Shown: in pieces, positions 1 to 64,000 of the stretch
Layout: every line of letters begins with the position of its first letter
Numbering within the stretch: position 1 is the stretch's first letter
Origin: Variovorax paradoxus B4
Lineage (GTDB): Bacteria > Pseudomonadota > Gammaproteobacteria > Burkholderiales > Burkholderiaceae_C
Direction of reading: 5' to 3'
DNA length: 64,000 bases
Assembly: GCF_000463015.1 (NCBI RefSeq)
Contig: NC_022234.1
Coordinates: forward strand, 372,001-436,000
Notes under the pieces: generated by a model
The model's database searches: none
What the model saw: only the letters and a program-made list of their open reading frames with translations
What the model was told of the DNA's origin: nothing
Position numbers and translations under genes: made by a program

Positions 1-1183
1 CGGTGTAGAGCCAGCCGTCGCGCAGCGTCCGGGCCGTCTGCTCGGGCAGATTGCGGTAGCCGGCCATCACCTGCGGTCCGCGCACGCGGATCTCTCCGGC
101 CCGGCCCGGCGGCAGCGGCGTCGCACCGTGCTCGACGTCGACCACCTCGAGTTCGCAGGCCGGCACCGGCAGGCCCACCGAGCCCGGCCGGCGCTCGCGG
201 TGCATCGGGTTGAACGCCAGGCAGGGGCCGGCCTCGCTCATGCCGTAGCCCTCGTAGATTGCGCAGCCGGTCGCATCCTCGAAGCGCTGCAGGGTCTCGC
301 GCGGCAGCGGTGCGGCGCCCGAGAAGCAGGCGCGCAGGCTGATCAGCGACTCGCGCTGCAGGTCGGTCTGCTTCAGGATGTCGTAGAAGATCGTCGGCGC
401 CGCGGACATCAGCGTGACCCGATGCTCGGCGATCGCCTGCAGCGCGGCCTTGACGTCGAAGCGGCGATGGATCACCAGTTCGCCGCATGCATACAGGCAC
501 AGGTGCAGCGACATCGACACCGCCGAGACGTGGAACAGCGGCATGGTGCACAGCACCACCTCGGCCCCGCGCCGGGTCGGCAGCCAGGCCTCGCGCTGCG
601 CGATGTTGAAGGCGAGCTGGCGGTGCCGGATGTTGACGCCCTTGGGCAGCCCGGTCGTGCCGCCGGTGTACTGCAGCGTGGCCAGGTCTTCATGCACGGG
701 CAGGTCGGCCGGCAACGCGCAGGCCTCGCCCTGGAGCGCGGCAAAGGCGCTGCCATCGCCCGTGCACCAGAGCGCTTCGCGCGCCAGCGCCGGACGCAGC
801 ACCTGCAAGTCGGTCTTCACGCTCTGGTCGTAGAGCACCATGCAGGGATCCGCATCCTCCAGCATGTGGGCGAGCTCGCGCCCGCTGTAACCCGGATTGA
901 GCGGCACTGCCTGCGCGCGCAGCGCATGCACCGCGAAGGTCGCGATTGCGAGGTCGAGCGAGTTGCCCATGACCAGCGCCACGCGATCGCCGGCCCGCAC
1001 ACGTGCTGCCAGACGCCGTGCGAGCGCGCCCACGATGCCGGCGTACTGTCCGTAGTTCAGGCAGATGCCTTCGAAGCGCAGCGCCGGGCGCTCGGGCGCT
1101 TCGGCGGCGGCGTCGCGCAGCAGATGGACGACCGACGCCGGCACCGGCGGCAGGCGGCCGGCTTCGTCATGGGGGCGCGTCAT
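1..1183 (-). CDS. AMP-forming acyl-CoA synthetase/ligase, partial at left edge
   Basis: Reading leftward from the ATG at 1183, 394 codons run off the left edge. The protein should activate a carboxylic acid as acyl-adenylate and then acyl-CoA. The P-loop motif YTGGTTGLPKG is at about residues 172-182 and the A5-type motif YEGYGMSEAG lies some 85 residues further on. Its ATG overlaps the stop of the upstream PhyH gene (ATGA, 1180-1183), so the two are probably translationally coupled. The ANL-family C-terminal lid lies outside the window. The substrate cannot be read from the sequence. An acyl substrate linked to the neighbouring dioxygenase is inference. Confidence 0.88.
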   Translation of the reverse strand, partial: MTRPHDEAGRLPPVPASVVHLLRDAAAEAPERPALRFEGICLNYGQYAGIVGALARRLAARVRAGDRVALVMGNSLDLAIATFAVHALRAQAVPLNPGYSGRELAHMLEDADPCMVLYDQSVKTDLQVLRPALAREALWCTGDGSAFAALQGEACALPADLPVHEDLATLQYTGGTTGLPKGVNIRHRQLAFNIAQREAWLPTRRGAEVVLCTMPLFHVSAVSMSLHLCLYACGELVIHRRFDVKAALQAIAEHRVTLMSAAPTIFYDILKQTDLQRESLISLRACFSGAAPLPRETLQRFEDATGCAIYEGYGMSEAGPCLAFNPMHRERRPGSVGLPVPACELEVVDVEHGATPLPPGRAGEIRVRGPQVMAGYRNLPEQTARTLRDGWLYT

Positions 1184-2028
1184 TTCGCGCCGGAGCCGGC
1201 GTCGCGCCGCTTCTTGAGATCGCTGGCCTGCCACACCGTGCGGCGGCCGCTTTCGACACCCAGCAGCGTGATGGGGTCCTGATTGTCGATGTGGCCGTAC
1301 TGGCCCTTGTAGATGCTGTAGCCGCACAGCTCCTGCAGGCGCTGCGGCAGGCGCCGCGCCACTTCGACCGGCACGCCCAGTTGCATGTTCTCCTGCTGGC
1401 GCAGCCAGCCCGCGCAGTAGTAGCACGAGAGCGCGTAGCGGCGCATCGACGTGGTGTTGGCGCCGCCCTTGTGCCACAGCGCGCTGTCGAACAGCATGAT
1501 GCTGCCGGCCTTCATGGTCGCCTGCACGGTGTCGATGTCGGCCCCGTAGGGCGGCGCGCTGGGCTGCTTGTGGCTGCCGGGCACGATGTGGGTCGCGCCG
1601 TTCTCCTCGGTGAAATCGCTCAACGCCCAGATGGCGTTCACGGCCAGCGGCGCGCGCGGACGCGGTAGTGGGATCTGCTGCGTGTCCTCATGCAGCGGCT
1701 GTGCCTCCTGGCCGGGCCCGAGGGTCAGCGAGCACAGCGACGACAGCAGCAGCTCGCGGTCGAGCAGCCGCTCGGACAGGGCCAGCACGTCGGGCTGAAG
1801 GGGCACGGTCCAGAACACCTCGTCGTGCACCAGCAGGTTGTTGATGCGAACGGTCTTGAGCCCCTCGAAGGAGGTCTTTGCGTAGCCGAAGCTGTGCTCG
1901 GCCTCCACCCGCAGCAGGGCCTCGGTGAGGGCGATGACCTGGGGCTTGGCAATGATCTCGGGCAGCACGACATAGCCGTCGCGCTCGAATGACGCGAGCC
2001 ATTCGTCCAGTTGTTCGGATGACGCCAT
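1180..2028 (-). CDS. Phytanoyl-CoA dioxygenase (PhyH) family protein
   Basis: 282 aa Fe(II)/2-oxoglutarate oxygenase of the PhyH family. The facial triad is visible: H113 and D115 in PLHEDTQQIP, and a distal His in LWHKGG (H186). Arg in MRRYALS (about 197) would bind the 2-oxoglutarate carboxylate. I chose the ATG at 2028 because GGAG lies 9 nt upstream; an in-frame ATG at 2043 (METTP) is possible. It is coupled to a downstream acyl-CoA ligase and faces an AraC-type regulator, which suggests hydroxylation of a small acid or acyl compound taken into catabolism. The substrate is not identifiable. Confidence 0.85.
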   Translation of the reverse strand: MASSEQLDEWLASFERDGYVVLPEIIAKPQVIALTEALLRVEAEHSFGYAKTSFEGLKTVRINNLLVHDEVFWTVPLQPDVLALSERLLDRELLLSSLCSLTLGPGQEAQPLHEDTQQIPLPRPRAPLAVNAIWALSDFTEENGATHIVPGSHKQPSAPPYGADIDTVQATMKAGSIMLFDSALWHKGGANTTSMRRYALSCYYCAGWLRQQENMQLGVPVEVARRLPQRLQELCGYSIYKGQYGHIDNQDPITLLGVESGRRTVWQASDLKKRRDAGSGAK

Positions 2029-2197
2029 CGGCGTTGTCTCCATCGTTATGTATTTGTGCACCGATGGTCGGGCGTCGGGGCGCAACTCACCAGTGCGCAG
2101 CGTCCACGGCCAACGTGCAATCCGTCCACGGCCGGCTCGCGTGAGGGAGGGATGACGCGGTGTGGCGTGGCTGGCTATGATCGGCGTCACCCCTCCC
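2029..2197. promoter_or_regulatory. Divergent promoter region, dioxygenase / AraC regulator
   Basis: This 169-bp gap separates the outward-reading PhyH gene and the AraC-type regulator and must hold both promoters. By analogy with other AraC-regulated operons the regulator probably binds here. I could not identify a specific repeated site. Confidence 0.4.
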
Positions 2198-3145
2198 ATG
2201 AGCGACCCGACCTATCACCGCAGCACCCAGATCGTCACGCCCGGCGAACAGTTCGCTTACTGGCGCGATGCGATCTGCGATGCCTACGTGCCGCTTGAGC
2301 CCGAGCGGGCCGAAGCGCCGGGCTTTCGCGGCAGTATCGAGGGCCTGATGCTGCCCGAGCTGCGCAGCTCGACCATCACGGCCGAAGCGCACGCGGTCCG
2401 GCTGTCCAGCGCCGGGCTCGCCAAGCAGCAGGTCGCTCCCTTCTTCGTGAACCTGATGGGCTTCGGCGAAGCGGTGGTGCAGCAGGACGGCCAGACGCAG
2501 CGCGCCGGTCCCGGCGACATCTACGTGGTCGATTGCGCATCGGTGTGGGAGGTCGACTTCCGATCAAGCTTCAGCATGTTCTGCATTGAGATCGACGACG
2601 CGCTGCTGCGCTCGCGGCTCGGCCGTCGCGGCCGTCTCGCCTCACCGGTGCTGGCCGGCGACAGGGGCACGGGTCGCATCCTCGCCAACTACATGCGCCT
2701 GGTGCATGAGCTGCCCTCGCAGGACCTGCTGCAAGTCCAGTCGCTGATGGTCGGCCATTGCAGCGAGCTGCTGTCGCGCGCGCAGCTGCCCGACGAGCCG
2801 GATGCGCGCGCGGAGCGAGTCCGGCGCGAGATGCTCGAGCGGATCCTCGGACTCATGCGACGCCGTCTCAGCGACCGCAGCCTGACGCCCGATGCGGCAT
2901 GCGCCGAACTGGGCATCTCGCGGAGCTACCTGTTCAAGATCCTCGGCGAGGGTGGCCAGACTTTCAGTGGTTACCTGCGGCAGTGCCGCCTCGACGAATG
3001 CCGCCGCGTGCTCCGGGAGCAGCCGCGGCGCGCGGTCGCCGACATCGCCGCCGATTGGGGCTTCGACGAAGTTTCGTCCTTCAACCGGGCCTATCGCGCA
3101 CGCTTCGGACAGACGCCGCGCCAGGCGCGCGAAGCGCTCGGCTGA
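2198..3145 (+). CDS. AraC family transcriptional regulator
   Basis: 315 aa. The N-terminal two thirds resemble the AraC-binding-like ligand domain (AraC_binding_2 type). The C-terminal ~100 residues form the double helix-turn-helix, with the conserved pattern FDEVSSFNRAYRARFGQTPR near the end. The ATG at 2198 is preferred over an in-frame ATG at 2177 because it begins the conserved region and leaves a usual-size promoter gap. It is divergent from the PhyH/ligase pair and is the obvious candidate to control it. The inducer is unknown. Confidence 0.9.
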   Translation: MSDPTYHRSTQIVTPGEQFAYWRDAICDAYVPLEPERAEAPGFRGSIEGLMLPELRSSTITAEAHAVRLSSAGLAKQQVAPFFVNLMGFGEAVVQQDGQTQRAGPGDIYVVDCASVWEVDFRSSFSMFCIEIDDALLRSRLGRRGRLASPVLAGDRGTGRILANYMRLVHELPSQDLLQVQSLMVGHCSELLSRAQLPDEPDARAERVRREMLERILGLMRRRLSDRSLTPDAACAELGISRSYLFKILGEGGQTFSGYLRQCRLDECRRVLREQPRRAVADIAADWGFDEVSSFNRAYRARFGQTPRQAREALG

Positions 3146-3207
3146 GTCCGCCGGCACGCCGAAGCGTGCAAGGTCATCGGGCCTGGCGCAGACCGAGGAT
3201 CACGGGC

Positions 3208-3450
3208 TCAGGCGCAGCGCGCGTAGACCAGCGCCAGGTAGTCGGCGTGCTTGCGCAATGCCTCGAGCGGAAAGAAGCGCGACATCGGCACGCCGAGTCC
3301 GTTGGCGACGCGAGGCAGCGTCTCAACGGAGGGTGAAACCTGGCCGTGCTCGATGCGGGAGAGCAACGGGCGGGAGATGCCGGCGCGCCGGGCCAGTTCC
3401 CGCCCGAGGCGCCGGCGGCGATGCGGAGGGCGCGGTGTTGATTGCCACTG
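3208..3450 (-). pseudogene. Remnant of an XRE-type HTH regulator
   Basis: On the minus strand a reading frame ending in TGA at 3208 encodes a clear HTH_3 core (LARRAGISRPLLSRIEHG, then SPSVETLPRVANGLGVPMSRFF). It has no usable start codon: upstream it runs into an in-frame TGA near 3470. Helix 1 is degenerate, and the cupin domain usually found after VPMSRFF in this family is missing. I read it as the decayed core of an XRE(-cupin) regulator. It fills most of the 364-bp gap between the AraC and GntR genes. Confidence 0.5.
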
Positions 3451-3465
3451 AAAACCGACCCGTAC

Positions 3466-3487
3466 AGAGTATATTCAAGCGCCTCTA
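3466..3487 (+). promoter_or_regulatory. Operator-like motif copy 1 (GntR autoregulation?)
   Basis: TATATTCAAGCGCCTCTA at 3470-3487 matches 16 of 18 bases of a motif upstream of the ABC transporter operon (4363-4380). The 12-mer ending at 3477 matches 10 of 12 positions of the palindrome TGAATATATTCA. It sits 22 bp before the GntR start, consistent with an autoregulatory site. Confidence 0.55.
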
Positions 3488-3508
3488 CAGCGCCAACGCC
3501 TCTACCTC

Positions 3509-4327
3509 ATGTCCAAGCCGCCTTCGATACCTCGCCGCCCGTCGAAACGACTTGCAACCGCCGTGGCAACGCCCGTCGGCACCGCCCGGCGCACCCGGAC
3601 TTCTGCGGCCAGGACCAGCGTCAAAGCCAAGACCGTGGCCCTCGACGACGACTTCCCGGGCCTCGCACTGGAAGACCTGCAAGGCGTCCCCGGCGACACC
3701 CTGACCGACCGCACCTGCCAGAAGCTGCGCCACGCGTTGATGACCGGCGCGCTGCTGCCCGAACAGGTGCTCACGGTGCGTGGCGTGGCTGAGGCCTTTG
3801 GCGTGAGCCTGACGCCCGTGCGCGAGGCCGTGCAGCGGCTGGTGGTCGAGCAGGGGCTCGAAGTGGTCAATGGCCGCACCATCCGCGTTCCCCGCCTGGG
3901 CGTGGAGACCTACCGCGAAATCCTGAAGATCCGGATGGAGCTCGAATGCCTCGCGGCCAAGGAGGCGGCGCCGCGCATCTCCAATGAAGAGATCGAGCGA
4001 CTCGATGCCGTGATGCAGGCGCACCTGGCTGCGATCCAGGCGGGCGATGCGCACCAGACACTGATGAAAAACTCCGACTTTCATCTTTCAATATATCGTG
4101 CATCGGGCCAGCCCATTCTGATCCGCGTCATCGAGAGCCTGTGGCTGCGCGTCGGGCCTACGCTCAACCTGCTGTTTCCCCAGTATTGCGGAAGCATGAC
4201 CGGCCACGAGACGCATCTGGTGGCCATGGACGCGCTGCGGCGGCGCGATGGCGACGCCCTCGGGCAGGCGATGCGCGACGATCTGGCGCACGGTTCGCGC
4301 TTCCTGATTCGCCTGCTCAAGCCCTGA
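3509..4327 (+). CDS. GntR family (FadR/FCD subfamily) regulator
   Basis: 272 aa. After a basic, low-complexity N-terminus of about 55 residues comes a winged HTH (LTDRTCQKLRHALMTGALLP ... FGVSLTPVREAVQRLVVEQG, about 65-125). The alpha-helical FCD ligand domain follows (about 140-265), with metal/ligand-type Asp and His residues. It precedes and shares an upstream motif with the taurine-type ABC operon, so it probably controls that operon. The N-terminal extension is unusual; an internal start is possible but no better-supported ATG is visible. Confidence 0.9.
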   Translation: MSKPPSIPRRPSKRLATAVATPVGTARRTRTSAARTSVKAKTVALDDDFPGLALEDLQGVPGDTLTDRTCQKLRHALMTGALLPEQVLTVRGVAEAFGVSLTPVREAVQRLVVEQGLEVVNGRTIRVPRLGVETYREILKIRMELECLAAKEAAPRISNEEIERLDAVMQAHLAAIQAGDAHQTLMKNSDFHLSIYRASGQPILIRVIESLWLRVGPTLNLLFPQYCGSMTGHETHLVAMDALRRRDGDALGQAMRDDLAHGSRFLIRLLKP

Positions 4328-4358
4328 AATCCGCTCATGGGTGGGTTTTGGAGCATTT

Positions 4359-4380
4359 TGAATATATTCAAGTGCTTCTA
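4359..4380 (+). promoter_or_regulatory. Operator-like motif copy 2 upstream of ABC importer
   Basis: A perfect 12-bp palindrome TGAATATATTCA (4359-4370) overlaps TATATTCAAGTGCTTCTA (4363-4380), the near copy of the motif in front of the GntR gene. It is AT-rich in a GC-rich background and lies 65 bp before the transporter start. It probably binds the GntR regulator. Confidence 0.6.
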
Positions 4381-4444
4381 AACTGCGGCCAGACCCGTCG
4401 CACGGTGGGTTTCGTTCTTCTTTCGTCTCAGGAAAGGCCGCCCC

Positions 4445-5491
4445 ATGAAGCTGAATCTCTCCCGCCGCGAGTTCCATCTGACCGCTGCCCACATGCTGCT
4501 GGCGTCTTCCGCCGGCGGCGCATTGCTGGGCGGTGCCGGCCCGGTGTTCGCGCAGTCGTCGCGCGCCGTGAAGCTCGGCACCTTCGGTGCGATCGATGCG
4601 CAGAACTACATCCGCGCGAAGAACCTGGCACCCAAGACATTCGGCCAGGGCGTCGGCAGCGATTTCGTGACGGTGCGCGCCGGCTCCGAAGTGATCTCAG
4701 CCATGGCCGGTGGCAGCCTGGACATGTGCAACATCGGCTCCAGTCCGATGATGGTGGGCTATGCGAACGGCCTGAAGGCCTCGATGGTGTATGTCTACAA
4801 GAACATCGTGGACAGCGAATGCCTGGTGGTGCAGGGCAACTCGGGCATCACGACGGTCGCGGGCCTGAAGGGCAAGAAGATCGGCCTGCCGTTCAACACC
4901 TCGGTGCATTTCGCGGCGGTGGCCGCGCTCAAGTTCGCGGGCCTGGGGCTTGCCGACGTGCAGCTCATCAACATGCGCGCCGACCAGATCGCCTCGGCCT
5001 GGCAGCGCCGCGAGATCGACGCGAGCTACATCTGGGTGCCGGTGCTGCCGCGCCTGACCGATGACGGCGGCAAGATCATCTTCAAGACCGGCGATCTGAA
5101 CCGCCAGAGCCTGCTGATCTTCGATGGCCTGCTGGTGCGCGACGAGTTCAAGCGGAAGTCACCAGACCTGGTGCTGGCCTTCCTGAAGGACTACGAGCAG
5201 ATTGCGCGCGGCTTCAAGCAAGACCCTAAGGACGTGGTCGACACCATGACCAAGTTCCTGAACGTCGATGAAGCCACGGTGATGCGCTCGCTGAACACCT
5301 TCTACCCCGTGCCGGCGAGCGAGCAGCTCAGCAGCCGCTGGATGGGCAAGCCCGGCGAGAAAGACACAGGCGTGCTCAAGACACTGCGGACGCAGGCGCA
5401 GTTCCTGTTCGAGTCGGGCCAGATCACGGTCATGCCCGAGGACGTGGGCGGGCTGGTCGATTCGAGCTTCGTCGCCAAGATGGTGGCCTGA
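4445..5491 (+). CDS. Taurine/sulfonate-type ABC transporter substrate-binding protein
   Basis: 348 aa periplasmic binding protein of the TauA/SsuA/NMT1 class. The N-terminus SRREFHLTA plus a hydrophobic stretch ending at FAQ looks like a Tat- or Sec-type signal peptide cleaved after about residue 37. The core pattern (GSEVISAMAGGSLDMCNIGS, and a later AGLKGKKIG) is typical of aliphatic sulfonate/taurine/nitrate binders. First gene of a four-gene unit (binding protein, ATPase, permease, PLP enzyme). The ligand is unknown; taurine itself is not assured. Confidence 0.9.
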   Translation: MKLNLSRREFHLTAAHMLLASSAGGALLGGAGPVFAQSSRAVKLGTFGAIDAQNYIRAKNLAPKTFGQGVGSDFVTVRAGSEVISAMAGGSLDMCNIGSSPMMVGYANGLKASMVYVYKNIVDSECLVVQGNSGITTVAGLKGKKIGLPFNTSVHFAAVAALKFAGLGLADVQLINMRADQIASAWQRREIDASYIWVPVLPRLTDDGGKIIFKTGDLNRQSLLIFDGLLVRDEFKRKSPDLVLAFLKDYEQIARGFKQDPKDVVDTMTKFLNVDEATVMRSLNTFYPVPASEQLSSRWMGKPGEKDTGVLKTLRTQAQFLFESGQITVMPEDVGGLVDSSFVAKMVA

Positions 5492-5495
5492 GCCG

Positions 5496-6311
5496 ATGCC
5501 GCCGGCACACCACGCGACCGGTTCGCCCAAGGTCCGCTTCGAGCAGGTGAGCAAGCGTTTCGGGCAGGGGCCCGACGCGGTGCAGGCGCTGGAGCCGATC
5601 TCGCTCGATATCGCCAAAGGCGAGTTCACCTGCCTGCTCGGCCCCTCGGGTTGCGGCAAGAGCACGCTGCTCAACATTCTTGCGGGCTTCGAGCAACCGA
5701 CCAGCGGCCAGGTGCTGATGGACGGCCTGCCGGTGCGCGGCCCCGATCCGCGGCGCGGCGTGGTGTTTCAGCAGGGCGCGCTGTTCATCTGGATGAGCGT
5801 GCAGGACAACGTGGCCTTCGGGCCGCTTGCCATTGGCAAGCCTGCGTCGGAAGCAGCGCGCATCGCGGCCCACTACCTGGAGATGGTCGGGCTCACGGGC
5901 TTTGCCAAACGCTATCCGTACGAACTCTCGGGCGGCATGCAGCAGCGCGTGGGCATCGCGCGCGCGCTGGCCAACGACCCCGAGATTCTGCTGATGGACG
6001 AGCCCTTTGCCGCACTCGACGCGCAGACACGCGAACTGCTGCAGGAAGAAATCAAGCGCATCTGGCACGAGACCCACAAGACGGTGCTGTGGATCACGCA
6101 CAGCATCGACGAGGCGCTGTTCCTGGCCACCGAGGTCGTCGTGATGTCGGCGCGGCCCGGACGCATCAAGGCGAAGTTCCGGCCCGAGTTTGCGCAAAGC
6201 GCCGACCCCGCCATCGTGGCCAGCCCCGAGTTCGCGCGCTTGAAGGCCGAGATCTTCGGCCTGCTGCGCGAAGAGGCGCTGACAGCGCAGCGCCAGGAGC
6301 GCGAGCGATGA
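5496..6311 (+). CDS. Taurine/sulfonate-type ABC transporter ATP-binding protein
   Basis: 271 aa ABC ATPase. Walker A GPSGCGKST is at about residues 49-57, the signature LSGGMQQRVGIARA near 145 and Walker B ILLMDEPFAALD near 165. These match the TauB/SsuB group. It starts 4 nt after the binding-protein gene, and its stop overlaps the permease start (ATGA at 6308-6311), indicating coupled synthesis of the importer. Confidence 0.93.
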   Translation: MPPAHHATGSPKVRFEQVSKRFGQGPDAVQALEPISLDIAKGEFTCLLGPSGCGKSTLLNILAGFEQPTSGQVLMDGLPVRGPDPRRGVVFQQGALFIWMSVQDNVAFGPLAIGKPASEAARIAAHYLEMVGLTGFAKRYPYELSGGMQQRVGIARALANDPEILLMDEPFAALDAQTRELLQEEIKRIWHETHKTVLWITHSIDEALFLATEVVVMSARPGRIKAKFRPEFAQSADPAIVASPEFARLKAEIFGLLREEALTAQRQERER

Positions 6312-7123
6312 GCGCGGCTGCACAGCACGCGTCGGGCGCCACGGGCCGCTCGCGCTGGATCAACCTGGGCTCGTTCGCGGTGCTGCTGTTGCTGTGGTTC
6401 CTCATCACCACGCCGCTGATGGGCGACAAGCCGCTGGTTGTGCCGCTGTTCCTGCCATCGCCGGTGTCGGTCTGGCAGACCTTTTTGCAGCTGATGCAGA
6501 ACGGCTACCAGGGCAAGACGCTGGCGCACCACCTGGGCATCAGCCTGTTCCGCTTCGGGCTGGCGTTCGTGCTCACGGTGCTGGTCGCGGTTCCGCTGGG
6601 CCTGTGGATGGGCATGAACGAAACGGTCAAGGCGGTGCTCGACCCGCCCATCGAGATCTCGCGGCCGATGCCCAAGCTCGCGCTGCTGCCGCTGTTGATC
6701 ATCTGGTTCGGCATCGGCGAGGTCGCGAAGATCGTGATCATCGTGCTCGCGCTGTTTCCGATCCTGTCGATCAGTTCGATGCAGGCGGTGCGCGGCGTGG
6801 GCCGGCGCAGGGTGCAGGCCGCGATGGCGCTCGGTGCCTCGCGCACCATGATCTTCCGGCGCGTGATTTTCCCGGCCAGCCTGCCGGGCATCTTCACCAG
6901 CATTCGCGTGAGCATCGGCATCGGCGTGACGATGCTGGTGGGCGCCGAAATGATCGCCACCAACGCGGGCATTGCCTACATGGCGATGTCGGCCTCGGAT
7001 TTCCTGCTTACCAACGTCGTGATCGTCGGGGCACTGATCATGGCCGTGCTGGGCTATGCGCTCGACCTGCTGGCGCGCGCACTCGAAAACAAGGTCGTCC
7101 ACTGGGGCGGCAAAGAAGGATAG
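6308..7123 (+). CDS. Taurine/sulfonate-type ABC transporter permease
   Basis: 271 aa inner-membrane protein with about six hydrophobic segments, starting with one at residues 20-37. The EAA-type coupling loop reads AAMALGASRTMIFRRVIFPA, as in BPD_transp_1 (TauC/SsuC) permeases. The ATG at 6308 overlaps the ATPase stop. With the two genes upstream it makes a complete importer. A longer open frame upstream is the shadow of the ATPase gene. Confidence 0.93.
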   Translation: MSAAAQHASGATGRSRWINLGSFAVLLLLWFLITTPLMGDKPLVVPLFLPSPVSVWQTFLQLMQNGYQGKTLAHHLGISLFRFGLAFVLTVLVAVPLGLWMGMNETVKAVLDPPIEISRPMPKLALLPLLIIWFGIGEVAKIVIIVLALFPILSISSMQAVRGVGRRRVQAAMALGASRTMIFRRVIFPASLPGIFTSIRVSIGIGVTMLVGAEMIATNAGIAYMAMSASDFLLTNVVIVGALIMAVLGYALDLLARALENKVVHWGGKEG

Positions 7124-7129
7124 GCCCCC

Positions 7130-8371
7130 ATGACCACACGACTCCCCGCCCACGGCATTGCCTGGGAAGAGCTGCAGCGCCAGCTGAAAGACGCCAGCAG
7201 CAACGACGTGGACTGGCGCGGCGGCCGCGTGCCGATGTTCGTCCACTATGCCGGCGAAGATGTGCTCGAGGTGGCCAAGCAGGCCTACCTGATGTACTTC
7301 TCGGAGAACGGCCTGGGGCCACGCGCCTTCGGCAGCCTTGCCAAGTTCGAGGCGGAGGTCGTGGCCATGGGGCTAGGCCTTCTGCATGGCGGGCCGGAAG
7401 CCTGCGGCGCGATGACGACGGGCGGAACCGAGAGCATCTTCCTTGCCGTCAAGTGCGCCCGGGACCGCGCGCTGGCGCGCCATCCCGGCATGGGCAAGCC
7501 GCGCATCGTGATGCCGCAGAGTGCGCATCCAGCCTTCGACAAGGCGGCGTACTTCCTGGGGCTGGAGCCGATGCGCACGCCGCTGGGCGAGGACTTTTGC
7601 GCCGACGTGGCCGCGATGCGCGCGGCCCTGACGGCCGACACCGCCATGCTCGTCGGGTCGGCGCCGGCGTTTCCGCATGGCGTGGTCGATGCGATTCCCG
7701 AGATCGCCGAACTGGCGCGCGAGCACGACATCTGGATGCACGTCGATGGCTGCGTCGGTGGCTACTTCGCGCCGTTCGCGCGCGAGCTGGGCGCCGACAT
7801 TCCCGACTTCGATTTCGCGGTCGAGGGCGTGACCTCGATTTCGGCAGACCTGCACAAGTACGGCTACACGGCCAAGGGCGCGTCGACGCTGTTCTTTGCC
7901 GATCCCGCGTCGTTCGCGCTCATGGGCTACCACTTCGACAACTGGCCGCGCGGCCAGTACTTCACGCACACGCTCGTCGGCACGCGTGCCGGTGGCGCCA
8001 TCGCCGCCGCATGGGCCGTCATGAACTACCTGGGCAAGGACGGCTACCTGCGTGTGACCGAACGCGTGATGGCGACGCGGCGTGCCATGCAGCAGAGACT
8101 GGACGCGCTTGGCTTGCCGACGCTGGGGCGCCCGGAACTGTGCATCTTCGCCTTCGGTTCACCGCTGCGCGACATGGCGGCCATCGGCAAGGGAATGACC
8201 GCTCGCGGCTGGACCGTGGGCTACGTGAACGACCCGCCGGGCATTCACCACATGCTGAACCTCACGCACGAGCCGGTGGTAGGGCAGTACCTGAGCGACA
8301 TGGCCGCGGTGCTCAAGGAGCCGCAGACGCATGCAAGGGCTGGGTCGGGCAAGGTGGACGCGCGGTACTAG
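7130..8371 (+). CDS. PLP-dependent decarboxylase/lyase, sphingosine-1-phosphate-lyase-like
   Basis: 413 aa fold-type I PLP enzyme of the group II decarboxylase superfamily. The Schiff-base lysine is K243 in SADLHKYGYTAKG, a wording typical of sphingosine-1-phosphate lyases. MTTGGTESIFLAVK binds the PLP phosphate, and TRAGGAIAAAWA is also lyase-like. It lies 6 nt after the permease, so it probably acts on the imported compound or a derivative. Cysteate or another amino-sulfonate decarboxylase is an alternative suggested by the transporter type. Its stop overlaps that of the convergent kinase gene (CTAG, 8368-8371). Confidence 0.82.
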   Translation: MTTRLPAHGIAWEELQRQLKDASSNDVDWRGGRVPMFVHYAGEDVLEVAKQAYLMYFSENGLGPRAFGSLAKFEAEVVAMGLGLLHGGPEACGAMTTGGTESIFLAVKCARDRALARHPGMGKPRIVMPQSAHPAFDKAAYFLGLEPMRTPLGEDFCADVAAMRAALTADTAMLVGSAPAFPHGVVDAIPEIAELAREHDIWMHVDGCVGGYFAPFARELGADIPDFDFAVEGVTSISADLHKYGYTAKGASTLFFADPASFALMGYHFDNWPRGQYFTHTLVGTRAGGAIAAAWAVMNYLGKDGYLRVTERVMATRRAMQQRLDALGLPTLGRPELCIFAFGSPLRDMAAIGKGMTARGWTVGYVNDPPGIHHMLNLTHEPVVGQYLSDMAAVLKEPQTHARAGSGKVDARY

Positions 8372-9723
8372 CGGTGCGCCGCGTCGAACTGCAGCGTCAC
8401 CTTGACCCCCCGGCCGCCGGCGCCGGGGCCGAACTGCAACTCGAGGCCGTGCAGTTCGGCAATGCGCCGCACGATCGACACCCCCAGGCCGCTGCCGCCT
8501 TCCTGCTGCCCGTCGGGCCGGTAGAAGCGCTCGCCCAGCCGCGCGAGCTGTTCGGCCGACAGCGGCTCCCCTTCGTTCTCGAGCTCCAGGTGTTCGCGCC
8601 CGATGCGCAGCACCACGCTCGATCCTTCCGGCGCATAGCGGACCGCGTTGTCGAGCAGGTTGCGCAGCATCATCGTCAGCAGATGCTCGTCGCCGAGGAG
8701 GGGCAGGGGGTGCGATCCGCGCGGTGGCCATTCGCAGGCCAGCTCGATGCGGCGGCGCTCGGCCGTCGCCAGGCAATCGCTCATGGCCTGCTCGACGATC
8801 TGCGGCCACTGCACCTCGGCGGTCAGGGCCGGCGCAACGCCGGACTCCACGCGCGAGAGCGAGAGCATCTGCGTCACCAGCCGCCCCATGCGATCAAGGC
8901 CGGCGCTGAGCTTGGCTTCGGCCGCGGTGCGTTCGGCCTCGCTGCCGGCGCGGCGCACCACGTCCCACTGGGCGCGCAGCACGGCCAGCGGCGTGCGCAG
9001 TTCGTGCGCGGCGTCGGCCGTGAAGCGGCGCTCGCGCACCAGCAGCTGCTCGATGCGGTCGAACAGTCCGTTCATGGCGCCCAGCAAGGGCTTGAGCTCG
9101 GCCGGCGCGCGGTCGACCGGCACGGCCTGCAGGTCGTCGGCCTTGCGGCGCCGCAGCTCGGCGGTGAGCTGGTGCATCGGCGCCAGCGCGCGGCGCACGG
9201 CCCACGCCATCACCGCCAGCAGAAAGGGCAGCACCAGCACCCAGGGGACGACCTGCGTGACCGTGAGGCCATACACCAGTTCATCGCGCTCGTAGGCGTC
9301 CTGGCCGGCGGCCACCAGCCAGGCGCCGTCGAAGGACTGCAGGTAGTAGATGCGCCACATCCTGCCCCCGATCTTCTCGTCGACGAAGCCGCTCGCATCG
9401 GGCCGACGCGACAGCACCGCGCCTTCGTGGTCTGCGAGCATGAGGCGGCCCTTCGCGTCCCATGCCGCCACGGCGAGATCGCGCACGTCCGACGCCCCGG
9501 CCTCCCGGGTGCCTTCGCTCGGCGGGGGCGGCAGCACCGGCGTGGCGCCAGGATAGCTGGGGCTCAACGTGGACTGCACCTGGCGCGCCAGCCTGATCAG
9601 TTCGGTGTCGTACAGCTCGTTGACCTCATGCCGGGCCCGGCTGATGGAGAAGTACAGCGCCACGCCCCAGACCAGCGGTGCGCAAACCAGCAGATAAAGC
9701 AGAAGGCGACGCTGCAGACTCAT
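8368..9723 (-). CDS. Two-component sensor histidine kinase (QseC/TctE-like)
   Basis: 451 aa. An N-terminal membrane segment (residues 5-28), a periplasmic loop of about 120 residues and a second membrane segment near 165-185 precede HAMP. The H-box HELRTPLAVLRAQ has the phosphorylated His at about 240. The N, G1 and G2 boxes (RNLLDNAVRYAP, GSGLGVSIVRRIAELHG) follow. Its ATG overlaps the stop of the response regulator (ATGA, 9720-9723). The signal is unknown. Confidence 0.92.
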   Translation of the reverse strand: MSLQRRLLLYLLVCAPLVWGVALYFSISRARHEVNELYDTELIRLARQVQSTLSPSYPGATPVLPPPPSEGTREAGASDVRDLAVAAWDAKGRLMLADHEGAVLSRRPDASGFVDEKIGGRMWRIYYLQSFDGAWLVAAGQDAYERDELVYGLTVTQVVPWVLVLPFLLAVMAWAVRRALAPMHQLTAELRRRKADDLQAVPVDRAPAELKPLLGAMNGLFDRIEQLLVRERRFTADAAHELRTPLAVLRAQWDVVRRAGSEAERTAAEAKLSAGLDRMGRLVTQMLSLSRVESGVAPALTAEVQWPQIVEQAMSDCLATAERRRIELACEWPPRGSHPLPLLGDEHLLTMMLRNLLDNAVRYAPEGSSVVLRIGREHLELENEGEPLSAEQLARLGERFYRPDGQQEGGSGLGVSIVRRIAELHGLELQFGPGAGGRGVKVTLQFDAAHR

Positions 9724-10394
9724 GGCGATGGCTGGCCGGACCCGAGCGCGTAGCCCACGCCGCGCACGGTCCGCACGATGCCCGGGTCGATCTTGCGCCG
9801 CAGGTGATGGATGTGGACCTCGAGGACATTGCCTTCGGGCTCCGTGCCGCTCCAGTCATAGAGCTTTTCCTGCAGATGGGCTTTCGAGAGCACGCGCTGC
9901 GGCTGCGCCAGGAGCGCCTCGAGCACCGCCAGCTCGCGCCCGGTCAGATCGACGGGTTCGCCTTTCCAGAGCACGAGTTTCCTGGCGGGGTCGTACTCGA
10001 GCGCACCGTGCTGCCAGACCGGTTGGGCGCGGCCGGCGGCGCGGCGCACCAGCGCCCGCAGGCGAGCGGCGAGTTCGTCGATGGTGATGGGTTTGACGAG
10101 GTAGTCGTCGGCCCCGGCATCGAGCCCGGCGATGCGCTGCTCGACGCCGTCGCGCGCCGTCAGGATGAGCAGCGGCAGTTTCAGCCCCCGATCGCGCCAG
10201 CGGCGCAGCCAGGTCATGCCGTCGCCGCCCGGAAGCCCCAGGTCCAGCACCAATGCATCGAACGAGGCGCCGGACAGCGCTGCGTCGGCCTGGCCGCCGT
10301 TGCCGAACCAGTCGACCGCATGGCCGAGCTGGCGCAGGCCGGTGGCCAGCGCATCGCCGAGCAGGGGGTCATCTTCAACAATCAGCAAGCGCAT
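9720..10394 (-). CDS. Two-component response regulator, OmpR/PhoB family (QseB/TctD-like)
   Basis: 224 aa. The receiver domain has acidic residues ED at 7-9, phospho-acceptor D51 in DALVLDLGLPG and the conserved Lys in DDYLVKP near 101. A C-terminal winged helix follows (EVHIHHLRRKIDPGIVRTVRGVGYALG). Start at 10394 (MRLLIVEDD); an open frame continues upstream but without conserved sequence. It is translationally coupled to the kinase downstream. Confidence 0.93.
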   Translation of the reverse strand: MRLLIVEDDPLLGDALATGLRQLGHAVDWFGNGGQADAALSGASFDALVLDLGLPGGDGMTWLRRWRDRGLKLPLLILTARDGVEQRIAGLDAGADDYLVKPITIDELAARLRALVRRAAGRAQPVWQHGALEYDPARKLVLWKGEPVDLTGRELAVLEALLAQPQRVLSKAHLQEKLYDWSGTEPEGNVLEVHIHHLRRKIDPGIVRTVRGVGYALGSGQPSP

Positions 10395-10453
10395 GTGAAA
10401 GCGGCTCGAAGCCGGAAGCGCGGCAACCGCCGCGGCGGTGCAGGCGCAAGGCC

Positions 10454-10711
10454 TCAGAAGCCGGCCAGAGCCAGGATGCGGGACAGTGTAGACCCGCTCA
10501 TCCCGAACCACTCGTCGTCGAAGGCGTTGTAGACCCCGCACACCAGTGCGGCGGCTCCGATGGCGAGGACCCCCATGATGGCCAGGACCGCGGCATCCGC
10601 AAGGCGGTTGCCGCTGGCGGCGGCGGGGGCGTCCTTGCCGCGCGGCTCTGGCGCGTCGGCGCACGATGGCGCAGGGGCGGCGCCGCCACCGGACTCGGCT
10701 GCAATGTTCAT
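10454..10711 (-). CDS. Small single-pass membrane protein, unknown
   Basis: 85 aa. An Ala/Pro-rich, probably cytoplasmic N-terminus of about 38 residues is followed by one hydrophobic segment (AVLAIMGVLAIGAAALVCGV). The short tail GMSGSTLSRILALAGF is amphipathic. The ATG at 10711 has GGAG 6 nt upstream. It lies 59 bp before the response regulator gene on the same strand and may be co-transcribed. No family recognised. Confidence 0.55.
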   Translation of the reverse strand: MNIAAESGGGAAPAPSCADAPEPRGKDAPAAASGNRLADAAVLAIMGVLAIGAAALVCGVYNAFDDEWFGMSGSTLSRILALAGF

Positions 10712-10835
10712 TCGCATCTCCACGTAGGCTCATGTCGCAGCCGCCCAGTGGGCAGGCCGCACATTCACATGATCGCGGCGGCAGATTCGATTTGCCTTAA
10801 GACGCCGGCGGAACGCGCTCCGCGGACCACGGGGG

Positions 10836-11162
10836 TCATCGTCTTTCCTTCGGGCAGTAGATCCGGTAGAGCAGGGCGAGGATCTCGAGCAGCGCCGGAT
10901 CCGCCACGGCGTAGAAGATGTTCTTGCCTTGGCGGCGCGTGGCGACCACGCCTTCATTGCGCAGCACGCCCAGCTGCTGGGACAGTGTCGGCTGGCGAAT
11001 GCCGAGTTGCGCTTCGAGCTCGCTCACGCACATCTCTCCCTGCGACAGCTGGCACAGCAGGAGCATTCGATCCTCGTTGGCCAGAATCTTCAGCACGCCG
11101 GCCACCCGCGCGGCGGTGCCACGCAGGATCTCGGGATCGAAGACGGGGTGGGGCGATTTCAT
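10836..11162 (-). CDS. ArsR family repressor, BigR/SqrR-like persulfide sensor
   Basis: 108 aa winged-HTH protein. The recognition helix is in IRQPTLSQQLGVLRNEGVVA. Cys37 (LLLCQLSQGEMCVSEL) and Cys103 near the C-terminus (YRIYCPK) correspond to the dithiol pair that senses persulfide/polysulfide in BigR and SqrR; Cys45 is extra. It faces a metallo-beta-lactamase-fold gene of the ETHE1/Blh kind, the usual BigR target. An AT-rich palindrome sits between them. Predicted to be derepressed by sulfane sulfur. Confidence 0.87.
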   Translation of the reverse strand: MKSPHPVFDPEILRGTAARVAGVLKILANEDRMLLLCQLSQGEMCVSELEAQLGIRQPTLSQQLGVLRNEGVVATRRQGKNIFYAVADPALLEILALLYRIYCPKERR

Positions 11163-11204
11163 GGCTGGCCTGGACAGTGCTCGGCGATCGGGCCTTGATT
11201 TTAA

Positions 11205-11220
11205 TATATGAATTCATATA
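11205..11220. promoter_or_regulatory. 16-bp perfect palindrome, BigR-type operator
   Basis: TATATGAATTCATATA is a perfect inverted repeat in the 98-bp gap between the divergent ArsR-type repressor and the metallo-hydrolase genes. Its AT-rich dyad form fits BigR/YgaV operators and it would overlap both promoters. Confidence 0.7.
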
Positions 11221-11260
11221 ATGTTTGGCGCGGGATCATCGATCGACTCCGCCAACCCGA

Positions 11261-12151
11261 ATGAACATCCCAGCCTCCATCCAGGCCTTCTTCGACCCTC
11301 GCACCGGAACGGTCTCCTACGTCGTGTGGGACCCGTCCAGCCTGCGCGCCGCCGTGATCGATCCGGTGCTGGACTACGACTTCAAGTCGGGCCACACCGG
11401 CACCGCGTCTGCGGACCGGGTGCTGGCCTGCGTGGCCGAGCACGGGCTGCAGGTCGACTGGATCCTGGAGACCCACGCCCATGCCGATCACCTCTCGGCG
11501 GCCAGCTACCTCCAGGAGCGGGTCGGCGGGCGCATTGCCATCGGCGAGAACATCCGCACGGTGCAGGGCACCTTCAAGAAGCTCTTCAACCTGGAGCGCG
11601 GCTTCCTGCCCGACGGCAGCCAGTTCGACCACCTGTTCAAGGACGGCGAGACTTTCGGCATCGGCGCCATCGAAGCCACCGCCATCCTGGTGCCCGGCCA
11701 CACGCCCGCCGACATGGCCTATCTGATCGGCGGCGCGGTGTTCGTCGGCGACACGCTCTTCATGCCGGACCTCGGCAGCGCGCGGGCCGACTTCCCCGGA
11801 GGCGATGCGCGCCAGCTGTACGCATCGATGCGCCGGCTGCTGGACCTGCCGCCCGAGACGCCGATGTACGTCTGCCACGACTACCCGCCGCCATCGCGGC
11901 CGGCGCAATGGCAGACCACCGTGGCCGAGCAGCGCAGCCGCAACATCCACGTGCGCGACGGCATCACCGAGGACGAGTTCGTGGCCATGCGTCGCGCGCG
12001 CGACGCCACGCTCGAAGTCCCGACGCTCATCCTGCCGTCGATCCAGGTCAACGTGCGCGCCGGCCGGCTGCCGCCGCCCGACGGCAACGGCGTGTCCTAC
12101 CTGCGCATTCCACTCAACGCGCTGCCGGTCCGCCGCACCGCCGCCGAGTGA
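11261..12151 (+). CDS. MBL-fold metallo-hydrolase, persulfide dioxygenase (ETHE1/Blh)-like
   Basis: 296 aa. The metal-binding signature THAHADH is at residues 71-77; further ligands are seen in PGHTPADM, GDTLF and CHDYPPP. This is the ETHE1/GloB layout in which a mononuclear iron oxidises glutathione persulfide to sulfite. Starting at the ATG at 11261 (MNIPASIQAFF) gives the usual N-terminus. Its partner, a BigR-type sensor, supports a role in sulfide/persulfide detoxification. It could instead be a glyoxalase II-like hydrolase. Confidence 0.85.
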   Translation: MNIPASIQAFFDPRTGTVSYVVWDPSSLRAAVIDPVLDYDFKSGHTGTASADRVLACVAEHGLQVDWILETHAHADHLSAASYLQERVGGRIAIGENIRTVQGTFKKLFNLERGFLPDGSQFDHLFKDGETFGIGAIEATAILVPGHTPADMAYLIGGAVFVGDTLFMPDLGSARADFPGGDARQLYASMRRLLDLPPETPMYVCHDYPPPSRPAQWQTTVAEQRSRNIHVRDGITEDEFVAMRRARDATLEVPTLILPSIQVNVRAGRLPPPDGNGVSYLRIPLNALPVRRTAAE

Positions 12152-12167
12152 GCGCCGGGGTGCCGGC

Positions 12168-12181
12168 TTGACGGGCATCAA
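12168..12181 (+). promoter_or_regulatory. FNR/Anr-type box upstream of phosphorylase gene
   Basis: TTGACGGGCATCAA matches the FNR consensus TTGAT-N4-ATCAA at all but one base. The centre is 56 bp before the ATG at 12231. Transcription from a class II position would start near 12216, leaving a short leader that contains the Shine-Dalgarno AAGGAG. Confidence 0.7.
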
Positions 12182-12230
12182 GCCCCGGGCGCCCGGCGCA
12201 TGCCAAGCTCCATTCGGACAAGGAGCGCCC

Positions 12231-13739
12231 ATGTCGTCACCCAACCGCCTGCTGGCCCGCCGCGCCGGCATCGACACCTACCAGCAGCCCGTGGTCTACA
12301 TGCGCAGCGACTGCGATGTCTGCCGGGCGGAGGGCTTCCAGTCGCAGGCGCAGGTCGAGCTGATCGCCAACGGGCGCCATCTGTTCGCGATCCTGCACCA
12401 GGTGAGCGGCGACTGGCTGCGCAATGACGAGATCGCGCTGTCGGAGGCGGCCTGGACCTTGATGGGCGCCGCCGAGGGCGAAGAGCTGGTGGTGCGGCAC
12501 CCGCCGATCCTCGATTCGCTGGCGCACCTGCGCAACAAGGTGCATGGCGGCAGGCTGGACTACGCTGCGCTGCGCGCGCTGATGGAGGACGTGAGCCGCG
12601 GGCGCCTCCCCGACATCCACCTGGCCTCCTTCGTGACGGTCTGCGCCGGCCGCGGCCTCGACCTGGACGAGACCGTGGCGCTGACCCGCGCCATGGTCGA
12701 CGTCGGGGAGCGCATCGACTGGGGCACGTCGCCCGTGATGGACAAGCACTGCATCGGCGGCTTGCCGGGCAACCGGACCACGCTGCTGGTGGTGCCGATC
12801 ATTGCGGCCTGCGGCCTGGTGATGCCCAAGACCTCGTCGCGCGCCATCACCTCGGCGGCCGGCACGGCCGACGTGATGGAAACGCTCGCGCCGGTCGACC
12901 TGGACCTGGCGGCAATGCGCCGCGTGGTCGAGCGCGAAGGCGGCTGCATCGCATGGGGAAGCGCCATGCGCGTGAGTCCCGCGGACGACATGCTGATCCG
13001 CGTGGAGCGGCCGCTCGGCATCGACAGCGAGGGCCTCATGGTGGCGTCCATCCTGTCCAAGAAGGCTGCGATGGGTTCGCAGCGCGTGCTGATCGACATT
13101 CCGGTCGGCGCGCTGGCCAAGGTGCGCAGCGACGAGGCCGCCAGCCAGCTCTCGCGCAGCCTGGTCTCGGTGGGCGCGGCGCTGGGCCTGCACGTGCGGA
13201 CGGTGTTCACCGACGGCAACCAGCCGGTCGGCCGCGGCGTCGGCCCCGCGCTCGAGGCGATGGATGTGATGGCGGTGCTCGAACGCACCGCCGACGCGCC
13301 GTCGGACCTGCGCGAGCGCGCGCTCCTGCTGGCCGGGCTGCTGCTCGAACTGGCGGGCAAGGCGGCGCCGGGCACCGGCAACGCGCTGGCGCGCGCGGTC
13401 CTGGAGGACGGGCGCGCGCTCGCCCGCTTCATTGCGATCTGCGAAGCACAGGGCGGCCTGCGCGTGCCGCCGAAAGCCGCCCACACGCACTGCGTGACCG
13501 CGCCCGCGGCCGGGGTGGTGTCGGGCATCGACACCCGCCTGGTGGCGCGCATGGCCAAGCTGGCCGGTGCGCCGCGCGATCCGGCGGCGGGTGCCTCGAT
13601 GCACGTGCGCGTGCAGGACCGCGTCGATCGCGGCCAGCCGCTCTTCACATTGCATGCCGAGAGCCTCGGCGAGCTTCAGTACGCCTTGAGCTTCGTGCGC
13701 TCGCAGCTGCCGGTCGTTCGCATCGAGGCTGCGCCCTGA
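12231..13739 (+). CDS. Thymidine phosphorylase / AMP phosphorylase-type enzyme
   Basis: 502 aa, the long form with an extra N-terminal domain of about 85 residues shared by archaeal AMP phosphorylases and a bacterial thymidine-phosphorylase group. Phosphate-binding motifs KHCIGG (Cys replaces the usual Ser) and SSRAITSAAGTADVMETL are present. It would phosphorolyse a nucleoside or NMP, releasing base and (deoxy)ribose phosphate. SD AAGGAG lies 5 nt upstream of the ATG. A FNR-type box precedes it, so it is the leftmost member of the putative anaerobic regulon. Confidence 0.88.
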   Translation: MSSPNRLLARRAGIDTYQQPVVYMRSDCDVCRAEGFQSQAQVELIANGRHLFAILHQVSGDWLRNDEIALSEAAWTLMGAAEGEELVVRHPPILDSLAHLRNKVHGGRLDYAALRALMEDVSRGRLPDIHLASFVTVCAGRGLDLDETVALTRAMVDVGERIDWGTSPVMDKHCIGGLPGNRTTLLVVPIIAACGLVMPKTSSRAITSAAGTADVMETLAPVDLDLAAMRRVVEREGGCIAWGSAMRVSPADDMLIRVERPLGIDSEGLMVASILSKKAAMGSQRVLIDIPVGALAKVRSDEAASQLSRSLVSVGAALGLHVRTVFTDGNQPVGRGVGPALEAMDVMAVLERTADAPSDLRERALLLAGLLLELAGKAAPGTGNALARAVLEDGRALARFIAICEAQGGLRVPPKAAHTHCVTAPAAGVVSGIDTRLVARMAKLAGAPRDPAAGASMHVRVQDRVDRGQPLFTLHAESLGELQYALSFVRSQLPVVRIEAAP

Positions 13740-13758
13740 GCCACCGGGGGCGGCAGGG

Positions 13759-14115
13759 TCAACCGTCGGTGCCAGGGCGGCCCCGACGCTGCCTGGAACT
13801 GCTGAACCAGGCGGCGAGCTGCGCGAGATCCAGCGCAGCGCTGTCTAAGCGCGAGCGTACCGGCCGCGGCGTGAGCGGCGGCACTTCGTCCTCGATCACT
13901 TTCGTGCGCAAGGCTTCCCATCCGCGGGGCGTGATCTCGAGGACGGTGGCCGGGTCCTGCCGCAGGCCATCGTCGCAGTCGACGTGCGCCGGTGGAATGA
14001 TGACCTTGATCAGGCCGGCTGCGTCGAGCAGGCGCATCCTGTCGATCAGCGCAGGGTCGGCCTGGGTGCAGGGCAGCGGCGTTTGGGACAACTCCCTGAG
14101 CAGATTCAAGCACAT
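13759..14115 (-). CDS. Conserved protein with HVDCD...RQDPATVLxITP motif, unknown (paralogue A)
   Basis: 118 aa, no family recognised. It contains RLLDAAGLIKVIIPPAHVDCD followed by LRQDPATVLEITPRG, nearly the same wording as in the protein encoded at 29684-29980. The N-terminal half looks like a small winged-helix or similar alpha/beta unit and ends after ITPxG; the rest is variable. It is the last gene of a minus-strand unit starting with the Mg-type P-ATPase. A role in the low-oxygen response is inferred only from context. Confidence 0.75.
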   Translation of the reverse strand: MCLNLLRELSQTPLPCTQADPALIDRMRLLDAAGLIKVIIPPAHVDCDDGLRQDPATVLEITPRGWEALRTKVIEDEVPPLTPRPVRSRLDSAALDLAQLAAWFSSSRQRRGRPGTDG

Positions 14116-14133
14116 GGACGCAGCTTCAGGGGC

Positions 14134-14217
14134 TCAGCCGAGCGTGATCCGGAAGACGCCGCCGACAGCACGCCGTGCGCGGCCGAGGGGGCCGATGTTT
14201 TTCGACAGGAAGGACAT
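14134..14217 (-). CDS. 27-residue peptide, DUF2892-like N-terminus
   Basis: A short ORF MSFLSKNIGPLGRARRAVGG... with a strong SD (AAGGAG, 7 nt before ATG). The pattern N-[IV]-G-x-x-x-R-x-x-R resembles the start of DUF2892/YgaP-like membrane proteins, but it stops before a membrane helix could form. It lies between the P-type ATPase and the HVDCD-motif gene. It may be a truncated remnant or a regulatory micropeptide for the ATPase. Confidence 0.45.
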   Translation of the reverse strand: MSFLSKNIGPLGRARRAVGGVFRITLG

Positions 14218-14326
14218 GCGTTTCTCCTTGCAGGCTGGAGAGCATCTTGTGCGGTGCAAGCCAGGCGGGTGTTGCGGCAGATCAAGGAATTCGGGAGCGC
14301 CGGCCGGCACGCCGCGCCGAGGCGGG

Positions 14327-16960
14327 TCAGGGCCGGGCCCTGCGGCGGGGCGGATGCCGGCGCGTCCTCGAAGGCGCGCTGCCCGCCAGGCGGGCATAGA
14401 AGAAGCGCTTGGCCACCTCGGCGAGCACCAGGTACGCCACCAGCATGCCGGCCAGCCAGGCGAAGAAGATCGCGGGCGGCGGCTCGAAATGGAAGAACGG
14501 GGCCAGCGGCGAGAAAGGCAGCAGCAGCGCGGCCGCCACTACGAAGAGCGATGCCAGCGAGAGCGCCGCGCCGGGGCGGCTGGCCCAGGGCCGCCCGCGG
14601 GTGCGGATCACGAAGATCACCAGCACCTGCGTGGCCAGCGACTCGACGAACCAGGCGGTGCGAAACAGCGAGGCGTCCGCGTGCAGCACCTGGATCAGCA
14701 GCCAGAAGGTCAGTGCGTCGAAGGCCGAGCTGATCGCGCCGAACAGCCACATGTAGCGCTGGATGAACTTCATGTCGAGCGTGCGGGGCCGGTGCAGGTC
14801 GGCGGCATCCACGCGGTCGAGCGGGATGGCCGCCTGGGACAGGTCGTAGAGCACGTTGTTGAGCAGGATCTGCGCCGGCAGCATCGGCAGGAAAGGCAGC
14901 AGCAGCGAGGCGCCCGCCATGCTCAGCATGTTGCCGAAGTTGGAACTCGTGCCCATCATGATGTACTTCATGACATTGCCGAAGGTGCGCCGCCCTTCGA
15001 GCACGCCCTCATGCAGCACGGCAAGGTCGTGGTCGAGCATGACGATGTCCGCCACCTCCCGCGCCACGTCGACCGCGCTGTCCACGGTCAGCCCGACATC
15101 GGCCGAGCGCAGCGCGGGGGCGTCGTTGATGCCGTCGCCCAGGTAGCCGACCACGTGGCCGCGCGCCCTGAGCGCCAGGATGATCCGGTTCTTCTGCGCC
15201 GGGTTGACGCGGCAGAACAGGGTGGTGCGGCCCACGCGGGCGCGCAGCGCGATATCGTCCATGGCCGAGATTTCCCGCCCCGTCAGCACGCCCGCCACCG
15301 GAATGCGCAGCAGGGTGCACAGGTGCTGGGTCACCAGCTCGCTGTCGCCGCTCACGATCTTCACGTGGACGCCGCTCTTCGCCAGCGCGGCCATGGCTTC
15401 GCCTGCACCGGCCTTGGGCGGATCGATGAAGGCGGCGAAGCCGGCGAACACCAGCGCGCTCTCGTCGCGCACGTCGGCATGCGGATGGTCCGCGGGCACG
15501 TCGCGCCAGGCTACGCCCAGCACGCGCAGGCCCTGGCGTTCGAGCGCATGGCAGCGCTCGCGCAGCTGCACCAGGGCGTCCGCGTCCAGCGGCGCGAGCG
15601 AGCGGCCCTCGTCGCGCTCGAAGCGGTTGCACAGCGCCAGCACGTCGTCCGGCGCGCCTTTCACCACCAGCCAGCGCGCATCGCCCCGGTCGAGCAGCAC
15701 CGAGACGCGCCGGCGCTCGAAGTCGAAGGGCACCTCGTCGATCTTCTTCCAGGCCGCGGTGTCCATCAGGTGCGCCAGCACCGCCTCGTCGAGCGGGCTC
15801 TTCAGGCCGCTCTCGAAGGTGCTGTTGAGGTGGGCCAGCATCAGCACCCGCGCACTGTCGCGGCCGTCCGCGTCGGCGCAGCGGGCGAGGCCGATGCGCG
15901 CTTCGGTCAGGGTGCCGGTCTTGTCGGTGCACAGCACATCCATCGCGCCGAGGTTCTGGATCGAGGCCAGGCGCTTGACGATCACGCGGCGCCCGGCAAG
16001 GCGCATGGCGCCGCGCGAGAGCGTGACCGACACCACCATCGGCAGCAGCTCGGGCGTGAGCCCGACGGCGAGCGCCACCGCGAACAGAAAGGAGTCGAGC
16101 AGCGGCCGATGCAGGATCACGTTGACCAGCAGCACGAACAGCACCAGCAGCAGGGTCAGCCGCATGATCATCATGCCGAAGCGGTGCATGCCGATCTCGA
16201 ACGCGGTGGGCAGCGGCTCGGCCTGGATGCTGCTCGCCACCTCGCCGAGCGCGGTGTGCGAGCCGGTGGCCATGACGCCGACGCGCGCGCTGCCGCTGAT
16301 CACCGTGCTGCCCATGAACACCGCATTGAGGGCGTCCTGCAGCTCGGTGGCATGGCCCTCCAGTGTGCCCGGGTGCTTCTCCACGGGGTAGGACTCACCG
16401 GTCAGCAGGCTCTGGTTGACGAAGAAGTCGCGCGCCTCCAGCACCAGGCCGTCCGCCGGCACCCGATCGCCCGCCGACAGCAGCATCAGGTCGCCCGGCA
16501 TCACCTCGGTCACCGGGATCTCCAGCGTGGCGCCGTCGCGCAGCACGCGGGCACGCAGCGCCACCGAGGCGCGCAGCTTCTCGGCGGCATTGCTGGCGCG
16601 GTGCTCCTGCACGAAGTCGAGCGTCACGCTCAGCAGCACCATCAGCACGATGATCCCGGCGTTGGCGATGTCGCCCGTGGCCGCCGAGATCGTGCTGGCA
16701 GCGAGCAGCACGAGGACGAGCGGATTGCGCAGGCGGGCGAGGAACTGCAGTGCCAGCGAGCGCTTCGCCTGCGGCTCGAAGCTGTTGGGGCCCCAGCGTG
16801 CATGCGCCTCGTCGGCCTGCAGCTGCGACAGTCCCCAGGTGGCGCCCGCTTGCGCACCGCGCCACCATGGCTCGGGGACGCTAGCGTCGGTGTTGGCGTG
16901 CGAAGGGAGTGTCACTGCGACCGGATGCCGTCGCAACGTCGGGATGGCGAAGCGGGACAT
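14327..16960 (-). CDS. P-type ATPase, magnesium-translocating (MgtA/MgtB) type
   Basis: 877 aa. The phosphorylated Asp is D346 in DKTGTLT; actuator motif LTGESYPVEK and hinge GDGINDAP are present. About ten membrane segments. The C-terminal wording (LYDLSQAAIPLDRVDAADL, then LHRPRTLDMKFIQRYM) is typical of P3B Mg2+ importers. The ATG at 16960 is preferred over an in-frame TTG at 16981. A FNR-type box centred 62 bp upstream suggests oxygen-limited expression. Mg2+ uptake is from family knowledge, not shown here. Confidence 0.9.
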   Translation of the reverse strand: MSRFAIPTLRRHPVAVTLPSHANTDASVPEPWWRGAQAGATWGLSQLQADEAHARWGPNSFEPQAKRSLALQFLARLRNPLVLVLLAASTISAATGDIANAGIIVLMVLLSVTLDFVQEHRASNAAEKLRASVALRARVLRDGATLEIPVTEVMPGDLMLLSAGDRVPADGLVLEARDFFVNQSLLTGESYPVEKHPGTLEGHATELQDALNAVFMGSTVISGSARVGVMATGSHTALGEVASSIQAEPLPTAFEIGMHRFGMMIMRLTLLLVLFVLLVNVILHRPLLDSFLFAVALAVGLTPELLPMVVSVTLSRGAMRLAGRRVIVKRLASIQNLGAMDVLCTDKTGTLTEARIGLARCADADGRDSARVLMLAHLNSTFESGLKSPLDEAVLAHLMDTAAWKKIDEVPFDFERRRVSVLLDRGDARWLVVKGAPDDVLALCNRFERDEGRSLAPLDADALVQLRERCHALERQGLRVLGVAWRDVPADHPHADVRDESALVFAGFAAFIDPPKAGAGEAMAALAKSGVHVKIVSGDSELVTQHLCTLLRIPVAGVLTGREISAMDDIALRARVGRTTLFCRVNPAQKNRIILALRARGHVVGYLGDGINDAPALRSADVGLTVDSAVDVAREVADIVMLDHDLAVLHEGVLEGRRTFGNVMKYIMMGTSSNFGNMLSMAGASLLLPFLPMLPAQILLNNVLYDLSQAAIPLDRVDAADLHRPRTLDMKFIQRYMWLFGAISSAFDALTFWLLIQVLHADASLFRTAWFVESLATQVLVIFVIRTRGRPWASRPGAALSLASLFVVAAALLLPFSPLAPFFHFEPPPAIFFAWLAGMLVAYLVLAEVAKRFFYARLAGSAPSRTRRHPPRRRARP

Positions 16961-17015
16961 TCCTTCATCGAAGCTGGACAAGGCCCAAGGCTAGGCACTC
17001 CCGCGCGCCCCGGCC

Positions 17016-17029
17016 TTGCGCCCGATCAA
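17016..17029 (-). promoter_or_regulatory. FNR/Anr-type box for the Mg-type ATPase
   Basis: TTGCGCCCGATCAA. Reading leftward, a weak -10 (TAGCCT, centre 16990.5) lies 32 nt from the box centre and the ATPase ATG 62 bp away. A separate box for the divergent Usp gene lies 35 bp to the right. Confidence 0.6.
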
Positions 17030-17063
17030 GCATCGACGCCGCGGGACGGAAGTTCGCAGGCGG

Positions 17064-17077
17064 TTGATCCAGCGCAA
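17064..17077 (+). promoter_or_regulatory. FNR/Anr-type box for usp gene
   Basis: TTGATCCAGCGCAA, centre 70 bp before the Usp ATG. A -10-like TAAGGT is centred 32 nt downstream of the box centre. Confidence 0.65.
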
Positions 17078-17140
17078 GGCCGCGCGGGGCGGGGCGGCCT
17101 AAGGTCGGCCCATCGCATTGCGCAAGCCCCAGGAGCCTTC

Positions 17141-17965
17141 ATGCAGACCCCGAAATCCATCCTGCTTCACCTCGACAGCTCGAAGCGCACGGTGGAGCGC
17201 ATCAAGCTGGCCCGCGAGCTGGCCGAGGCCTTCGATGCCGAGGTCACCGGCCAGCCGTGCACCCTGTCCGCGCTCATGCGCTACCCGTTCGCCATCGAGG
17301 CCGCGGCGGAGGCCGTCGCGATCATGCAGGAGATCGACAAGGCGGCGCGCGACAAGATGTACGCCGCCTTCATGGCGAACAGCGCGGGCTCGCAGCGCCT
17401 GCACTGGGCCGAGCCGGAGAGCGACGGCCCCCTGGGATTCGCCCGGCGCGCGCTCTATGCCGACCTGATGATCCTGGGCCAGCGCGACAGGCACGACCCG
17501 ATGCAAGGCGAGCTCCCCGGCGACTTCCTGCCCAGCCTGCTGGTGCAGAGCGGCCGGCCGGCGCTGGTGCTGCCCTACGCGGGGCCGATTGGCCCCGTCG
17601 GGCGCACCGTGCTGGTGGCGTGGAAGGAAACGCGCGAGGCCGCGCGCGCGGTGACCGCGGCGCTGCCGTGGCTGTGCACGGCGTCCCGCGTGCATGCCGT
17701 GGCCTACGGCGAGGACGCGCAGGTCTCCTTGCAGAGCCTGCAGAACTACCTGCGGGTGCAGGGCGTCCAGAATCTGGAACTGCACCCCGGCGGCGGCGAC
17801 GACGAGGATGCCGGCAGCAAGCTGCTGTCCTTCTCCGCCGACCTGAGCGCGGATTTGCTGGTCATGGGCTGCTACGGCCACAGCCGCGCGCGCGAATGGG
17901 TGCTGGGCGGCGCCACGCAGTCGATCCTGCAGTCGATGACGCTGCCCGTGCTGATGTCGCACTGA
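17141..17965 (+). CDS. Universal stress protein, tandem UspA domains
   Basis: 274 aa with two UspA-like halves. The second carries the ATP-binding-type motif MGCYGHSRAREWVLGG, while the first is degenerate. SD AGGA lies about 7 nt before the ATG at 17141. An open frame far upstream is chance. Proteins of this kind are strongly induced in anoxia and stationary phase in many bacteria, and the FNR-type box upstream agrees. Biochemical role unknown; likely nucleotide-binding stress factor. Confidence 0.9.
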   Translation: MQTPKSILLHLDSSKRTVERIKLARELAEAFDAEVTGQPCTLSALMRYPFAIEAAAEAVAIMQEIDKAARDKMYAAFMANSAGSQRLHWAEPESDGPLGFARRALYADLMILGQRDRHDPMQGELPGDFLPSLLVQSGRPALVLPYAGPIGPVGRTVLVAWKETREAARAVTAALPWLCTASRVHAVAYGEDAQVSLQSLQNYLRVQGVQNLELHPGGGDDEDAGSKLLSFSADLSADLLVMGCYGHSRAREWVLGGATQSILQSMTLPVLMSH

Positions 17966-18026
17966 GCCGTCCTGGCAGAAGCGAGCGTCTGATGCGGCCT
18001 TTGCGGCGCCTCGCTCGCGCCTTGCC

Positions 18027-18040
18027 TTGATGCGTGTCAA
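18027..18040 (+). promoter_or_regulatory. FNR/Anr-type box upstream of MacAB-like operon
   Basis: TTGATGCGTGTCAA. If it works as a class II site, transcription would begin near 18075. That argues for the adaptor start at 18112 rather than the ATG at 18046, which is only 12 bp from the box centre. Confidence 0.65.
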
Positions 18041-18111
18041 CCGCCATGTACTCACGCATTCCTGTTCCGCCGAAGGCTGAGGTGCCGCCAGCGGGATTGC
18101 CGCAGCGTTCC

Positions 18112-19355
18112 ATGCGCCTTTGGTCCGCCGTCAGGCCGCATGTGGCGGCCGGACTCGCCGTGGCCGCGCTGCTGGCCGCGGCCGCATGGCTCGGCCCTGG
18201 CTGGCTGCTCGGGCCGCGCGTGGAGGCGAGCGCGGTCGTGCAGCGCGACTTCGTCCAGTCGGTGGTGGCCAGCGGGCATGTGGAGGCGCCGCACCGCGTG
18301 AACATCGGCACCCAGGTCACCGGCACCGTCAAGCGCGTGCCCGTGGCGGAAGGCCAGGGCGTGAACGCGGGCCAGGTGCTCGTGGAGCTCGAAAGCGCGG
18401 AATTGGCGGCCGCCGTCGCGCAGGCGGATGCGGCGGTGTCGCAGGCGCGGGCGCGGCTGCGCCAGCTGCGCGAGGTCCAGGCGCCGGTGGCCGCGCAGGC
18501 CGTGCGGCAGGCCCAGGTGAACCTGGACAACGCACGCGCACAACTGCGCCGCAACACCGACCTGTTCGACCAGGGTTTCGTCGGGCAGGCCGCGCTCGAC
18601 GAGGTGCGCAAGGCGGTCGACCTGGCCGAATCGCAGCTGCGCGCCAGCCAGAGCCAGCTCGACAGCGCACGCGCCGGCGGAAGCGACGAGGCGGTGGCGG
18701 CCACCGCGCTCGACCAGGCACTGGCCGGCGCGGCCGTGGCGCGTTCGCGCCTGGTCTACGCCACCATCGCCGCGCCGGCGGCCGGCACGCTGATCGACCG
18801 TGCCGTGGAGCCCGGCGACGTGGTGCAGCCCGGCAAGGCGCTGATGGTGCTGTCGCCGGCCGGCAAGACGCAACTGGTGGTGCAGATCGACGAGAGGAAC
18901 CTCCAGTCGCTCGCGCTCGGGCAGAAGGCGCTCGCATCGGCGGACGCCTACCCCGAGCAGCGTCTGGCGGCCGAGCTGGCTTACATCAACCCCGGCGTGG
19001 ACGTGCAGCGCGGTTCGGTGGAGGTCAAGCTGGACGTGCCCGATCCGCCGTCCTACCTGCGGCAGGACATGACCGTGTCGGTCGACATCCAGGTGGCACG
19101 GCGGCCACAGGCCGTGCTGGTGCCGTCCGATGCGGTGCATGACGCCGACCGCGCCGATCCCTGGGTCTTCAAGGTCGACGGGCACCACGCGCGGCGGCAG
19201 CCGGTGCGCCTCGGGTTGCGCGGCGGCGGCCTGAGCGAGGTGCTCGACGGCCTGCATGCGGGCGATCTCGTGCTGCCCGCGAAGACGAGCGGCATCCGGG
19301 ACGGCCTGCGCCTGCGCGCGGTGGCCGTGCCTGCCGAAACGCGTGCGCCGTCGCC

Positions 19356-19359
<4 letters not shown>
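18112..19359 (+). CDS. MacA/HlyD-type periplasmic adaptor of ABC exporter
   Basis: 415 aa from the ATG at 18112 (an in-frame ATG at 18046 would give 437). One N-terminal membrane segment, then a biotinyl-lipoyl-like hairpin half, a long coiled-coil (about 90-185, rich in A/Q/R heptads) and a beta-barrel (VQIDERNLQSLALGQKALAS). It would bridge the inner-membrane FtsX-type permease to an outer-membrane channel. It overlaps the permease gene by 4 nt (ATGA, 19356-19359). Confidence 0.88.
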
Positions 19360-20586
<1,227 letters not shown>

Positions 20587-20594
<8 letters not shown>

Positions 20595-21270
20595 GCCGGT
20601 CGTCTGCCTGCACGATGTGCACAAGGCTTTCAACCTGGGACTTGCGAACGAGACCGAGGTGCTGCACGGCATCGACCTGACGCTGGAGCGCGGCGAGTTC
20701 TGCGCCGTGATGGGGCCCTCGGGGTCGGGCAAGAGCACGCTGCTCAATATCGTCGGGCTGCTCGACCGGCCCACGAGCGGATCGCTGCGCATCGGTGGCG
20801 AGGAAACCGGTGCGCTCGACGACCATGCGCTCACGCGGCTGCGCGGGCACAACATCGGGTTCGTCTTCCAGTACCACAACCTGCTGGCCGGCTTCACGGC
20901 GCTCGAGAACGTGATGATGCCGATGCTCGGCGACGCCACTTTCTTCAACGACGGCATGGCGCAGCGCGCCGCGGCCCTGCTCGACAGCGTGGGCCTGTCG
21001 AAATGGCGCGACAGCCGGGTCACCGAACTGAGCGGCGGCCAGCAGCAGCGCGTGGCGGTGGCCCGATCGCTGGCAATGGCGCCGCCCCTGCTGCTGGCCG
21101 ACGAGCCGACCGGCAACCTCGACACCAAGTCTGCCGATGCCGTGTTCGAGCAGTTGCGAAAGGCCAATCGCGAACACGGCATGGCCGTTCTCTTCGTCAC
21201 GCACAACCCGCTGCTGGCGGCGCGCTGCGACAGGATCATCCGCGTCGTGGACGGCCGCCTGGAGTGCTGA
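20587..21270 (+). CDS. MacB/LolD/DevA-type ABC transporter ATPase
   Basis: 227 aa. Walker [10 protein letters not shown] (about 46-54), signature [14 protein letters not shown], Walker [13 protein letters not shown] and the H-loop FVTHNP are all present. This subgroup pairs with FtsX-type permeases and works by mechanotransmission rather than ordinary transport. Third gene of the exporter unit, overlapping the permease by 8 nt. Confidence 0.92.
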
Positions 21271-21421
21271 AGCCGGGCCCTGGCAGGCGGCCATCCGCTA
21301 TCACTACCGACGTGCTGTCGAACGACACGCGCTCGCTGAAGAAGACCTGCGCCGTGGAACTCGGCCGCCTGCGCTCCTGCGCCTGAACGAACGAGCCGCC
21401 GATGAACCGGTCGTGCGAATG

Positions 21422-21435
21422 TTGAGCCAGCTCAA
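21422..21435 (+). promoter_or_regulatory. FNR/Anr-type box, fully symmetric
   Basis: TTGAGCCAGCTCAA has perfectly symmetric half-sites (TTGAG/CTCAA). The centre is 68 bp before the lipoyl-like gene at 21497, and a weak -10 (CATGCT) is centred 32 nt downstream. Confidence 0.6.
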
Positions 21436-21496
21436 GGCTCCCGCAGTGCACCGGGGCCATGCTCGCAACTTCCGATCCTTGAAGGAGAGAGCCGCC

Positions 21497-21745
21497 ATGA
21501 GTGAAGTCATTCTGGACCCCGCACGCTGGGAGTCGATGGAAGCCGGCGACGCGGCCTTCATCGAAAGCTGGCTGGCGTGCGAAGGCGATCGTGTCCATGC
21601 GGGCCAGGTGCTCGCCAGGGCGATGTTGGTGCAACAGAACGTGGACATCGAAGCGCCGCATGACGGCGTGCTCGAACAGATTTGCGTGGCTGCCGGAGAT
21701 TCGTTCGGTCGCGGCGACGTGCTGGCGCGCGTCGTCAACTTCTGA
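21497..21745 (+). CDS. Biotin/lipoyl-attachment-like domain protein lacking the lysine
   Basis: 82 aa, a free-standing lipoyl/biotinyl fold (ESWLACEGDRVHAGQVLARA, then a second half DGVLEQICVAAGDSF). Where lipoyl proteins carry a modified Lys in a turn such as ETDKA, this one reads LVQQNVDIEAP with no Lys, so it is unlikely to be lipoylated. SD AAGGAG precedes the ATG by 10 nt. It sits directly before a nitroreductase gene (8-nt gap) and behind its own FNR-type box. Role unknown; possibly a scaffold or binding module. Confidence 0.78.
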   Translation: MSEVILDPARWESMEAGDAAFIESWLACEGDRVHAGQVLARAMLVQQNVDIEAPHDGVLEQICVAAGDSFGRGDVLARVVNF

Positions 21746-21753
21746 GCCCTGGC

Positions 21754-22353
21754 ATGACAACCCTCCTCATTGACGCCGCCGGCGAATCCATCGCCCTGCC
21801 GTCACCGGTGCCCACGTCGATGTCGCTCGACCAGGCCCTCAAGCGGCGCAGCAGCACGCGGGCCTTCCTGCCCGACGGGCTGTCGCTGCCGGCGCTGTCG
21901 GCGCTGCTCTGGGCGGCCTGCGGCGTCAACCGCGAGCAGCAGGGCGGGCGCACCGCGCCTTCCGCGCACAACTGGAAGGAGATCGACGTCTACGCGGTCC
22001 TGGCCGCAGGCACCTACCGGTACGAGCCGCGCACGCATCGGCTGTTCCTGATCAGGGTGGGTGACCTGCGCGCGCACGCGGGACTGCAAGACTTCGTCGC
22101 GACCGCGCCGCTCAACCTGGTCTATGTGGCCGACCTGGGACGCATGACCGAAGTCGATGTACGGGACCGGCCGTTTTTCGCAGGCGCCGACGCGGGCTGC
22201 ATCGCGCAGAACGTGTACCTGCATTGCGCGGCCGCGGGCCTGGCCACGGTCGTTCGGGCAATGATCGATCGGAAACAACTCGCACAAGCGCTCGGCCTTC
22301 CGGCCACGCAGCGCATCGCGCTCGCACAGACAGTCGGTCATGCGAAGCCCTGA
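21754..22353 (+). CDS. SagB-type nitroreductase family protein (paralogue 1)
   Basis: 199 aa FMN-type nitroreductase fold. RRSSTRAFLPDGLSLPALS is the phosphate-binding start, GRTAPSAHNWKEIDVYAV and LATVVRAMIDRKQLAQALGL are conserved stretches. It is strongly similar to the protein at 54271-54876. This compact form is the sort found in anaerobic and dormancy regulons; substrate unknown. Co-transcribed with the lipoyl-like gene. An FMN reductase or dehydrogenase role is likely from the family. Confidence 0.85.
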   Translation: MTTLLIDAAGESIALPSPVPTSMSLDQALKRRSSTRAFLPDGLSLPALSALLWAACGVNREQQGGRTAPSAHNWKEIDVYAVLAAGTYRYEPRTHRLFLIRVGDLRAHAGLQDFVATAPLNLVYVADLGRMTEVDVRDRPFFAGADAGCIAQNVYLHCAAAGLATVVRAMIDRKQLAQALGLPATQRIALAQTVGHAKP

Positions 22354-22445
22354 CGGCCCCGCTGCCCGCTCGCCTCACCGTTGTTGACGCATGCACCTGC
22401 GAGCGCCTGCGCGGAAGCGCCCGGCTCGTGTTCGGGTTCGTGGCG

Positions 22446-22895
22446 TCACAGCGCGGGGGACTGCGCGTCGCAGATGCGGCGCTCCAGCTCCGCGATGCCG
22501 ACGTGGGTGAGGTCGGTGTTGTGCGCTGCCTTCAGCCGCTGGCTGACCGCCTCGCTCAACTCGGCCTTCAGTTCACCCATGAAGGGGTCCGATGCGAAGA
22601 CGGTGAGCGTGCCGAACGCGCCGGCCTTCAGGCCCTCGTCGAGCTGCCGGGCGATCTCCTTCGCGAAGCGCTGATGCTCCTTGCGATGCAGGTCGCTGCG
22701 CGGTTCGAAATGGTTGGGCCCCTGGCTGTTGTCGGCCGCCTGGCTGCCGGGGCGGTCGGTGCCCAGGGCGCTCGCATGCAGGCGGCTTTCCTCGTGGGTG
22801 AGTGCCGCGACCGGCGCGAGGGGCGCCTTGGCCGATTCACGGCGAAAAATGCGCGCCGATGCGGCATTGGCGACGACGATCCATTGGGTGTTCAT
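22446..22895 (-). CDS. Host attachment protein family (pfam10116-like)
   Basis: 149 aa. MNTQWIVVANAASARIFRRE at the N-terminus and the HxxEHQRFAKEIARQLDEG helix are characteristic of the family named after an Agrobacterium attachment gene. The fold resembles the eRF1 domain 3/archaeal Pelota-like group, and the real role is unclear. Single gene preceded by a FNR-type box (22960-22973) with a TAGGCT -10 element. In this context it is more likely a stress protein than an attachment factor. Confidence 0.85.
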   Translation of the reverse strand: MNTQWIVVANAASARIFRRESAKAPLAPVAALTHEESRLHASALGTDRPGSQAADNSQGPNHFEPRSDLHRKEHQRFAKEIARQLDEGLKAGAFGTLTVFASDPFMGELKAELSEAVSQRLKAAHNTDLTHVGIAELERRICDAQSPAL

Positions 22896-22959
22896 GGCGG
22901 CTCCAACAAGAAGAAACGGGAGAGATGTCGAAGCCTAGGCCACAGCCCCCGGCGAGGGG

Positions 22960-22973
22960 TTGCGCTCGATCAA
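22960..22973 (-). promoter_or_regulatory. FNR/Anr-type box for the host-attachment-family gene
   Basis: TTGCGCTCGATCAA. On the minus strand TAGGCT is centred exactly 32 nt from the box centre (22934.5), and the ATG at 22895 follows. Confidence 0.68.
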
Positions 22974-23029
22974 CTCCGCCTGCGCCGGCACCTTCGGCAG
23001 CCACGGACCCTGCAACACTCCCGTCGGCC

Positions 23030-23043
23030 TTGCGTTGGATCAA
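23030..23043 (+). promoter_or_regulatory. FNR/Anr-type box for tripartite exporter operon
   Basis: TTGCGTTGGATCAA. The predicted transcription start near 23078 coincides with an in-frame ATG. That favours the GTG start at 23123, which has a strong Shine-Dalgarno. Confidence 0.62.
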
Positions 23044-23122
23044 CGCAGGCATCGGCCGTGCCCGCGACCATCGCCGCATGGAAAGCAAATGGCGAACGCG
23101 ACGCGGATCGGGAGGTGGCCGG

Positions 23123-24532
23123 GTGGCCCGGTGGATCGCCGCCGCGGCGGCGTGTGCGCTGGCGGGCTGCGCGGCGCCGGCGCGGGACGATCCCGCGCTG
23201 CCGGCCGTGGCCACGCTGTTCCCGCGCCAGGCGTGGCCGCAGGGCGCGGATGCGCTGCAACTGAAGTGGCAGGACTATTTCGTCGATGCAAGGCTGCGCG
23301 AACTGATCGCGCTGGCGCTCGACAACAACAGGGACCTGCGCATTGCGCTGCACCGCTCGGCGCAGGCCCGCGCGATGTTCGCGGCACAGCGCGCCGAACG
23401 CTTCCCCGTCATCGGCGTGTCGGCAGGGGTGGATCGGTCGCGCGTCCCGGGCGACCTGAACCTGACCGGCGCGCCCGTCACCGGCAGCAGGTACGAAGTG
23501 GGCCTTGGCGTGGCCAGCTGGGAAATCGACCTGTGGGGACGCCTGCAGAACCTGCAGGACGCGGCATTGGAGAACTTCCTCGCCACGCAGGCCGGCCGGC
23601 GCGCGGCCGCGGCCAGCCTGGTGACCCAGGTCGCCAACGGCTATCTCGCGTTGCGCGAGACCGACGAGCGCCTCGCGCTGGCGCGCCGGTTCACGGCCAG
23701 CCGCGTCGAGAGCCTGCGCATCTTCACTCGCAGGATGGAGGAGGGCGCCACCTCGCGCCTGAACGTCACGCAGGTGGAGACGCTCCTGACGCAGGCGCGC
23801 GCCCTCGGTGTGCAGCTGGAGCAGTCCCGCGCAGCGCAGGCCCATGCGCTCACCTTGCTGATCGGTGCGCCGGTCGACCTGGCGCCGGCGGCCGACCTGC
23901 TCATGGAACACGACGTGGTGGGCGACGCGGACCCGGGGCTGTCTTCCGACATGCTCCTGGGCCGTCCCGACATCGCCGCCGCGGAACATCAGCTGCAGGC
24001 CGAGAATGCCAATGTCGGCGCCGCACGCGCCGCGTTCTTTCCGCGCGTCGCCCTCACCGCATCGGCAGGCACGGCCAGTGCCGAGCTCGAGGGCCTCTTC
24101 GCGTCCGGCAGCGGCGCCTGGGTCTTCTCGCCGCTCGTGTCGCTGCCGCTCTTCGACGGGGGCCGCAGGCGTGCCAACCTCGGCATGGCCGAGGCACGCC
24201 GGCAGCAGGCCGTGGCCAACTACGAGAAGACCGTGCAGGGGGCCTTCCGCGACGTTGCAGACGCGCTCTCCGCGCGCCGCTGGTCCGCCGAGCAGGCGGC
24301 CATCGCGCAGAGCGCGCTCGCCGTGCAGACCGAACGCGCCCGCCTCGCGCAGCTGCGCTACGACAACGGCGCCGCCGCCTACCTCGAGGTCCTGGATGCG
24401 CAGCGCGACCTGCTGGCTGCGGGACAGCAACGCGTGCAGGCGCGCAGGCTGGCGCTGGCCAGCCGTGTCGGCGTCTATGCCGCGTTCGGCGGCGGATCGC
24501 TCGCCATGGCCCTGGCACCGGAGGCACCATGA
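23123..24532 (+). CDS. Outer-membrane efflux lipoprotein (NodT/OprM family)
   Basis: 469 aa from GTG 23123, chosen because GGGAGG lies 7 nt upstream and the N-terminus then reads as a lipoprotein signal (ARW, hydrophobic run, lipobox LAGC at 13-16). The ATG at 23078 would add 15 polar residues. Two OEP repeats follow, with YEVGLGVASWEIDLWGRL in the first and RRANLGMAEARRQQAVANYEK in the second. It forms the outer-membrane tunnel for the ABC exporter encoded by the next three genes (ATGA overlap at 24529). Confidence 0.88.
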   Translation: MARWIAAAAACALAGCAAPARDDPALPAVATLFPRQAWPQGADALQLKWQDYFVDARLRELIALALDNNRDLRIALHRSAQARAMFAAQRAERFPVIGVSAGVDRSRVPGDLNLTGAPVTGSRYEVGLGVASWEIDLWGRLQNLQDAALENFLATQAGRRAAAASLVTQVANGYLALRETDERLALARRFTASRVESLRIFTRRMEEGATSRLNVTQVETLLTQARALGVQLEQSRAAQAHALTLLIGAPVDLAPAADLLMEHDVVGDADPGLSSDMLLGRPDIAAAEHQLQAENANVGAARAAFFPRVALTASAGTASAELEGLFASGSGAWVFSPLVSLPLFDGGRRRANLGMAEARRQQAVANYEKTVQGAFRDVADALSARRWSAEQAAIAQSALAVQTERARLAQLRYDNGAAAYLEVLDAQRDLLAAGQQRVQARRLALASRVGVYAAFGGGSLAMALAPEAP

Positions 24533-25599
24533 GGATCGGACCACGCAAACTGCTGCTGCTGGCGGCGCTGGCTGCCGTCGTGGCAGGCGCGGGCGGGTAT
24601 CTCTGGACAGACCTGAACCGCAACGGTCCGGGGAGCGGCTTCGTCAGCGGCAACGGCCGGATCGAGGCCACCGAGTTCGACATCGCGAGCAAGCTGGGAG
24701 GGCGGGTGCGCGACATCCAGGTCGAGGAAGGCGACGTCGTCGCGGCTGGGCAGGTGCTCGCCCACATGCAGGTGCAGACACTTGAGGCGCAGCGCGACGA
24801 GGCCCGCGCGCGGCACGCCCAGGCCATCGTCGGCATCGGCAGCGCCGAGGCGCAGGTCAATGTGCGCGAGAACGAGCGCGATGCGGCGATCGCACTGGTG
24901 GCGCAGCGCGAAAGCGAAGTCGACGCCGCGCGCCGCCGGCTCAAGCGTTCCGAGACCCTGGTGCAGGAAGGCGCCGCGTCGGCACAGGAGGTGGACGACG
25001 ACCGCGCCCGCGTGCTGGGCGCGCAGGCCGCATTGGCTGCGACGCGCGCGCAGGTGCAGGCGGCGAAGGCCGGCGTGCTGGCCGCCCGCGCGCAGGTCAG
25101 CGCCGCACGCTCGATGGTCACGGCCGCCGAAGCCACCGTTGCGCGCATCGACGCGGACATCGACGACAGCGCCCTGGTCGCGCCGCGCGACGGCCGGGTC
25201 CAGTACCGGATCGCCGAGACGGGCGAGGTGGTCGGCCCGGGCGGCAAGGTGCTCAGCCTGGTGGACCTGTCGGATGTGTACATGACCTTCTTCCTGCCCG
25301 AGGTCGTGGCCGGCCGGCTCGCGCAGGGCGCCGAGGTCCACGTCGTGCTCGACGCCGCGCCCGAATACGTCCTGCCCGCGCGGGTCTCGTTCGTGGCCAG
25401 CGCGGCGCAGTTCACGCCCAAGACCGTCGAGACGGCGAGCGAGCGGCAGAAGCTCATGTTCCGGGTCAAGGCGCGGATCGACCGCGACCTGCTGCGCAAG
25501 CACCTCGCGCATGTGAAGACCGGCCTGCCGGGCGTCGCCTGGGTGAAGCTGGACCCGGCGGCCGATTGGCCCGACGGGCTGGCATTGAAGGTCCCGTGA
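24529..25599 (+). CDS. HlyD/YbhG-type membrane fusion protein
   Basis: 356 aa. One N-terminal membrane anchor (residues 7-25), first lipoyl half ([20 protein letters not shown]), a long alpha hairpin (about 80-200, Ala/Arg/Gln rich), second lipoyl half ([20 protein letters not shown]) and a beta-barrel. It links the inner-membrane ABC proteins to the outer-membrane lipoprotein. It overlaps both neighbours by 4 nt, so the whole exporter is translationally coupled. Confidence 0.9.
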
Positions 25600-28385
25600 G
25601 CCAGGCCGGCAGCGAGGGTGTCGCACCGGCGCCGCCCGAAGTGGCCCGCCTGGAGCAGGTCGCGCTGCGCCGCGGCCGCACGATGGCGCTCGACGGCGTC
25701 AGCCTCGGGATTCCGGCGAACAGGATGGTCGGGCTGATCGGGCCGGACGGCGTCGGCAAGTCGAGCCTGCTCGCCCTGCTGGCCGGCGCGCAGGCGGTGC
25801 AGCAGGGCCGCGTGCAGGTGCTGGGCGGCGACATGGCCGTGGCGCACCACCGCCGCAGCGTCTGTCCGCGCATCGCCTACATGCCCCAGGGCCTGGGCAA
25901 GAACCTCTATCCGACGCTCTCCATCGAAGAAAACCTGCAATTTTTCGGCCGCCTGTTCGGCCACGGCGCGGCCGAGCGCCGCCGCCGCATCGACGCGCTG
26001 GCCCGGACCATGAGCCTGAGCCCGTTCCTGGCCCGCCCGGTGGGCCAGCTGTCGGGCGGCATGAAGCAGAAGCTCGGCCTGTGCTGCGCGCTGATCCACG
26101 ATCCAGATCTGCTGATCCTCGACGAACCGACGACGGGCGTCGATCCCCTGTCGCGCGGACAGTTCTGGGCGCTCATCGCCCGCATCCGGCAGCAACGCAA
26201 TGCCGCAGGCCGGCCCTTGAGCGTGATCGTCGCGACCGCCTACATGGAAGAGGCCGATGCCTTCGACTGGCTGGTGGCCATGGATGCCGGCGCGGTGCTG
26301 GCCACCGGAACCTCCGCCGAGCTGCGCGCGCGCACGGGCGCGGCGTCTCTCGAACAGGCCTTCATCGGGCTGCTGCCCGAAGGCAAGCGCGGCGACGTCG
26401 GCGAGCTGGTGGTGCCGGCGCTGCCCGTCGCGGGCGAGAACGACATCGCGATCGAGGCGAAGGGCCTCACCATGCGCTTCGGCGACTTCGTGGCGGTGGA
26501 CCGCGTGGACTTCCGCATTCGCCGCGGCGAGATCTTCGGATTCCTCGGCTCGAACGGCTGCGGCAAGACGACCACGATGAAGATGCTGACGGGCCTCCTG
26601 CCTGCCAGCGAAGGCGAGGCGCGGCTGTTCGGGCGGCCGGTATCGACCGGCGACCTCGATGCGCGGCGGCGCGTGGGCTACATGTCGCAGTCGTTCTCGC
26701 TCTACGGCGAACTGACGGTGCGGCAGAACATCGTGCTGCATGCGCGCCTGTTCCGGGTGCCGCAGGCGAAGGTGCTCCCGCGGGTGGCCGAACTGGCCGC
26801 GCGCTTCGGACTGGAGGGCATGCTCGACCGCCTGCCGGACAGCCTGCCGCTGGGCATGCGCCAGCGGCTCTCGCTGGCCGTCGCGACGGTGCACGGCCCG
26901 GAGGTGCTGATCCTGGACGAGCCGACGTCCGGCGTCGATCCGGTGGCGCGAGACATGTTCTGGCGCCTCATGATCGACCTGGCGCGCAAGGACGGCGTCA
27001 CCATCTTCATCTCGACCCATTTCATGAACGAGGCCGCGCGCTGCGACCGCATCTCGCTGATGCACGCCGGCCGGGTGCTGGTGACGGACGCCCCCGCGGC
27101 CATTGTCGAGCGCAGCGGCAAGGGGACGCTGGAGCAGGCGTTCATCGCGCAGCTGCAGCAGGCCGCGGGCATTGGCGCCGAGCCGGCGGCCATGGAGGCA
27201 GCCCCGCCTTCCAAGGACCAAGGCGGCGAGCGCCCCGCGGCCCGCGCGCACGGCCCGCGTGGGTTCAGCGCCGTCCGGGCCTGGAGCTTCTCGCGGCGCG
27301 AGGCGCTGGAATTGCGGCGCGATCCGGTGCGCGCCACGCTCGCGCTGCTGGGCACCGTGATCCTGATGTTCATCATCGGCTACGGCATCAGCCTGGACGT
27401 CGAGAACCTCAGCTATGCGGTGCTGGACCGCGACCAGACCGAGCTGAGCCGGAACTACGCGCTCGATCTGTCCGGCTCCCGCTATTTCGTGGAGAAACCG
27501 CCGATTGCCGACTACGCCCAGCTGGACCGGCGCATGCGCAGCGGCGAGCTGGCGCTGGCCATCGAGATTCCCCCGGGCTTCGCGCGCGACGTGCAGCGCG
27601 GTAGCCCGGCGCAGATCGGCGCCTGGGTGGACGGCGCGATGCCCGCGCGCGCCGAGACCGTGCGCGGCTACGTGCAGGCCATGCACCAGGCGTGGCTGGT
27701 CGGCATCGCCGAGAGCCGGCTGGGCCTGCGTGCGGTCGCGGCCAGCACGATCGAGGTCCGCTTTCGCTACAACCCCGATGTGCGCAGCCTGCCGGCCATG
27801 GTGCCGGCCGTCATTGCGCTGCTGCTGATGATGATCCCGGCGATGCTCGCGGCGCTGTCCGTCGTGCGCGAGAAGGAGCTGGGCTCGATCGTCAATCTCT
27901 ACGTCACGCCGGTCACGCGGGCCGAGTTCCTGCTGGGCAAGCAGCTGCCCTACATCGGGCTGGCCATGTTCAACTTCCTGACGATGTCCGCGCTGGCGGT
28001 GACGCTGTTCGGCGTGCCGATCAAGGGCAGCTTCGCCACGCTGGCGCTCGGCGCGCTCCTGTTCACCACGTTCTCGACCGGCTTCGGCCTGCTGTGCTCG
28101 ACCTTCACGCGGACCCAGATCGCGGCGATCTTCGTGACCATGATCGGGTCCATCGTGCCGTGCATCAAGTTTGCCGGCCTGGTCGATCCGGTTTCGTCGC
28201 TGGAGGGCACCGGTGCGTTCATCGGCCGCATCTACCCGGCCGCGCATTTCCTCACCGTGAGCCGCGGCGTCTTCAACAAGACGCTCGGCCTGCCGGATCT
28301 CGTGCCTCAGTTTCTCTGGATGCTCGCAGCGGTGCCGGTGATCCTGGGCCTGTCGATCGTGCTGTTGAAGAAGCAGCAGACCTAG
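25596..28385 (+). CDS. RbbA-like fused ABC transporter: two ATPase domains plus permease
   Basis: 929 aa. The first nucleotide-binding domain has Walker [10 protein letters not shown] (about 49-57, Asp in place of the usual small residue) and signature [14 protein letters not shown]. The second has GSNGCGKTT near 318 but a weak signature ([14 protein letters not shown]). A C-terminal ABC-2 permease (about 575-929) begins with [16 protein letters not shown]. This is the RbbA/YhiH architecture. The start is GTG 25596, overlapping the adaptor stop (GTGA). With the gene at 28388 it forms the inner-membrane engine. Confidence 0.9.
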
Positions 28386-28387
28386 CC

Positions 28388-29518
28388 ATGAGACTGCCAT
28401 CGCTTTCGCATGTCCTGCGGCTCGGGGTGAAGGAGCTGTGGAGCCTGCTGCGCGACCCCACGATGCTGGTGCTGATCGGCTATTCCTTCACCGCGGCCAT
28501 CTACATCGCCGCCACGGCCATGCCCGAGAGCCTGCACCATGCGGCCATCGCCATCGTCGACGAGGACGGATCGCCGCTCTCCGCGCGCATCGTCTCGGCC
28601 TTCTATCCGCCGCATTTCAAGACGCCGGCGCTGATCTCGCTGGCCGAGGTCGACGCGGAGATGGACAGCGGCCGGCAGACCTTCGTGCTGGACATTCCGC
28701 CGGGATTCCAGGCCGACGTGCTGGCCGGCCGCTCGCCGGCGGCGCAGCTGAATGTGGACGCCACGCGCATGAGCCAGGCGTTCACCGGCAGCGCCTACAT
28801 CCAGCAGATGGTGGCCGCGGAGGTCAGGGAGTTCGTGCAGCGCTTTCGCGGCGATGCGGCACTGCCGGTGGAGCTCGCCATGCGCATGCGGTTCAACCCG
28901 AACCTCGAAGAGGCCTGGTTCGGCTCGCTTTCCGAGCTCATCAACAACGTGACCATGCTTTCCATCATCCTCACCGGCGCCGCCCTGATCCGGGAGCGCG
29001 AGCACGGGACCATCGAGCACCTGCTGGTCATGCCCGTCACACCGGCCGAGATCATGCTGGCCAAGGTGTGGTCGATGGGGCTGGTGGTCATGGTGGCGGT
29101 TGGCATCGCGCTGGCGGTGGTCGTGCGCGGCGCGCTGCGCGTACCGGTCGAAGGCTCGATCGCGCTGTTCATGGCAGCCACGTCGCTGCATCTGTTCGCC
29201 ACCACCTCCATGGGGATCTTCATGGCCACGGTGGCCAGGTCGATGCCCCAGTTCGGCATGCTGGTCGTGCTGGTCCTGGTGCCGTTGGATATGCTCTCAG
29301 GAGGCAGCACGCCGCGCGAGAGCATGCCGCTGTTCGTCCAGAACGTGATGCTGGCGGCTCCGACGACGCACTTCGTGTCGGCGGGCCAGGCCATACTTTT
29401 CCGCGGTGCGGGCATCGGCGTGGTGTGGCCGCAGTTCGCGACGCTGGCGGCCTTCGGCTGCGTGATGTTCGCAGCCGCGCTGGTGCGATTCCGCAAGGCC
29501 ATCGGCCTCATGGCCTGA
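28388..29518 (+). CDS. ABC-2 type permease (YhhJ/YbhR-like)
   Basis: 376 aa. An N-terminal helix (LVLIGYSFTAAIYIAATAM), a periplasmic loop of about 150 residues and five C-terminal helices including LSIILTGAALIREREHGTIE. It pairs with the permease domain fused to the preceding ATPases. Last of the four-gene exporter unit. Homologous systems are linked to export of toxic organic compounds or envelope components; the substrate here is unknown. Confidence 0.9.
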   Translation: MRLPSLSHVLRLGVKELWSLLRDPTMLVLIGYSFTAAIYIAATAMPESLHHAAIAIVDEDGSPLSARIVSAFYPPHFKTPALISLAEVDAEMDSGRQTFVLDIPPGFQADVLAGRSPAAQLNVDATRMSQAFTGSAYIQQMVAAEVREFVQRFRGDAALPVELAMRMRFNPNLEEAWFGSLSELINNVTMLSIILTGAALIREREHGTIEHLLVMPVTPAEIMLAKVWSMGLVVMVAVGIALAVVVRGALRVPVEGSIALFMAATSLHLFATTSMGIFMATVARSMPQFGMLVVLVLVPLDMLSGGSTPRESMPLFVQNVMLAAPTTHFVSAGQAILFRGAGIGVVWPQFATLAAFGCVMFAAALVRFRKAIGLMA

Positions 29519-29564
29519 GGAGACCCCGGGGCTCGGCACCGTCTCCGCGGATGCCCCGAAGGCC

Positions 29565-29578
29565 TTGATCCGGCGCAA
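29565..29578 (+). promoter_or_regulatory. FNR/Anr-type box with strong -10
   Basis: TTGATCCGGCGCAA. The hexamer TAGAAT (29600-29605) is centred 31 nt downstream of the box centre. One of the clearest class II FNR-type promoters in the window; it drives the HVDCD-motif gene at 29684. Confidence 0.75.
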
Positions 29579-29683
29579 GTCGTTCTCGATGGATCTGCCT
29601 AGAATCGAAACGTGAGTATGGGTGCCTGCGGCGCCAGCCGTGGAGCCCTCGTGTGCACCCGCTTCGTTCATGGGGAGTGTGCG

Positions 29684-29980
29684 ATGTTTGAAATCCTTTA
29701 CCGGCTGTCCCGAGCGAAGCTTCCCGTCACCGTGGCCGGGCCGCGCCAGATCGAGAAAATCAGAAGGCTCGATGCCGCGGGGTACATCCGCGCCTTCATT
29801 CCCGCCTCGCACGTCGATTGCGACAACTGCCTTCGGCAGGACCCCGCGACGGTCCTCGACATCACGCCGCTGGGGCGGTCGATCCTGAGCCGGGGGTCGG
29901 AGGCCAAGGGCATCTCGACGATGCACCGCGTCTCCGTTTTCGCTCGTCATCGCGATCGGTCCTCGGGCCCCTCGCGCTGA
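29684..29980 (+). CDS. Conserved protein with HVDCD...RQDPATVLxITP motif, unknown (paralogue B)
   Basis: 98 aa starting MFEILYRLSR, with GGAG 7 nt before the ATG. It shares RRLDAAGYIRAFIPASHVDCD and LRQDPATVLDITPLG with the protein at 13759-14115; the C-terminal third is unrelated and basic. Cys follows the HVDCD motif (HVDCDNC), so a metal or redox site is possible but unproven. Monocistronic behind a strong FNR-type promoter. No known family recognised. Confidence 0.75.
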   Translation: MFEILYRLSRAKLPVTVAGPRQIEKIRRLDAAGYIRAFIPASHVDCDNCLRQDPATVLDITPLGRSILSRGSEAKGISTMHRVSVFARHRDRSSGPSR

Positions 29981-30059
29981 GCCGCCCCGATGGGGAGCGG
30001 AGGGGAGCGGAACATCCTGGGCCGCAGGGGTGAGTGAGAGTCGCTCCCGTCCTCGGCAC

Positions 30060-30097
30060 AAAAAAAGAAGCCCGCCATCCTTGCGGATGGCGGGCTT
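30060..30097 (-). terminator. Intrinsic terminator on the minus strand
   Basis: A 13-bp perfect stem (30068-30080 with 30085-30097, 4-nt loop) is followed on the minus strand by C and seven T. It therefore terminates leftward transcription. No protein gene on the minus strand ends here, which implies a non-coding transcript from the right. Confidence 0.85.
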
Positions 30098-30245
30098 GGT
30101 GAAGGTCCCCACCCGAGCCTTTGAAGCCCAGGCAGTCTGAGGTTGCCTTCATCCCCACGGTGTCGGGACGACACCATGAACTCCCCCGAAGGGGATTCCC
30201 CACTATCACCTTTGAATCTCCGGCTTTCGGCCTTGATTCATCGGT
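30062..30245 (-). ncRNA. Putative FNR-activated small RNA (~180 nt)
   Basis: The FNR-type box at 30280-30293, a -10-like TACATT (centre 30254.5, exactly 32 nt from the box centre) and the terminator at 30060-30097 frame a leftward transcript of about 180 nt. It is rich in hairpins: a 7-bp stem with a 3-nt loop at 30159-30175 and a CCCC-UUC-GGGG stem at 30184-30194, besides the terminator stem. No convincing ORF lies in it. It shares the non-coding gap between the HVDCD gene (ends 29980) and the lipoprotein gene (30508). I do not recognise an RNA family. Confidence 0.5.
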
Positions 30246-30279
30246 GCGTTCAATGTACCGCCAGCCATCCGGGCGCGGT

Positions 30280-30293
30280 TTGATCCAGCGCAA
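30280..30293. promoter_or_regulatory. FNR/Anr-type box, possibly bidirectional
   Basis: TTGATCCAGCGCAA. Leftward it has TACATT 32 nt from centre (putative small RNA); rightward TATTTT (30314-30319) 30 nt from centre, toward the lipoprotein gene at 30508. Confidence 0.65.
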
Positions 30294-30397
30294 GTCCGGG
30301 CCACATCGGGCTTTATTTTTCGTCGAGAAACACCGGCCGGGATGGCCGTCGTATCGCCAGGTCACGCTGGAGGCCGGTGTCCTCTCTGCACCATTGC

Positions 30398-30411
30398 TTG
30401 ACGTGGCGCAA
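30398..30411 (+). promoter_or_regulatory. Second FNR/Anr-like box before lipoprotein gene
   Basis: TTGACGTGGCGCAA, centred 103 bp before the ATG at 30508. No convincing -10 at the class II distance, so weaker than its neighbour. Confidence 0.4.
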
Positions 30412-30507
30412 GCTGCCACGGACCCGGCGGCGCGAAGCTGAGCATCGATGCGATTCGCGTGGACTCGGTTCGAGAGCGCCAAGCATCCCCATTGACAGGA
30501 GAAGACG

Positions 30508-30951
30508 ATGCGCAGAACTTCCATCTTGGTCAGCGCCTGCCTGACGCTGATTGCTTGCGAAGGACCCCCTACGCGCGAGCAGGCCGGCATGGTCATTGGC
30601 GGTGTCGTGGGCGGCGTTGCGGGCTCCGAACTGGGCGGTCACAGCACCGTGGCGACAATCGTCGGCACGATCGCCGGTGCCGCGGTCGGCGGGCTGATCG
30701 GAAAATCGATGGACGAGAGCGACCGCCGCCGAACCGCACGCGCGCTGGAAACCCTGCCGACGGGACAGGCGTCGCGATGGGTCAATCCGGATTCCGGCGC
30801 AAGCTACGTGGTCACCCCGACCCGGACCTACGAGCGGCGGGACGGGCCTTGCCGAGACTACACCGTGGACGCGATGATCGCGGGGCGGCCGGACCGGGTG
30901 GTCGGCACCGCTTGCCGCCAACCCGACGGCAGTTGGCGTGTACAACCCTGA
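30508..30951 (+). CDS. Outer-membrane lipoprotein with glycine-zipper (17-kDa antigen-like)
   Basis: 147 aa. Signal peptide ending in lipobox LIAC at about residue 17, then a glycine-zipper membrane segment (GMVIGGVVGGVAGSELGG, followed by TIAGAAVGGLIGKSMD). The C-terminal domain has two Cys (DGPCRDYTV and GTACRQPDG), as in RT0821/Lpp0805-type surface proteins. SD AGGAG lies 6 nt before the ATG. Likely an envelope-stabilising lipoprotein. Confidence 0.85.
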   Translation: MRRTSILVSACLTLIACEGPPTREQAGMVIGGVVGGVAGSELGGHSTVATIVGTIAGAAVGGLIGKSMDESDRRRTARALETLPTGQASRWVNPDSGASYVVTPTRTYERRDGPCRDYTVDAMIAGRPDRVVGTACRQPDGSWRVQP

Positions 30952-31021
30952 GTCCGGGTGCGCGAAGGGTGATGGCCGGTGTCGCAATGCAATCCGGCGC
31001 CGAGACCTGTCGACTTGCGCC

Positions 31022-31035
31022 TTGATCTGCCGCAA
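31022..31035 (+). promoter_or_regulatory. FNR/Anr-type box with TAGAGT -10
   Basis: TTGATCTGCCGCAA with TAGAGT (31058-31063) centred exactly 32 nt downstream. The gene starts at 31110. Confidence 0.74.
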
Positions 31036-31109
31036 CCGACTGCCCCCCTCTTCCGTCTAGAGTGACGGCAAGCGTGCCCTCCCGCCAAGGGAATGGTCGA
31101 AGGAAATCC

Positions 31110-32195
31110 ATGGTTCTCGACTCGAAAACTCGCCCCGGCACCGGCTGCGCCACGGCAGATGTCGCCCACGACCTGTTCAGGCAGACGGCGCAATCCGAAG
31201 CAGGGTTGCATCCGCGATTTCGCTTGCTCCGCGATCGGGCCGAGTTCGCGCCCGCGCGCGGGCTGGTGAGCGAATTGCACCGGGGCGAGATTCGCGACAT
31301 GCGGCCTGACTACTTCGCGCATCTGCAGGGGAAGGATTTCGACGATGCCCTCTTTGAACTCTTCCTTTTTGCGCTGTTCAAGGCCGCAGGCCATCGAGTC
31401 GATCTCAAGCATGATGCCCCCGCCTTCTTGCTGGCAAAGGCCAGCACGACGGCTGCCGTTGACGCCTTCACTGTCGGAACGCCGGTCATCGGGGCCGAAG
31501 CCCAGGCCACGTCGCGACGGTTGGTCGTCCCCGATCCGCAATCGCACGGCTTGGGCGGAATTCTCTTTCGAAGGCTGCATCAGCAGCGGTGGCGTGCGCC
31601 TCATGCGGACGGCCATCCCTTCGTCCTTGCCATTCAGGACTTCGATCACGGACTGGCTCGCGGCGCGCCATCTGCGCTCCTGCATTTTCTCTTCGGAGGT
31701 CCCGGCCAGTTGCAGGAACTCGGCGATCTGTTCCCGGACGGCTTCTTCGGCCATCAGGAGGCCGAGCATGTCTCGGGCGTCTTTTTCTGTAACGATGCCA
31801 CGATCACGAAGTTCAATCGACTTGGACAGGAAGAGCACGCAGCCAGCGCAGCAAGGATGCTGCGCCATGGAGCTTGCCTTGCAGAAAACGGGGATGCTTC
31901 CACGCCGGCAGGCTACGCCTACGAAGTGGGCCAGCGGGGTGCGCAGCGAGAGCAGTGGAACGAAGGCACGGTGCTGATCCACAATCCTTTTGCTCTGCAT
32001 CCGCTACCTCCGGACTGGCTCGGTGCCTCCGCAGAGATGACATGCAAGGACGGCCAGACCACGGAGTGTTTTGCGCATGGCTTTCATCCGTTCTCGTCGA
32101 CGACCGAATTGCTGCGGAAAGATGCCCCCGCGTGGCGGGTCGAGGAACGAAAGCGCCTTCTCGAGCAGGAGCAGGTGGCCCATCCGCCGGCGTGA
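31110..32195 (+). CDS. Uncharacterised protein with a PD-(D/E)XK-nuclease-like region
   Basis: 361 aa. An early region (LFELFLFALFKAAGHRVDLKHDAPAF, split over about 85-112) followed by AAVDAFT has the spacing of a PD-(D/E)XK nuclease-like core. However, the Asp of PDF is Ala (APAF) and the Glu of VEA is Asp, so catalysis is doubtful. A later block LGGILFRRLHQQRWRAPHAD then GHPFVLAIQDFDH matches a family often labelled glycosaminoglycan attachment site. SD AAGGAA precedes the ATG. Strong FNR-type promoter. Function unknown. Confidence 0.75.
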   Translation: MVLDSKTRPGTGCATADVAHDLFRQTAQSEAGLHPRFRLLRDRAEFAPARGLVSELHRGEIRDMRPDYFAHLQGKDFDDALFELFLFALFKAAGHRVDLKHDAPAFLLAKASTTAAVDAFTVGTPVIGAEAQATSRRLVVPDPQSHGLGGILFRRLHQQRWRAPHADGHPFVLAIQDFDHGLARGAPSALLHFLFGGPGQLQELGDLFPDGFFGHQEAEHVSGVFFCNDATITKFNRLGQEEHAASAARMLRHGACLAENGDASTPAGYAYEVGQRGAQREQWNEGTVLIHNPFALHPLPPDWLGASAEMTCKDGQTTECFAHGFHPFSSTTELLRKDAPAWRVEERKRLLEQEQVAHPPA

Positions 32196-32284
32196 ATCCA
32201 GCCGAGGCCGAACAGTTCAGACCTATTCCACGTGGTGGTCCGGGCGGCTGACGCCCGAAGTTGGCTGCATGCGCCACCGCCGGC

Positions 32285-32298
32285 TTGACGCTGATCAA
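32285..32298 (+). promoter_or_regulatory. FNR/Anr-type box upstream of usp and P-type ATPase
   Basis: TTGACGCTGATCAA (one mismatch to consensus). TATTCT (32322-32327) is centred 33 nt downstream, and the Usp ATG is at 32379. Confidence 0.72.
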
Positions 32299-32378
32299 GG
32301 CCGCAACGCGCCAGTTTGGAATATTCTGTATGCGTACGGGTTCAAGCTCTGCCTCTGCACGCAAGAAGGAAGATTCAA

Positions 32379-32807
32379 ATGAAGATCCTCGTAGCGACCG
32401 ATGGTTCGAAGTACGCGCTGCGAGCCGTCAAGTACGCGGCCAAGCTGATCGGATGGCTGCGTCCGGCAGCGCATTCGATCACCCTCATCAGCGTGCACGA
32501 CAACACCAACCTGCGCTTCGCGAATTCGATCCTCGGCTCCGAGGACGTGATCGCCTTCCTGCACCAGCGCAGCACCGCAGAACTCAAGGCCGCCATGAAA
32601 TTTCTCAAGACGGCGGACATCGACCACAGGTCGGTGATTCGCACGGGGCACGTGGCGCAGGAGATCGTCAGGTGCGCCAAGGAGGGGAAGTTCGACCTGA
32701 TCGTCCTGGGCTCGAAAGGGCGAAGCGCCATCGTCGATCTTCTGCTGGGCTCGGTAGCCCAGCGTGTGCTGGCGACGGCCAAGCAGCCGGTCGTACTGGT
32801 CAAGTAG
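32379..32807 (+). CDS. Universal stress protein, single UspA domain
   Basis: 142 aa UspA fold beginning MKILVATDGSKYALRAVKYA. The ATP-binding motif GSKGRSAIVDLLLGSVAQRVL matches G-2x-G-9x-G(S/T). SD AAGAAGGA lies upstream of the ATG. Close to the protein encoded at 35528-35956 (paralogues flanking the P-type ATPase). Preceded by a FNR-type box and followed after 56 bp by the ATPase gene, probably one transcript. Confidence 0.92.
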   Translation: MKILVATDGSKYALRAVKYAAKLIGWLRPAAHSITLISVHDNTNLRFANSILGSEDVIAFLHQRSTAELKAAMKFLKTADIDHRSVIRTGHVAQEIVRCAKEGKFDLIVLGSKGRSAIVDLLLGSVAQRVLATAKQPVVLVK

Positions 32808-32863
32808 TGCGAGCCGCTCCCCACGCACCCGAAGAGAAGGGGACGAGTGGCTCCGAGCCGTCC

Positions 32864-35455
32864 ATGGCGGATCCCTGCGACCTGACGGATGCCGTGGCGC
32901 GGCAGCGCCTGGCGCAGGACGGCCCGAATGAAGTGACGGTCTCACGCCCGCGCAGTGTGTTGCGGCTGGCGCGCGAGGTGGCGTCCGAGCCGATGTTTCT
33001 GCTGCTCGCGGCCTGCGGCAGCATCTACCTGGCGCTGGGCGATGCGCAGGAAGCGCTCATGCTGCTCGGCTTCGTCTTCATCGTCATGGGCCTCAGCTTT
33101 GTCCAGCAACGGCGCAGCGAGCGCTCCCTGGAAGCACTGCGCGATCTTTCCAGCCCGCAAGCGCTGGTCCGTCGCGGGGGTGCGATGCGCCGCATCGCGG
33201 CGCGGGAACTGGTGGTGGGCGATATGGTCCTGCTGTCGGAGGGGGACCGTGTTCCTGCCGACATGTCGCTCCTCGACGCGTCGAACCTCGCCATCGACGA
33301 GTCATTGCTGACCGGCGAGTCGGTGCCGGTGACCAAGCGGGCCCTGGCCAGCGAGGAAGCCATGGCGGCGGATGCCTGGACAGCGTTTTCAGGCACGCTC
33401 GTGACGCAAGGAACCGCACGGGGACGCGTGACTGCCACCGGCGCGCGCAGCGCGCTCGGGCGCATCGGGGCCTCGCTGGCCGGGATCGCCGCGCAGGCCA
33501 CGCCGATCCAGCGGGAGACGCGAGGCGTCGTCAAGGGGGTAGCAATTGGGGGGCTGGCACTGGCCGCGGCGCTCGCGGCAGCGTACGGCGCGCTCCGCGG
33601 CGACTGGCTCCAGGGCCTGCTGGCCGGGCTGACGCTCGCGATGGGCATCATCCCCGAAGAGTTACCGATGGTGCTTGCGCTGTTCCTCGGCCTGGGAGCC
33701 TGGCGGCTGGTGCGTGAGAAGGTGTTGGCCCGAAGCATCCCCGCGGTCGAACTGCTCGGGGCCACCACGGTGTTGTGCGTCGACAAGACCGGCACGCTGA
33801 CGGCCAATCGCATGAGCGTACGGCAGCTTCGGTCCGGCGATGCAAGGTACGACGCGTTGGAGACGAAGGGTGCCGCCCTGCAGGAGGAACTGCACCCGTT
33901 GCTGGAGTATGCGGTGCTGGCCAGCCACCGGCGCACGTTCGACCCGATGGAGTCCGCCATCGCCGAAGCTGCCGGGCAATGGCTTGCCGGCACAGAGCAT
34001 CTGCATTCCGACTGGACCCTGATCGACGACTATCCGTTGTCGCCGGAATTGCTGGCGATGTCGCGCGTGTGGCGTTCACCCGATCAGCGGGCGTTCCTCA
34101 TTGCCGCCAAGGGAGCTCCCGAAGCCATTGTCGACCTGTGCCACATGGATGCAGGCCGCGCCGGCCGCATCGCCGAACAGGTGTTGGAGATGGCGACCGA
34201 CGGCCTGCGTGTACTTGGCGTCGCGTGTGGCACCTTCGATGCCGATGTCCTGCCCGGGCTGCAGCACGACTTCGATTTCCGGTTCCTTGGCTTGGTCGGG
34301 CTGGAGGATCCGGTACGGGCCGACGTGCCGCAGGCCATTGCCGAGTGCCGTGCCGCCGGCATCCGGGTCGTGATGATGACGGGGGATCATCCCGCCACCG
34401 CAATCGCGGTGGCGCGGCAAGCCGGGCTGAGTGCCGAGGCGCCTGTCATGACCGGCGTCGAGATGGCTTCTCTGGCCGACGAGGCGCTCGCCGCACGGTT
34501 GGCCGCAACAACCATCTTCTGTCGGGTCCAGCCTGATCAGAAGCTTCGTCTGGTGCGAGCTTTCCGTGCGCAGGGCGATGTGGTCGCGATGACCGGCGAC
34601 GGCGTGAACGATGCGCCGGCCCTGAAAGCCGCCGACATCGGCGTGGCGATGGGTGCGCGAGGGACCGAGGTGGCCCGCGAGGCGGCCGCGCTGGTCCTGC
34701 TGAACGACGACTTCGCCTCGCTGGTCACGGCGATTCGCCATGGGCGCCGCGTGTTCGCGAATCTTCGCAAGGCGATTGTGTTCGTGGTGGCGGTCCATGT
34801 GCCCATCGTCGGGCTGTCGATCCTGCCGGTGGTCTTTGGCTGGCCCCTGCTGTTGATGCCCGTCCACATCCTGTTCCTGCAATTGATCATCGACCCTGCC
34901 TGTTCGGTGGTGTTCGAGGCCGAGCCTCTCGAAGAGAGCGCGATGAAGGTCCCTCCCCGCCGCCCCGACCAGCGGCTGTTCGACTCGGCGGTGCTGGTCC
35001 GCGGCCTGTGGCAGGGCGGCGTGTTGCTGGGGATGCTTCTGGTGACCTATGCGGGCGCGCGTTGGATGGCGTCGCTGGAGGCCGGAAGGGACGACATGGC
35101 AAGGACACTGACTTTCGTGGTGCTGGTGCTGTCGAACCTCGGCCTGATCCAAAGCAACCGCTCCTGGGAGCGAACCGCCTGGCACGGCAACACTGCGTCC
35201 AACCGCCAGTTCGGCTGGATCGCCGCGGGAGCTGTTGCGGTTCTGTGCGCGGTGCTTACCGTGCCTGCCGTTGGTCGTCTGTTCTCGTTTGTGATGCCAT
35301 CGCCGCTGCTGCTGGCGGCCGGTCTGGGGATGGCGGTCTTGAGCATGCTCTGGTTCGAATGCATCAAATGGGGCCTGCGCCGCAAGGTTCGCGGCAATGC
35401 AAGCCCCGGCGGAGCAGTTCACCTACCGGCAAATTCCTGCTCCAGTCGACGGTAG
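32864..35455 (+). CDS. P-type cation-transporting ATPase (P2/CtpF-like)
   Basis: 863 aa. Phosphorylated Asp D307 in CVDKTGTLTANR, actuator LTGESVPVTKRAL, hinge MTGDGVNDAPALKAADIG and IPEELPMVLALFLGLGA in TM4. TM4 with PEELP fits the P2-type (Ca2+/Mn2+-like or H+-like) rather than heavy-metal pumps; no N-terminal metal-binding Cys. Start at 32864 chosen as the first ATG after the Usp gene; its SD is weak, suggesting coupling. The ion is uncertain. A Usp next to a CtpF-like ATPase repeats the arrangement in the mycobacterial DosR regulon. Confidence 0.88.
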   Translation: MADPCDLTDAVARQRLAQDGPNEVTVSRPRSVLRLAREVASEPMFLLLAACGSIYLALGDAQEALMLLGFVFIVMGLSFVQQRRSERSLEALRDLSSPQALVRRGGAMRRIAARELVVGDMVLLSEGDRVPADMSLLDASNLAIDESLLTGESVPVTKRALASEEAMAADAWTAFSGTLVTQGTARGRVTATGARSALGRIGASLAGIAAQATPIQRETRGVVKGVAIGGLALAAALAAAYGALRGDWLQGLLAGLTLAMGIIPEELPMVLALFLGLGAWRLVREKVLARSIPAVELLGATTVLCVDKTGTLTANRMSVRQLRSGDARYDALETKGAALQEELHPLLEYAVLASHRRTFDPMESAIAEAAGQWLAGTEHLHSDWTLIDDYPLSPELLAMSRVWRSPDQRAFLIAAKGAPEAIVDLCHMDAGRAGRIAEQVLEMATDGLRVLGVACGTFDADVLPGLQHDFDFRFLGLVGLEDPVRADVPQAIAECRAAGIRVVMMTGDHPATAIAVARQAGLSAEAPVMTGVEMASLADEALAARLAATTIFCRVQPDQKLRLVRAFRAQGDVVAMTGDGVNDAPALKAADIGVAMGARGTEVAREAAALVLLNDDFASLVTAIRHGRRVFANLRKAIVFVVAVHVPIVGLSILPVVFGWPLLLMPVHILFLQLIIDPACSVVFEAEPLEESAMKVPPRRPDQRLFDSAVLVRGLWQGGVLLGMLLVTYAGARWMASLEAGRDDMARTLTFVVLVLSNLGLIQSNRSWERTAWHGNTASNRQFGWIAAGAVAVLCAVLTVPAVGRLFSFVMPSPLLLAAGLGMAVLSMLWFECIKWGLRRKVRGNASPGGAVHLPANSCSSRR

Positions 35456-35527
35456 CGCCGACGCGGGCTGGCCTTGTCGTGGCCTTGCTCGACGCTGATC
35501 AGATTCACGGCGCGTCGCTGCGACCGG

Positions 35528-35956
35528 TCACTTCACCACCACGACGGGCTGCTTCGCGGTCGCGAGCACGCGTTGCGCCACGGAGCCGAGCAACAGGTCG
35601 GCCATCGCGCTGCGGCCCTTCGAGCCCAACACGATCATGTCGAACTTGCCTTCGTTCGCGCAGTCGACGATCTCCTGAGACACGTGGCCCGTACGGATTT
35701 CCATGTCGTAGCCGATGCCATCGGCCTGCAAGAGCTTCCTGGCCGGCTTGAGTTCCTTCTCGCTGAGTTCGCGCAGATAGTCCGCGACTTCCGCCTTGCC
35801 GACGAAGGCCTTGGCATGGCGCAGGCCGGCGTCGTCGTGGACGCTGATCAGCGTGATCTTGTTCGACGCGGAGCGCAGCAGATGGGCAAGCCTGGCCGCG
35901 TACTTGACCGCACGCAGCGCGTTCTTGGACCCATCGGTGGCAACAAGGATCTTCAT
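35528..35956 (-). CDS. Universal stress protein, single UspA domain (paralogue)
   Basis: 142 aa, strongly similar to the protein at 32379-32807 over its whole length (shared MKILVATDGSK start and LLLGSVAQRVLATAKQPVV end; GSKGRSAMADLLLGS binds nucleotide). It is convergent with the P-type ATPase. Unlike most Usp genes here I find no convincing FNR-type dyad upstream, only a compressed half-site pair (TTGCG-G-ATCAA near 35980). Confidence 0.92.
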   Translation of the reverse strand: MKILVATDGSKNALRAVKYAARLAHLLRSASNKITLISVHDDAGLRHAKAFVGKAEVADYLRELSEKELKPARKLLQADGIGYDMEIRTGHVSQEIVDCANEGKFDMIVLGSKGRSAMADLLLGSVAQRVLATAKQPVVVVK

Positions 35957-36110
35957 GGCACGAGCCTCCAGTTGTTATTGATCCGCAAAGTGTAGGGCAG
36001 TGGCTCAGCCTTGCGGTGCCAGCGGCACGCGGCGCTTCGTCACCCGGGGCGCCGCGTTAAGGAAACGCTAAGACGACGAAGACACGATGGTGGCCATCCA
36101 AGGAGTCGCC

Positions 36111-36530
36111 ATGAGCTTGTTGAAACCGCACCGATCCACATGCCGCCGCTCCGCCGCGGCCTGGATCGCCGCCATCGTCATTGCGCCCACGGCCGGCGCC
36201 TCCACCCCCGCCGGGCTGCTCGCCGGCTACGCCGGGGAGGCAGGGGCCGCCCCGAGCCCCGAACGAGGCCAGTCGCTGTTCAACAGCCGCCACGGCCGCG
36301 ATTGGAGTTGCGCCTCGTGCCACGGTGCGGCGCCCACGGGGCCGGGCCGGCACGCGGCCACCGGCAAGCCGATCGCAGCCCTTGCCCCGGCCTTCAACCC
36401 CGAGCGGTTCACCGATGCCGCCAAGGCCGACAAGTGGTTCCGCCGCAACTGCAATGACGTGGTGGGCCGCGAATGCACCGCCGCAGAGAAGGCCGATGTG
36501 TTGAGTTGGTTGATCAAACTCAAGCCCTGA
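36111..36530 (+). CDS. Periplasmic c-type cytochrome, DUF1924/SHP-like
   Basis: 139 aa. Signal peptide (AAAWIAAIVIAPTAGAS) and one heme motif CASCH near residue 67, with downstream Cys in NCNDVVGRECTAAEKADVLSWLIKL. The extra Cys pair and spacing match DUF1924, relatives of the sphaeroides heme protein. SD AGGAG precedes the ATG at 36111. First of a five-gene unit with a second cytochrome c, cytochrome b561 and a two-component pair. Confidence 0.88.
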   Translation: MSLLKPHRSTCRRSAAAWIAAIVIAPTAGASTPAGLLAGYAGEAGAAPSPERGQSLFNSRHGRDWSCASCHGAAPTGPGRHAATGKPIAALAPAFNPERFTDAAKADKWFRRNCNDVVGRECTAAEKADVLSWLIKLKP

Positions 36531-36570
36531 CGTCGTGACGATGTCGACACTTCACTCAGGAATCCCCGCC

Positions 36571-37059
36571 ATGGCCGACCGTCCCCGCCTCCGCCGCCAA
36601 GCAGGTGCATGGGCCTGTGCGTTCGCGGGGCTCTTCGCTGCGCAGGCCTGGGCCGACGACGGCGACCGCGTGTCGCGCACGTCCCTGCTGCCGAAGTACC
36701 GCGAGGAATGCGCGGCCTGCCATATCGCCTACCCGCCCGGCATGCTGCCGGCGGCCTCCTGGCAGCGCGTGATGGCGAACCTGCCCCGCCACTACGGCAC
36801 CGATGCCTCGCTGGATCCCGGCACGGTGAGCGCACTCGCGGGCTGGCTGGCGGCGAATGCTGCCACCGGCGGGCGCCGGAGCGAACCGCCGCCGGAAGAC
36901 CGCATCACGCGCTCGGCCTGGTTCGTCCGGAAACACCGCGAGGTGGCGCCCGCCACCTGGACCCTGCCCGGCGTCAAGAGCGCCGCCAATTGCACCGCCT
37001 GTCATACCCGGGCCGATCAAGGAGATTTCAATGAACACAACGTCCGCATCCCCCGCTGA
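36571..37059 (+). CDS. Diheme c-type cytochrome
   Basis: 162 aa. Signal peptide ending about AQAWA; heme motifs CAACH (about residue 47) and CTACH (about 147). The start at 36571 has AGGA upstream; an in-frame ATG at 36541 is possible. This family usually sits between DUF1924 and cytochrome b561 genes and passes electrons from the membrane b-type cytochrome. It overlaps the next gene by 29 nt. Confidence 0.88.
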   Translation: MADRPRLRRQAGAWACAFAGLFAAQAWADDGDRVSRTSLLPKYREECAACHIAYPPGMLPAASWQRVMANLPRHYGTDASLDPGTVSALAGWLAANAATGGRRSEPPPEDRITRSAWFVRKHREVAPATWTLPGVKSAANCTACHTRADQGDFNEHNVRIPR

Positions 37060-37762
37060 ACGCGACACGGCCGGGTCGGGGCCCGGCAGGATCCTCGTCT
37101 GGGATGCGCCGGTGCGCGTCTTCCACTGGCTCATCGTGCTGTGCTTTGCCGGCGCCTACCTCACTGCGGAACGCGAATCGTGGCGCCTGGTGCACGTGAC
37201 GCTCGGGTACACCATGGCGGGCCTTGTCGTCTTCCGCCTCCTGTGGGGCATCGTGGGCACGCGCTATGCGCGCTTCTCGAACTTCGTGCGCGGGCCGCGC
37301 GCCGTCACGGCCTACCTCCGCGGCATGCTTGGCGGACGCACGGAACACCATACGGGGCACAACCCCGCGGGCGCCGTGGCCATCGTCGCGCTGCTCGCGT
37401 TGGCGCTCGCGGTCGCGGCGTCGGGCTGGGCCACGTACGAAGACATCGGAGGCAAGTGGCTGGAAGAATTCCATGAAGCTGCGGCCAACATCATGCTCGG
37501 CGTGGTCGGCATTCATATCGCCGGCGTGCTGCTCGGGAGCTGGCTGCACCGCGACAACCTGATCGGCGCCATGATCACCGGCCGCAAGACGGGTCGGCCC
37601 GAGAACGGGGTGCGCAGCGCCTGGCGCAGCGTCGGCATCCTCATGATGGTGGCGGTGCTCGGCTTCTGGTGGACGCAGTGGAACAGCGCACCGGGGGGCG
37701 TTGCCAACGGCCCGGCCACCGTGTCCGGCAAAGCGGTCACGCAGGATCGGGACGACGACTGA
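37031..37762 (+). CDS. Cytochrome b561-type membrane protein
   Basis: 243 aa. Four hydrophobic segments with the b-heme His expected in VRVFHWLIVLCF, RLVHVTLGYTMAG, EFHEAAANIMLG and GIHIAGVLLGSWLH. SD AAGGAG stands before the ATG at 37031, inside the end of the cytochrome c gene. It would take electrons from quinol (or deliver them) and exchange with the two periplasmic cytochromes. The electron donor or acceptor is not deducible. Confidence 0.9.
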   Translation: MNTTSASPAERDTAGSGPGRILVWDAPVRVFHWLIVLCFAGAYLTAERESWRLVHVTLGYTMAGLVVFRLLWGIVGTRYARFSNFVRGPRAVTAYLRGMLGGRTEHHTGHNPAGAVAIVALLALALAVAASGWATYEDIGGKWLEEFHEAAANIMLGVVGIHIAGVLLGSWLHRDNLIGAMITGRKTGRPENGVRSAWRSVGILMMVAVLGFWWTQWNSAPGGVANGPATVSGKAVTQDRDDD

Positions 37763-37791
37763 CAACGGCCCTTGCCCCGCACAACCTTCCC

Positions 37792-38463
37792 ATGCGCATC
37801 CTCCTGGCCGAAGACGATCCCTTGCTCGGCGATGGTCTCCGCGCGGGCCTGCGTCAGCTCGGTTTCCAGGTCGACTGGGTGCGGGACGGCGAAGCCGCCG
37901 AACGCGAACTGCGCGCCGAGCCGTATGCGGCGGCGGTGCTCGACCTGGGCCTGCCCCTGAGGGACGGCCTGCGCGTGCTTGCCGACGTCCGGAGGGCGGG
38001 TATCAAGATCCCCATCCTGGTACTGACGGCGCGCGAGGGCGTACCCGATCGCGTTCGCGGGCTCGATGTCGGCGCCGATGACTACGTCGTCAAGCCCGTC
38101 GACCTGCATGAACTCGCAGCGCGCCTGCGCGCCCTGATCCGCCGCGCCCATGGTCAACCCCAGGAACGCCTTCGCGCCCAGGATGTCGAACTCGATCCCG
38201 CCGCGCACACGGTGCATCGTGCGGGTAGGCTGGTCGCGCTGCCGTCGCGCGAATTCGCGCTGCTGCACGCGCTGATGCTCAATGCCGGACGCGTTCTCTC
38301 GCGCGAACAGCTCGAGCAGAACCTGTACAGCTGGGGGCAGGAAGTGGAAAGCAATGCGGTCGAGGTGCACGTGCATCATCTGCGCCGCAAGCTCGGCGCC
38401 TCGCTGATCCAGACCGTGCGCGGCGTGGGCTATGTGCTCCTGCGCGAAAGGCCGGGCCATTGA
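37792..38463 (+). CDS. Two-component response regulator, OmpR/PhoB family
   Basis: 223 aa. Receiver with ED at 7-9, phospho-acceptor Asp in AAVLDLGLPLRDG (about 51) and Lys in DDYVVKP; C-terminal winged helix ending VHHLRRKLGASLIQTVRGVGYVL. Closely related to the regulator at 9720-10394. Its stop overlaps the kinase start (TGATG). Linked to the cytochrome genes upstream, which are its likely targets. Confidence 0.93.
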   Translation: MRILLAEDDPLLGDGLRAGLRQLGFQVDWVRDGEAAERELRAEPYAAAVLDLGLPLRDGLRVLADVRRAGIKIPILVLTAREGVPDRVRGLDVGADDYVVKPVDLHELAARLRALIRRAHGQPQERLRAQDVELDPAAHTVHRAGRLVALPSREFALLHALMLNAGRVLSREQLEQNLYSWGQEVESNAVEVHVHHLRRKLGASLIQTVRGVGYVLLRERPGH

Positions 38464-39809
38464 TGACGCTCCCCCGCTCGCTCCAGGGGCGCCTCCTGTC
38501 GCTGGTGCTCGGCCTGGTGGCGGGCGTGTGGTTGGTCACCGCCGTCATGACGTGGCTCGACGCGCGCCACGAACTGGACGAACTCCTCGACAGCCACCTG
38601 GCGCAGGGCGCCGCGCTGCTGGTCGCGCAGCAGATGCAGCCCCCTTCCGAAGAAGAACGAAGCATCGAAGCCCCGGTGCTGCATCGCTACGCGCCCCGGG
38701 TTGCCTTCCAGGTCTTCCATGAGGGCCGCCTGGCGATGCGGTCTGCCAACGCCCCGTCCCAGCCGATGATCGACAGCGGGCGGCACTTCGCGTCGGGCTT
38801 CAGCACGGCCCACATCGACGGCGCGACGTGGCGCGTGTTCGCAGCCCACGGCAGCGAGCGCGACGTGCAGGTGTATGTGGGCGAGCGAATGGATTCGAGA
38901 TCTTCGATCCTCTGGGCCGTGCTGCGAAGCACGCTCTGGCCGGTGTTCGTCGCGTTGCCCCTGCTTGCGCTCGCGGTGTGGTGGGCGGTGCGCCGCGGCA
39001 CGCTGCCGCTCAGACGGCTCGGACGGACGCTCGCGAGACGCGAGCCGCAGGCCTTGAGCCCGGTCGTGCTCGACGACGCGCCGTCGGAGATGACGCCGAT
39101 GCTCGATGCACTCAACGGACTGTTCCGCCGCATCGGCGAACTGCTGGAGTCGGAGCGCCGGTTCACCGCCGACGCCGCTCACGAACTGCGCACGCCCATC
39201 GCCGCCATTCGCGCGCAGGCGCAGGTCGCGCTCGCCGAGACCGACGAGGGCCGGCGGCGCCATGCGTTGGAAGCGACGCTCTCCGGCTGCGACCGGGCCA
39301 CGCACCTGGTCGAGCAGTTGCTGACGCTCTCGCGCCTCGAGGCGGGTGCCGGCGCTGAAAGCAAGCCGGTGGATTTGGGTGCTCTGGTGCGCGGCGTGGT
39401 GGCCGAAGCCGCGCCGGCGGCCATCGGCAAGCAGCAGAACATCGAAGTCGACGCGGCGGATGAGTGCCTGGTGCGTGGCGATCCGATGTTGTTCGCGGTG
39501 CTGGTGCGCAACCTGGTCGACAACGCGATCCGCTACAGCCCGGCGCTGGCAGCCATCCACATCGGAGTCGTGCGCTGGCAGGGCCATGTGCGGCTCAGGG
39601 TCGAGGACAGCGGACCCGGCATGAAGGAAGAGGACATCGCCCGGTGCGGAGCGCGCTTCTTCCGCGTGCTCGGCAGCGGCGAAAGCGGCAGCGGCCTGGG
39701 CTGGTCGATCATTCGGCGTGTCGCGTCTGCGCAGCAGGCGGTGGTACGCATCGAGCGGTCGGGCCGCCTGGGTGGCCTCGCGGTGGATGTCGAGTGGGCT
39801 GCTGCCTGA
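38463..39809 (+). CDS. Two-component sensor histidine kinase
   Basis: 448 aa, QseC/TctE-like. Two membrane segments (residues 14-36 and about 155-175) with a 120-residue periplasmic loop, HAMP, H-box HELRTPIAAIRAQ with His at about 240, N-box RNLVDNAIRYSP and G2-box GSGLGWSIIRRVASAQ. It starts at the ATG at 38463, overlapping the regulator stop by 1 nt. No FNR-type box precedes this unit. The sensed signal is unknown, perhaps redox state given the cytochromes. Confidence 0.92.
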   Translation: MTLPRSLQGRLLSLVLGLVAGVWLVTAVMTWLDARHELDELLDSHLAQGAALLVAQQMQPPSEEERSIEAPVLHRYAPRVAFQVFHEGRLAMRSANAPSQPMIDSGRHFASGFSTAHIDGATWRVFAAHGSERDVQVYVGERMDSRSSILWAVLRSTLWPVFVALPLLALAVWWAVRRGTLPLRRLGRTLARREPQALSPVVLDDAPSEMTPMLDALNGLFRRIGELLESERRFTADAAHELRTPIAAIRAQAQVALAETDEGRRRHALEATLSGCDRATHLVEQLLTLSRLEAGAGAESKPVDLGALVRGVVAEAAPAAIGKQQNIEVDAADECLVRGDPMLFAVLVRNLVDNAIRYSPALAAIHIGVVRWQGHVRLRVEDSGPGMKEEDIARCGARFFRVLGSGESGSGLGWSIIRRVASAQQAVVRIERSGRLGGLAVDVEWAAA

Positions 39810-40105
39810 GCACGGGCTGGGGATCTGACGACGTGGCTGCTGTCTTCTTGGACGATGCGGCGCCTCTTCATCTGTCGGTTGAGTCGCACCAGATTTCGGC
39901 GGTGCGCGCGATGTCGTCGCAAAGGCCGAGACAGACGGCGACTGCAGACGTTCGACCGCATACGCCCAATGTTCCTGCGTGCGCGATCGGCGGTCGTAAC
40001 CGGTGGCCCTGTTCGGCCTGCCGCGACCGCCTTTTTCAGAGCCGTCTCTGAGCATCCGTCGCGTCGCGTAAAAGGAGCTTGCACTTGTATCCCGTGCCGA
40101 CGACT
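39810..40105. other. Gap without a recognisable gene
   Basis: Between the kinase and the BON-domain gene. Open frames here have no family resemblance or convincing start. The only structured element in the gap is the palindrome at 40106-40119. Confidence 0.5.
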
Positions 40106-40119
40106 TTGCGCTTGCGCAA
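40106..40119 (+). promoter_or_regulatory. FNR-like symmetric dyad, weak candidate
   Basis: TTGCGCTTGCGCAA is fully symmetric and fits the loose form TTGCG-N4-CGCAA. It is GC-rich, 134 bp from the BON ATG, and lacks a -10 at the expected distance. Confidence 0.35.
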
Positions 40120-40246
40120 GCTCTACCTGTCGCGACGCCGCAGGATGGACGCGTCGGGAAGCCGGCGCGCGGCGCGGCCCCGATGTCCATGCAGGAACCG
40201 CATAGCGCCCTGCATCCATGTTGGAACAGAGCCGAAAGGAAAGATC

Positions 40247-40900
40247 ATGAAGTCGGATGCGCAGTTGAAGAGCGACGTGGCCCAGGAGTTGAGCTGGGAT
40301 CCCTCGATCAATGCCACGAATGTCGGTGTGGCCGTCAAGAACGGGGTGGTCACGTTGACGGGACACCTTGAAACCTATGCAGAGAAGTTCGCGATCGAAC
40401 GTGCTGTCCAGCGGGTGCAGGGTGTCCAGGCACTGGCGGTGGAACTCGACGTCAAGTTGGCTCCGGGGCACAAGCGCAGTGACTCCGAGATCGCCGAAGC
40501 GGCCGAGGCCGCGCTGAAGTGGCATTCGGAGGTTCCCAACGAACGTGTCCAGGTTCGCGTGGAAAAGGGGTGGGTCACGCTCAAGGGCGAGGTCGATTGG
40601 GAGTACCAGCGCCGCGCAGCCGCGCGTGCCGTCCAGCCGCTGATCGGTGTGGTTGGCGTCGACAACACCATCGGCCTGAAAGTACAAGCCACGCCCTCGG
40701 ACATCGGTGTTCGCATTCGCGGGGCGCTGGAACGCTATGCCCTGGACGAATCAAAGCGAATCGAGGTCGTGGTGAGCGGCACGAAAGCGGTCCTGCGCGG
40801 GACCGTTCATTCCTGGGCTGAACGCGGGGCCGTTCAGGGTGCCGCATGGTCGGCGCCCGGCATCTTGAGCGTGGAGAACAATCTCAAAGTAGTGAGATGA
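40247..40900 (+). CDS. BON-domain protein (three BON repeats)
   Basis: 217 aa made of three BON domains (about 4-72, 80-147 and 150-216), each with the pattern V-x-V-x-x-G-x-V-x-L-x-G, e.g. VKNGVVTLTGHLETYAEK and VEKGWVTLKGEVDWEYQR. No signal peptide, so probably cytoplasmic or membrane-associated, unlike OsmY. SD AAAGGAAAG is 5 nt before the ATG. BON proteins bind phospholipid or other hydrophobic ligands and are usually stress-induced. Confidence 0.9.
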   Translation: MKSDAQLKSDVAQELSWDPSINATNVGVAVKNGVVTLTGHLETYAEKFAIERAVQRVQGVQALAVELDVKLAPGHKRSDSEIAEAAEAALKWHSEVPNERVQVRVEKGWVTLKGEVDWEYQRRAAARAVQPLIGVVGVDNTIGLKVQATPSDIGVRIRGALERYALDESKRIEVVVSGTKAVLRGTVHSWAERGAVQGAAWSAPGILSVENNLKVVR

Positions 40901-40961
40901 CCCGAACGTACGGGGGCGCCGTGGCGCATGCGGACGGAGCGGCTCACCATCATCTATGGGC

Positions 40962-42722
40962 TCAGACCGCGGGGGAGGGGGTGTCGTGGGAGACCCGGTC
41001 CATGGTCGCGGCCAGGAGCGGCCGCAACGCATCGAGGCTGCGGGTGTTGAGCACGTCGCCGGGTTCCAGCCAGCCGCGGCGTGCCTGGCCGATGCCGTAA
41101 CGCAGGTGGTCGAAATCGAGCGTGCTGTGCGCGTCGGAAGCGATGCTGATCCGCACGCCTTCTTCCCTGGCCATCCGGCAGGCGATGTCGTTCAGGTCGA
41201 GCCGCATGGGCTGGGCGTTGAGTTCGAGGAAGCAGCCGCGCTCGCGGGCCTTGCGGATCACCCGCTGGAGATCGATCTCGCAGGGCGGTCGCTCCCCGAT
41301 CAGGCGGCCGGTGGGATGGGCCAGGATGCTGAAGCAAGGGTGGTCCATGGCGCGCAGGAGGCGATCGGTCTGCCGGTCGCGCGGCAGGTCGAACGCGGAA
41401 TGGACGGCGCCGACGACGAGTTCGAGGCGCCGCAGCACGTCCTCGGGCAGGTCGAGGCTGCCGTCCTTGAGGATATCGACCTCCACGCCCTTGAGCACCA
41501 CGAAGCCGTCGTGGCGGGCATTGAGCGCATCGATGCGATCGATCTGTTGCGCGAGCCGGCCCGCATCCAGGCCATGCGCGAGCGCAAGCCGCGAGGAATG
41601 ATCGGTGACGGCCATGTACTGCCAGCCGCGTGCGCGGGCAGCCCGCGCCATCGCGGCCAGGGTGTCCAGGCCGTCGCTGTCTCGCGTGTGGGCATGGAGG
41701 TCGCCGCGCAGATCGTCGAGCGTCACCAGTGCGGGCAGGCCGTTGGCCAGGGCGGCCTCGATCTCGCCGCGGTCCTCGCGCAGTTCGGGCTCGATGAAGG
41801 GCAGGCCGAGCGCCCGGTAGACCGAGGCTTCGGTGTCCCCCGCGATGCGGCGGTCTTCCCGGAAAACGCCGTACTCGTTGAGCTTCAGGCCCGCATTGCG
41901 CGCGCGTTGCCGCAGGGCGATGTTGTGGCTCTTGGAGCCGGTGAAATACAGCAGGGCTGCGCCGAAACTCTCCGGCGGCACGGCACGCAGGTCAACCTGC
42001 ATGCCGTTCGCAAGCACCACGCCCGCACGGGTCGCGCCCTTGGCGAGGACGGTGGCGACGTCGGCCGCGGCGGCAAAGCGGCGCGTCACGGAACTGCCGG
42101 GTCCGGCGGCCACGACCAGATCGATATCGCCCACGGTATCGCGCCGCCGCCGCAGGCTGCCTGCGGCTTGCGCCTGCAACACGCCCGGTTCGGCCGCGAG
42201 GCTTGCGAGCCGCGCCTCGGCCACCTGCATGGCCATGGGCAACCTGAACCGCCGATCCGCCTGCTGGTGCGCGGCAATGGATTCCCGGATGCGCTGCTGC
42301 GTCTTCGGACCGAAGCCGCGAACCGTGCCCAGTCGGCCATCGGAAATTGCACGTTGCATATCCTCGAGCGTGCGGATGCCGAGTGCCAGCTGGAGCGTGC
42401 GCGCGCGGCGAGGTCCGATGCCTGGAATCCGCAGCAGCTCGACCACGCCGGGCGGCCCCTGCGCGCGCAACTGGTTCAGGAGCGGACAACTGCCCGTGTT
42501 CACGATTCCGACGATCTTGGCCGCCAGGTCGGCGCCGATGCCGGGCAGGGCGTCGAGGTCCTCGCCATGCTCCACCATGGCCTGGATGCTGCGGCCCAGG
42601 TCACCGAGCATGCGCGCGGCATTGCGGTAGGCACGAATGCGAAAGATGCTGGCGCCCTGCAGTTCGAGCAGATCGGCGATCTCGTTGAACACCGCCGCCA
42701 CGTCGGCATTGGCGATCGGCAT
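40962..42722 (-). CDS. polX: DNA polymerase X family protein with PHP domain (PolX)
   Basis: 586 aa. N-terminal helix-hairpin-helix region (GIGADLAAKIVGIVNTG and IPGIGPRRARTLQLALG), a nucleotidyltransferase palm with catalytic Asp pair in VGDIDLVVAAG, and a C-terminal PHP phosphoesterase starting RGDLHAHTRDSDG with further His/Asp ligands (VTDHSSRL, SDAHST). Role: gap-filling repair with 3'-5' exonuclease/AP-endonuclease activity. Start at 42722 (MPIANAD) has GGAAG upstream; 42758 is an alternative. Last gene in the minus-strand run after the dehydrogenase genes, separated by 101 bp. Confidence 0.9.
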   Translation of the reverse strand: MPIANADVAAVFNEIADLLELQGASIFRIRAYRNAARMLGDLGRSIQAMVEHGEDLDALPGIGADLAAKIVGIVNTGSCPLLNQLRAQGPPGVVELLRIPGIGPRRARTLQLALGIRTLEDMQRAISDGRLGTVRGFGPKTQQRIRESIAAHQQADRRFRLPMAMQVAEARLASLAAEPGVLQAQAAGSLRRRRDTVGDIDLVVAAGPGSSVTRRFAAAADVATVLAKGATRAGVVLANGMQVDLRAVPPESFGAALLYFTGSKSHNIALRQRARNAGLKLNEYGVFREDRRIAGDTEASVYRALGLPFIEPELREDRGEIEAALANGLPALVTLDDLRGDLHAHTRDSDGLDTLAAMARAARARGWQYMAVTDHSSRLALAHGLDAGRLAQQIDRIDALNARHDGFVVLKGVEVDILKDGSLDLPEDVLRRLELVVGAVHSAFDLPRDRQTDRLLRAMDHPCFSILAHPTGRLIGERPPCEIDLQRVIRKARERGCFLELNAQPMRLDLNDIACRMAREEGVRISIASDAHSTLDFDHLRYGIGQARRGWLEPGDVLNTRSLDALRPLLAATMDRVSHDTPSPAV

Positions 42723-42823
42723 GCGGGGGACTTCCCGCGGCTTCGATTTCCTTGGCATGGCGAGCCGGCAATGCGGGTGATGGGTCTTGCCGACCTGCAG
42801 TTCAAGCGTGGGGAGTCGCGCGG

Positions 42824-43573
42824 TCAGGCGGGCTTCGGCGGCTGCGCAGGAGGGCAAAGGTGCTCGCGGACCGCAGCGAGGAATCGCCCGCCCACCGCGC
42901 CATCGATGACCCGGTGGTCGTAGACAAGAGACAGCGGCAAGACGGTGCGGGATACGAACTTCCCGTCTTCCTCCACCACGCGCCGCGCCGCGCGGGCCAC
43001 GCCCAGGATGCCGACCTCGGGCGCATTGATGATCGGAATGAACCCGGTACCCCCCAGCGCACCGAGATTGGAGACGGTGAAGCACGCGCCTTCCATGTCC
43101 GCCGGAGACAGCGTGCACGACCTCGCCCGCTTGGCCAGGCTGTCGATCTCGATGGCGATCTGCATCGGGCTCAGCGTATCGACGTTGCGGATCACTGGTG
43201 CGAGCAGGCCGATGGGCGTGTCGGCCGCGAAGGCGATATGGCAGTACTTCTTCCGGATCAGCGTGCTGCCCGAAGCATCGAGCGACGCGTTGAAATCGGG
43301 AAAGGCGTGCAGTGCGTGCGCACAGGCCTTCATGACGAAGGGCAGCACGCTCAGGGAGACGCCTGCCGCCGCCGCCTCGGGGCGCAGGCGCTCACGTTCG
43401 GCCTCGACCGCGCCGAGGTCCACCTCGTCGAACTGCGCAACGTGCGGTACCGTCATCCAGCTTGCCGTGACGCGTTCGCCGACCACCTGCCTGACACGGG
43501 TGAGCGGAACGTGCTCGACATCTCCGAACAACGCGTAGTCGTAGTCTCGGACCTTGGGGGGAGCGATGTGCAT
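42824..43573 (-). CDS. 2-oxoacid dehydrogenase acyltransferase (E2) catalytic domain only
   Basis: 249 aa. This is just the trimeric acyltransferase core, with the active-site motif DHRVIDGA and Ser/Thr-rich FTVSNLGALGGTGFIPIIN. Both the lipoyl domain and the peripheral-subunit-binding domain are absent; a separate lipoyl protein is encoded at 43928-44236. The N-terminal linker (PPKVRDYDYALFGDVEHVPL) keeps the pattern of a longer E2. It would transfer the acyl group from the free lipoyl protein to CoA. Confidence 0.88.
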   Translation of the reverse strand: MHIAPPKVRDYDYALFGDVEHVPLTRVRQVVGERVTASWMTVPHVAQFDEVDLGAVEAERERLRPEAAAAGVSLSVLPFVMKACAHALHAFPDFNASLDASGSTLIRKKYCHIAFAADTPIGLLAPVIRNVDTLSPMQIAIEIDSLAKRARSCTLSPADMEGACFTVSNLGALGGTGFIPIINAPEVGILGVARAARRVVEEDGKFVSRTVLPLSLVYDHRVIDGAVGGRFLAAVREHLCPPAQPPKPA

Positions 43574-43591
43574 GGCGGATGCTCCTGTGTG

Positions 43592-43906
43592 TTACGCCCC
43601 GGAGGCGAAGACCTGGTCGCCGCTTCGGCCGTCAAGCCCGGGGTGGATGTCGAAACGCACCACGCCAACGGGCACGCGCCCCTCGACCGCGCGGCAGACG
43701 CGGGCCGTGCCGGCGTTGCCGAAGCCACCGCACAGCTCGATGGCGCCGATGCCTTCGTCCAGCAGCGACCGGGCAGCGGCCTCTGCCTGCGCATAGTCGG
43801 CAACGCCCACGACCACGAGGTCGACCTGCGGCGTGCGCACGACGCAGCGGTGCTCGTCCGGCTTCGCGCCGGCGGCGAGGAAGATGAATGCGGCTTTCAA
43901 GGACAT
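43592..43906 (-). CDS. DUF6506-type small protein
   Basis: 104 aa alpha/beta protein, MSLKAAFIFLAAGAKPDEHR start, with AIELCGGFGNAGTARV and VPVGVVRFDIHPGLDG. I recall this as the DUF6506 pattern; function unknown. It sits between the lipoyl-domain and E2-core genes of the dehydrogenase operon, so it may serve that complex or its product. Gaps are 21 and 18 bp. Confidence 0.75.
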   Translation of the reverse strand: MSLKAAFIFLAAGAKPDEHRCVVRTPQVDLVVVGVADYAQAEAAARSLLDEGIGAIELCGGFGNAGTARVCRAVEGRVPVGVVRFDIHPGLDGRSGDQVFASGA

Positions 43907-43927
43907 GCGACGGCTCCGTGAACCTGC

Positions 43928-44236
43928 TCAAGCCTGTTTCTCGGGCGTGAACCTGGTGATGAACTCTTCGATGGCGGCATCGGAAACCTGCGATGGCGCG
44001 ATGACCGCGACCAGGCTGCCCACGGGAAGCGTCGTGCCTGCGGCAGCAACCTGGCGCCGCAGGATCCCGGAGCCTTCCGCGGTGCATTCGTTCGTGACCT
44101 TCTCGGTCTCGATGTCGAACAGCGGCTGCCCGACGCTGACGGTCGATCCCGGCTCGACATGCCAGGCGGCGATGGTGCCTTCCTTCATGGTGAGTCCGAG
44201 CTTCGGCACGGTGACGGCGGTGATGTCCGCGCTCAT
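43928..44236 (-). CDS. Stand-alone lipoyl-domain protein of the dehydrogenase complex
   Basis: 102 aa. A single lipoyl domain with the modifiable Lys at 46 (IETEKVTNE) and flanking hydrophobic strands; the tail VSDAAIEEFITRF may be the stump of a linker. No E3-binding or acyltransferase domain. It overlaps the E1-beta stop (ATGA, 44233-44236). It would carry acetyl (or other acyl) groups between E1, the separate E2 core and an E3 encoded elsewhere. Confidence 0.88.
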   Translation of the reverse strand: MSADITAVTVPKLGLTMKEGTIAAWHVEPGSTVSVGQPLFDIETEKVTNECTAEGSGILRRQVAAAGTTLPVGSLVAVIAPSQVSDAAIEEFITRFTPEKQA

Positions 44237-45246
44237 TTGCGTGGCTCCAGAAGCGCGCGCACGGCGGCCTCGATCTGCGCCGGGCCCGGCACGTACGCGT
44301 CTTCGAGCACCGGAGCGAAAGGCACCGGCGTGTGGGGCGGCGTGACCATCCGGATCGGTGCCCTCAGCGATCCGAAGGCCTCCTGGGCCACCATGGCCGA
44401 GATGTCGGCGGCCAGGCCGCAGCGCGGGCTGGCCTCGTCGACAATGACCAGCCGGCCGGTCTTCGCAACGCTGGTCAGGATGGTGTTCGTGTCGAGTGGC
44501 GACGTGGTGCGAAGATCGATCACGTCGCAAGGCATGCCGGCCTGCTCGAGCGCGGCCGCCGCCTGCATCGCGTGCTTGACCATGCGTCCTGTGGCGACGA
44601 TGCTTGCGCTCCCGCCGGCGCGAAGCAGGTTGGCCTGGCCGAACGGAATCGCGTACGGTTCGTCGGGAACCTCGCCCACATCGTCGTACATGGCCTTGTG
44701 TTCGAAGAAGATCACCGGGTCGTCGTCGCGGATCGCCTGGATCATCAGGCCCTTGGCTTCGTAGGGCGAGGAGGGAATGACCACCTTCAGGCCCGGAATG
44801 TGCGTGAAGATCGGGTACAGGCACTGGCTGTGCTGGCTGGCGGCGCGGGTGCCGGCGCCGAACAGTGTTCGCACCACGACCGGCGTCGTCGCCTTGCCGC
44901 CGAACATGTAGCGGAACTTGGCCATCTGGTTGACGATCTGGTCGCCGCACACGCCGAAGAAGTCGACGAACATCAACTGCGCAATGGGCCGCAATCCGGC
45001 CACGGCAGCGCCCGCCGCAGCGCCGATGAAGGCGCTCTCGCTGATCGGCGTGTCGAAGATCCGGTTGCGACCGAACTCCCCGAGCAGCCCCTTGCTGGCG
45101 CCGAGCACGTCGCCCCACGCGTCCTGCTGGCCCAGGGCGCCCATGCCGCCCGCGATGTCTTCGCCAAGTGCGATCACGGTGGGGTCGCGCTCCATTTCCT
45201 GGCGCATGGCTTCGTTGAGTGCCATGCGAAACGACTTGATGCTCAT
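44233..45246 (-). CDS. TPP-dependent 2-oxoacid/acetoin dehydrogenase E1 beta subunit
   Basis: 337 aa transketolase-type pyrimidine-binding and C-terminal domains. ALGEDIAGGMG at the start and FDTPISESAFIGAAAGAAVAG are typical of AcoB/PdhB. It overlaps E1-alpha (ATGA, 45243-45246) and the lipoyl gene downstream. Together with E1-alpha it decarboxylates a 2-oxoacid or acetoin. The acetoin-dehydrogenase-like form is as likely as a pyruvate dehydrogenase. Confidence 0.92.
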   Translation of the reverse strand: MSIKSFRMALNEAMRQEMERDPTVIALGEDIAGGMGALGQQDAWGDVLGASKGLLGEFGRNRIFDTPISESAFIGAAAGAAVAGLRPIAQLMFVDFFGVCGDQIVNQMAKFRYMFGGKATTPVVVRTLFGAGTRAASQHSQCLYPIFTHIPGLKVVIPSSPYEAKGLMIQAIRDDDPVIFFEHKAMYDDVGEVPDEPYAIPFGQANLLRAGGSASIVATGRMVKHAMQAAAALEQAGMPCDVIDLRTTSPLDTNTILTSVAKTGRLVIVDEASPRCGLAADISAMVAQEAFGSLRAPIRMVTPPHTPVPFAPVLEDAYVPGPAQIEAAVRALLEPRK

Positions 45247-46226
45247 GCCAGTGCTCCCGGGTAGGTCTTGTACACATCGGTCAGGAGATCTGCCCGGTCG
45301 GGCGGCGGTGCGGCGCGCGCGCCGCCTACGGCGTCTTCGATGAGTGCAGCCGCTTCGGCCTCGATCCGGTCGAGCACCTGCGGCTGAACCAGCCCTGCGC
45401 TGACGAGCCTGGCGCGCATGAACTTCAGGCAGTCGAGGTAGTTGCGCTCTTCCTTGACTTCGCCCGGCGGCCTGTAGGTCATCTGGTCGCCTTCGAAGTG
45501 GCCGAAATAGCGCGTGAACTCGATATGCAGAAATTCGGGGCCGCCGCCGGCGCGCATGCGTGCCAGCGCCTCCTTGGCGGCCCGGTAGACGGCGAAGAAG
45601 TCGTGTCCGTCCACGCGGTTGCCGCGAAGACCGAACCCCTCCGCCCGTCGAACAGGATTGTGGCCACCGATCGACCACGAACTCGCAGTGCTCTCGGCAT
45701 AGCCGTTGTCCTCGAGAACGAAGAGCACCGGCAGCGCATACACGGCGGCGAAGTTCATCGATTCGAGCGTTGTTCCCTGGTTGAAGGCACCGTCGCCGAA
45801 GAAGGCGACGGCCACGGCTTGCGTACCCTTCACCTTGGCAGCGAGTGCCGCGCCGCAGGCGAGCGGCGGGCCACCACCCACGATGCCGTTGGCGCCCAGC
45901 ATGCCCTTGGCGATGTCGGCAATGTGCATGGAGCCGCCTTTGCCTTTGCACAAGCCCCCCTGGCGGCCAAAGATCTCCTTCATCATTGCACCCACGTCGC
46001 AGCCCTTGGCGATCGCGTGGCCGTGGCCGCGGTGCGTGCTGGCGATATGGTCCTCGGGACGGAGATCCATGCATACACCCACCGCGGAGGCTTCCTCGCC
46101 CGCGTAGAGATGCACGAACCCGGGTATCTGCCCGGTGGCGAATTCCTTGTGCACGCGTTCCTCGAATTCCCTGATGGTGCACATGCCCTGATAGGCGTCC
46201 ATCAACTGTTGAGCATTCATCTGCAT
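45243..46226 (-). CDS. TPP-dependent 2-oxoacid/acetoin dehydrogenase E1 alpha subunit
   Basis: 327 aa. The thiamine pyrophosphate motif GDGAFNQG (about 145-152) continuing to the Asn/Gly of LEDNGYAEST, and phosphoserine-loop-like GFVHLYAGEEASAVG. AcoA/PdhA family. SD AAGGAG is 6 nt before the ATG. A FNR-type box lies centred 85 bp upstream with TATGCT at -10 position. First gene of the dehydrogenase operon; suggests carbon flow through this complex under low oxygen. Confidence 0.92.
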   Translation of the reverse strand: MQMNAQQLMDAYQGMCTIREFEERVHKEFATGQIPGFVHLYAGEEASAVGVCMDLRPEDHIASTHRGHGHAIAKGCDVGAMMKEIFGRQGGLCKGKGGSMHIADIAKGMLGANGIVGGGPPLACGAALAAKVKGTQAVAVAFFGDGAFNQGTTLESMNFAAVYALPVLFVLEDNGYAESTASSWSIGGHNPVRRAEGFGLRGNRVDGHDFFAVYRAAKEALARMRAGGGPEFLHIEFTRYFGHFEGDQMTYRPPGEVKEERNYLDCLKFMRARLVSAGLVQPQVLDRIEAEAAALIEDAVGGARAAPPPDRADLLTDVYKTYPGALA

Positions 46227-46304
46227 CTCAGTCTCCTTCTGCAGCGCATGGGCGGGAATCGCAGGAACCGTGGAATCAGCATAGGCCGCGCGCTGTGGTA
46301 CGGC

Positions 46305-46318
46305 TTGATCTATCGCAA
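46305..46318 (-). promoter_or_regulatory. FNR/Anr-type box for dehydrogenase operon
   Basis: TTGATCTATCGCAA. On the minus strand TATGCT is centred 31 nt away (46280.5) and the E1-alpha ATG is at 46226. Confidence 0.72.
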
Positions 46319-46356
46319 GGACGCTGCGAAGCGGCCATGCCTTGACCGGGCCGCGC

Positions 46357-47007
46357 TCAGCGCGATGGGGGAGTCTTCGGGGCCGATTCGTTCAGCAAGC
46401 TCATCGCCTGCTCATCTTCCACCTGTTCGAAAGTTCGATAGAACCGTCCCACCGAATCGAAATCCTCGGGTGCATGCAGGCACACGACTTCATCGGCGAA
46501 CGGTCGCACGAGCGCAAGGCTCTCAGGGGACGCGACAGGCACGGCGCAGATCAGCGTGGCCGGCTGGCGCGCGCGGACCGAGTGCAATGCCGCCACCATG
46601 GTTGCGCCCGTTGCGAGGCCGTCGTCCACCACAATGACGATCCGCCCGGCCGCGTCTATCGGCGCCCGATCGGGCGTATACCGCTTGCGTCGATCCTCGA
46701 GCACCCCGAGCTGGTAGCGTTTCTCTTCCTCGATGTAGGCCTCGTTCGCCCCGGCCGCAGGGGCGTACGGGGCGACATACGCCCACCCGCTCTCGTCGAT
46801 CGACCCAATGGCGAATTCTGGCGATGCGGGGGCCCGCAGCTTGCGCACCAGCACCACATCGAGTTCGCCGCCCAGGCGGTCCGCAATGATGCGGCCGATC
46901 TCCAGGGCGCCGCGGGGGATCGCGAGGACCAGAGGATGATGCCCCCTCCAGGTTCGCAAGGCTTGCGAGAGCCGCTCGGCGGCGTCGCGACGATCGGAAA
47001 AGAGCAT
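46357..47007 (-). CDS. Phosphoribosyltransferase family protein
   Basis: 216 aa type I PRTase fold. The PRPP loop is VIVVDDGLATGATM (about 125-138) and PPi-loop-like LVRKLRAP (54-61) is present. Substrate unknown. In mycobacterial Rv0571c and Rv2030c a domain of this family is fused to a hydrolase or an erythromycin esterase; here the same partners are the next genes upstream (47011 and 47660). A decayed second copy lies at 56601-56789. Confidence 0.9.
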   Translation of the reverse strand: MLFSDRRDAAERLSQALRTWRGHHPLVLAIPRGALEIGRIIADRLGGELDVVLVRKLRAPASPEFAIGSIDESGWAYVAPYAPAAGANEAYIEEEKRYQLGVLEDRRKRYTPDRAPIDAAGRIVIVVDDGLATGATMVAALHSVRARQPATLICAVPVASPESLALVRPFADEVVCLHAPEDFDSVGRFYRTFEQVEDEQAMSLLNESAPKTPPSR

Positions 47008-47010
47008 TGC

Positions 47011-47646
47011 TCAATCTCCTGAGTTGGGGCGGAGGTGCTCCAGAAACCATGCGCCGGCCAGGCTGGCCACGACCTCCAGGGCGCCCGCCTCCTCGAAGAG
47101 GTGCGTGGCGCGCGGCACGATCTCCAGGCGCTTGTCGCAATGCAAGCGGTCGAGGGCTGCACGGTTCATCGCCAGGACCTCGGTGTCCGCCCCGCCCACG
47201 ATGAGAAGGGTCGGCGCGACAACCTCGTTCAGTGCGTTGCCGGCGAGATCGGGGCGCCCGCCGCGCGAGACGACGGCTCGCACCGCCTGCGGACGCCGCG
47301 CCGCTGCGACCAGGGCGGCGGCCGCACCCGTGCTTGCGCCGAACAGGCCGATGCGCTGGTCGCTGCGGGAGGACAAGTCATCGATGGCGTCCATCACCCG
47401 CTGCGCAAGCAGGGGAATGTCGAACACATTGGCGCGGTTGTCGGCTTCGTCGTACGTGAGCAGGTCGAACAACAGCGTGCTCAGGCCTCGGCGTTGCAAA
47501 GCCTCGGCCACCTGGATGTTGCGGCTGCTGCGGCGACTGCTGCCGCTGCCGTGCGCGAAGACCACGATGCCGCACGGCGGATCCACCAGGCACAGCTCCC
47601 CTTCGAGCCTCTGCGGGCCGATGGACATGGACGACGGGTTCGGCAT
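47011..47646 (-). CDS. Alpha/beta hydrolase, dienelactone-hydrolase-like
   Basis: 211 aa. Oxyanion region VVFAHGSGSSRRS, nucleophile Ser in LFGASTGAAAAL (about 105), acid Asp in LLIVGGADTEV and catalytic His in RATHLFEE. Small substrate-unknown esterase of the DLH family. It lies 3 bp before the phosphoribosyltransferase and 13 bp after the fusion gene, in one leftward operon. These domains are fused in mycobacterial DosR-regulon homologues. Confidence 0.88.
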   Translation of the reverse strand: MPNPSSMSIGPQRLEGELCLVDPPCGIVVFAHGSGSSRRSSRNIQVAEALQRRGLSTLLFDLLTYDEADNRANVFDIPLLAQRVMDAIDDLSSRSDQRIGLFGASTGAAAALVAAARRPQAVRAVVSRGGRPDLAGNALNEVVAPTLLIVGGADTEVLAMNRAALDRLHCDKRLEIVPRATHLFEEAGALEVVASLAGAWFLEHLRPNSGD

Positions 47647-47659
47647 GAAGACTCCTCGA

Positions 47660-49648
47660 TCACAACCCGAAGGGATAGGTGTCCGGCAGGCCCTCGATCG
47701 TTTCGGTTCCGAGGGGTGTGACGGCGCGTGTCTGGTCCAGCCAGATGTACTCGTCGAACTGCCGTGTGAGCACGGCCTGGAAGTAGTGGCTCTGCAACTC
47801 GGTTTCCGGCCGGTAGATCACGCCGACCGCGCGCTCCAGTCGCGGCTGCGACAGGCCCGCCATCAAGTGCCCGGAGGCCTGGTTTCGCAGCGGCAGGATG
47901 AAGTTCGCGACATTCGACTCGTGGCAAAGCCGCTCGTAGCTCCCGGCCATCGATGCGCGCAGCGGCTTGACCTCCATCGGTCCGTCCCAGTCCGATGCCG
48001 CCGCGACGCAGCCGGTGTGCGTGCCAAATCCGATCAGGTAGGCGCCGGGGCCGAACGCCACCCGGCACAACTGCCCGATGTTGTGTTCGCCGCGACGCGA
48101 CATTTCGGTGGCCCTCGAATCGCCGACATGCGAGTTGTGCGCCCAGACGATGGCCTTGCTTTGCGGTCCGTGAAAGTCCAGCAGGTCCTGCAGAGTCTCG
48201 AACATGTGGCTGTCGCGCAAGTTCCAGGAGGCGCGCGAGCCGTAGTACATGGTTCGGTAATAGCGCTCCGCATTGGCAACGAGGCGGGCGTTCTGCACGG
48301 CGTCGAGAAAGCGTTCGCCGTCCTGTGCGGCGTAGCGCTGCTCGCTGAGCAACAGGTCGCCCAGCATCGAGACCACGTCCCGCTCGCAACTGCGATATCG
48401 GTCATTGAGCGCCGCGTAGCCGTAGCTGGAGGGGTCCGACTGCCAGGGCGTCAGGCATCCATAGCGTCGCCGGGCGATTCCCGCCGTGGGAGGATCGACA
48501 TCCTCCAGATAGCCGACGACCGAATGGATCGAGTTGTAGAGGCTGTAGAGGTCGAGCCCATGGAACGCGACCCTGTCACGGTCGGCGATCCCGGCATTGT
48601 GAGCGCGAAGCCAGTCGACAAATTGGCGGACCTCCTGGTTGCGCCACATCCACACCGGGAAACGAGCGAAGGCGGACCATCGCGAAGGACGGTGGCCGGC
48701 GTGGCGCACATAGCGGTCGATGCGGGACGCGTCGGGCCAGTCGGCTTCGATGGCGATGAAGTCGAAGCCCTTGCGCTCGATGAGTTCGCGCGAAATGCGC
48801 TCGCGCATCCGATAGAACTCCGAGGTCCCGTGGGTTGCCTCGCCAAGCAACACGATGCGGGCGTCGCCGATGCGGTCGAGCAGGGGCGCCAGATCCGCGG
48901 AGTCGACGGATTCGAACCGCTCGCAAGCGCCGGCGATGGCCTGTGCCAGCAGCGCGTCCGCCGAGCCGGCCCGGGGTAGTCCTTCCTGGCGTGCGCGAAG
49001 CCGCTCGGCATCCACATCCAGGGGCGCGACCCGGACATCCGCCATGTCCTCGACCGTGTAGTCGTCGGGTCCCGTGCGCGTCACGCGAACCAGTTCCCGG
49101 ACGGCCGGATCGGTGCCTGCCGATACCACCATGCGTCCACCTGTCGCGAGTTGGGGTTTCAGCGCTCCCATGAACTCCGCCCCGCCGGGGTTCACGAAGA
49201 TCGCATCGAAAGGCCCATGCGCCGGCAGACCCTGATTGGCGTCGCCATGCACGATCTGCACATGGTGGCATCGCAGGCTGTGCAGGATGGCTGCCGCCTT
49301 CGTCGCCAAGGCGGCGTTCGATTCGACGCTGTAGACTTTTGCGGCGAGTCGGCAGAGCACGGCGGTCGCGTAACCCGAACCGGTGCCGACCTCGAGGACC
49401 CTCGCATGCGCCCCGATCGACAGCGCCTCGGCCATGAGGGCGACGAGATAGGGTTGAGGGAGGGTTCGCTCCTCGTCGATCTTCAGGGCCGTGTCCTCGT
49501 AGGCGAACTCCTGCAGCGACTCCGGCAGGAAAACCTCGCGAGGCACCGCACGCATGGCCTCGAGCACGTCGGGAGCGTGCACCCCCCGGCCTTCAATCTG
49601 GTCTTCCACCATGGCGGCACGAAGCCGTTCGAAATCGATGTGCAACAA
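47660..49648 (-). CDS. Protein-L-isoaspartate methyltransferase / erythromycin esterase fusion
   Basis: 662 aa. Residues about 5-215 form a PCMT-like methyltransferase (SAM loop VLEVGTGSGYATAVL, preceded by LPQPYLVALM where canonical enzymes have a similar QP motif). About 245-655 form an erythromycin-esterase domain with its metal/catalytic motifs LLGEATHGTSEFYRMR, HGLDLYSLYNSI and WAHNSHVGD. I chose the TTG at 49648, with GGAGG 7 nt upstream, over farther starts. First gene of a three-gene unit behind a FNR-type box. Real esterase substrate unknown; antibiotic resistance should not be assumed. Confidence 0.87.
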   Translation of the reverse strand: MLHIDFERLRAAMVEDQIEGRGVHAPDVLEAMRAVPREVFLPESLQEFAYEDTALKIDEERTLPQPYLVALMAEALSIGAHARVLEVGTGSGYATAVLCRLAAKVYSVESNAALATKAAAILHSLRCHHVQIVHGDANQGLPAHGPFDAIFVNPGGAEFMGALKPQLATGGRMVVSAGTDPAVRELVRVTRTGPDDYTVEDMADVRVAPLDVDAERLRARQEGLPRAGSADALLAQAIAGACERFESVDSADLAPLLDRIGDARIVLLGEATHGTSEFYRMRERISRELIERKGFDFIAIEADWPDASRIDRYVRHAGHRPSRWSAFARFPVWMWRNQEVRQFVDWLRAHNAGIADRDRVAFHGLDLYSLYNSIHSVVGYLEDVDPPTAGIARRRYGCLTPWQSDPSSYGYAALNDRYRSCERDVVSMLGDLLLSEQRYAAQDGERFLDAVQNARLVANAERYYRTMYYGSRASWNLRDSHMFETLQDLLDFHGPQSKAIVWAHNSHVGDSRATEMSRRGEHNIGQLCRVAFGPGAYLIGFGTHTGCVAAASDWDGPMEVKPLRASMAGSYERLCHESNVANFILPLRNQASGHLMAGLSQPRLERAVGVIYRPETELQSHYFQAVLTRQFDEYIWLDQTRAVTPLGTETIEGLPDTYPFGL

Positions 49649-49703
49649 GATGCTGCCTCCTGCTGTTTGGACGCCAGTTTGAACTCCGACTCCGAAAGCC
49701 GGG

Positions 49704-49717
49704 TTGCGCTGGCTCAA
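49704..49717 (-). promoter_or_regulatory. FNR/Anr-type box for methyltransferase-esterase operon
   Basis: TTGCGCTGGCTCAA, centred 62 bp upstream of the TTG start at 49648. The -10 candidate (CAAACT, centre 49678.5) is weak but correctly spaced. Confidence 0.58.
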
Positions 49718-50198
49718 GTGCCCAGCATGGCGCCCGATGCGACGACACGCCGGACGGCCGGCACCGCTTCTCTTTGGAAACAGTCCGTCCCTTGCGGTGA
49801 GACGTATGGATGGACGACGTGTTCATGCACGCCGTGCGAACAAGCCTCTCGGTCGAATCGCAAGCATGGCCAGAAACACGAGATGGCCGCTCGGAACGCC
49901 CCAGCCGGCGTACAACGAAAAGCGGATCAAGATCTTCCTTGGCACTGCAAAACTGCCGCTGCGCCACCTGCGGCCGACATGGCTTGATTCGGTTGGGCGT
50001 GGCGCAGTGGCGCGCATCTTGCCCGCTACCAACATACCGGGCGTCGAAAGCGACGACCGCCGCCGTCAACAACCCTGTGGTGCTGAGGCCTCGAGGCTTG
50101 AGTCCGACCATTGATCGTCAATGAAGCCCGGGAGGCAAGGTCATCTTGCCAGCGCCCCTTTCCTGGTGACGCATATCACACGGTAGCCGTTCGCGATA
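49718..50198. other. Gap without a recognisable gene
   Basis: About 480 bp between the FNR-type box of the esterase operon and that at 50199. Several open frames exist on both strands but none has a convincing start, family or composition. Confidence 0.5.
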
Positions 50199-50212
50199 TT
50201 GATCCACATCAA
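50199..50212. promoter_or_regulatory. FNR/Anr box, perfect consensus
   Basis: TTGATCCACATCAA, an exact TTGAT-N4-ATCAA dyad. Rightward, TACAAG (50235-50240) is centred 32 nt away, which would start transcription inside the 38-codon ORF at 50222. Confidence 0.78.
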
Positions 50213-50221
50213 GCGACTCCC

Positions 50222-50338
50222 ATGGGACGACCGTTACAAGAACAGTTTCGCAAGGCGGTGGGTTCAGCGCAAAAGGCAGTCGGTGATTTGAAAGAAGCCG
50301 TGAAGAACGCGTCAAAGGCCGCCCACCAGAAGCCGTGA
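50222..50338 (+). CDS. 38-residue basic helical peptide (uncertain)
   Basis: A short ORF starting MGRPLQEQFRKAVGSAQKAV, rich in Lys/Ala with heptad-like spacing, so probably one amphipathic helix. Its ATG is only 16 bp from the centre of the perfect FNR box, which conflicts with a class II start near 50247. It may be translated from another promoter, or not at all. No family recognised. Confidence 0.35.
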   Translation: MGRPLQEQFRKAVGSAQKAVGDLKEAVKNASKAAHQKP

Positions 50339-50384
50339 CTTTAAGGATCGAAGGATTTGCGTTGCAAAATGGCGGATTGAGACG

Positions 50385-50603
50385 ATGGCTCCCCAGCGAC
50401 CGAGCAAGCCCGAGATCGGCAGTTTCGTCGAAAGCGATTTCTCCTGCCTCCGGGCGCACATGATCCAGTGCGCGGCAGCTCGGGGTCGGTTCCCTCGGAT
50501 GCAAAGCCTGTTCGACAGCGCGAAATCACTCGTTAGCTCCCGGATCGTCTCTTGTGCGGTTGTCGCACTCGTCGTGATCGTCGCAGCAATGTGGTCTTTT
50601 TAA
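50385..50603 (+). CDS. Small protein with C-terminal membrane helix (uncertain)
   Basis: 72 codons; the last ~34 (from a second ATG at 50499, MQSLFDSAKSLVSSRIVS) end in a hydrophobic segment AVVALVVIVAAMW. It would lie on the transcript driven by the perfect FNR box at 50199. Neither start has a strong Shine-Dalgarno. A tail-anchored stress micropeptide is possible; unproven. Confidence 0.3.
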   Translation: MAPQRPSKPEIGSFVESDFSCLRAHMIQCAAARGRFPRMQSLFDSAKSLVSSRIVSCAVVALVVIVAAMWSF

Positions 50604-50694
50604 GCGTCTCGCCGAAGCAGAGTCTCGAGGATCGTCCGGCGAATCGCCCGTACGGGCTTGCAATCGGCGCGCGTCAAGGTAGTTGTCGCCTCTT

Positions 50695-51786
50695 TCATGC
50701 AGCCAGCGGCTGTATGTTGGGGTTCCTCGCATGTGCCTGAACGATGCAGTCACGTTCGGGGTTGAGAGTCACTGCGCCGATGGGCGACCAGTTGCGTGTA
50801 GGCCCTGACCATCGTGCTGGGTTGAGCGCGCGTGCACGGGTGTACAGCGCGTGGCGAGCAGCGAGGATGGCTTGATCGTCGCCGTTGTGGCGTTGCGCAG
50901 GGCTGACGTAGCGAATGCCGCTGTGTCGATGGTCATGGTTGTACCAACGCACGAAGCCGGCCGCCCAGGAGCGCGCGTGGTCCAGGTCGGCGAAGCCCCT
51001 GGCGGGGAACTCCGGGCGGTACTTGGCCGTTCTGAACAATGCTTCCGCATAGGCGTTGTCGTCGCTCACGCGAGGCCTGGAGTACGACGGCTTCACGCCC
51101 AGCCAGTTGAGCATCGCCAGCACTGTCGTGGCCTTCAATGTGGAGCCGTTGTCGCCATGCAGCACCGGCTTGGTGTCCAGGGTGGCGATGCCCTCGGCCA
51201 GCGCCGTGCGGCGCACCAGGTGCACGGCATGGTCGGAGTCGTCCGTGTCGTGAACCTCCCAGCCCACGATCTTGCGGCTGTACAGGTCCAGGATCAGGTA
51301 GAGATGGAACCAGCGCCCGAGCACCTGCGCGGGCAGGTACGTCATGTCCCAGCACCAGACTTGTCGCGGTGTCTCGGCGATGTGCGTCGTGGGAGGGCGC
51401 ACGACCCTGGGCGCCTTGGCACGACCGCGATGGGCGCTCTGCCCGTGCGCGCGCAGGACGCGACTGAAGCTGGACTCGCTGGCCAAGTACACACCCTCAT
51501 CGGCCAGCATGGGCACGATGCGCGCCGGCGGCACGGCAGCGAACCGCGGCTCATTGGCCACCGCCAGCAGCTGTGCGCGCTCTTCCTGGCTCAGGGCATG
51601 GCCGGGTATGGGGCGCACGGCCTGCGGCCTGCCATCGCCCGCGGTGAGGCCTTCATGAGCCTGCCAACGCTGCAGGGTGCGCACGTCGATGCCGGCGCTC
51701 TCGCAGGCCAGGCGCAGCCGCGCGCCGGCGGTGTGAGCCTTGGAGATGTTCTGGGCCACGATCCGGCGATCTTCGAGGCCGATCAT
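50695..51786 (-). CDS. IS3-family transposase OrfB (DDE integrase)
   Basis: 363 aa. An HTH_21-like N-terminal region, then an rve integrase core with catalytic residues in CWDMTYLPAQ (D), LHGDNGSTLK (D) and NAYAEALFRTAKYRPE (E). Its start overlaps the orfA stop (ATGA, 51783-51786), so coupling rather than the usual -1 frameshift may be used. The stop adjoins the left inverted repeat. Confidence 0.93.
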   Translation of the reverse strand: MIGLEDRRIVAQNISKAHTAGARLRLACESAGIDVRTLQRWQAHEGLTAGDGRPQAVRPIPGHALSQEERAQLLAVANEPRFAAVPPARIVPMLADEGVYLASESSFSRVLRAHGQSAHRGRAKAPRVVRPPTTHIAETPRQVWCWDMTYLPAQVLGRWFHLYLILDLYSRKIVGWEVHDTDDSDHAVHLVRRTALAEGIATLDTKPVLHGDNGSTLKATTVLAMLNWLGVKPSYSRPRVSDDNAYAEALFRTAKYRPEFPARGFADLDHARSWAAGFVRWYNHDHRHSGIRYVSPAQRHNGDDQAILAARHALYTRARALNPARWSGPTRNWSPIGAVTLNPERDCIVQAHARNPNIQPLAA

Positions 51787-52262
51787 TCGTCCCCTCCCTT
51801 GTGGAAGATCGCCTCGAGATTTTTTGAGAGTACCAACAGGGCTGCGGTCTCGGCCAGCGCCCGGTCCTTGCGCAGCAGGTCGCGCTCGAGCTCCTTGATG
51901 CGTTTGCGGTCGGCCCGCGTGGCCTGCGGGCTGGCACGGGCCTCTTCAGGCTGTGCCAGCGCGGCAGTGGCGCTCGATCGCCACTTGTCCAGATCGGCTG
52001 GGTATACCCCGTGCTCGCGGCACCAGGCGCTCTTGGCCGCCTCGGGCATCGCCGCCGTCGTGATCACCGCCTCAAGCCGCGCGCGCGCAGTCCATGCCCG
52101 CCCTCGGGCGGGCATGGACTGCGCATCCTCGCGCCAACGCTCCAGTGTCTGCACTCCAATGCCAACCTCGCGCGCCACTACCTCCAGCGCCGAACTCTCC
52201 GGCGGCAGCAACCTTGCTACCGCCCGGTCCTTGAATGCTTGTCCGTATCGAGCCACTCTCAT
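51783..52262 (-). CDS. IS3-family transposase OrfA
   Basis: 159 aa. N-terminal HTH_Tnp_1 (YGQAFKDRAVARLLPPES ... VGIGVQTLERWRED) followed by a C-terminal leucine-zipper-like helix (RKRIKELERDLLRKDRALAE) typical of OrfA dimerisation. DNA-binding partner of OrfB. Confidence 0.9.
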   Translation of the reverse strand: MRVARYGQAFKDRAVARLLPPESSALEVVAREVGIGVQTLERWREDAQSMPARGRAWTARARLEAVITTAAMPEAAKSAWCREHGVYPADLDKWRSSATAALAQPEEARASPQATRADRKRIKELERDLLRKDRALAETAALLVLSKNLEAIFHKGGDE

Positions 52263-52463
52263 CCTTCATCGCCGCCCCCGGGTTCTTGGGTCTAAGGAGG
52301 CGACAACTATTGTGACGCGGGGGGCACTCAAGGTGCCTGGCACTTCTCGGGGTCGACCCACCACGGTTTGCGCAATTCCAAAGATCCGCGAGGGCGGGGT
52401 GTTGTCTGCGAAGTCGCGGGCCCGGGGAGGAGCGGGATTGAAGCGAGGTCTGGCTGTGGGCCT

Positions 52464-52477
52464 TTGACGAACATCAA
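52464..52477 (+). promoter_or_regulatory. FNR/Anr-type box upstream of kinase-like ATPase
   Basis: TTGACGAACATCAA, one mismatch from the perfect dyad, 126 bp upstream of the gene at 52597. The -10 region (TTTTCTTTCAAT) is AT-rich but not clear-cut. Lies outside the IS. Confidence 0.65.
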
Positions 52478-52596
52478 AGCCATGTTTTTGGTAACTTTTC
52501 TTTCAATCTGGCGCCACTGAAAAGAGTCCTCGCCTACATCACGATTCGGCCATCGCGAATAGCATTTGCGAACCGATTTCGGAAAGAGGACAACTG

Positions 52597-53346
52597 ATGG
52601 CAACGCAGCCTGTGGATCCCGCATTTGCCGTCGCAGTTGGCACCTCGGCAGCCCTGAAGAAGTTGCTCGAGCCCATGCAAACACTCTTTGCTGGCTGCGG
52701 CGATCCGGGATCGGAGACATTCAGATTGCAAGCGCAAGTCATGCGCAGGGGCGATGCATTGGCTGCGGCCCTGGTTGCCTATGCACAGTGTCAGAAGCTC
52801 TCCCCTCGCTCGCTCGAGATTCTGCCGTTCCTCCGCTCTTTCGCCAATGTCCTGTGGCATACCCTCGATCGTCGCATCACGGTCACGGTGGATGTTGAAA
52901 GAGACGGCCCGGCACTTTTCGTTGATGCTGCTGCACTCGAGGAAGCCCTTGTGCAGATCGTAGGGAACGCGCAATCAGCCATGCCTCATGGCGGCCGACT
53001 GATGCTGCGGGGCGCCCTCGATCGGCACGACAACCGGTTTCTGAATCTTGATGTCATTGACAGCGGCATCGGCATGAGCCCTGACGTTGCCAAACAAGCC
53101 GCAAGCCCATTCTTCACGACCAAGGAGTGCTCCCCCTTTTCTGGGATGGGCCTTTCGGCGGTCGCGGGCTTTGCGGCCCAGTCGGGCGGCCAGATGAGCA
53201 TTTCCAGCGCCGTGGGACTGGGGACAACGATTCGCATGTTCTTGCCCACAGTTGCCGCGCTCGCCACTGATCGCGAGGGCAGACGCCACGGCGAATCCGT
53301 TGCGCCGCGCGATCGGAAGATCACATGCAATGCTCAAGCGAGTTGA
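52597..53346 (+). CDS. Histidine-kinase-like ATPase without a recognisable H-box
   Basis: 249 aa, soluble. The C-terminal HATPase_c domain is intact: N-box VQIVGNAQSAMPHGG (about 122-136), G1 DSGIGMSPD, F-box FFTTK, G2 GMGLSAVAGFAAQSGG. The N-terminal 90 residues are helical and dimerisation-like, but I see no HExxN/HExRTP phospho-acceptor. It may act on a partner, bind ATP as an anti-sigma-like switch, or be a degenerate NtrB-type kinase. Preceded by a FNR-type box; no response regulator adjoins it. Confidence 0.8.
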   Translation: MATQPVDPAFAVAVGTSAALKKLLEPMQTLFAGCGDPGSETFRLQAQVMRRGDALAAALVAYAQCQKLSPRSLEILPFLRSFANVLWHTLDRRITVTVDVERDGPALFVDAAALEEALVQIVGNAQSAMPHGGRLMLRGALDRHDNRFLNLDVIDSGIGMSPDVAKQAASPFFTTKECSPFSGMGLSAVAGFAAQSGGQMSISSAVGLGTTIRMFLPTVAALATDREGRRHGESVAPRDRKITCNAQAS

Positions 53347-53396
53347 TATTCATCGCCATGCCTTCGTGCGGGTTGGTGTGAGAGGCTGAGTTCGGC

Positions 53397-53410
53397 TTGA
53401 TGCAAGTCAA
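53397..53410 (+). promoter_or_regulatory. FNR/Anr-type box upstream of CBS gene
   Basis: TTGATGCAAGTCAA, centred 81 bp before the ATG at 53485. A TATTCT hexamer at 53468 is too far for a class II arrangement. Confidence 0.63.
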
Positions 53411-53484
53411 GAGAGGGCCTGCATTCGTGCGCCAGACTTTCTACAGGCCACGCTGTTCTGGCGTGGCTATTCTGGAGAGCAACC

Positions 53485-53994
53485 ATGAACATCAAGTCAC
53501 TCTGCCGACGCGAGGTCGTCGGCATTTCCGCGAACGCCGGCTTGCGCGAGGCGGCCGCCCTGATGTGCGAGCAGCATGTGGGTTCGCTGGTCGTCGTGAC
53601 GAACGACACCCCGTCGAAGGTGGTCGGAATCGTGACGGACCGTGACCTTGCACTCGACGGCCTGGGCCACGACCAGCCTCAACCTGACCAGCCGGTGGGC
53701 GAACTCGTGCGTGGCCGCCCGTTGGCAGTGCCGTCCAGCGCCGGCTTGCGGGAAGCCGCCGAAGCAATGGAGAGCGCAGGCGTGCGGCGACTGCTCGTCG
53801 TCGACGATGACGGCGGCGTGGTGGGCATCGTGTCCGCCGATGACCTGCTCGTAGCGATGGCGGAAGACTTGGCGAAGCTCGCGCAGGCATTGCGCCGCAA
53901 CATCTCGCGCGAGACGTCCGAGCGTGGCGTGTTTACCGGAGCGTCGCGGCCGCGCGTGACGTACCCTTTCTTTGGCACCGTGGCATCGCAATGA
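53485..53994 (+). CDS. Tandem CBS-domain protein (Hrp1-like)
   Basis: 169 aa made of two CBS domains (about 8-62, with VVGIVTDRDLALDGL, and 76-132, with RRLLVVDDDGGVVGIVSADDLL) and a 35-residue tail. CBS pairs bind adenine nucleotides. Small two-CBS proteins such as mycobacterial Hrp1 are hallmark hypoxic-response proteins. SD GGAGAG is 6 nt before the ATG. Preceded by a FNR-type box. Similar to the proteins at 55968-56450 and the fragment at 55749-55910. Confidence 0.9.
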   Translation: MNIKSLCRREVVGISANAGLREAAALMCEQHVGSLVVVTNDTPSKVVGIVTDRDLALDGLGHDQPQPDQPVGELVRGRPLAVPSSAGLREAAEAMESAGVRRLLVVDDDGGVVGIVSADDLLVAMAEDLAKLAQALRRNISRETSERGVFTGASRPRVTYPFFGTVASQ

Positions 53995-54270
53995 CGGCAC
54001 CTGTGCCGATGTGCTGAGTTCGCCAGAATCCGAGACGTGCGCGGATGCGATCCGCGCAGTGCCTGCGGCGACGACGTGCTGAACCGCGTGGTCGGCGCGT
54101 ACTGCGTCAGGGGAAAAGTGGAATTGCGCCGCAGCTTCGGACCGCGATGCACGCGCAAATGCTACCGGGACTGAATACCTGCAATGGCCACTTTGCGGGA
54201 CTCTCCTGGGCACTTGCCCACGCATCCCCGCAGACCAACGGGGCCGAACGAGTCGCTTGCGGCCAAAGGC

Positions 54271-54876
54271 TCATTGGATGAGCCCCGTCCGGCCAATGCT
54301 CTGTGCCAGGGCAATGCGCTGCATCGGCTTCAGATTGAGCGCCTGCGCAAGGCTTCGACGGTCGATCAGGGCGCGCACGACCGTCGCCAGGCCGGCGCCT
54401 GCGCAGTAGAGATAGACGTTCTCGACAATGCAGCCCGAATCAACGCCCGCGAGGAAGACGCGGTCCTCCTCGCGCACATCGTGCATGCGTTCGAAGTCGG
54501 CCACGTACACCAGGTTCAGGGGGGCCGAGCCCGCAAACTCCTGCAATCCGGTGGCTGCCCGCAAGTCGCCGACTTTCACGAGTTCCAACCGATGAGCTTG
54601 CGCGTCGTAGCGCCAGGTGCCTTCGGCCATCACTGCATACACCAGTATTTCCTGCCATCCGTGTGCCGATGGGGCGGTTCGACCGCCGGTTTCCGTCCGG
54701 TTCACGCCGAATGCCGCCCACAGCACTGCAGACACTTCATCCAGCGACAAAGGATCCGGCAGAAAAGTGCGCGTGCTGCGGCGTCGCTGTAAAGCCACTT
54801 CCACAGTCGCAGGTTGAAGCCGGGGCGTCGGCAGCGTGAGCAGGTCGGAATCGAGATTGAGGGGCAGGGGCGACAT
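54271..54876 (-). CDS. SagB-type nitroreductase family protein (paralogue 2)
   Basis: 201 aa. Close relative of the protein at 21754-22353, with shared RRxSTRxFLPDxLSL, GGRTAPSAHGWQEILVYAV, APLNLVYVADF and LATVVRALIDRRSLAQAL. FMN-dependent oxidoreductase fold, compact like mycobacterial Acg-type proteins. The start at 54876 has GGGAG 6 nt upstream. A FNR-type box is centred 63 bp before it. Confidence 0.87.
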   Translation of the reverse strand: MSPLPLNLDSDLLTLPTPRLQPATVEVALQRRRSTRTFLPDPLSLDEVSAVLWAAFGVNRTETGGRTAPSAHGWQEILVYAVMAEGTWRYDAQAHRLELVKVGDLRAATGLQEFAGSAPLNLVYVADFERMHDVREEDRVFLAGVDSGCIVENVYLYCAGAGLATVVRALIDRRSLAQALNLKPMQRIALAQSIGRTGLIQ

Positions 54877-54932
54877 CGGAATCTCCCGGTGGGCAGATAC
54901 CTGAACGATGCGGCATCCCATCGGCAGCCGGC

Positions 54933-54946
54933 TTGAGCTAGCGCAA
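54933..54946 (-). promoter_or_regulatory. FNR/Anr-type box, nitroreductase / hibernation-factor gap
   Basis: TTGAGCTAGCGCAA. Leftward, CATCGT is centred 32 nt away before the nitroreductase. The same dyad could also serve the rightward hibernation-factor gene, whose ATG is 261 bp away. Confidence 0.58.
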
Positions 54947-55051
54947 CTGCGGGCGCCGCATCCAATCGCACAGTGGCTCCATTGCAGGAGGCACATCGTG
55001 CATCTCATCGACCGACACGGCGACACTGGCCGAGCATCCAACAGCGCGGAT

Positions 55052-55120
55052 GGCAACCCGTTGTTGGCTGATCTGTACCCGTTGACCCTGTTGCCGGCCT
55101 ACTGGCAGGTTCAAATGCGT
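55052..55120 (+). pseudogene. Possible remnant of a nicotinate phosphoribosyltransferase N-terminus
   Basis: In frame +, NPLLADLYPLTLLPAYWQVQM resembles the N-terminus of the intact enzyme encoded at 57956 (ALLTDLYQLTMLQAYHDGGM): LL-DLY-LT-L-AY-M. Only about 20 residues match and the rest of the frame is unrelated. It lies in the leader region of the hibernation-factor gene. Likely a deletion scar of a former gene copy; the short match could still be chance. Confidence 0.35.
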
Positions 55121-55200
55121 TTCGAGGATTCGCGGCTGCAATCGCGCGCGACGCAAATCGTGAGACATGCGGCCGCGAGGCGCAAGGAGAAAGAACAGTC

Positions 55201-55746
55201 ATGAAACAGCCACTTGAGATCCGCTTCATCGGGATGGAATCTTCGGACGCCGTCGAATCCGCCGCCCGCGAGAAGGCCGGCAAGCTCGACCGGTTCCGTC
55301 CCGACATCATGGCGTGCCGGGTCACCATCGAGTTGGCGGAGAAGCACCGGCATCAGGGGCGGCCTTTCGCCGTGCGTGTGGACGTGACGGTGCCGGACCA
55401 CGAACTAAGGGTGGATCGCGTGCATGACGAAGACGTCTACGTCGCTTTGCGCGAGGCCTTCGACGACATGACGCGCCAGCTCCAGGACTCTGTGCGGCGC
55501 GTGCGAGGGGAGGAAAAGCTGCACGCGTCCACCCTGCATGGGGAGGTCGTGCGTTTCGCGGACGACGGCCACTGCGGCTTCATTCGCACCGCCGAAGGGG
55601 ACGAGTACTGGTTCGGTCCCGAAAACATGGCAGGCGCACCGTTCGAGCACCTGGCGCCGGGCGACCATGTGCAGTTCGTTCCCGAGGTGGCCGCCGAGGG
55701 TCGGCAGGCAAAGCGCGTCAGCGTCGGCAAGCGCCACGCCGCCTGA
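55201..55746 (+). CDS. Ribosome hibernation factor (HPF/RaiA) fused to a cold-shock domain
   Basis: 181 aa. Residues about 4-100 are an HPF/YfiA (ribosomal S30AE) domain starting PLEIRFIGMESSDAVESAA. After a linker, residues about 112-178 are a cold-shock (CspA-like) domain with HGEVVRFADDGHCGFIRTAE and HVQFVPE. It should bind the 30S decoding site and inactivate ribosomes during energy starvation; the CSD may add RNA contact. No long-HPF dimerisation domain. The FNR-type dyad upstream fits hypoxic hibernation. Confidence 0.88.
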   Translation: MKQPLEIRFIGMESSDAVESAAREKAGKLDRFRPDIMACRVTIELAEKHRHQGRPFAVRVDVTVPDHELRVDRVHDEDVYVALREAFDDMTRQLQDSVRRVRGEEKLHASTLHGEVVRFADDGHCGFIRTAEGDEYWFGPENMAGAPFEHLAPGDHVQFVPEVAAEGRQAKRVSVGKRHAA

Positions 55747-55748
55747 CG

Positions 55749-55910
55749 ACGGCCCTTGACAAGCGATGCGGCGCAGGCGCGCTCGTCGTGACGGACCCGG
55801 AAGTACCCGGCCGCGCCATCGGCGTCGTGACCGACCGCAATCTGGTGGTCGACCTGCTGGCGCAGGGCCTGCCGGCCGAAGGACGGGCGATCGGCAGGCT
55901 TGCAGCATGA
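55749..55910 (+). pseudogene. Fragment of a CBS-domain gene
   Basis: A frame without start codon, beginning 2 bp after the hibernation-factor stop, reads RCGAGALVVTDPEVPGRAIG then VVTDRNLVVDLLAQGL and ends at TGA 55908-55910. It matches the second half of a CBS domain in the intact neighbours (e.g. VGIVTDRDLALDGL). The first half and the second CBS domain are gone. A decayed or recombined copy of a CBS gene. Confidence 0.6.
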
Positions 55911-55967
55911 ACCTCATCGGCGTGCCTTCCACCAGCGATCGCAGGGCGAGGGGCTGCTCGGCGCCTC

Positions 55968-56450
55968 TTACGGCCGCGCCGTTTGCTCGTGGCGTCCGGC
56001 CGCGGCCACTGCCTCGGCGACGGCCTTCATCTCTTGCGCCAGCACGTCCAGCACGTCGTCGAGCGCCACCAGGCCGATCAGCGAGCCCTGCGGCGAAACG
56101 ACCGGCAGGCGGCGAACACCCTTGCGGCGCATCGCCAGGAGCAGGTCGGCGAGCGAGTCTTCCTCGCGCGCGTTGACCACACCCTTGCTCATCACGTCGC
56201 CCACTTGCATGCCGTGCGGGTCGCGGTCGGCGGCCACGACGCGCATGGCGATGTCGCGGTCCGTCAGCATGCCGACGACCACGCGATCCTCCGGCGTGCG
56301 TTCCTCCACGACGACGAGGCAGCCGACGTGGCGCTCACGCATGAGGCGGGCCGCCTCGTTCAGGCCCATGTCGGGAAAGGCGATGGTGACGATGCGGGTG
56401 CAGATGTCGCCGGCGTTCAGCGGCGTCCTGAAATTTGCGTTTGGTTTCAT
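55968..56450 (-). CDS. Tandem CBS-domain protein (Hrp1-like)
   Basis: 160 aa. Two CBS domains (about 15-72 with VVVGMLTDRDIAMRVV, and 85-143 with RRLPVVSPQGSLIGLVALDDVL), plus a helical tail. Nucleotide-sensing module of the hypoxic-response type. ATG at 56450. A FNR-type box centred 85 bp upstream with CATTGT 32 nt from centre. Divergent from the phosphoribosyltransferase remnant/CapA unit, sharing that box. Confidence 0.9.
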   Translation of the reverse strand: MKPNANFRTPLNAGDICTRIVTIAFPDMGLNEAARLMRERHVGCLVVVEERTPEDRVVVGMLTDRDIAMRVVAADRDPHGMQVGDVMSKGVVNAREEDSLADLLLAMRRKGVRRLPVVSPQGSLIGLVALDDVLDVLAQEMKAVAEAVAAAGRHEQTARP

Positions 56451-56528
56451 GTCGACCCCTTCGAGGCAGATTCGAGGCGCGCACGAGGCGAGCATGGTCA
56501 ACAATGGCACGGACCATCTGGGCATGGG

Positions 56529-56542
56529 TTGAGCCAACGCAA
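56529..56542. promoter_or_regulatory. FNR/Anr-type box, apparently bidirectional
   Basis: TTGAGCCAACGCAA. Leftward: CATTGT centred 32 nt away, CBS gene. Rightward: AAGAAT (56564-56569) centred 31 nt away, then the unit starting at 56601. Confidence 0.65.
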
Positions 56543-56600
56543 CTTGGCCTCGCGCAATCGGCGAAGAATGAGGCTGCGCCCCACTCGCAAGGACGCTGCC

Positions 56601-56789
56601 ATGATGTTTGCCGACCGCCTCGACGCCGCCACACGCCTGTCCAAGGCCCTGCAGGGCTGGCGCGGCTGCAACCCGCAGGTGCTCGCCATCCCGCACGAGG
56701 AAGAGAAGCGTTTGCAGCTCGACGCGCGCAGGGACCGGCGGGCGAGATACAGGCCCGGGCGCGGCGCCGCGCGCCCGCCGCCGCCATGA
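56601..56789 (+). pseudogene. Phosphoribosyltransferase gene with internal deletion
   Basis: 62 codons starting MMFADRLDAATRLSKALQGW, matching the start of the intact PRTase at 46357-47007 (MLFSDRRDAAERLSQALRTW). The N-terminal part ends VLAIP and then jumps to HEEEKRLQLDARRDRRARY, equivalent to residues about 91-110 of the intact protein; roughly 60 codons are lost in frame and the PRPP loop is gone. The frame stays open and its stop overlaps the CapA start (ATGA, 56786-56789), so it may persist as a leader that couples translation. Confidence 0.75.
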
Positions 56790-57889
56790 GCGTTCGCCTG
56801 TTCCTCTGCGGCGACGTGATGACGGGCCGCGGAATCGACCAGGTGCTGCCGACGCCGTGCGAGCCGCACCTCTTCGAGCACTGGATGCGCTCGGCCGTCG
56901 GGTACGTCGAGCTGGCGGAGCGGGAGTCGGGCCCGATCGGGCGGCGGCGGGACGCCGCCTACCCCTGGGGCGACGGCCTGGACGTGCTGCGCGATCAGCG
57001 CCCCGAGGTGCGAATGGTGAACCTCGAGACAGCGGTGACCACGAGCGAGGATGCACAGCTCGGCAAGGGCATCCATTACCGGATGAACCCAGCCCATGTG
57101 GCTTGCCTCACCGCTGCGGGCATCGATTGCTGCGTGCTGGCCAACAACCATGTGCTCGATTGGGGGCAGGCCGGCCTCGGCGAGACGCTGGCGACGCTGC
57201 ACGCGGCGCAGCTTCGCACGGCCGGCGCCGGCCGCGACCTGACGGAAGCGGCGCAGCCGGCCGTGATGGAGATCGGCGCCGGGCGGCGGGTGCTGGTGTT
57301 CGCCTTTGCCACGCCGGACAGCGGCACGCCCGAGGGCTGGGCCGCGGGCGCGAGCCGCGGCGGCGTGAACTTCATCGACCGGCTCGGCCTTCGCACGGCG
57401 GATGCAGTGGCTGCGCAGACGGCGCTGCATCGGCGGGCAGGTGACGCGGTGGTGGTGTCGCTGCACTGGGGCGGCAACTGGGGCTTCGGCATCCCGGGCG
57501 AGGAACGCACGTTCGCGCACCGGCTGATCGATGCGGGCGGCGCGGACGTCGTCTGGGGACACTCCTCGCACCACGTCAAGGGCATCGAAGTGCGGGGCGG
57601 CAAGCTCATCCTCTACGGCTGCGGCGACCTCATCAACGACTACGAGGGCATCTCGGGCCACGGCGAGTACCGCGGCGACCTGTCGCTGATGTACTTCCCG
57701 GAAGTGGACACGGCGAGCGGCGCCTTGCGCGCGCTGCGCATGGCGCCGATGCGGATGCGGCGCTTCCGGCTCGAGCGTGCGCCCGCGGAAGGCACGCAGT
57801 GGCTGCGCACCGTGCTCAACCGCGAGGGCCGCGGGTTGCGAACGAGCGTGGCGCCAGACGGCCAGGGGCTGCTCGCCCTGGCTTGGTAG
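56786..57889 (+). CDS. CapA/PgsA-like metallophosphoesterase-fold protein (PGA_cap)
   Basis: 367 aa. PGA_cap motifs in order: LCGDVMTGRG (7-16), NLETAVT (about 75), LANNHVLDWG (about 118), VSLHWGGNWG and GHSSHHVKGIE. Calcineurin-like fold; relatives are tied to poly-gamma-glutamate capsule but many are of unknown role. No signal peptide or membrane anchor, so probably cytosolic. It directly precedes NAPRTase, the same pairing as Rv0574c-Rv0573c of M. tuberculosis. Confidence 0.87.
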   Translation: MSVRLFLCGDVMTGRGIDQVLPTPCEPHLFEHWMRSAVGYVELAERESGPIGRRRDAAYPWGDGLDVLRDQRPEVRMVNLETAVTTSEDAQLGKGIHYRMNPAHVACLTAAGIDCCVLANNHVLDWGQAGLGETLATLHAAQLRTAGAGRDLTEAAQPAVMEIGAGRRVLVFAFATPDSGTPEGWAAGASRGGVNFIDRLGLRTADAVAAQTALHRRAGDAVVVSLHWGGNWGFGIPGEERTFAHRLIDAGGADVVWGHSSHHVKGIEVRGGKLILYGCGDLINDYEGISGHGEYRGDLSLMYFPEVDTASGALRALRMAPMRMRRFRLERAPAEGTQWLRTVLNREGRGLRTSVAPDGQGLLALAW

Positions 57890-57908
57890 CGCCGGCAGCG
57901 CCGCCCGG

Positions 57909-57922
57909 TTGACGCATGTCAA
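57909..57922 (+). promoter_or_regulatory. FNR/Anr-type box upstream of NAPRTase
   Basis: TTGACGCATGTCAA with TAGAGT (57944-57949) centred 31 nt downstream. Transcription would begin at or next to the A of the ATG at 57956. Confidence 0.74.
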
Positions 57923-57955
57923 GAAGGGGCCGGCTGGCCGGCCTAGAGTGGCAAC

Positions 57956-59308
57956 ATGCGCGGCGCGTTGCTCACGGATCTGTATCAGCTGACCATGCTG
58001 CAGGCCTATCACGACGGCGGCATGAACGCGCCCGCGAGCTTCGAGTTCTTCGTGCGCAAGCTGCCGGCGCAGCGCAACTTCCTGATGGCGGCCGGGCTGG
58101 AAGAGGTGCTCGCCTACCTGCAGGGCCTGCGTTTCGAGGAGAGGGAGATCCGCTGGCTGGCGGCGACCGGCCGGTTCGGCACCGCGTTTCTGCGTTCGCT
58201 CGAGGACCTGCGCTTCACCGGCGACGTGTGGGCGATGCCCGAGGGCACGGTGTTCTTCGCCGACGAGCCCATCCTGCGCGTCACGGCGCCGATACGCGAA
58301 GCGCAGCTGGTGGAGAGCCGGATCATCAACCTGCTGCATTACGAAACCCTGGTGGCCAGCAAGGCAGCGCGCTGCGTGCTCGCCGCGCCCGGCAAGGTGC
58401 TGGTGGATTTCGGGTTGCGCCGCGCCCACGCCAGCGAAGCCGCGCTGCTGTCGGCGCGCGCCAGCTACCTGGCGGGGTTCTCGGGCACTGCCACCGTGCA
58501 GGCGGGCATGGAGCACGGCATTCCCGTGTACGGCACCATGGCGCATTCATACGTGCAGGCCCACGACGACGAAGCGCAGGCGTTCGAGCATTTCGCGCGG
58601 TCCCAGCCGGGCGGCACCACGTTGCTGATCGACACATATGACACCGAGGCGGCCGCCCGCAAGGTGGTCGCGCTGGCCGCCCGGCTTGCCGCGGACGGCA
58701 TCCGGATCAAGGCCGTTCGCATCGACAGCGGTGACCTGGGCGAACATGCGCGGCGGGTGCGGGGCATCCTCGACGCGGGCGGTCTGGAGGACGTCGGGAT
58801 CTTCGCGAGCGGCGGCCTGGACGAGCACCAGGTGCGCGACCTGCTGCGGTCGGGCGCGCCGATCGAGGGTTTCGGCATCGGCACGCGCATGAACACATCC
58901 GCTGACGCCCCGTACCTCGATTGCGCGTACAAGCTGGTGGAGTATGCGGGCCTGCCCCGGCGCAAGCGCTCCGAGGGCAAGGCCACCTGGCCGGGCTGCA
59001 AGCAGGTGTTCAGGCACTTCGGCGCGGACGGTGCCATGGCCGGCGACACCCTGGGCCTGCATGACGAGCGCGGCGCCGGCAAGCCGTTGCTCGAATTCGT
59101 CGTGGCGGGCGGCCGGCGCGGGATCGCCTCGCCGGGGCTGGATGGCAGCCGGGAGCATGCCCGCTGGCAGCTGGCGGCCCTGCCGGCGCGGCTGCGCGAG
59201 CTGGAAGCGGCCGAGCCTTTCGCCGTCGCCGTGTCGCCGGCACTGGCGACGCTGGCCCGCCAGGTCGATGCACGCACGGGTGCCGCCGTGCGGACCGGGC
59301 ATGCCTGA
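57956..59308 (+). CDS. pncB: Nicotinate phosphoribosyltransferase
   Basis: 450 aa. Starts ALLTDLYQLTMLQAYHDGG as usual for the family; the catalytic His region lies in MAHSYVQAHDDEAQAF; phosphate-binding LVDFGLRRAHASEAALLSA and IRIDSGDLG-type AVRIDSGDLGEHARR are present. It converts nicotinate and PRPP to NaMN in NAD salvage. No Shine-Dalgarno precedes the ATG and the predicted transcript begins at it, suggesting leaderless translation. Parallels PncB2 of the mycobacterial DosR regulon. Followed with overlap by an APH-like kinase gene. Confidence 0.92.
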   Translation: MRGALLTDLYQLTMLQAYHDGGMNAPASFEFFVRKLPAQRNFLMAAGLEEVLAYLQGLRFEEREIRWLAATGRFGTAFLRSLEDLRFTGDVWAMPEGTVFFADEPILRVTAPIREAQLVESRIINLLHYETLVASKAARCVLAAPGKVLVDFGLRRAHASEAALLSARASYLAGFSGTATVQAGMEHGIPVYGTMAHSYVQAHDDEAQAFEHFARSQPGGTTLLIDTYDTEAAARKVVALAARLAADGIRIKAVRIDSGDLGEHARRVRGILDAGGLEDVGIFASGGLDEHQVRDLLRSGAPIEGFGIGTRMNTSADAPYLDCAYKLVEYAGLPRRKRSEGKATWPGCKQVFRHFGADGAMAGDTLGLHDERGAGKPLLEFVVAGGRRGIASPGLDGSREHARWQLAALPARLRELEAAEPFAVAVSPALATLARQVDARTGAAVRTGHA

Positions 59309-60311
59309 GCGCGTGCCCGTCGAGGCCAAAGTGGCTGCCCTGCGCGAGCCGGGCGCCTATCCGGGCCCCGCGCAGCCGGTCGATGTGATCGAAACCCACA
59401 TGTCGTGGGTTTTTCTCACCGGCCAGTTCGTCTACAAGCTGAAGAAGCCCGCGCGCTACGACGGGCTGGATTGCCGCCGGGTCGAAATGCGGCGCTTCTT
59501 CTGCTTCGAGGAGCTGCGGCTCAACCGAAGGCTCGCGCCATCGGTCTACCTCGACGTCGTGGCCTTGCGCCAGGATGGGCAGGGCCGGCTGCGGATCGGG
59601 CGCGATGGTGAAGTGGTGGACTGGCTGGTCTGGATGCGCCGGCTGCCCGCGCAGCTGACGCTCGACCGGCTGATCGAGGCGGGGAGCGCGACGCCGGCCC
59701 ACATGCGCCGGGTTGCCGCACACCTGGCCGCGTTCTACCGCGGCCTGTCGCCCGCCATGGGCGATCACCATCGGCTGATGGCCCGGCTGCGCCGCGACAT
59801 CGACACGTTCGAGGGGGCGCTGTGCAAGCCGGCCTGGGCCTTGCCCGCCGACGACGTGACAGCGGTCTGCAGCCGGCTGCGGGCGGCGCTGACCGATTGC
59901 CGGGAGGTCCTGGAAGCGCGCGTGCGGGCCGGCCGGGTCGTGGAAGGGCATGGGGACCTGCGACCCGAGCACGTATGGCTCGGCGAGCCCCTTGCGATCA
60001 TCGACTGCCTGGAATTCTCGGCGGAACTGCGCACCCTCGATGTCGCGGACGAACTGGGCTTCCTCGCGCTCGAGTGCGAGCGGCTCGGCGCGCCGCAGCT
60101 CGGCCGCGCCCTGTTCGACGCGTTCGCGGAGTCCACGGGCGATGTGCCGGACCCGGCGCTCGTGGATTTCTACCAGGCGTTCCGTGCCTGCGTTCGGGCG
60201 AACATTGCCATCCGGCACCTCCGGGAGGCGTGTTACCGCGACGACCCGAAATGGCCGCGGCGCGCGCGCGAGTACCTGGCGCTCGCTGCGCAGCGCATGG
60301 CCCCGGCATAG
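59301..60311 (+). CDS. Aminoglycoside-phosphotransferase-like kinase
   Basis: 336 aa APH-fold protein. THMSWVFLTGQFVYKLKKP (about 34-52) carries the ATP-binding Lys; the Brenner motif is HGDLRPEHV (about 217) followed by IIDCLEFS in place of the usual IDxE/D. It matches the N-terminal half of Rv2004c-type proteins but lacks their P-loop kinase half, which the gene at 62697 retains. It overlaps NAPRTase by 8 nt. Small-molecule kinase of unknown substrate; not evidence of drug resistance. Confidence 0.85.
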   Translation: MPERVPVEAKVAALREPGAYPGPAQPVDVIETHMSWVFLTGQFVYKLKKPARYDGLDCRRVEMRRFFCFEELRLNRRLAPSVYLDVVALRQDGQGRLRIGRDGEVVDWLVWMRRLPAQLTLDRLIEAGSATPAHMRRVAAHLAAFYRGLSPAMGDHHRLMARLRRDIDTFEGALCKPAWALPADDVTAVCSRLRAALTDCREVLEARVRAGRVVEGHGDLRPEHVWLGEPLAIIDCLEFSAELRTLDVADELGFLALECERLGAPQLGRALFDAFAESTGDVPDPALVDFYQAFRACVRANIAIRHLREACYRDDPKWPRRAREYLALAAQRMAPA

Positions 60312-60463
60312 GCCCGCGCCAACTCGTCGATCACATGCACGAGGCACAGGCGTCCGTGGGCCAGCCTTGCAATGCCGATCGCCTCCTGCAGGCTGCGCCG
60401 CGAGGTCGGGCCGCCATCGCAAGGCACGAGGATCCGCTGGTCCACGCCATGCTCCTTCGGCAT
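60309..60463 (-). pseudogene. Truncated universal stress protein gene (N-terminus only)
   Basis: From ATG 60463, MPKEHGVDQRILVPCDGGPT and IARLAHGRLCLVHVID follow the first half of a UspA domain. At about residue 50 the reading frame runs into the antisense of the APH-like gene, so the rest of Usp, including the G-2x-G-9x-G nucleotide motif, is missing. A deletion probably fused the 5' end of a Usp gene to the 3' end of the kinase gene. Confidence 0.65.
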
Positions 60464-60514
60464 TGTTTGAGCACTTGAGGTACTGGAAGGCGCGGCCGTG
60501 CGGCACGGTGCTCG

Positions 60515-60528
60515 TTGATCTGGCCCAA
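60515..60528. promoter_or_regulatory. FNR/Anr-like box between usp remnant and ADH
   Basis: TTGATCTGGCCCAA, centred 58 bp from the start of the leftward Usp remnant and 110 bp from the ADH start. It may be the relic of the former Usp promoter. No clear -10 on either side. Confidence 0.5.
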
Positions 60529-60593
60529 TGGCGGAGAGGTCGCCGTGCAGATCCGACCGCCCGGTGCGCCGGACTGGCATTCCTTGCGCTATC

Positions 60594-60607
60594 TCAAGAA
60601 GGCATGC
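60594..60607 (+). promoter_or_regulatory. FNR-like dyad close to ADH start
   Basis: TTGCGCTATCTCAA lies only 31 bp (centre) before the ADH ATG, too close for class II activation. Either fortuitous or a repressing position. Confidence 0.35.
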
Positions 60608-60631
60608 AGCGAAGGCGCATACCGTGAGGGC

Positions 60632-61669
60632 ATGAAAGCACTCGTGTACCAGGGCCCCGGCCTCAAATCCCTCGAAGACCGCCCCATGCCGCAGATCCAG
60701 GCGCCAGGCGACGCGGTCGTGAAGATCCTCAAGACGACCATCTGCGGCACCGACCTGCACATCCTCAAGGGCGACGTGCCGACCTGCACGCCGGGCCGCA
60801 TCCTCGGGCACGAAGGGGTGGGCGTCATCGAGGCCGTCGGCGCCGGCGTGACGGCCTTCCACCCGGGCGACCATGTGCTGATCTCGTGCATCTCCTCGTG
60901 CGGCAAGTGCGAGTACTGCCGCCGCGGCATGTATTCGCACTGCACGAGCGGTGGCTGGATCCTGGGCAACACCATCGACGGCACGCAGGCCGAATACGTG
61001 CGCATCCCGCATGCGGACACCAGCCTCTATCCCGTTCCCCCGGGTGCGGACGAAGAGGCACTGGTGATGCTCAGCGACATCCTGCCGACCGGCTTCGAGT
61101 GCGGCGTGCTCAACGGCAAGGTCGCGCCCGGCAGCACGGTGGCCATCGTGGGCGCCGGGCCGATCGGCCTGGCCACGCTGCTCACGGCCCGGTTCTATTC
61201 GCCCGCGCAGATCATCCTGATCGACCTGGACGATGGCCGGCTCGAGGTCGCGCGCCGCTTCGGCGCGACGCACACCGTCAACAGCAGCGACGGCAAGGCG
61301 GCCGAGGCGGTGCTGGCGCTGACCGGCGGCCGCGGCGTCGACGTGTCGATCGAGGCGGTCGGCATACCGGCCACCTTCGTGCTGTGCCAGGACATCGTGG
61401 CGCCCGGTGGCACCATTGCGAACATCGGCGTCCACGGGCACCCGGCCGAGCTCCACCTGGAGCGGCTGTGGTCGCAGAACATCGCGATCACCACGCGGCT
61501 GGTCGACACGGTCTCGACGCCCCTGCTGCTGAAGACGGTGCAGTCGCAGAAGGTGGACCCGGGCCAGCTGATCACCCACCGGTTCACGCTGGACCAGGTC
61601 CTCGATGCCTACGACACCTTCGGGCGCGCCGCCGAGACGCATGCACTCAAGGTGATCATCGAGGCGTAG
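60632..61669 (+). CDS. Zinc-dependent alcohol dehydrogenase (MDR family)
   Basis: 345 aa. Catalytic zinc ligands in CGTDLH and GHEGVG; the structural zinc Cys cluster CISSCGKCEYCRRGMYSHC (about 89-107) is complete; Rossmann motif VAIVGAGPIGLAT binds NAD(P). The ATG at 60632 begins the conserved N-terminus (MKALVYQGPG). It resembles short-chain alcohol or formaldehyde-type dehydrogenases; substrate unknown. In low oxygen it could reoxidise NADH by reducing aldehydes. FNR-like dyads lie upstream. Confidence 0.9.
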   Translation: MKALVYQGPGLKSLEDRPMPQIQAPGDAVVKILKTTICGTDLHILKGDVPTCTPGRILGHEGVGVIEAVGAGVTAFHPGDHVLISCISSCGKCEYCRRGMYSHCTSGGWILGNTIDGTQAEYVRIPHADTSLYPVPPGADEEALVMLSDILPTGFECGVLNGKVAPGSTVAIVGAGPIGLATLLTARFYSPAQIILIDLDDGRLEVARRFGATHTVNSSDGKAAEAVLALTGGRGVDVSIEAVGIPATFVLCQDIVAPGGTIANIGVHGHPAELHLERLWSQNIAITTRLVDTVSTPLLLKTVQSQKVDPGQLITHRFTLDQVLDAYDTFGRAAETHALKVIIEA

Positions 61670-61715
61670 GGCCCTGTTCGCTCCGGTGCCGGCAAATGCG
61701 GGCTGCGGCGCTGAC

Positions 61716-61729
61716 TTGATCGGCATCAA
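61716..61729 (+). promoter_or_regulatory. FNR/Anr box, perfect consensus
   Basis: TTGATCGGCATCAA, an exact TTGAT-N4-ATCAA dyad, 119 bp before the Usp ATG. An AAGATT hexamer is centred 33 nt downstream, immediately before the heptanucleotide repeats. Confidence 0.77.
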
Positions 61730-61758
61730 GCTGCCCGTGCGGCGCGCGGACGAAGATT

Positions 61759-61800
<42 letters not shown>

Positions 61801-61841
61801 ATCCCGCGCCTTGCGCCGCGCATCACCGAGCAGGCTGCCCC

Positions 61842-62684
61842 ATGAACTTCAGAACCATCCTCGTTCACCTGGACCGCTCCGACCGCAGCCCGGCGCGCGC
61901 CGCGCTGGCGGCCCAGTGGGCGAAGGCCCATGAAAGCCACCTGGTCGGTCTGGTGCCCACGGGCCTGTACGACGGCGTGATTCCGGCCGATGCCATCGCC
62001 ACGGGCATGACCGACTACATCGCCGATGCGGCCACCCACCTGCGCCTGCGCGCCGAGGCCATCAGCCGGGAATTCAGGGAAGACATCCATGAATCGGGGC
62101 CGCTGTCCTACGAGGTTCGCCTTGTCGACGGAACGACGATCGAAGCCGTGGTCCGGCACGGCCGCACGAGCGATCTCGTGGTGCTCGGCCAGGACGACGA
62201 ATCGGATGCGACGGACACCACCGTGCGCGGCCTGGTGCCGCAGGTGCTGATGGAAACCGGGCGTGCGCTGCTGGTCGTGCCTTGCGCCGGGAACTTCAGC
62301 GGACCCGCAAGGAATGTCGTGGTCACCTGGAACGGCTCGCGGGAGTCCACCGTCGCCATCCACGCGGCGCTGCCGGCGCTGCGGCGCGCATCGCAGGTGA
62401 CGCTGATCTCCCACAGGCATCCGGGCGAAGCGGACGACGAACAGCGGCTCCTCATTCCGGAGATGCTCCAATTCCTGCTCAGGCACGGCGTGCGCGCGGG
62501 TGCGCAGCGCGAGGTGACCGAGATCGACATCGCCGATGCCCTGCTGTCGCGCGTCGCAGACCTTGGCGCCGACCTGCTCGTGATGGGCGGCTACGGCCAC
62601 TCGCGCTTTCGCGAGCGCGTGCTGGGCGGCGTCACACGGCAGATCCTCGCGCAGATGACCGTGCCGGTTCTGATGGCGCATTGA
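61842..62684 (+). CDS. Universal stress protein, tandem UspA domains
   Basis: 280 aa. First half MNFRTILVHLDRSDRSPARA; the second half ends MGGYGHSRFRERVLGGVTRQI, the nucleotide-binding motif. It resembles the protein at 17141-17965 in architecture. ATG 61842. It sits 12 bp before the APH/P-loop kinase gene, the same order as the Rv2005c (Usp)-Rv2004c pair. Preceded by a perfect FNR box and a heptanucleotide repeat. Confidence 0.91.
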   Translation: MNFRTILVHLDRSDRSPARAALAAQWAKAHESHLVGLVPTGLYDGVIPADAIATGMTDYIADAATHLRLRAEAISREFREDIHESGPLSYEVRLVDGTTIEAVVRHGRTSDLVVLGQDDESDATDTTVRGLVPQVLMETGRALLVVPCAGNFSGPARNVVVTWNGSRESTVAIHAALPALRRASQVTLISHRHPGEADDEQRLLIPEMLQFLLRHGVRAGAQREVTEIDIADALLSRVADLGADLLVMGGYGHSRFRERVLGGVTRQILAQMTVPVLMAH

Positions 62685-62696
62685 CCGAGGCGGCAG

Positions 62697-64000
62697 ATGG
62701 ACACGACACTGGTGAAGGCGCTGCGCGACGCGCTGCAGCGCGAAACCGGCGCGCGCGTCGAGCTGGTCGAGACGCACATCTCGTGGGTGCTGCTGACGGC
62801 CACGCTCGCCTACAAGCTCAAGAAGCCCGTGCGCTTTCCCTTCGTCGACTTCGCAAGCATCGCGGCGCGCAAGCATTTCTGCGAGGAAGAACTGCGCCTC
62901 AACCGGCGTTTCGCGCCGTCGCTGTACCTGGACGTGATGCCGGTGTGCGGCGCGCGCGAGGCACCGCGGCTCGGAGGCGAGGGCGTGCCGATCGACCACG
63001 TGGTCCGCATGCGGCGCTTTCCGGAGTCGTCGCTGCTGCGCAACCTGCTCGCGGCCGGCCGGCTGGAGCCGGCCTGGCTCGACGGCTTTGCGCAGCGGCT
63101 GGCGGCGCTGCAGGGCGCGGCCGAGCGCGTCGTGCCGCCGTCCGCATTCGGCGCGCCGGACGCCATCGTTCGTGCGGCCGTCGATGTCCTGAGCCAGCTG
63201 CTCGTGCAGCGCAGCGACAGCCGTCTCGCGACCCTGTCCGCATGGATCCGCGAACGCGCGCAGGCGCTGCACATGGCCTGGATCGCGCGCCAGCAGGGCG
63301 GCGCGGTGCGCGAATGCCACGGCGACCTGCACATGGCCAATGTCGTCCTGGTGGACGGCGAACTCACCGCCTTCGACTGCATCGAGTTCGACCCTATGAT
63401 GCGCCGGATCGACGTGATGAGCGACGTCGCATTCCTCACCATGGACCTGAAGGCTCACGGCCGCGCCGACCTCGCGTTCCGCTTCCTGGATGCGTGGCTG
63501 CAGCACAGCGGCGACCACGCGGGCCTGCAGGTGCTCGGCTTCTACGAGGTGTACCGGGCGCTGGTGCGGGCCATGGCCGCGGGCCTGGGGCCGCAGGCCG
63601 CATCGAAGCCCGACTACCTGGCCTGCGCCGCGCAGTTGGCGCACAGCCCGCGGGGGCGTGCGCGCCTGCTGATCACGCACGGGTTCTCGGGTTCCGGCAA
63701 GTCGACCATCGCCTCGCAACTGCTGTGCGCCGCGGGCGCGGTGCGCATCCGTTCCGACGTGGAGCGCAAGCGCCTGTTCGGCCTCGATCCGCTCGCCCGC
63801 TCCGCCGAGCGGGGCCTGGCCATCTACGGCGCGGAAGCCACGCGGCGTACCTTCGAGCGCCTGCGCGCCTGCGCGCGCGACGCGTTGCTGGCGGGGTATC
63901 CGGTGATCGTGGATGCGGCCTTCCTGCGCAGCGCCGAGCGGCGCAGCTTCCAGGTGCTGGCGGCCGAGCTCGACCTGCCTTTCGCGATCCTGGACTGCCG
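62697..64000 (+). CDS. APH-like kinase fused to P-loop (AAA_33) kinase, partial at right edge
   Basis: 434 codons visible, open at the right end. Residues about 1-300 are an APH-like domain (THISWVLLTATLAYKLKKP with the ATP Lys; Brenner motif HGDLHMANV from 208, then AFDCIEFDP). From about 325 a P-loop kinase follows (Walker A GFSGSGKST, 329-337, later VIVDAAFLR). This is the Rv2004c architecture (about 500 aa), so some 60-70 residues are missing. Probably co-transcribed with the Usp gene 12 bp upstream. Substrate unknown. Confidence 0.88.
   Translation, partial: MDTTLVKALRDALQRETGARVELVETHISWVLLTATLAYKLKKPVRFPFVDFASIAARKHFCEEELRLNRRFAPSLYLDVMPVCGAREAPRLGGEGVPIDHVVRMRRFPESSLLRNLLAAGRLEPAWLDGFAQRLAALQGAAERVVPPSAFGAPDAIVRAAVDVLSQLLVQRSDSRLATLSAWIRERAQALHMAWIARQQGGAVRECHGDLHMANVVLVDGELTAFDCIEFDPMMRRIDVMSDVAFLTMDLKAHGRADLAFRFLDAWLQHSGDHAGLQVLGFYEVYRALVRAMAAGLGPQAASKPDYLACAAQLAHSPRGRARLLITHGFSGSGKSTIASQLLCAAGAVRIRSDVERKRLFGLDPLARSAERGLAIYGAEATRRTFERLRACARDALLAGYPVIVDAAFLRSAERRSFQVLAAELDLPFAILDC

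Follow-up and report, generated by a model that had tools for sequence, protein, structure and literature searches.

In a 64,000-nucleotide stretch of the Variovorax paradoxus B4 genome (hereafter the window), many gaps between genes carry an FNR/Anr-type dyad, which raises the question of whether one anaerobic activator governs the surrounding genes and, if so, where oxygen is sensed. We propose, with a probability of about 0.7, that the window belongs to an accreted, lxa-type low-oxygen persistence island, most transcription units of which would be targets of one FixK-like activator under a haem-PAS kinase cascade.

Boxes are concentrated between the genes of a large island

The boxes are real, intergenic and far above chance. 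Where about 24 half-site dyads had been estimated, the same pattern gave 25 matches, all from position 12,168 on and none before, in agreement with the predicted start at 12.2 kb. Both perfect consensus boxes (50199 and 61716) were found again, and 23 of the 25 matches are intergenic by gene calls (Table 1), with a density of 3.0 per kb between genes vs 0.045 per kb inside genes. Searching the window for TTGATNNNNATCAA gave 8 matches with at most one mismatch (0.47 expected from 100 dinucleotide shuffles) and 34 with at most two (7.1 expected from dinucleotide shuffles), and reversed control patterns gave 0-1 matches per 20 kb. When 89 island gaps were screened de novo for dyads, TTG-N8-CAA came top (58 vs 3.0 in simulated sequence); it was absent among the 12 dyads listed for the flanks. 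The TTGAT-N4-ATCAA-like dyad, a feature of FNR/Anr-type class II sites, is thus enriched between genes. A position weight matrix built from 23 window sites found, in the held-out region C1:436-512 kb, 25 intergenic vs 3 coding matches at a threshold of 12 (3.2 vs 0.04 per kb), with 0.3 matches per kb in intergenic flanks; at a threshold of 8, it found 26 intergenic vs 20 coding matches.

Of the 28 transcription units between 11.2 kb and the window end, 20 are preceded by a box at a distance of 20-260 bp, which bears out the claim that most are boxed; in flanking parts of the contig, 2/60 and 4/69 units have one. The island had been put at about 50 kb, and here the boxes stood but the extent did not: dense boxes cover about 168 kb (C1:338-506 kb, C1 being the smaller of two contigs, 1.35 Mb, and C2 the large one), about three times the window's share of the island. 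In all, 51 intergenic boxes were mapped in the island. Inside the island lies a 25-kb box-free stretch (C1:358.1-382.8 kb, 0/10 units with a box), which takes in the window from 1 to about 11 kb. No box was found before the genes at 1-12 kb, as predicted, but intergenic DNA in this part amounts to only about 1.0 kb, so the empty stretch alone proves little. That none precedes the cytochrome unit at 36-39.8 kb is not strictly true, because box 36510 lies in the end of the preceding gene, just upstream of the dihaem-cytochrome gene.

For large blocks of the island, none of the related strains that were examined has a close match. Comparison with strain G139 gave 17 orthologous genes boxed in either strain, of which 14 are boxed in both. 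A perfect box also lies at a gene run with narH inside the island, and boxes on C2 precede ccoN, a heavy-metal ATPase gene and stress-protein genes. In the window, the run behind box 46305 has a 2-oxoacid dehydrogenase acyltransferase (42824-43573) at its far end. Box 60584 may be a true site although it lies inside a called gene, because an ATG at 60632, 41 bp from the box centre, is by eye the likelier alcohol dehydrogenase start and a TAnnnT stands at the right spacing.

Table 1. Boxes in the window (window positions), with their strand and gene context
Feature	Position	Strand	Context
Box TTGACGGGCATCAA	12168..12181	+	Centre 56 bp before AMP/thymidine phosphorylase gene 12231-13739; same place in G139
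Box	14272..14285	-	163 bp before small gene 13759-14115 (no Pfam/NCBIfam match)
Box	17016..17029	-	62 bp before P-type cation ATPase gene 14327-16960; TAnnnT at 21-22 nt; conserved in G139
Second box	17064..17077	-	110 bp before P-type cation ATPase gene 14327-16960
Box	18027..18040	.	Between 17099-17881 (-, no Pfam match) and HlyD-type gene 18142-19359 (+)
Box	21422..21435	+	68 bp before lipoyl-domain protein 21497-21745, then nitroreductase 21754-22353
Box	22960..22973	-	71 bp before baeRF/Host_attach protein 22446-22895; TAnnnT at 21-22 nt
Box	23030..23043	+	86 bp before outer-membrane efflux / HlyD / ABC genes 23123-29518; conserved in G139
Box	29565..29578	+	112 bp before small gene 29684-29980 (no Pfam/NCBIfam match); TAnnnT at 21-22 nt
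Box	30280..30293	+	221 bp before glycine-zipper lipoprotein-like gene 30508-30951
Second box	30398..30411	+	103 bp before glycine-zipper lipoprotein-like gene 30508-30951
Box	31022..31035	+	81 bp before ORF 31110-32195 (no Pfam match, weak coding score); TAnnnT at 21-22 nt
Box	32285..32298	+	87 bp before universal stress protein 32379-32807, then P-type ATPase 32864-35455
Box	36510..36523	+	In end of gene 36087-36530; 54 bp before dihaem cytochrome c 36571-37059; no usual-spacing -10
Box	40106..40119	+	134 bp before BON-domain protein 40247-40900
Box	46305..46318	-	85 bp before 45243-46226, first of run to 42824-43573; TAnnnT at 21-22 nt
Box	49704..49717	-	65 bp before PCMT / erythromycin-esterase fusion 47660-49645
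Perfect consensus box	50199..50212	.	No convincing target
Box	52464..52477	+	126 bp before histidine-kinase-like gene 52597-53346
Box	53397..53410	+	81 bp before CBS-domain protein 53485-53994
Box	54933..54946	+	Before 54998-55204 and S30AE + cold-shock-like protein 55201-55746
Box	56529..56542	-	85 bp before CBS-domain gene 55968-56450 (start 56495 in another gene call)
Box	57909..57922	+	40 bp before nicotinate phosphoribosyltransferase 57956-59308; TAnnnT at 21-22 nt
Box	60584..60597	+	Inside called alcohol dehydrogenase gene 60545-61669; TAnnnT at 21-22 nt
Perfect box	61716..61729	+	119 bp before universal stress protein 61842-62684; conserved in G139

Spacing between boxes and -10 elements

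A TAnnnT motif stands exactly 21-22 nt away in 23/55 island boxes (23/110 flanks) and in 9/25 window boxes. Among 80 related loci it stands at 21/22 nt in 130/525 flanks (129/263 boxes). Any other offset holds at most 1 in the island and 4 in the 80 loci (mean 0.11 and 0.59), and at control sites the count is 0/338. For part of the boxes, this distance fits an FNR-type class II activator, the box being centred about -41.5. Over half of the boxes, in the island as in the window, have no such -10, an observation that counts against our preferred explanation.

The candidate activator has no Fe-S cysteine motif

The sole FNR-like protein found in the genome is encoded inside the island at C1:349492-350280, to the left of the window by about 22 kb. 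Whereas all of the 28 canonical FNRs fetched have the C-x2-C-x5-C motif, it occurs in none of 25 sequences (the candidate and 24 aligned relatives) and none of 80 named homologs, and the candidate has Trp at the position of FNR's fourth cysteine. The recognition helix E-x-x-S-R is kept in its FNR context (LESVSR / LETVSR). Because the FNR helix is kept but the [4Fe-4S] ligands are missing, the activator should work like FixK.

A box lies within 500 bp of the regulator gene in 73/80 named loci, vs 0/80 for the reversed pattern. It faces a divergent OTC-like gene in 68 of these 73 loci and the regulator in 1/73, so autoregulation is not supported by box orientation. Genomes with the clusterless regulator only (n=12, own genome excluded) have a mean of 5.4 perfect boxes, vs 2.2 in genomes with neither regulator type (n=9; one-sided p 4e-4). 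The mean is 4.5 with canonical FNR only (n=4) and 9.7 with both (n=15); the latter genomes having the most perfect boxes, both types may share sites elsewhere. The original prediction of a single anaerobic activator survives in part: the single FNR-close protein, the class II spacing and the 14/17 shared boxes suggest that one FNR-type activator probably governs this gene set, but an Anr/FNR oxygen sensor is not supported, the cysteine motif being missing.

A FixL-like kinase is co-inherited with the activator

A hybrid kinase (C1:332730-334835) and an adjoining OmpR-type response regulator (C1:334840-335586) lie about 15 kb from the activator gene. A kinase ortholog is present in 27/28 genus genomes with the activator and 0/13 without it (Fisher p 8e-10), and the response regulator is likewise co-inherited with the clusterless activator. 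Kinase and activator genes are on different contigs in G149, G150 and G153; G140 has the activator without a full kinase, and in G123 the kinase is in two pieces. The kinase, which also carries a GAF domain, has a PAS domain that aligns with haem-PAS FixL (8e-17) and DosP, with His80 kept in 63/63 loci with a match. By eye, Met100 stands where FixL has Arg, which counts against the explanation we prefer. The response regulator has Response_reg and Trans_reg_C domains, its best NCBIfam match being OmpR, below cut-off. The activator promoter carries OmpR-like direct repeats; such repeats lie between box and activator gene in only about half of the loci, 36/73 vs 0.66 in shuffles. Oxygen is more likely sensed upstream of the activator, by this kinase.

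In the proposed mechanism, for which the boxes, their spacing and conservation, the missing cysteines, the co-inheritance and the conserved histidine are read from the sequence, the haem-PAS-type kinase would bind haem, respond to oxygen and pass phosphate to the OmpR-type regulator, which would act at the direct repeats in the activator promoter. The activator would bind the boxes at about -41.5, mainly as class II sites, and its amount, not a cluster of its own, would carry the oxygen signal, like FixK. Predicted targets are stress proteins, ion pumps, chaperones, proteases, PHB synthase, NAD salvage and nitrate reductase, and on the large contig the cbb3 oxidase; the island may have grown by insertion near the regulator gene. 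We lean slightly towards a wider reading, in which Comamonadaceae-type Burkholderiales have their own oxygen cascade (FixL-like PAS/GAF kinase, OmpR-type regulator, clusterless FNR-lineage activator) as an island growth point. The FixK-like activator would then have arisen by parallel loss of the Fe-S cluster, and box-bearing survival genes would have been inserted near the core module, here giving a regulon of about 168 kb.

Alternative explanations

That the clusterless regulator itself senses the signal (redox state through a conserved cysteine, or haem or nitric oxide on the model of DNR-type proteins), with the kinase as a parallel input, is unlikely. FixK2 is redox-modulated through a cysteine (PMC9104804), the perfect box at the narH run would suit such a role, and Cys115 is at least 90% conserved in alignment A1 and Cys166 in alignment A2, but among the positions of A2 listed at 90%, Cys115 is missing. 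The near-perfect kinase co-inheritance and the OmpR-like promoter repeats point instead to transcriptional control of the regulator.

It is quite improbable that oxygen is sensed directly by a canonical Fe-S FNR/Anr protein that drives the boxes. The boxes do follow the FNR/Anr consensus, and canonical FNRs, which many members of the family and order possess, share the recognition helix, but this genome's one FNR-like protein is without the cysteine motif, and the next match to the FNR-like query, among the matches listed, is at 1.8e-7, whereas congeners have second, FNR-like copies with scores of about 1e-36 to 1e-40.

We give little credence to real boxes of which a minority are active, a few ancestral promoters responding while many boxes are passengers of duplicated or inserted blocks; the boxes without a -10, the perfect box 50199 without a target and the blocks unmatched in related strains would suit it, but 14 of the 17 boxed orthologous genes have their box in G139 as well as here, and the density within genes is near zero.

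The chance is negligible that the dyads serve another CRP-family protein, such as the CRP/Vfr-like C2:1473333 (present in this genome, its helix also reading E-x-x-S-R, after a CRP-like Arg), or are a compositional artefact, since G130, G135, G152 and G158, for which CRP-like matches with an equally long frame (224 aa) are listed and which have no FNR-like protein, hold only 4, 3, 3 and 1 perfect boxes, while the reversed patterns, the de novo motif in island gaps and not flanks, and a fixed -10 spacing, which is not compositional, argue against an artefact.

Relation to known systems

The best reading of this cascade is a betaproteobacterial counterpart of the hFixL-FxkR-FixK(f) cascade of Rhizobiaceae, driving an lxa-type island. 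As described for the rhizobial system, the two would have in common a hybrid kinase with a FixL-type PAS and conserved histidine, an OmpR-type response regulator, a Crp/Fnr activator without Fe-S cysteines, a direct-repeat site at the activator promoter and TTGAT-N4-ATCAA target boxes (PMC7888657, PMC4999443, PMC7769827). A trio of PAS kinase, HTH gene and response regulator in R. leguminosarum NZ_CP030763 adjoins Hsp20, BON, MBL-fold and acetate-kinase genes, and 12.7 kb there hold 5 boxes. The island response regulator is 46% identical to the regulator of that trio, but for the island kinase, with its GAF domain, the alignment to the R. leguminosarum kinase is confined to the PAS (29%) and HK-REC (44%) parts, and the activator is 27% identical over 166 aa to a FixK-type protein of that species. 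The activator groups with betaproteobacterial FNR, not FixK, in a tree where long branches meet; the repeat period, in the 36 loci with the pattern, is 11 rather than the 10 of the rhizobial K-box GTTACA-N4-GTTACA, and the host is a betaproteobacterium.

The lxa locus of the Burkholderia cepacia complex (BCAM0275a-0323 in J2315) lies on chromosome 2. It is induced by low oxygen, whereas induction of the island is a prediction; the island is about three times larger, with 51 intergenic boxes mapped, in an organism without canonical FNR. Compared by product names, the families shared in one patchy island are universal stress proteins, Hsp20, BON ('phospholipid-binding'), PhaC, MBL-fold, HlyD/ABC exporters, cation ATPase, PpsA, PncB, and cytochrome b561 followed by response regulator and sensor kinase (PMC4981469; also PMC6127331, PMC9104464, PMC3759415). 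In lxa, BCAM0287, a CRP-family gene numbered within the locus, is a predicted regulator (PMC4981469, PMC6127331, PMC9104464, PMC3759415).

The FixK2 regulon of Bradyrhizobium diazoefficiens likewise has a degenerate box, TTGA/C-N6-T/GCAA, and shares with the island targets for MBL fold, thymidine phosphorylase, RND adaptor, GroEL, Hsp20, USP, host attachment protein, nitroreductase, PpsA, PhaC and CBS (PMC9104804). In its site table, the site listed for blr1289 is identical to the + strand letters of window box 17064, and one site is identical in letters to both 17064 and 30280 (PMC9104804). The Herbaspirillum seropedicae Fnr1/Fnr3 network shows a betaproteobacterial FNR-type motif, as in the island, and usp and cbb3 genes are induced there at low oxygen, but its Fnr proteins are described as keeping the Fe-S cysteines that the island activator lacks (PMC5934665). 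FixK2, for its part, differs in being driven by FixLJ and not by an OmpR-type regulator.

Biological implications

FixJ is a NarL-type regulator, and Variovorax is a common genus associated with plants. What began as a visual pattern has become a testable circuit with a name for each of its parts: sensor, relay, activator, sites, spacing and targets. This suggests that control of the FixK type, in which a haem kinase runs an FNR relative that has given up its own sensor, also arose outside rhizobia or was exchanged beyond them. One shared box may explain the cohesion of patchy persistence islands such as lxa, and boxed genes may collect near the gene of the box-reading protein. If true, the circuit would offer a concrete route for Variovorax survival without oxygen.

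Density and extent of the boxes

The original prediction had counted some 24 dyads of the FNR/Anr type (14 bp, TTGAT-N4-ATCAA-like; boxes hereafter) in the window, two of them matching the full consensus (perfect boxes) and none in the first 12 kb. Our scan returned 25 pattern matches with two perfect boxes, the first match lying at 12,168, and the predicted near-confinement to the gaps between genes was borne out: 23 of the 25 are intergenic (3.0 per kb, vs 0.045 per kb in coding DNA). Equal density was not found outside either, with 0.10 and 0.25 per kb in intergenic DNA of the C1 flanks (C1, the contig holding the window). Genes were called with our own codon model instead of a standard gene finder, and their start positions may be off; for box 60584, one of the two non-intergenic ones, the start of the called gene may be wrong. 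Of the 28 transcription units between 11.2 kb and the window end, 20 are preceded by a box at a distance of 20-260 bp, in agreement with the claim that most units are boxed. Matches to the FNR consensus numbered 8 at one mismatch vs 0.47 in dinucleotide shuffles, and 34 at two mismatches vs 7.1. The dyad was also recovered de novo from the island gaps, and a matrix built from the window sites remained valid on unseen sequence.

The window corresponds to C1:372001-436000, and C1 measures 1.35 Mb; the genome is assigned to Variovorax from its relatives. Across the genome (7.15 Mb in two contigs, C1 and the larger C2), there are 16 perfect boxes, 11 of them on C1, including 7 at C1:349-486 kb, and 169 boxes at one mismatch vs 20 for the reversed pattern. 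C1:332-512 kb holds 55 pattern matches (51 intergenic), the outermost at C1:338028 and C1:505761; this box-dense stretch is referred to as the island. A C2 control of 20 pieces (400 kb of 5.8 Mb) gave 8 intergenic matches in 48.9 kb and 2 coding matches in 351 kb, a background that is overstated because four of the pieces were picked for holding perfect boxes. The shuffles, the reversed patterns and the coding density argue against chance or composition as the origin of the boxes. The observation stands, and its extent exceeds that first reported. One part of the island, C1:358.1-382.8 kb (window 1 to ~10.8 kb lies in it), has a box at none of 10 units, and the stretches flanking it have boxes at 8 of 14, 20 of 28 and 28 of 35 units. 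It is without close match in the compared stretch of the genus relative G139 and is probably a separate insertion.

Spacing between box and promoter

A TAnnnT hexamer, the only -10 form counted, is separated from the box by exactly 21 or 22 nt at 23 of 110 island flanks and at 130 of 525 flanks of 80 related loci, while any other offset reaches at most 1 and 4, respectively, and control dyads have none at 21/22 nt (0/338). Counted by box, the fractions are 23/55 in the island, 129/263 in the related loci and 9/25 in the window. Such a spacing is the expectation for a class II activator centred near -41.5, as at FNR promoters. It also gives the box a direction, for example at 17016, 22960, 29565, 31022, 46305 and 57909. 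For the perfect box 50199, a small RNA as target was rejected, there being no Rfam match anywhere in the window; its flanking DNA gave two short matches only (37 and 30 bases) among the loci compared, and the short ORF beside it lies, by eye, too near the box.

The regulator

CRP/FNR-type HTH searches of the genome gave 22 matches to PF13545 and 3 to PF00325, and E-x-x-S-R occurs in the helix of two of the proteins so identified. One of them, the regulator on C1, is the sole FNR-close protein, the next match to it in the genome being at 1.8e-7 among the matches listed. Its best alignment is to Aliivibrio fischeri FNR (1.7e-25), and it also aligns with Bradyrhizobium diazoefficiens FixK2 (6e-13). 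FNR is the closest fold to the structure predicted for the V. beijingensis ortholog (pLDDT 82), and no NCBIfam model reached its cut-off on the regulator, the best being Fnr, below cut-off. The N-terminal cysteine motif is missing, with Trp at the fourth ligand position. Hence the predicted FNR/Anr-type activator is retained as an FNR-like protein, and the Anr-like mechanism is judged improbable for want of an Fe-S cysteine motif. No canonical FNR was found in this genome among the matches listed (150 of 211 first-look candidates scored). The second protein with E-x-x-S-R is CRP-like, and the dyads could in principle serve it or be a compositional artefact, a reading that we consider very improbable.

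In surveys of genomes of varying completeness, the matches listed include close regulator homologs (47-78%) from 24 of 119 further family genomes and, in the order survey, a single clusterless homolog from outside the family. This last protein is likewise without the motif, as are all 25 aligned and 80 named homologs, vs 28 of 28 canonical FNRs of the order survey with it. In a tree, the clusterless proteins cluster together (96/94) next to FNR, although long branches leave the exact place of this group unsure.

Kinase, response regulator and regulator promoter

We compared 80 named regulator loci from Variovorax, Rhizobacter, Piscinibacter, Roseateles, Aquabacterium and others. At these loci, a divergent OTC-domain gene stands next to the regulator gene, within 400 bp of it at 61 of the 80. 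The regulator's other neighbours, usually directly downstream, encode an OmpR-type regulator and a kinase of PAS-GAF-HisKA-REC architecture. Within the genus, the regulator is present in 28 of 41 genomes (among the matches listed), and a kinase ortholog (>=55%) is found in 27 of these 28 and in none of the 13 others, being split in two pieces in one genome (G123). In the relative G150, kinase and regulator are on different contigs; therefore linkage alone does not explain their co-occurrence. The kinase PAS domain aligns with FixL (8e-17) and DosP. Its His80, kept at all 63 loci that gave a match, is aligned to the haem-binding histidine of FixL.

The conserved box beside the regulator was considered for positive autoregulation, a reading that was set aside: at 68 of 73 loci its -10 is directed towards the divergent OTC-like gene, which is apparently the true target, and at 1 of 73 towards the regulator. 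Between box and regulator, a conserved stretch contains a -10 CCTAGCAT and, in 36 of 73 loci, 11-bp-spaced repeats (shuffles: mean 0.66, max 4). These repeats look similar to an OmpR-type site, and they resemble the K-box GTTACA-N4-GTTACA of FxkR, the OmpR-type regulator of the rhizobial hFixL-FxkR-FixK cascade (PMC7888657, PMC4999443, PMC7769827).

Gene content of the island

Pfam and NCBIfam searches on part of the island genes identified universal stress proteins, Hsp20, GroEL, Lon, FtsH-type, P-type cation ATPases, BON, CBS, PhaC, PpsA-like, nitroreductase, baeRF/Host_attach, AMP/thymidine phosphorylase, NAPRTase, a combined S30AE and cold-shock-like protein, exporters and NarH. The same kinds of genes appear in Table 2 of PMC4981469 for lxa, the low-oxygen-activated locus of the Burkholderia cepacia complex, and among FixK2 targets in the consulted part of PMC9104804. 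Boxes on C2 stand upstream of ccoN, a heavy-metal ATPase gene and universal stress protein genes.

Features of the island and related sequences (bare coordinates, window positions)
Coordinates	Strand	Feature	Remark
1-10800		ABC-importer-like, AMP-binding-like and other genes (by eye)	boxless
13759-14115	-	small protein, phrase around HVDCD...LRQDPATVL	box upstream; like 29684-29980 by eye; no Pfam or NCBIfam match
29684-29980	+	small protein, same phrase	box upstream; no Pfam or NCBIfam match
47660-49645		PCMT methyltransferase and erythromycin-esterase domain	single ORF
49646-52067		degenerate-looking DNA with orphan perfect box and short ORF	adjoins two transposase-like ORFs (by eye)
55201-55746		S30AE (hibernation-factor-type) domain fused to cold-shock-like stretch	latter below Pfam cut-off
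C1:348768-349277 (L006 16768-17277)		OTC-like gene, 169 aa	only carbamoyl-phosphate-binding half of ornithine carbamoyltransferase
C1:349492-350280		regulator, FNR-like	helix TLESVSR
C1:451100-461000		nar-like run and transporter-like genes, within island	Pfam check on NarH only
C1:460983		perfect box	conserved in G139
C1:510058-510333		faint likeness to the two small proteins	beyond dense stretch
C2:1473333		CRP-like protein	helix SREMVSR
NZ_CP030763.1:362192-374902		PAS kinase, HTH and response regulator genes, five boxes; Rhizobium leguminosarum plasmid	trio adjoins BON, Hsp20, MBL-fold and acetate-kinase genes; similar island in an alphaproteobacterium

Relatives and apparent growth of the island

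Stretches of 160 kb (G139), 140 kb (G150) and 100 kb (G149) were compared. G139 has a syntenic version of the island with 19 boxes in its 160 kb, and 55 genes orthologous between it and this strain have a box in both (14), here only (2), in G139 only (1) or in neither (38). For the majority of the genes in window 29.7-61.7 kb, the G139 stretch offers nothing closely similar. In the stretches of G150 and G149, with 3 and 4 boxes, close matches are limited to two genes of window 10836-12151, the OTC-like gene and the regulator. This small shared core, together with the unmatched island genes, suggests that the island grows by insertion around the core. The NAPRTase gene was intended as island marker; the 40 other genus genomes contain no close homolog of it, only three weak partial matches. 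Perfect boxes per genome are fewest with neither regulator type (mean 2.2, n=9), followed by canonical FNR only (4.5, n=4), the clusterless regulator only (5.4, n=12, this genome excluded) and both types (9.7, n=15); by eye, counts in 120 family genomes gave no group pattern.

Mode of control

Control of the island is most likely FixK-like, not Anr-like. The kind as such is already known from FixK regulons and lxa loci. Among the titles and abstract openings listed from the open-licence literature on Variovorax FNR, FixK/FixL, anoxia, cysteine-less FNR and FxkR, none described the circuit in Burkholderiales. What is new is an island of such size and, judging from the sequences, the putative pairing, in Burkholderiales, of a clusterless FNR-lineage activator with a FixL-like hybrid kinase.
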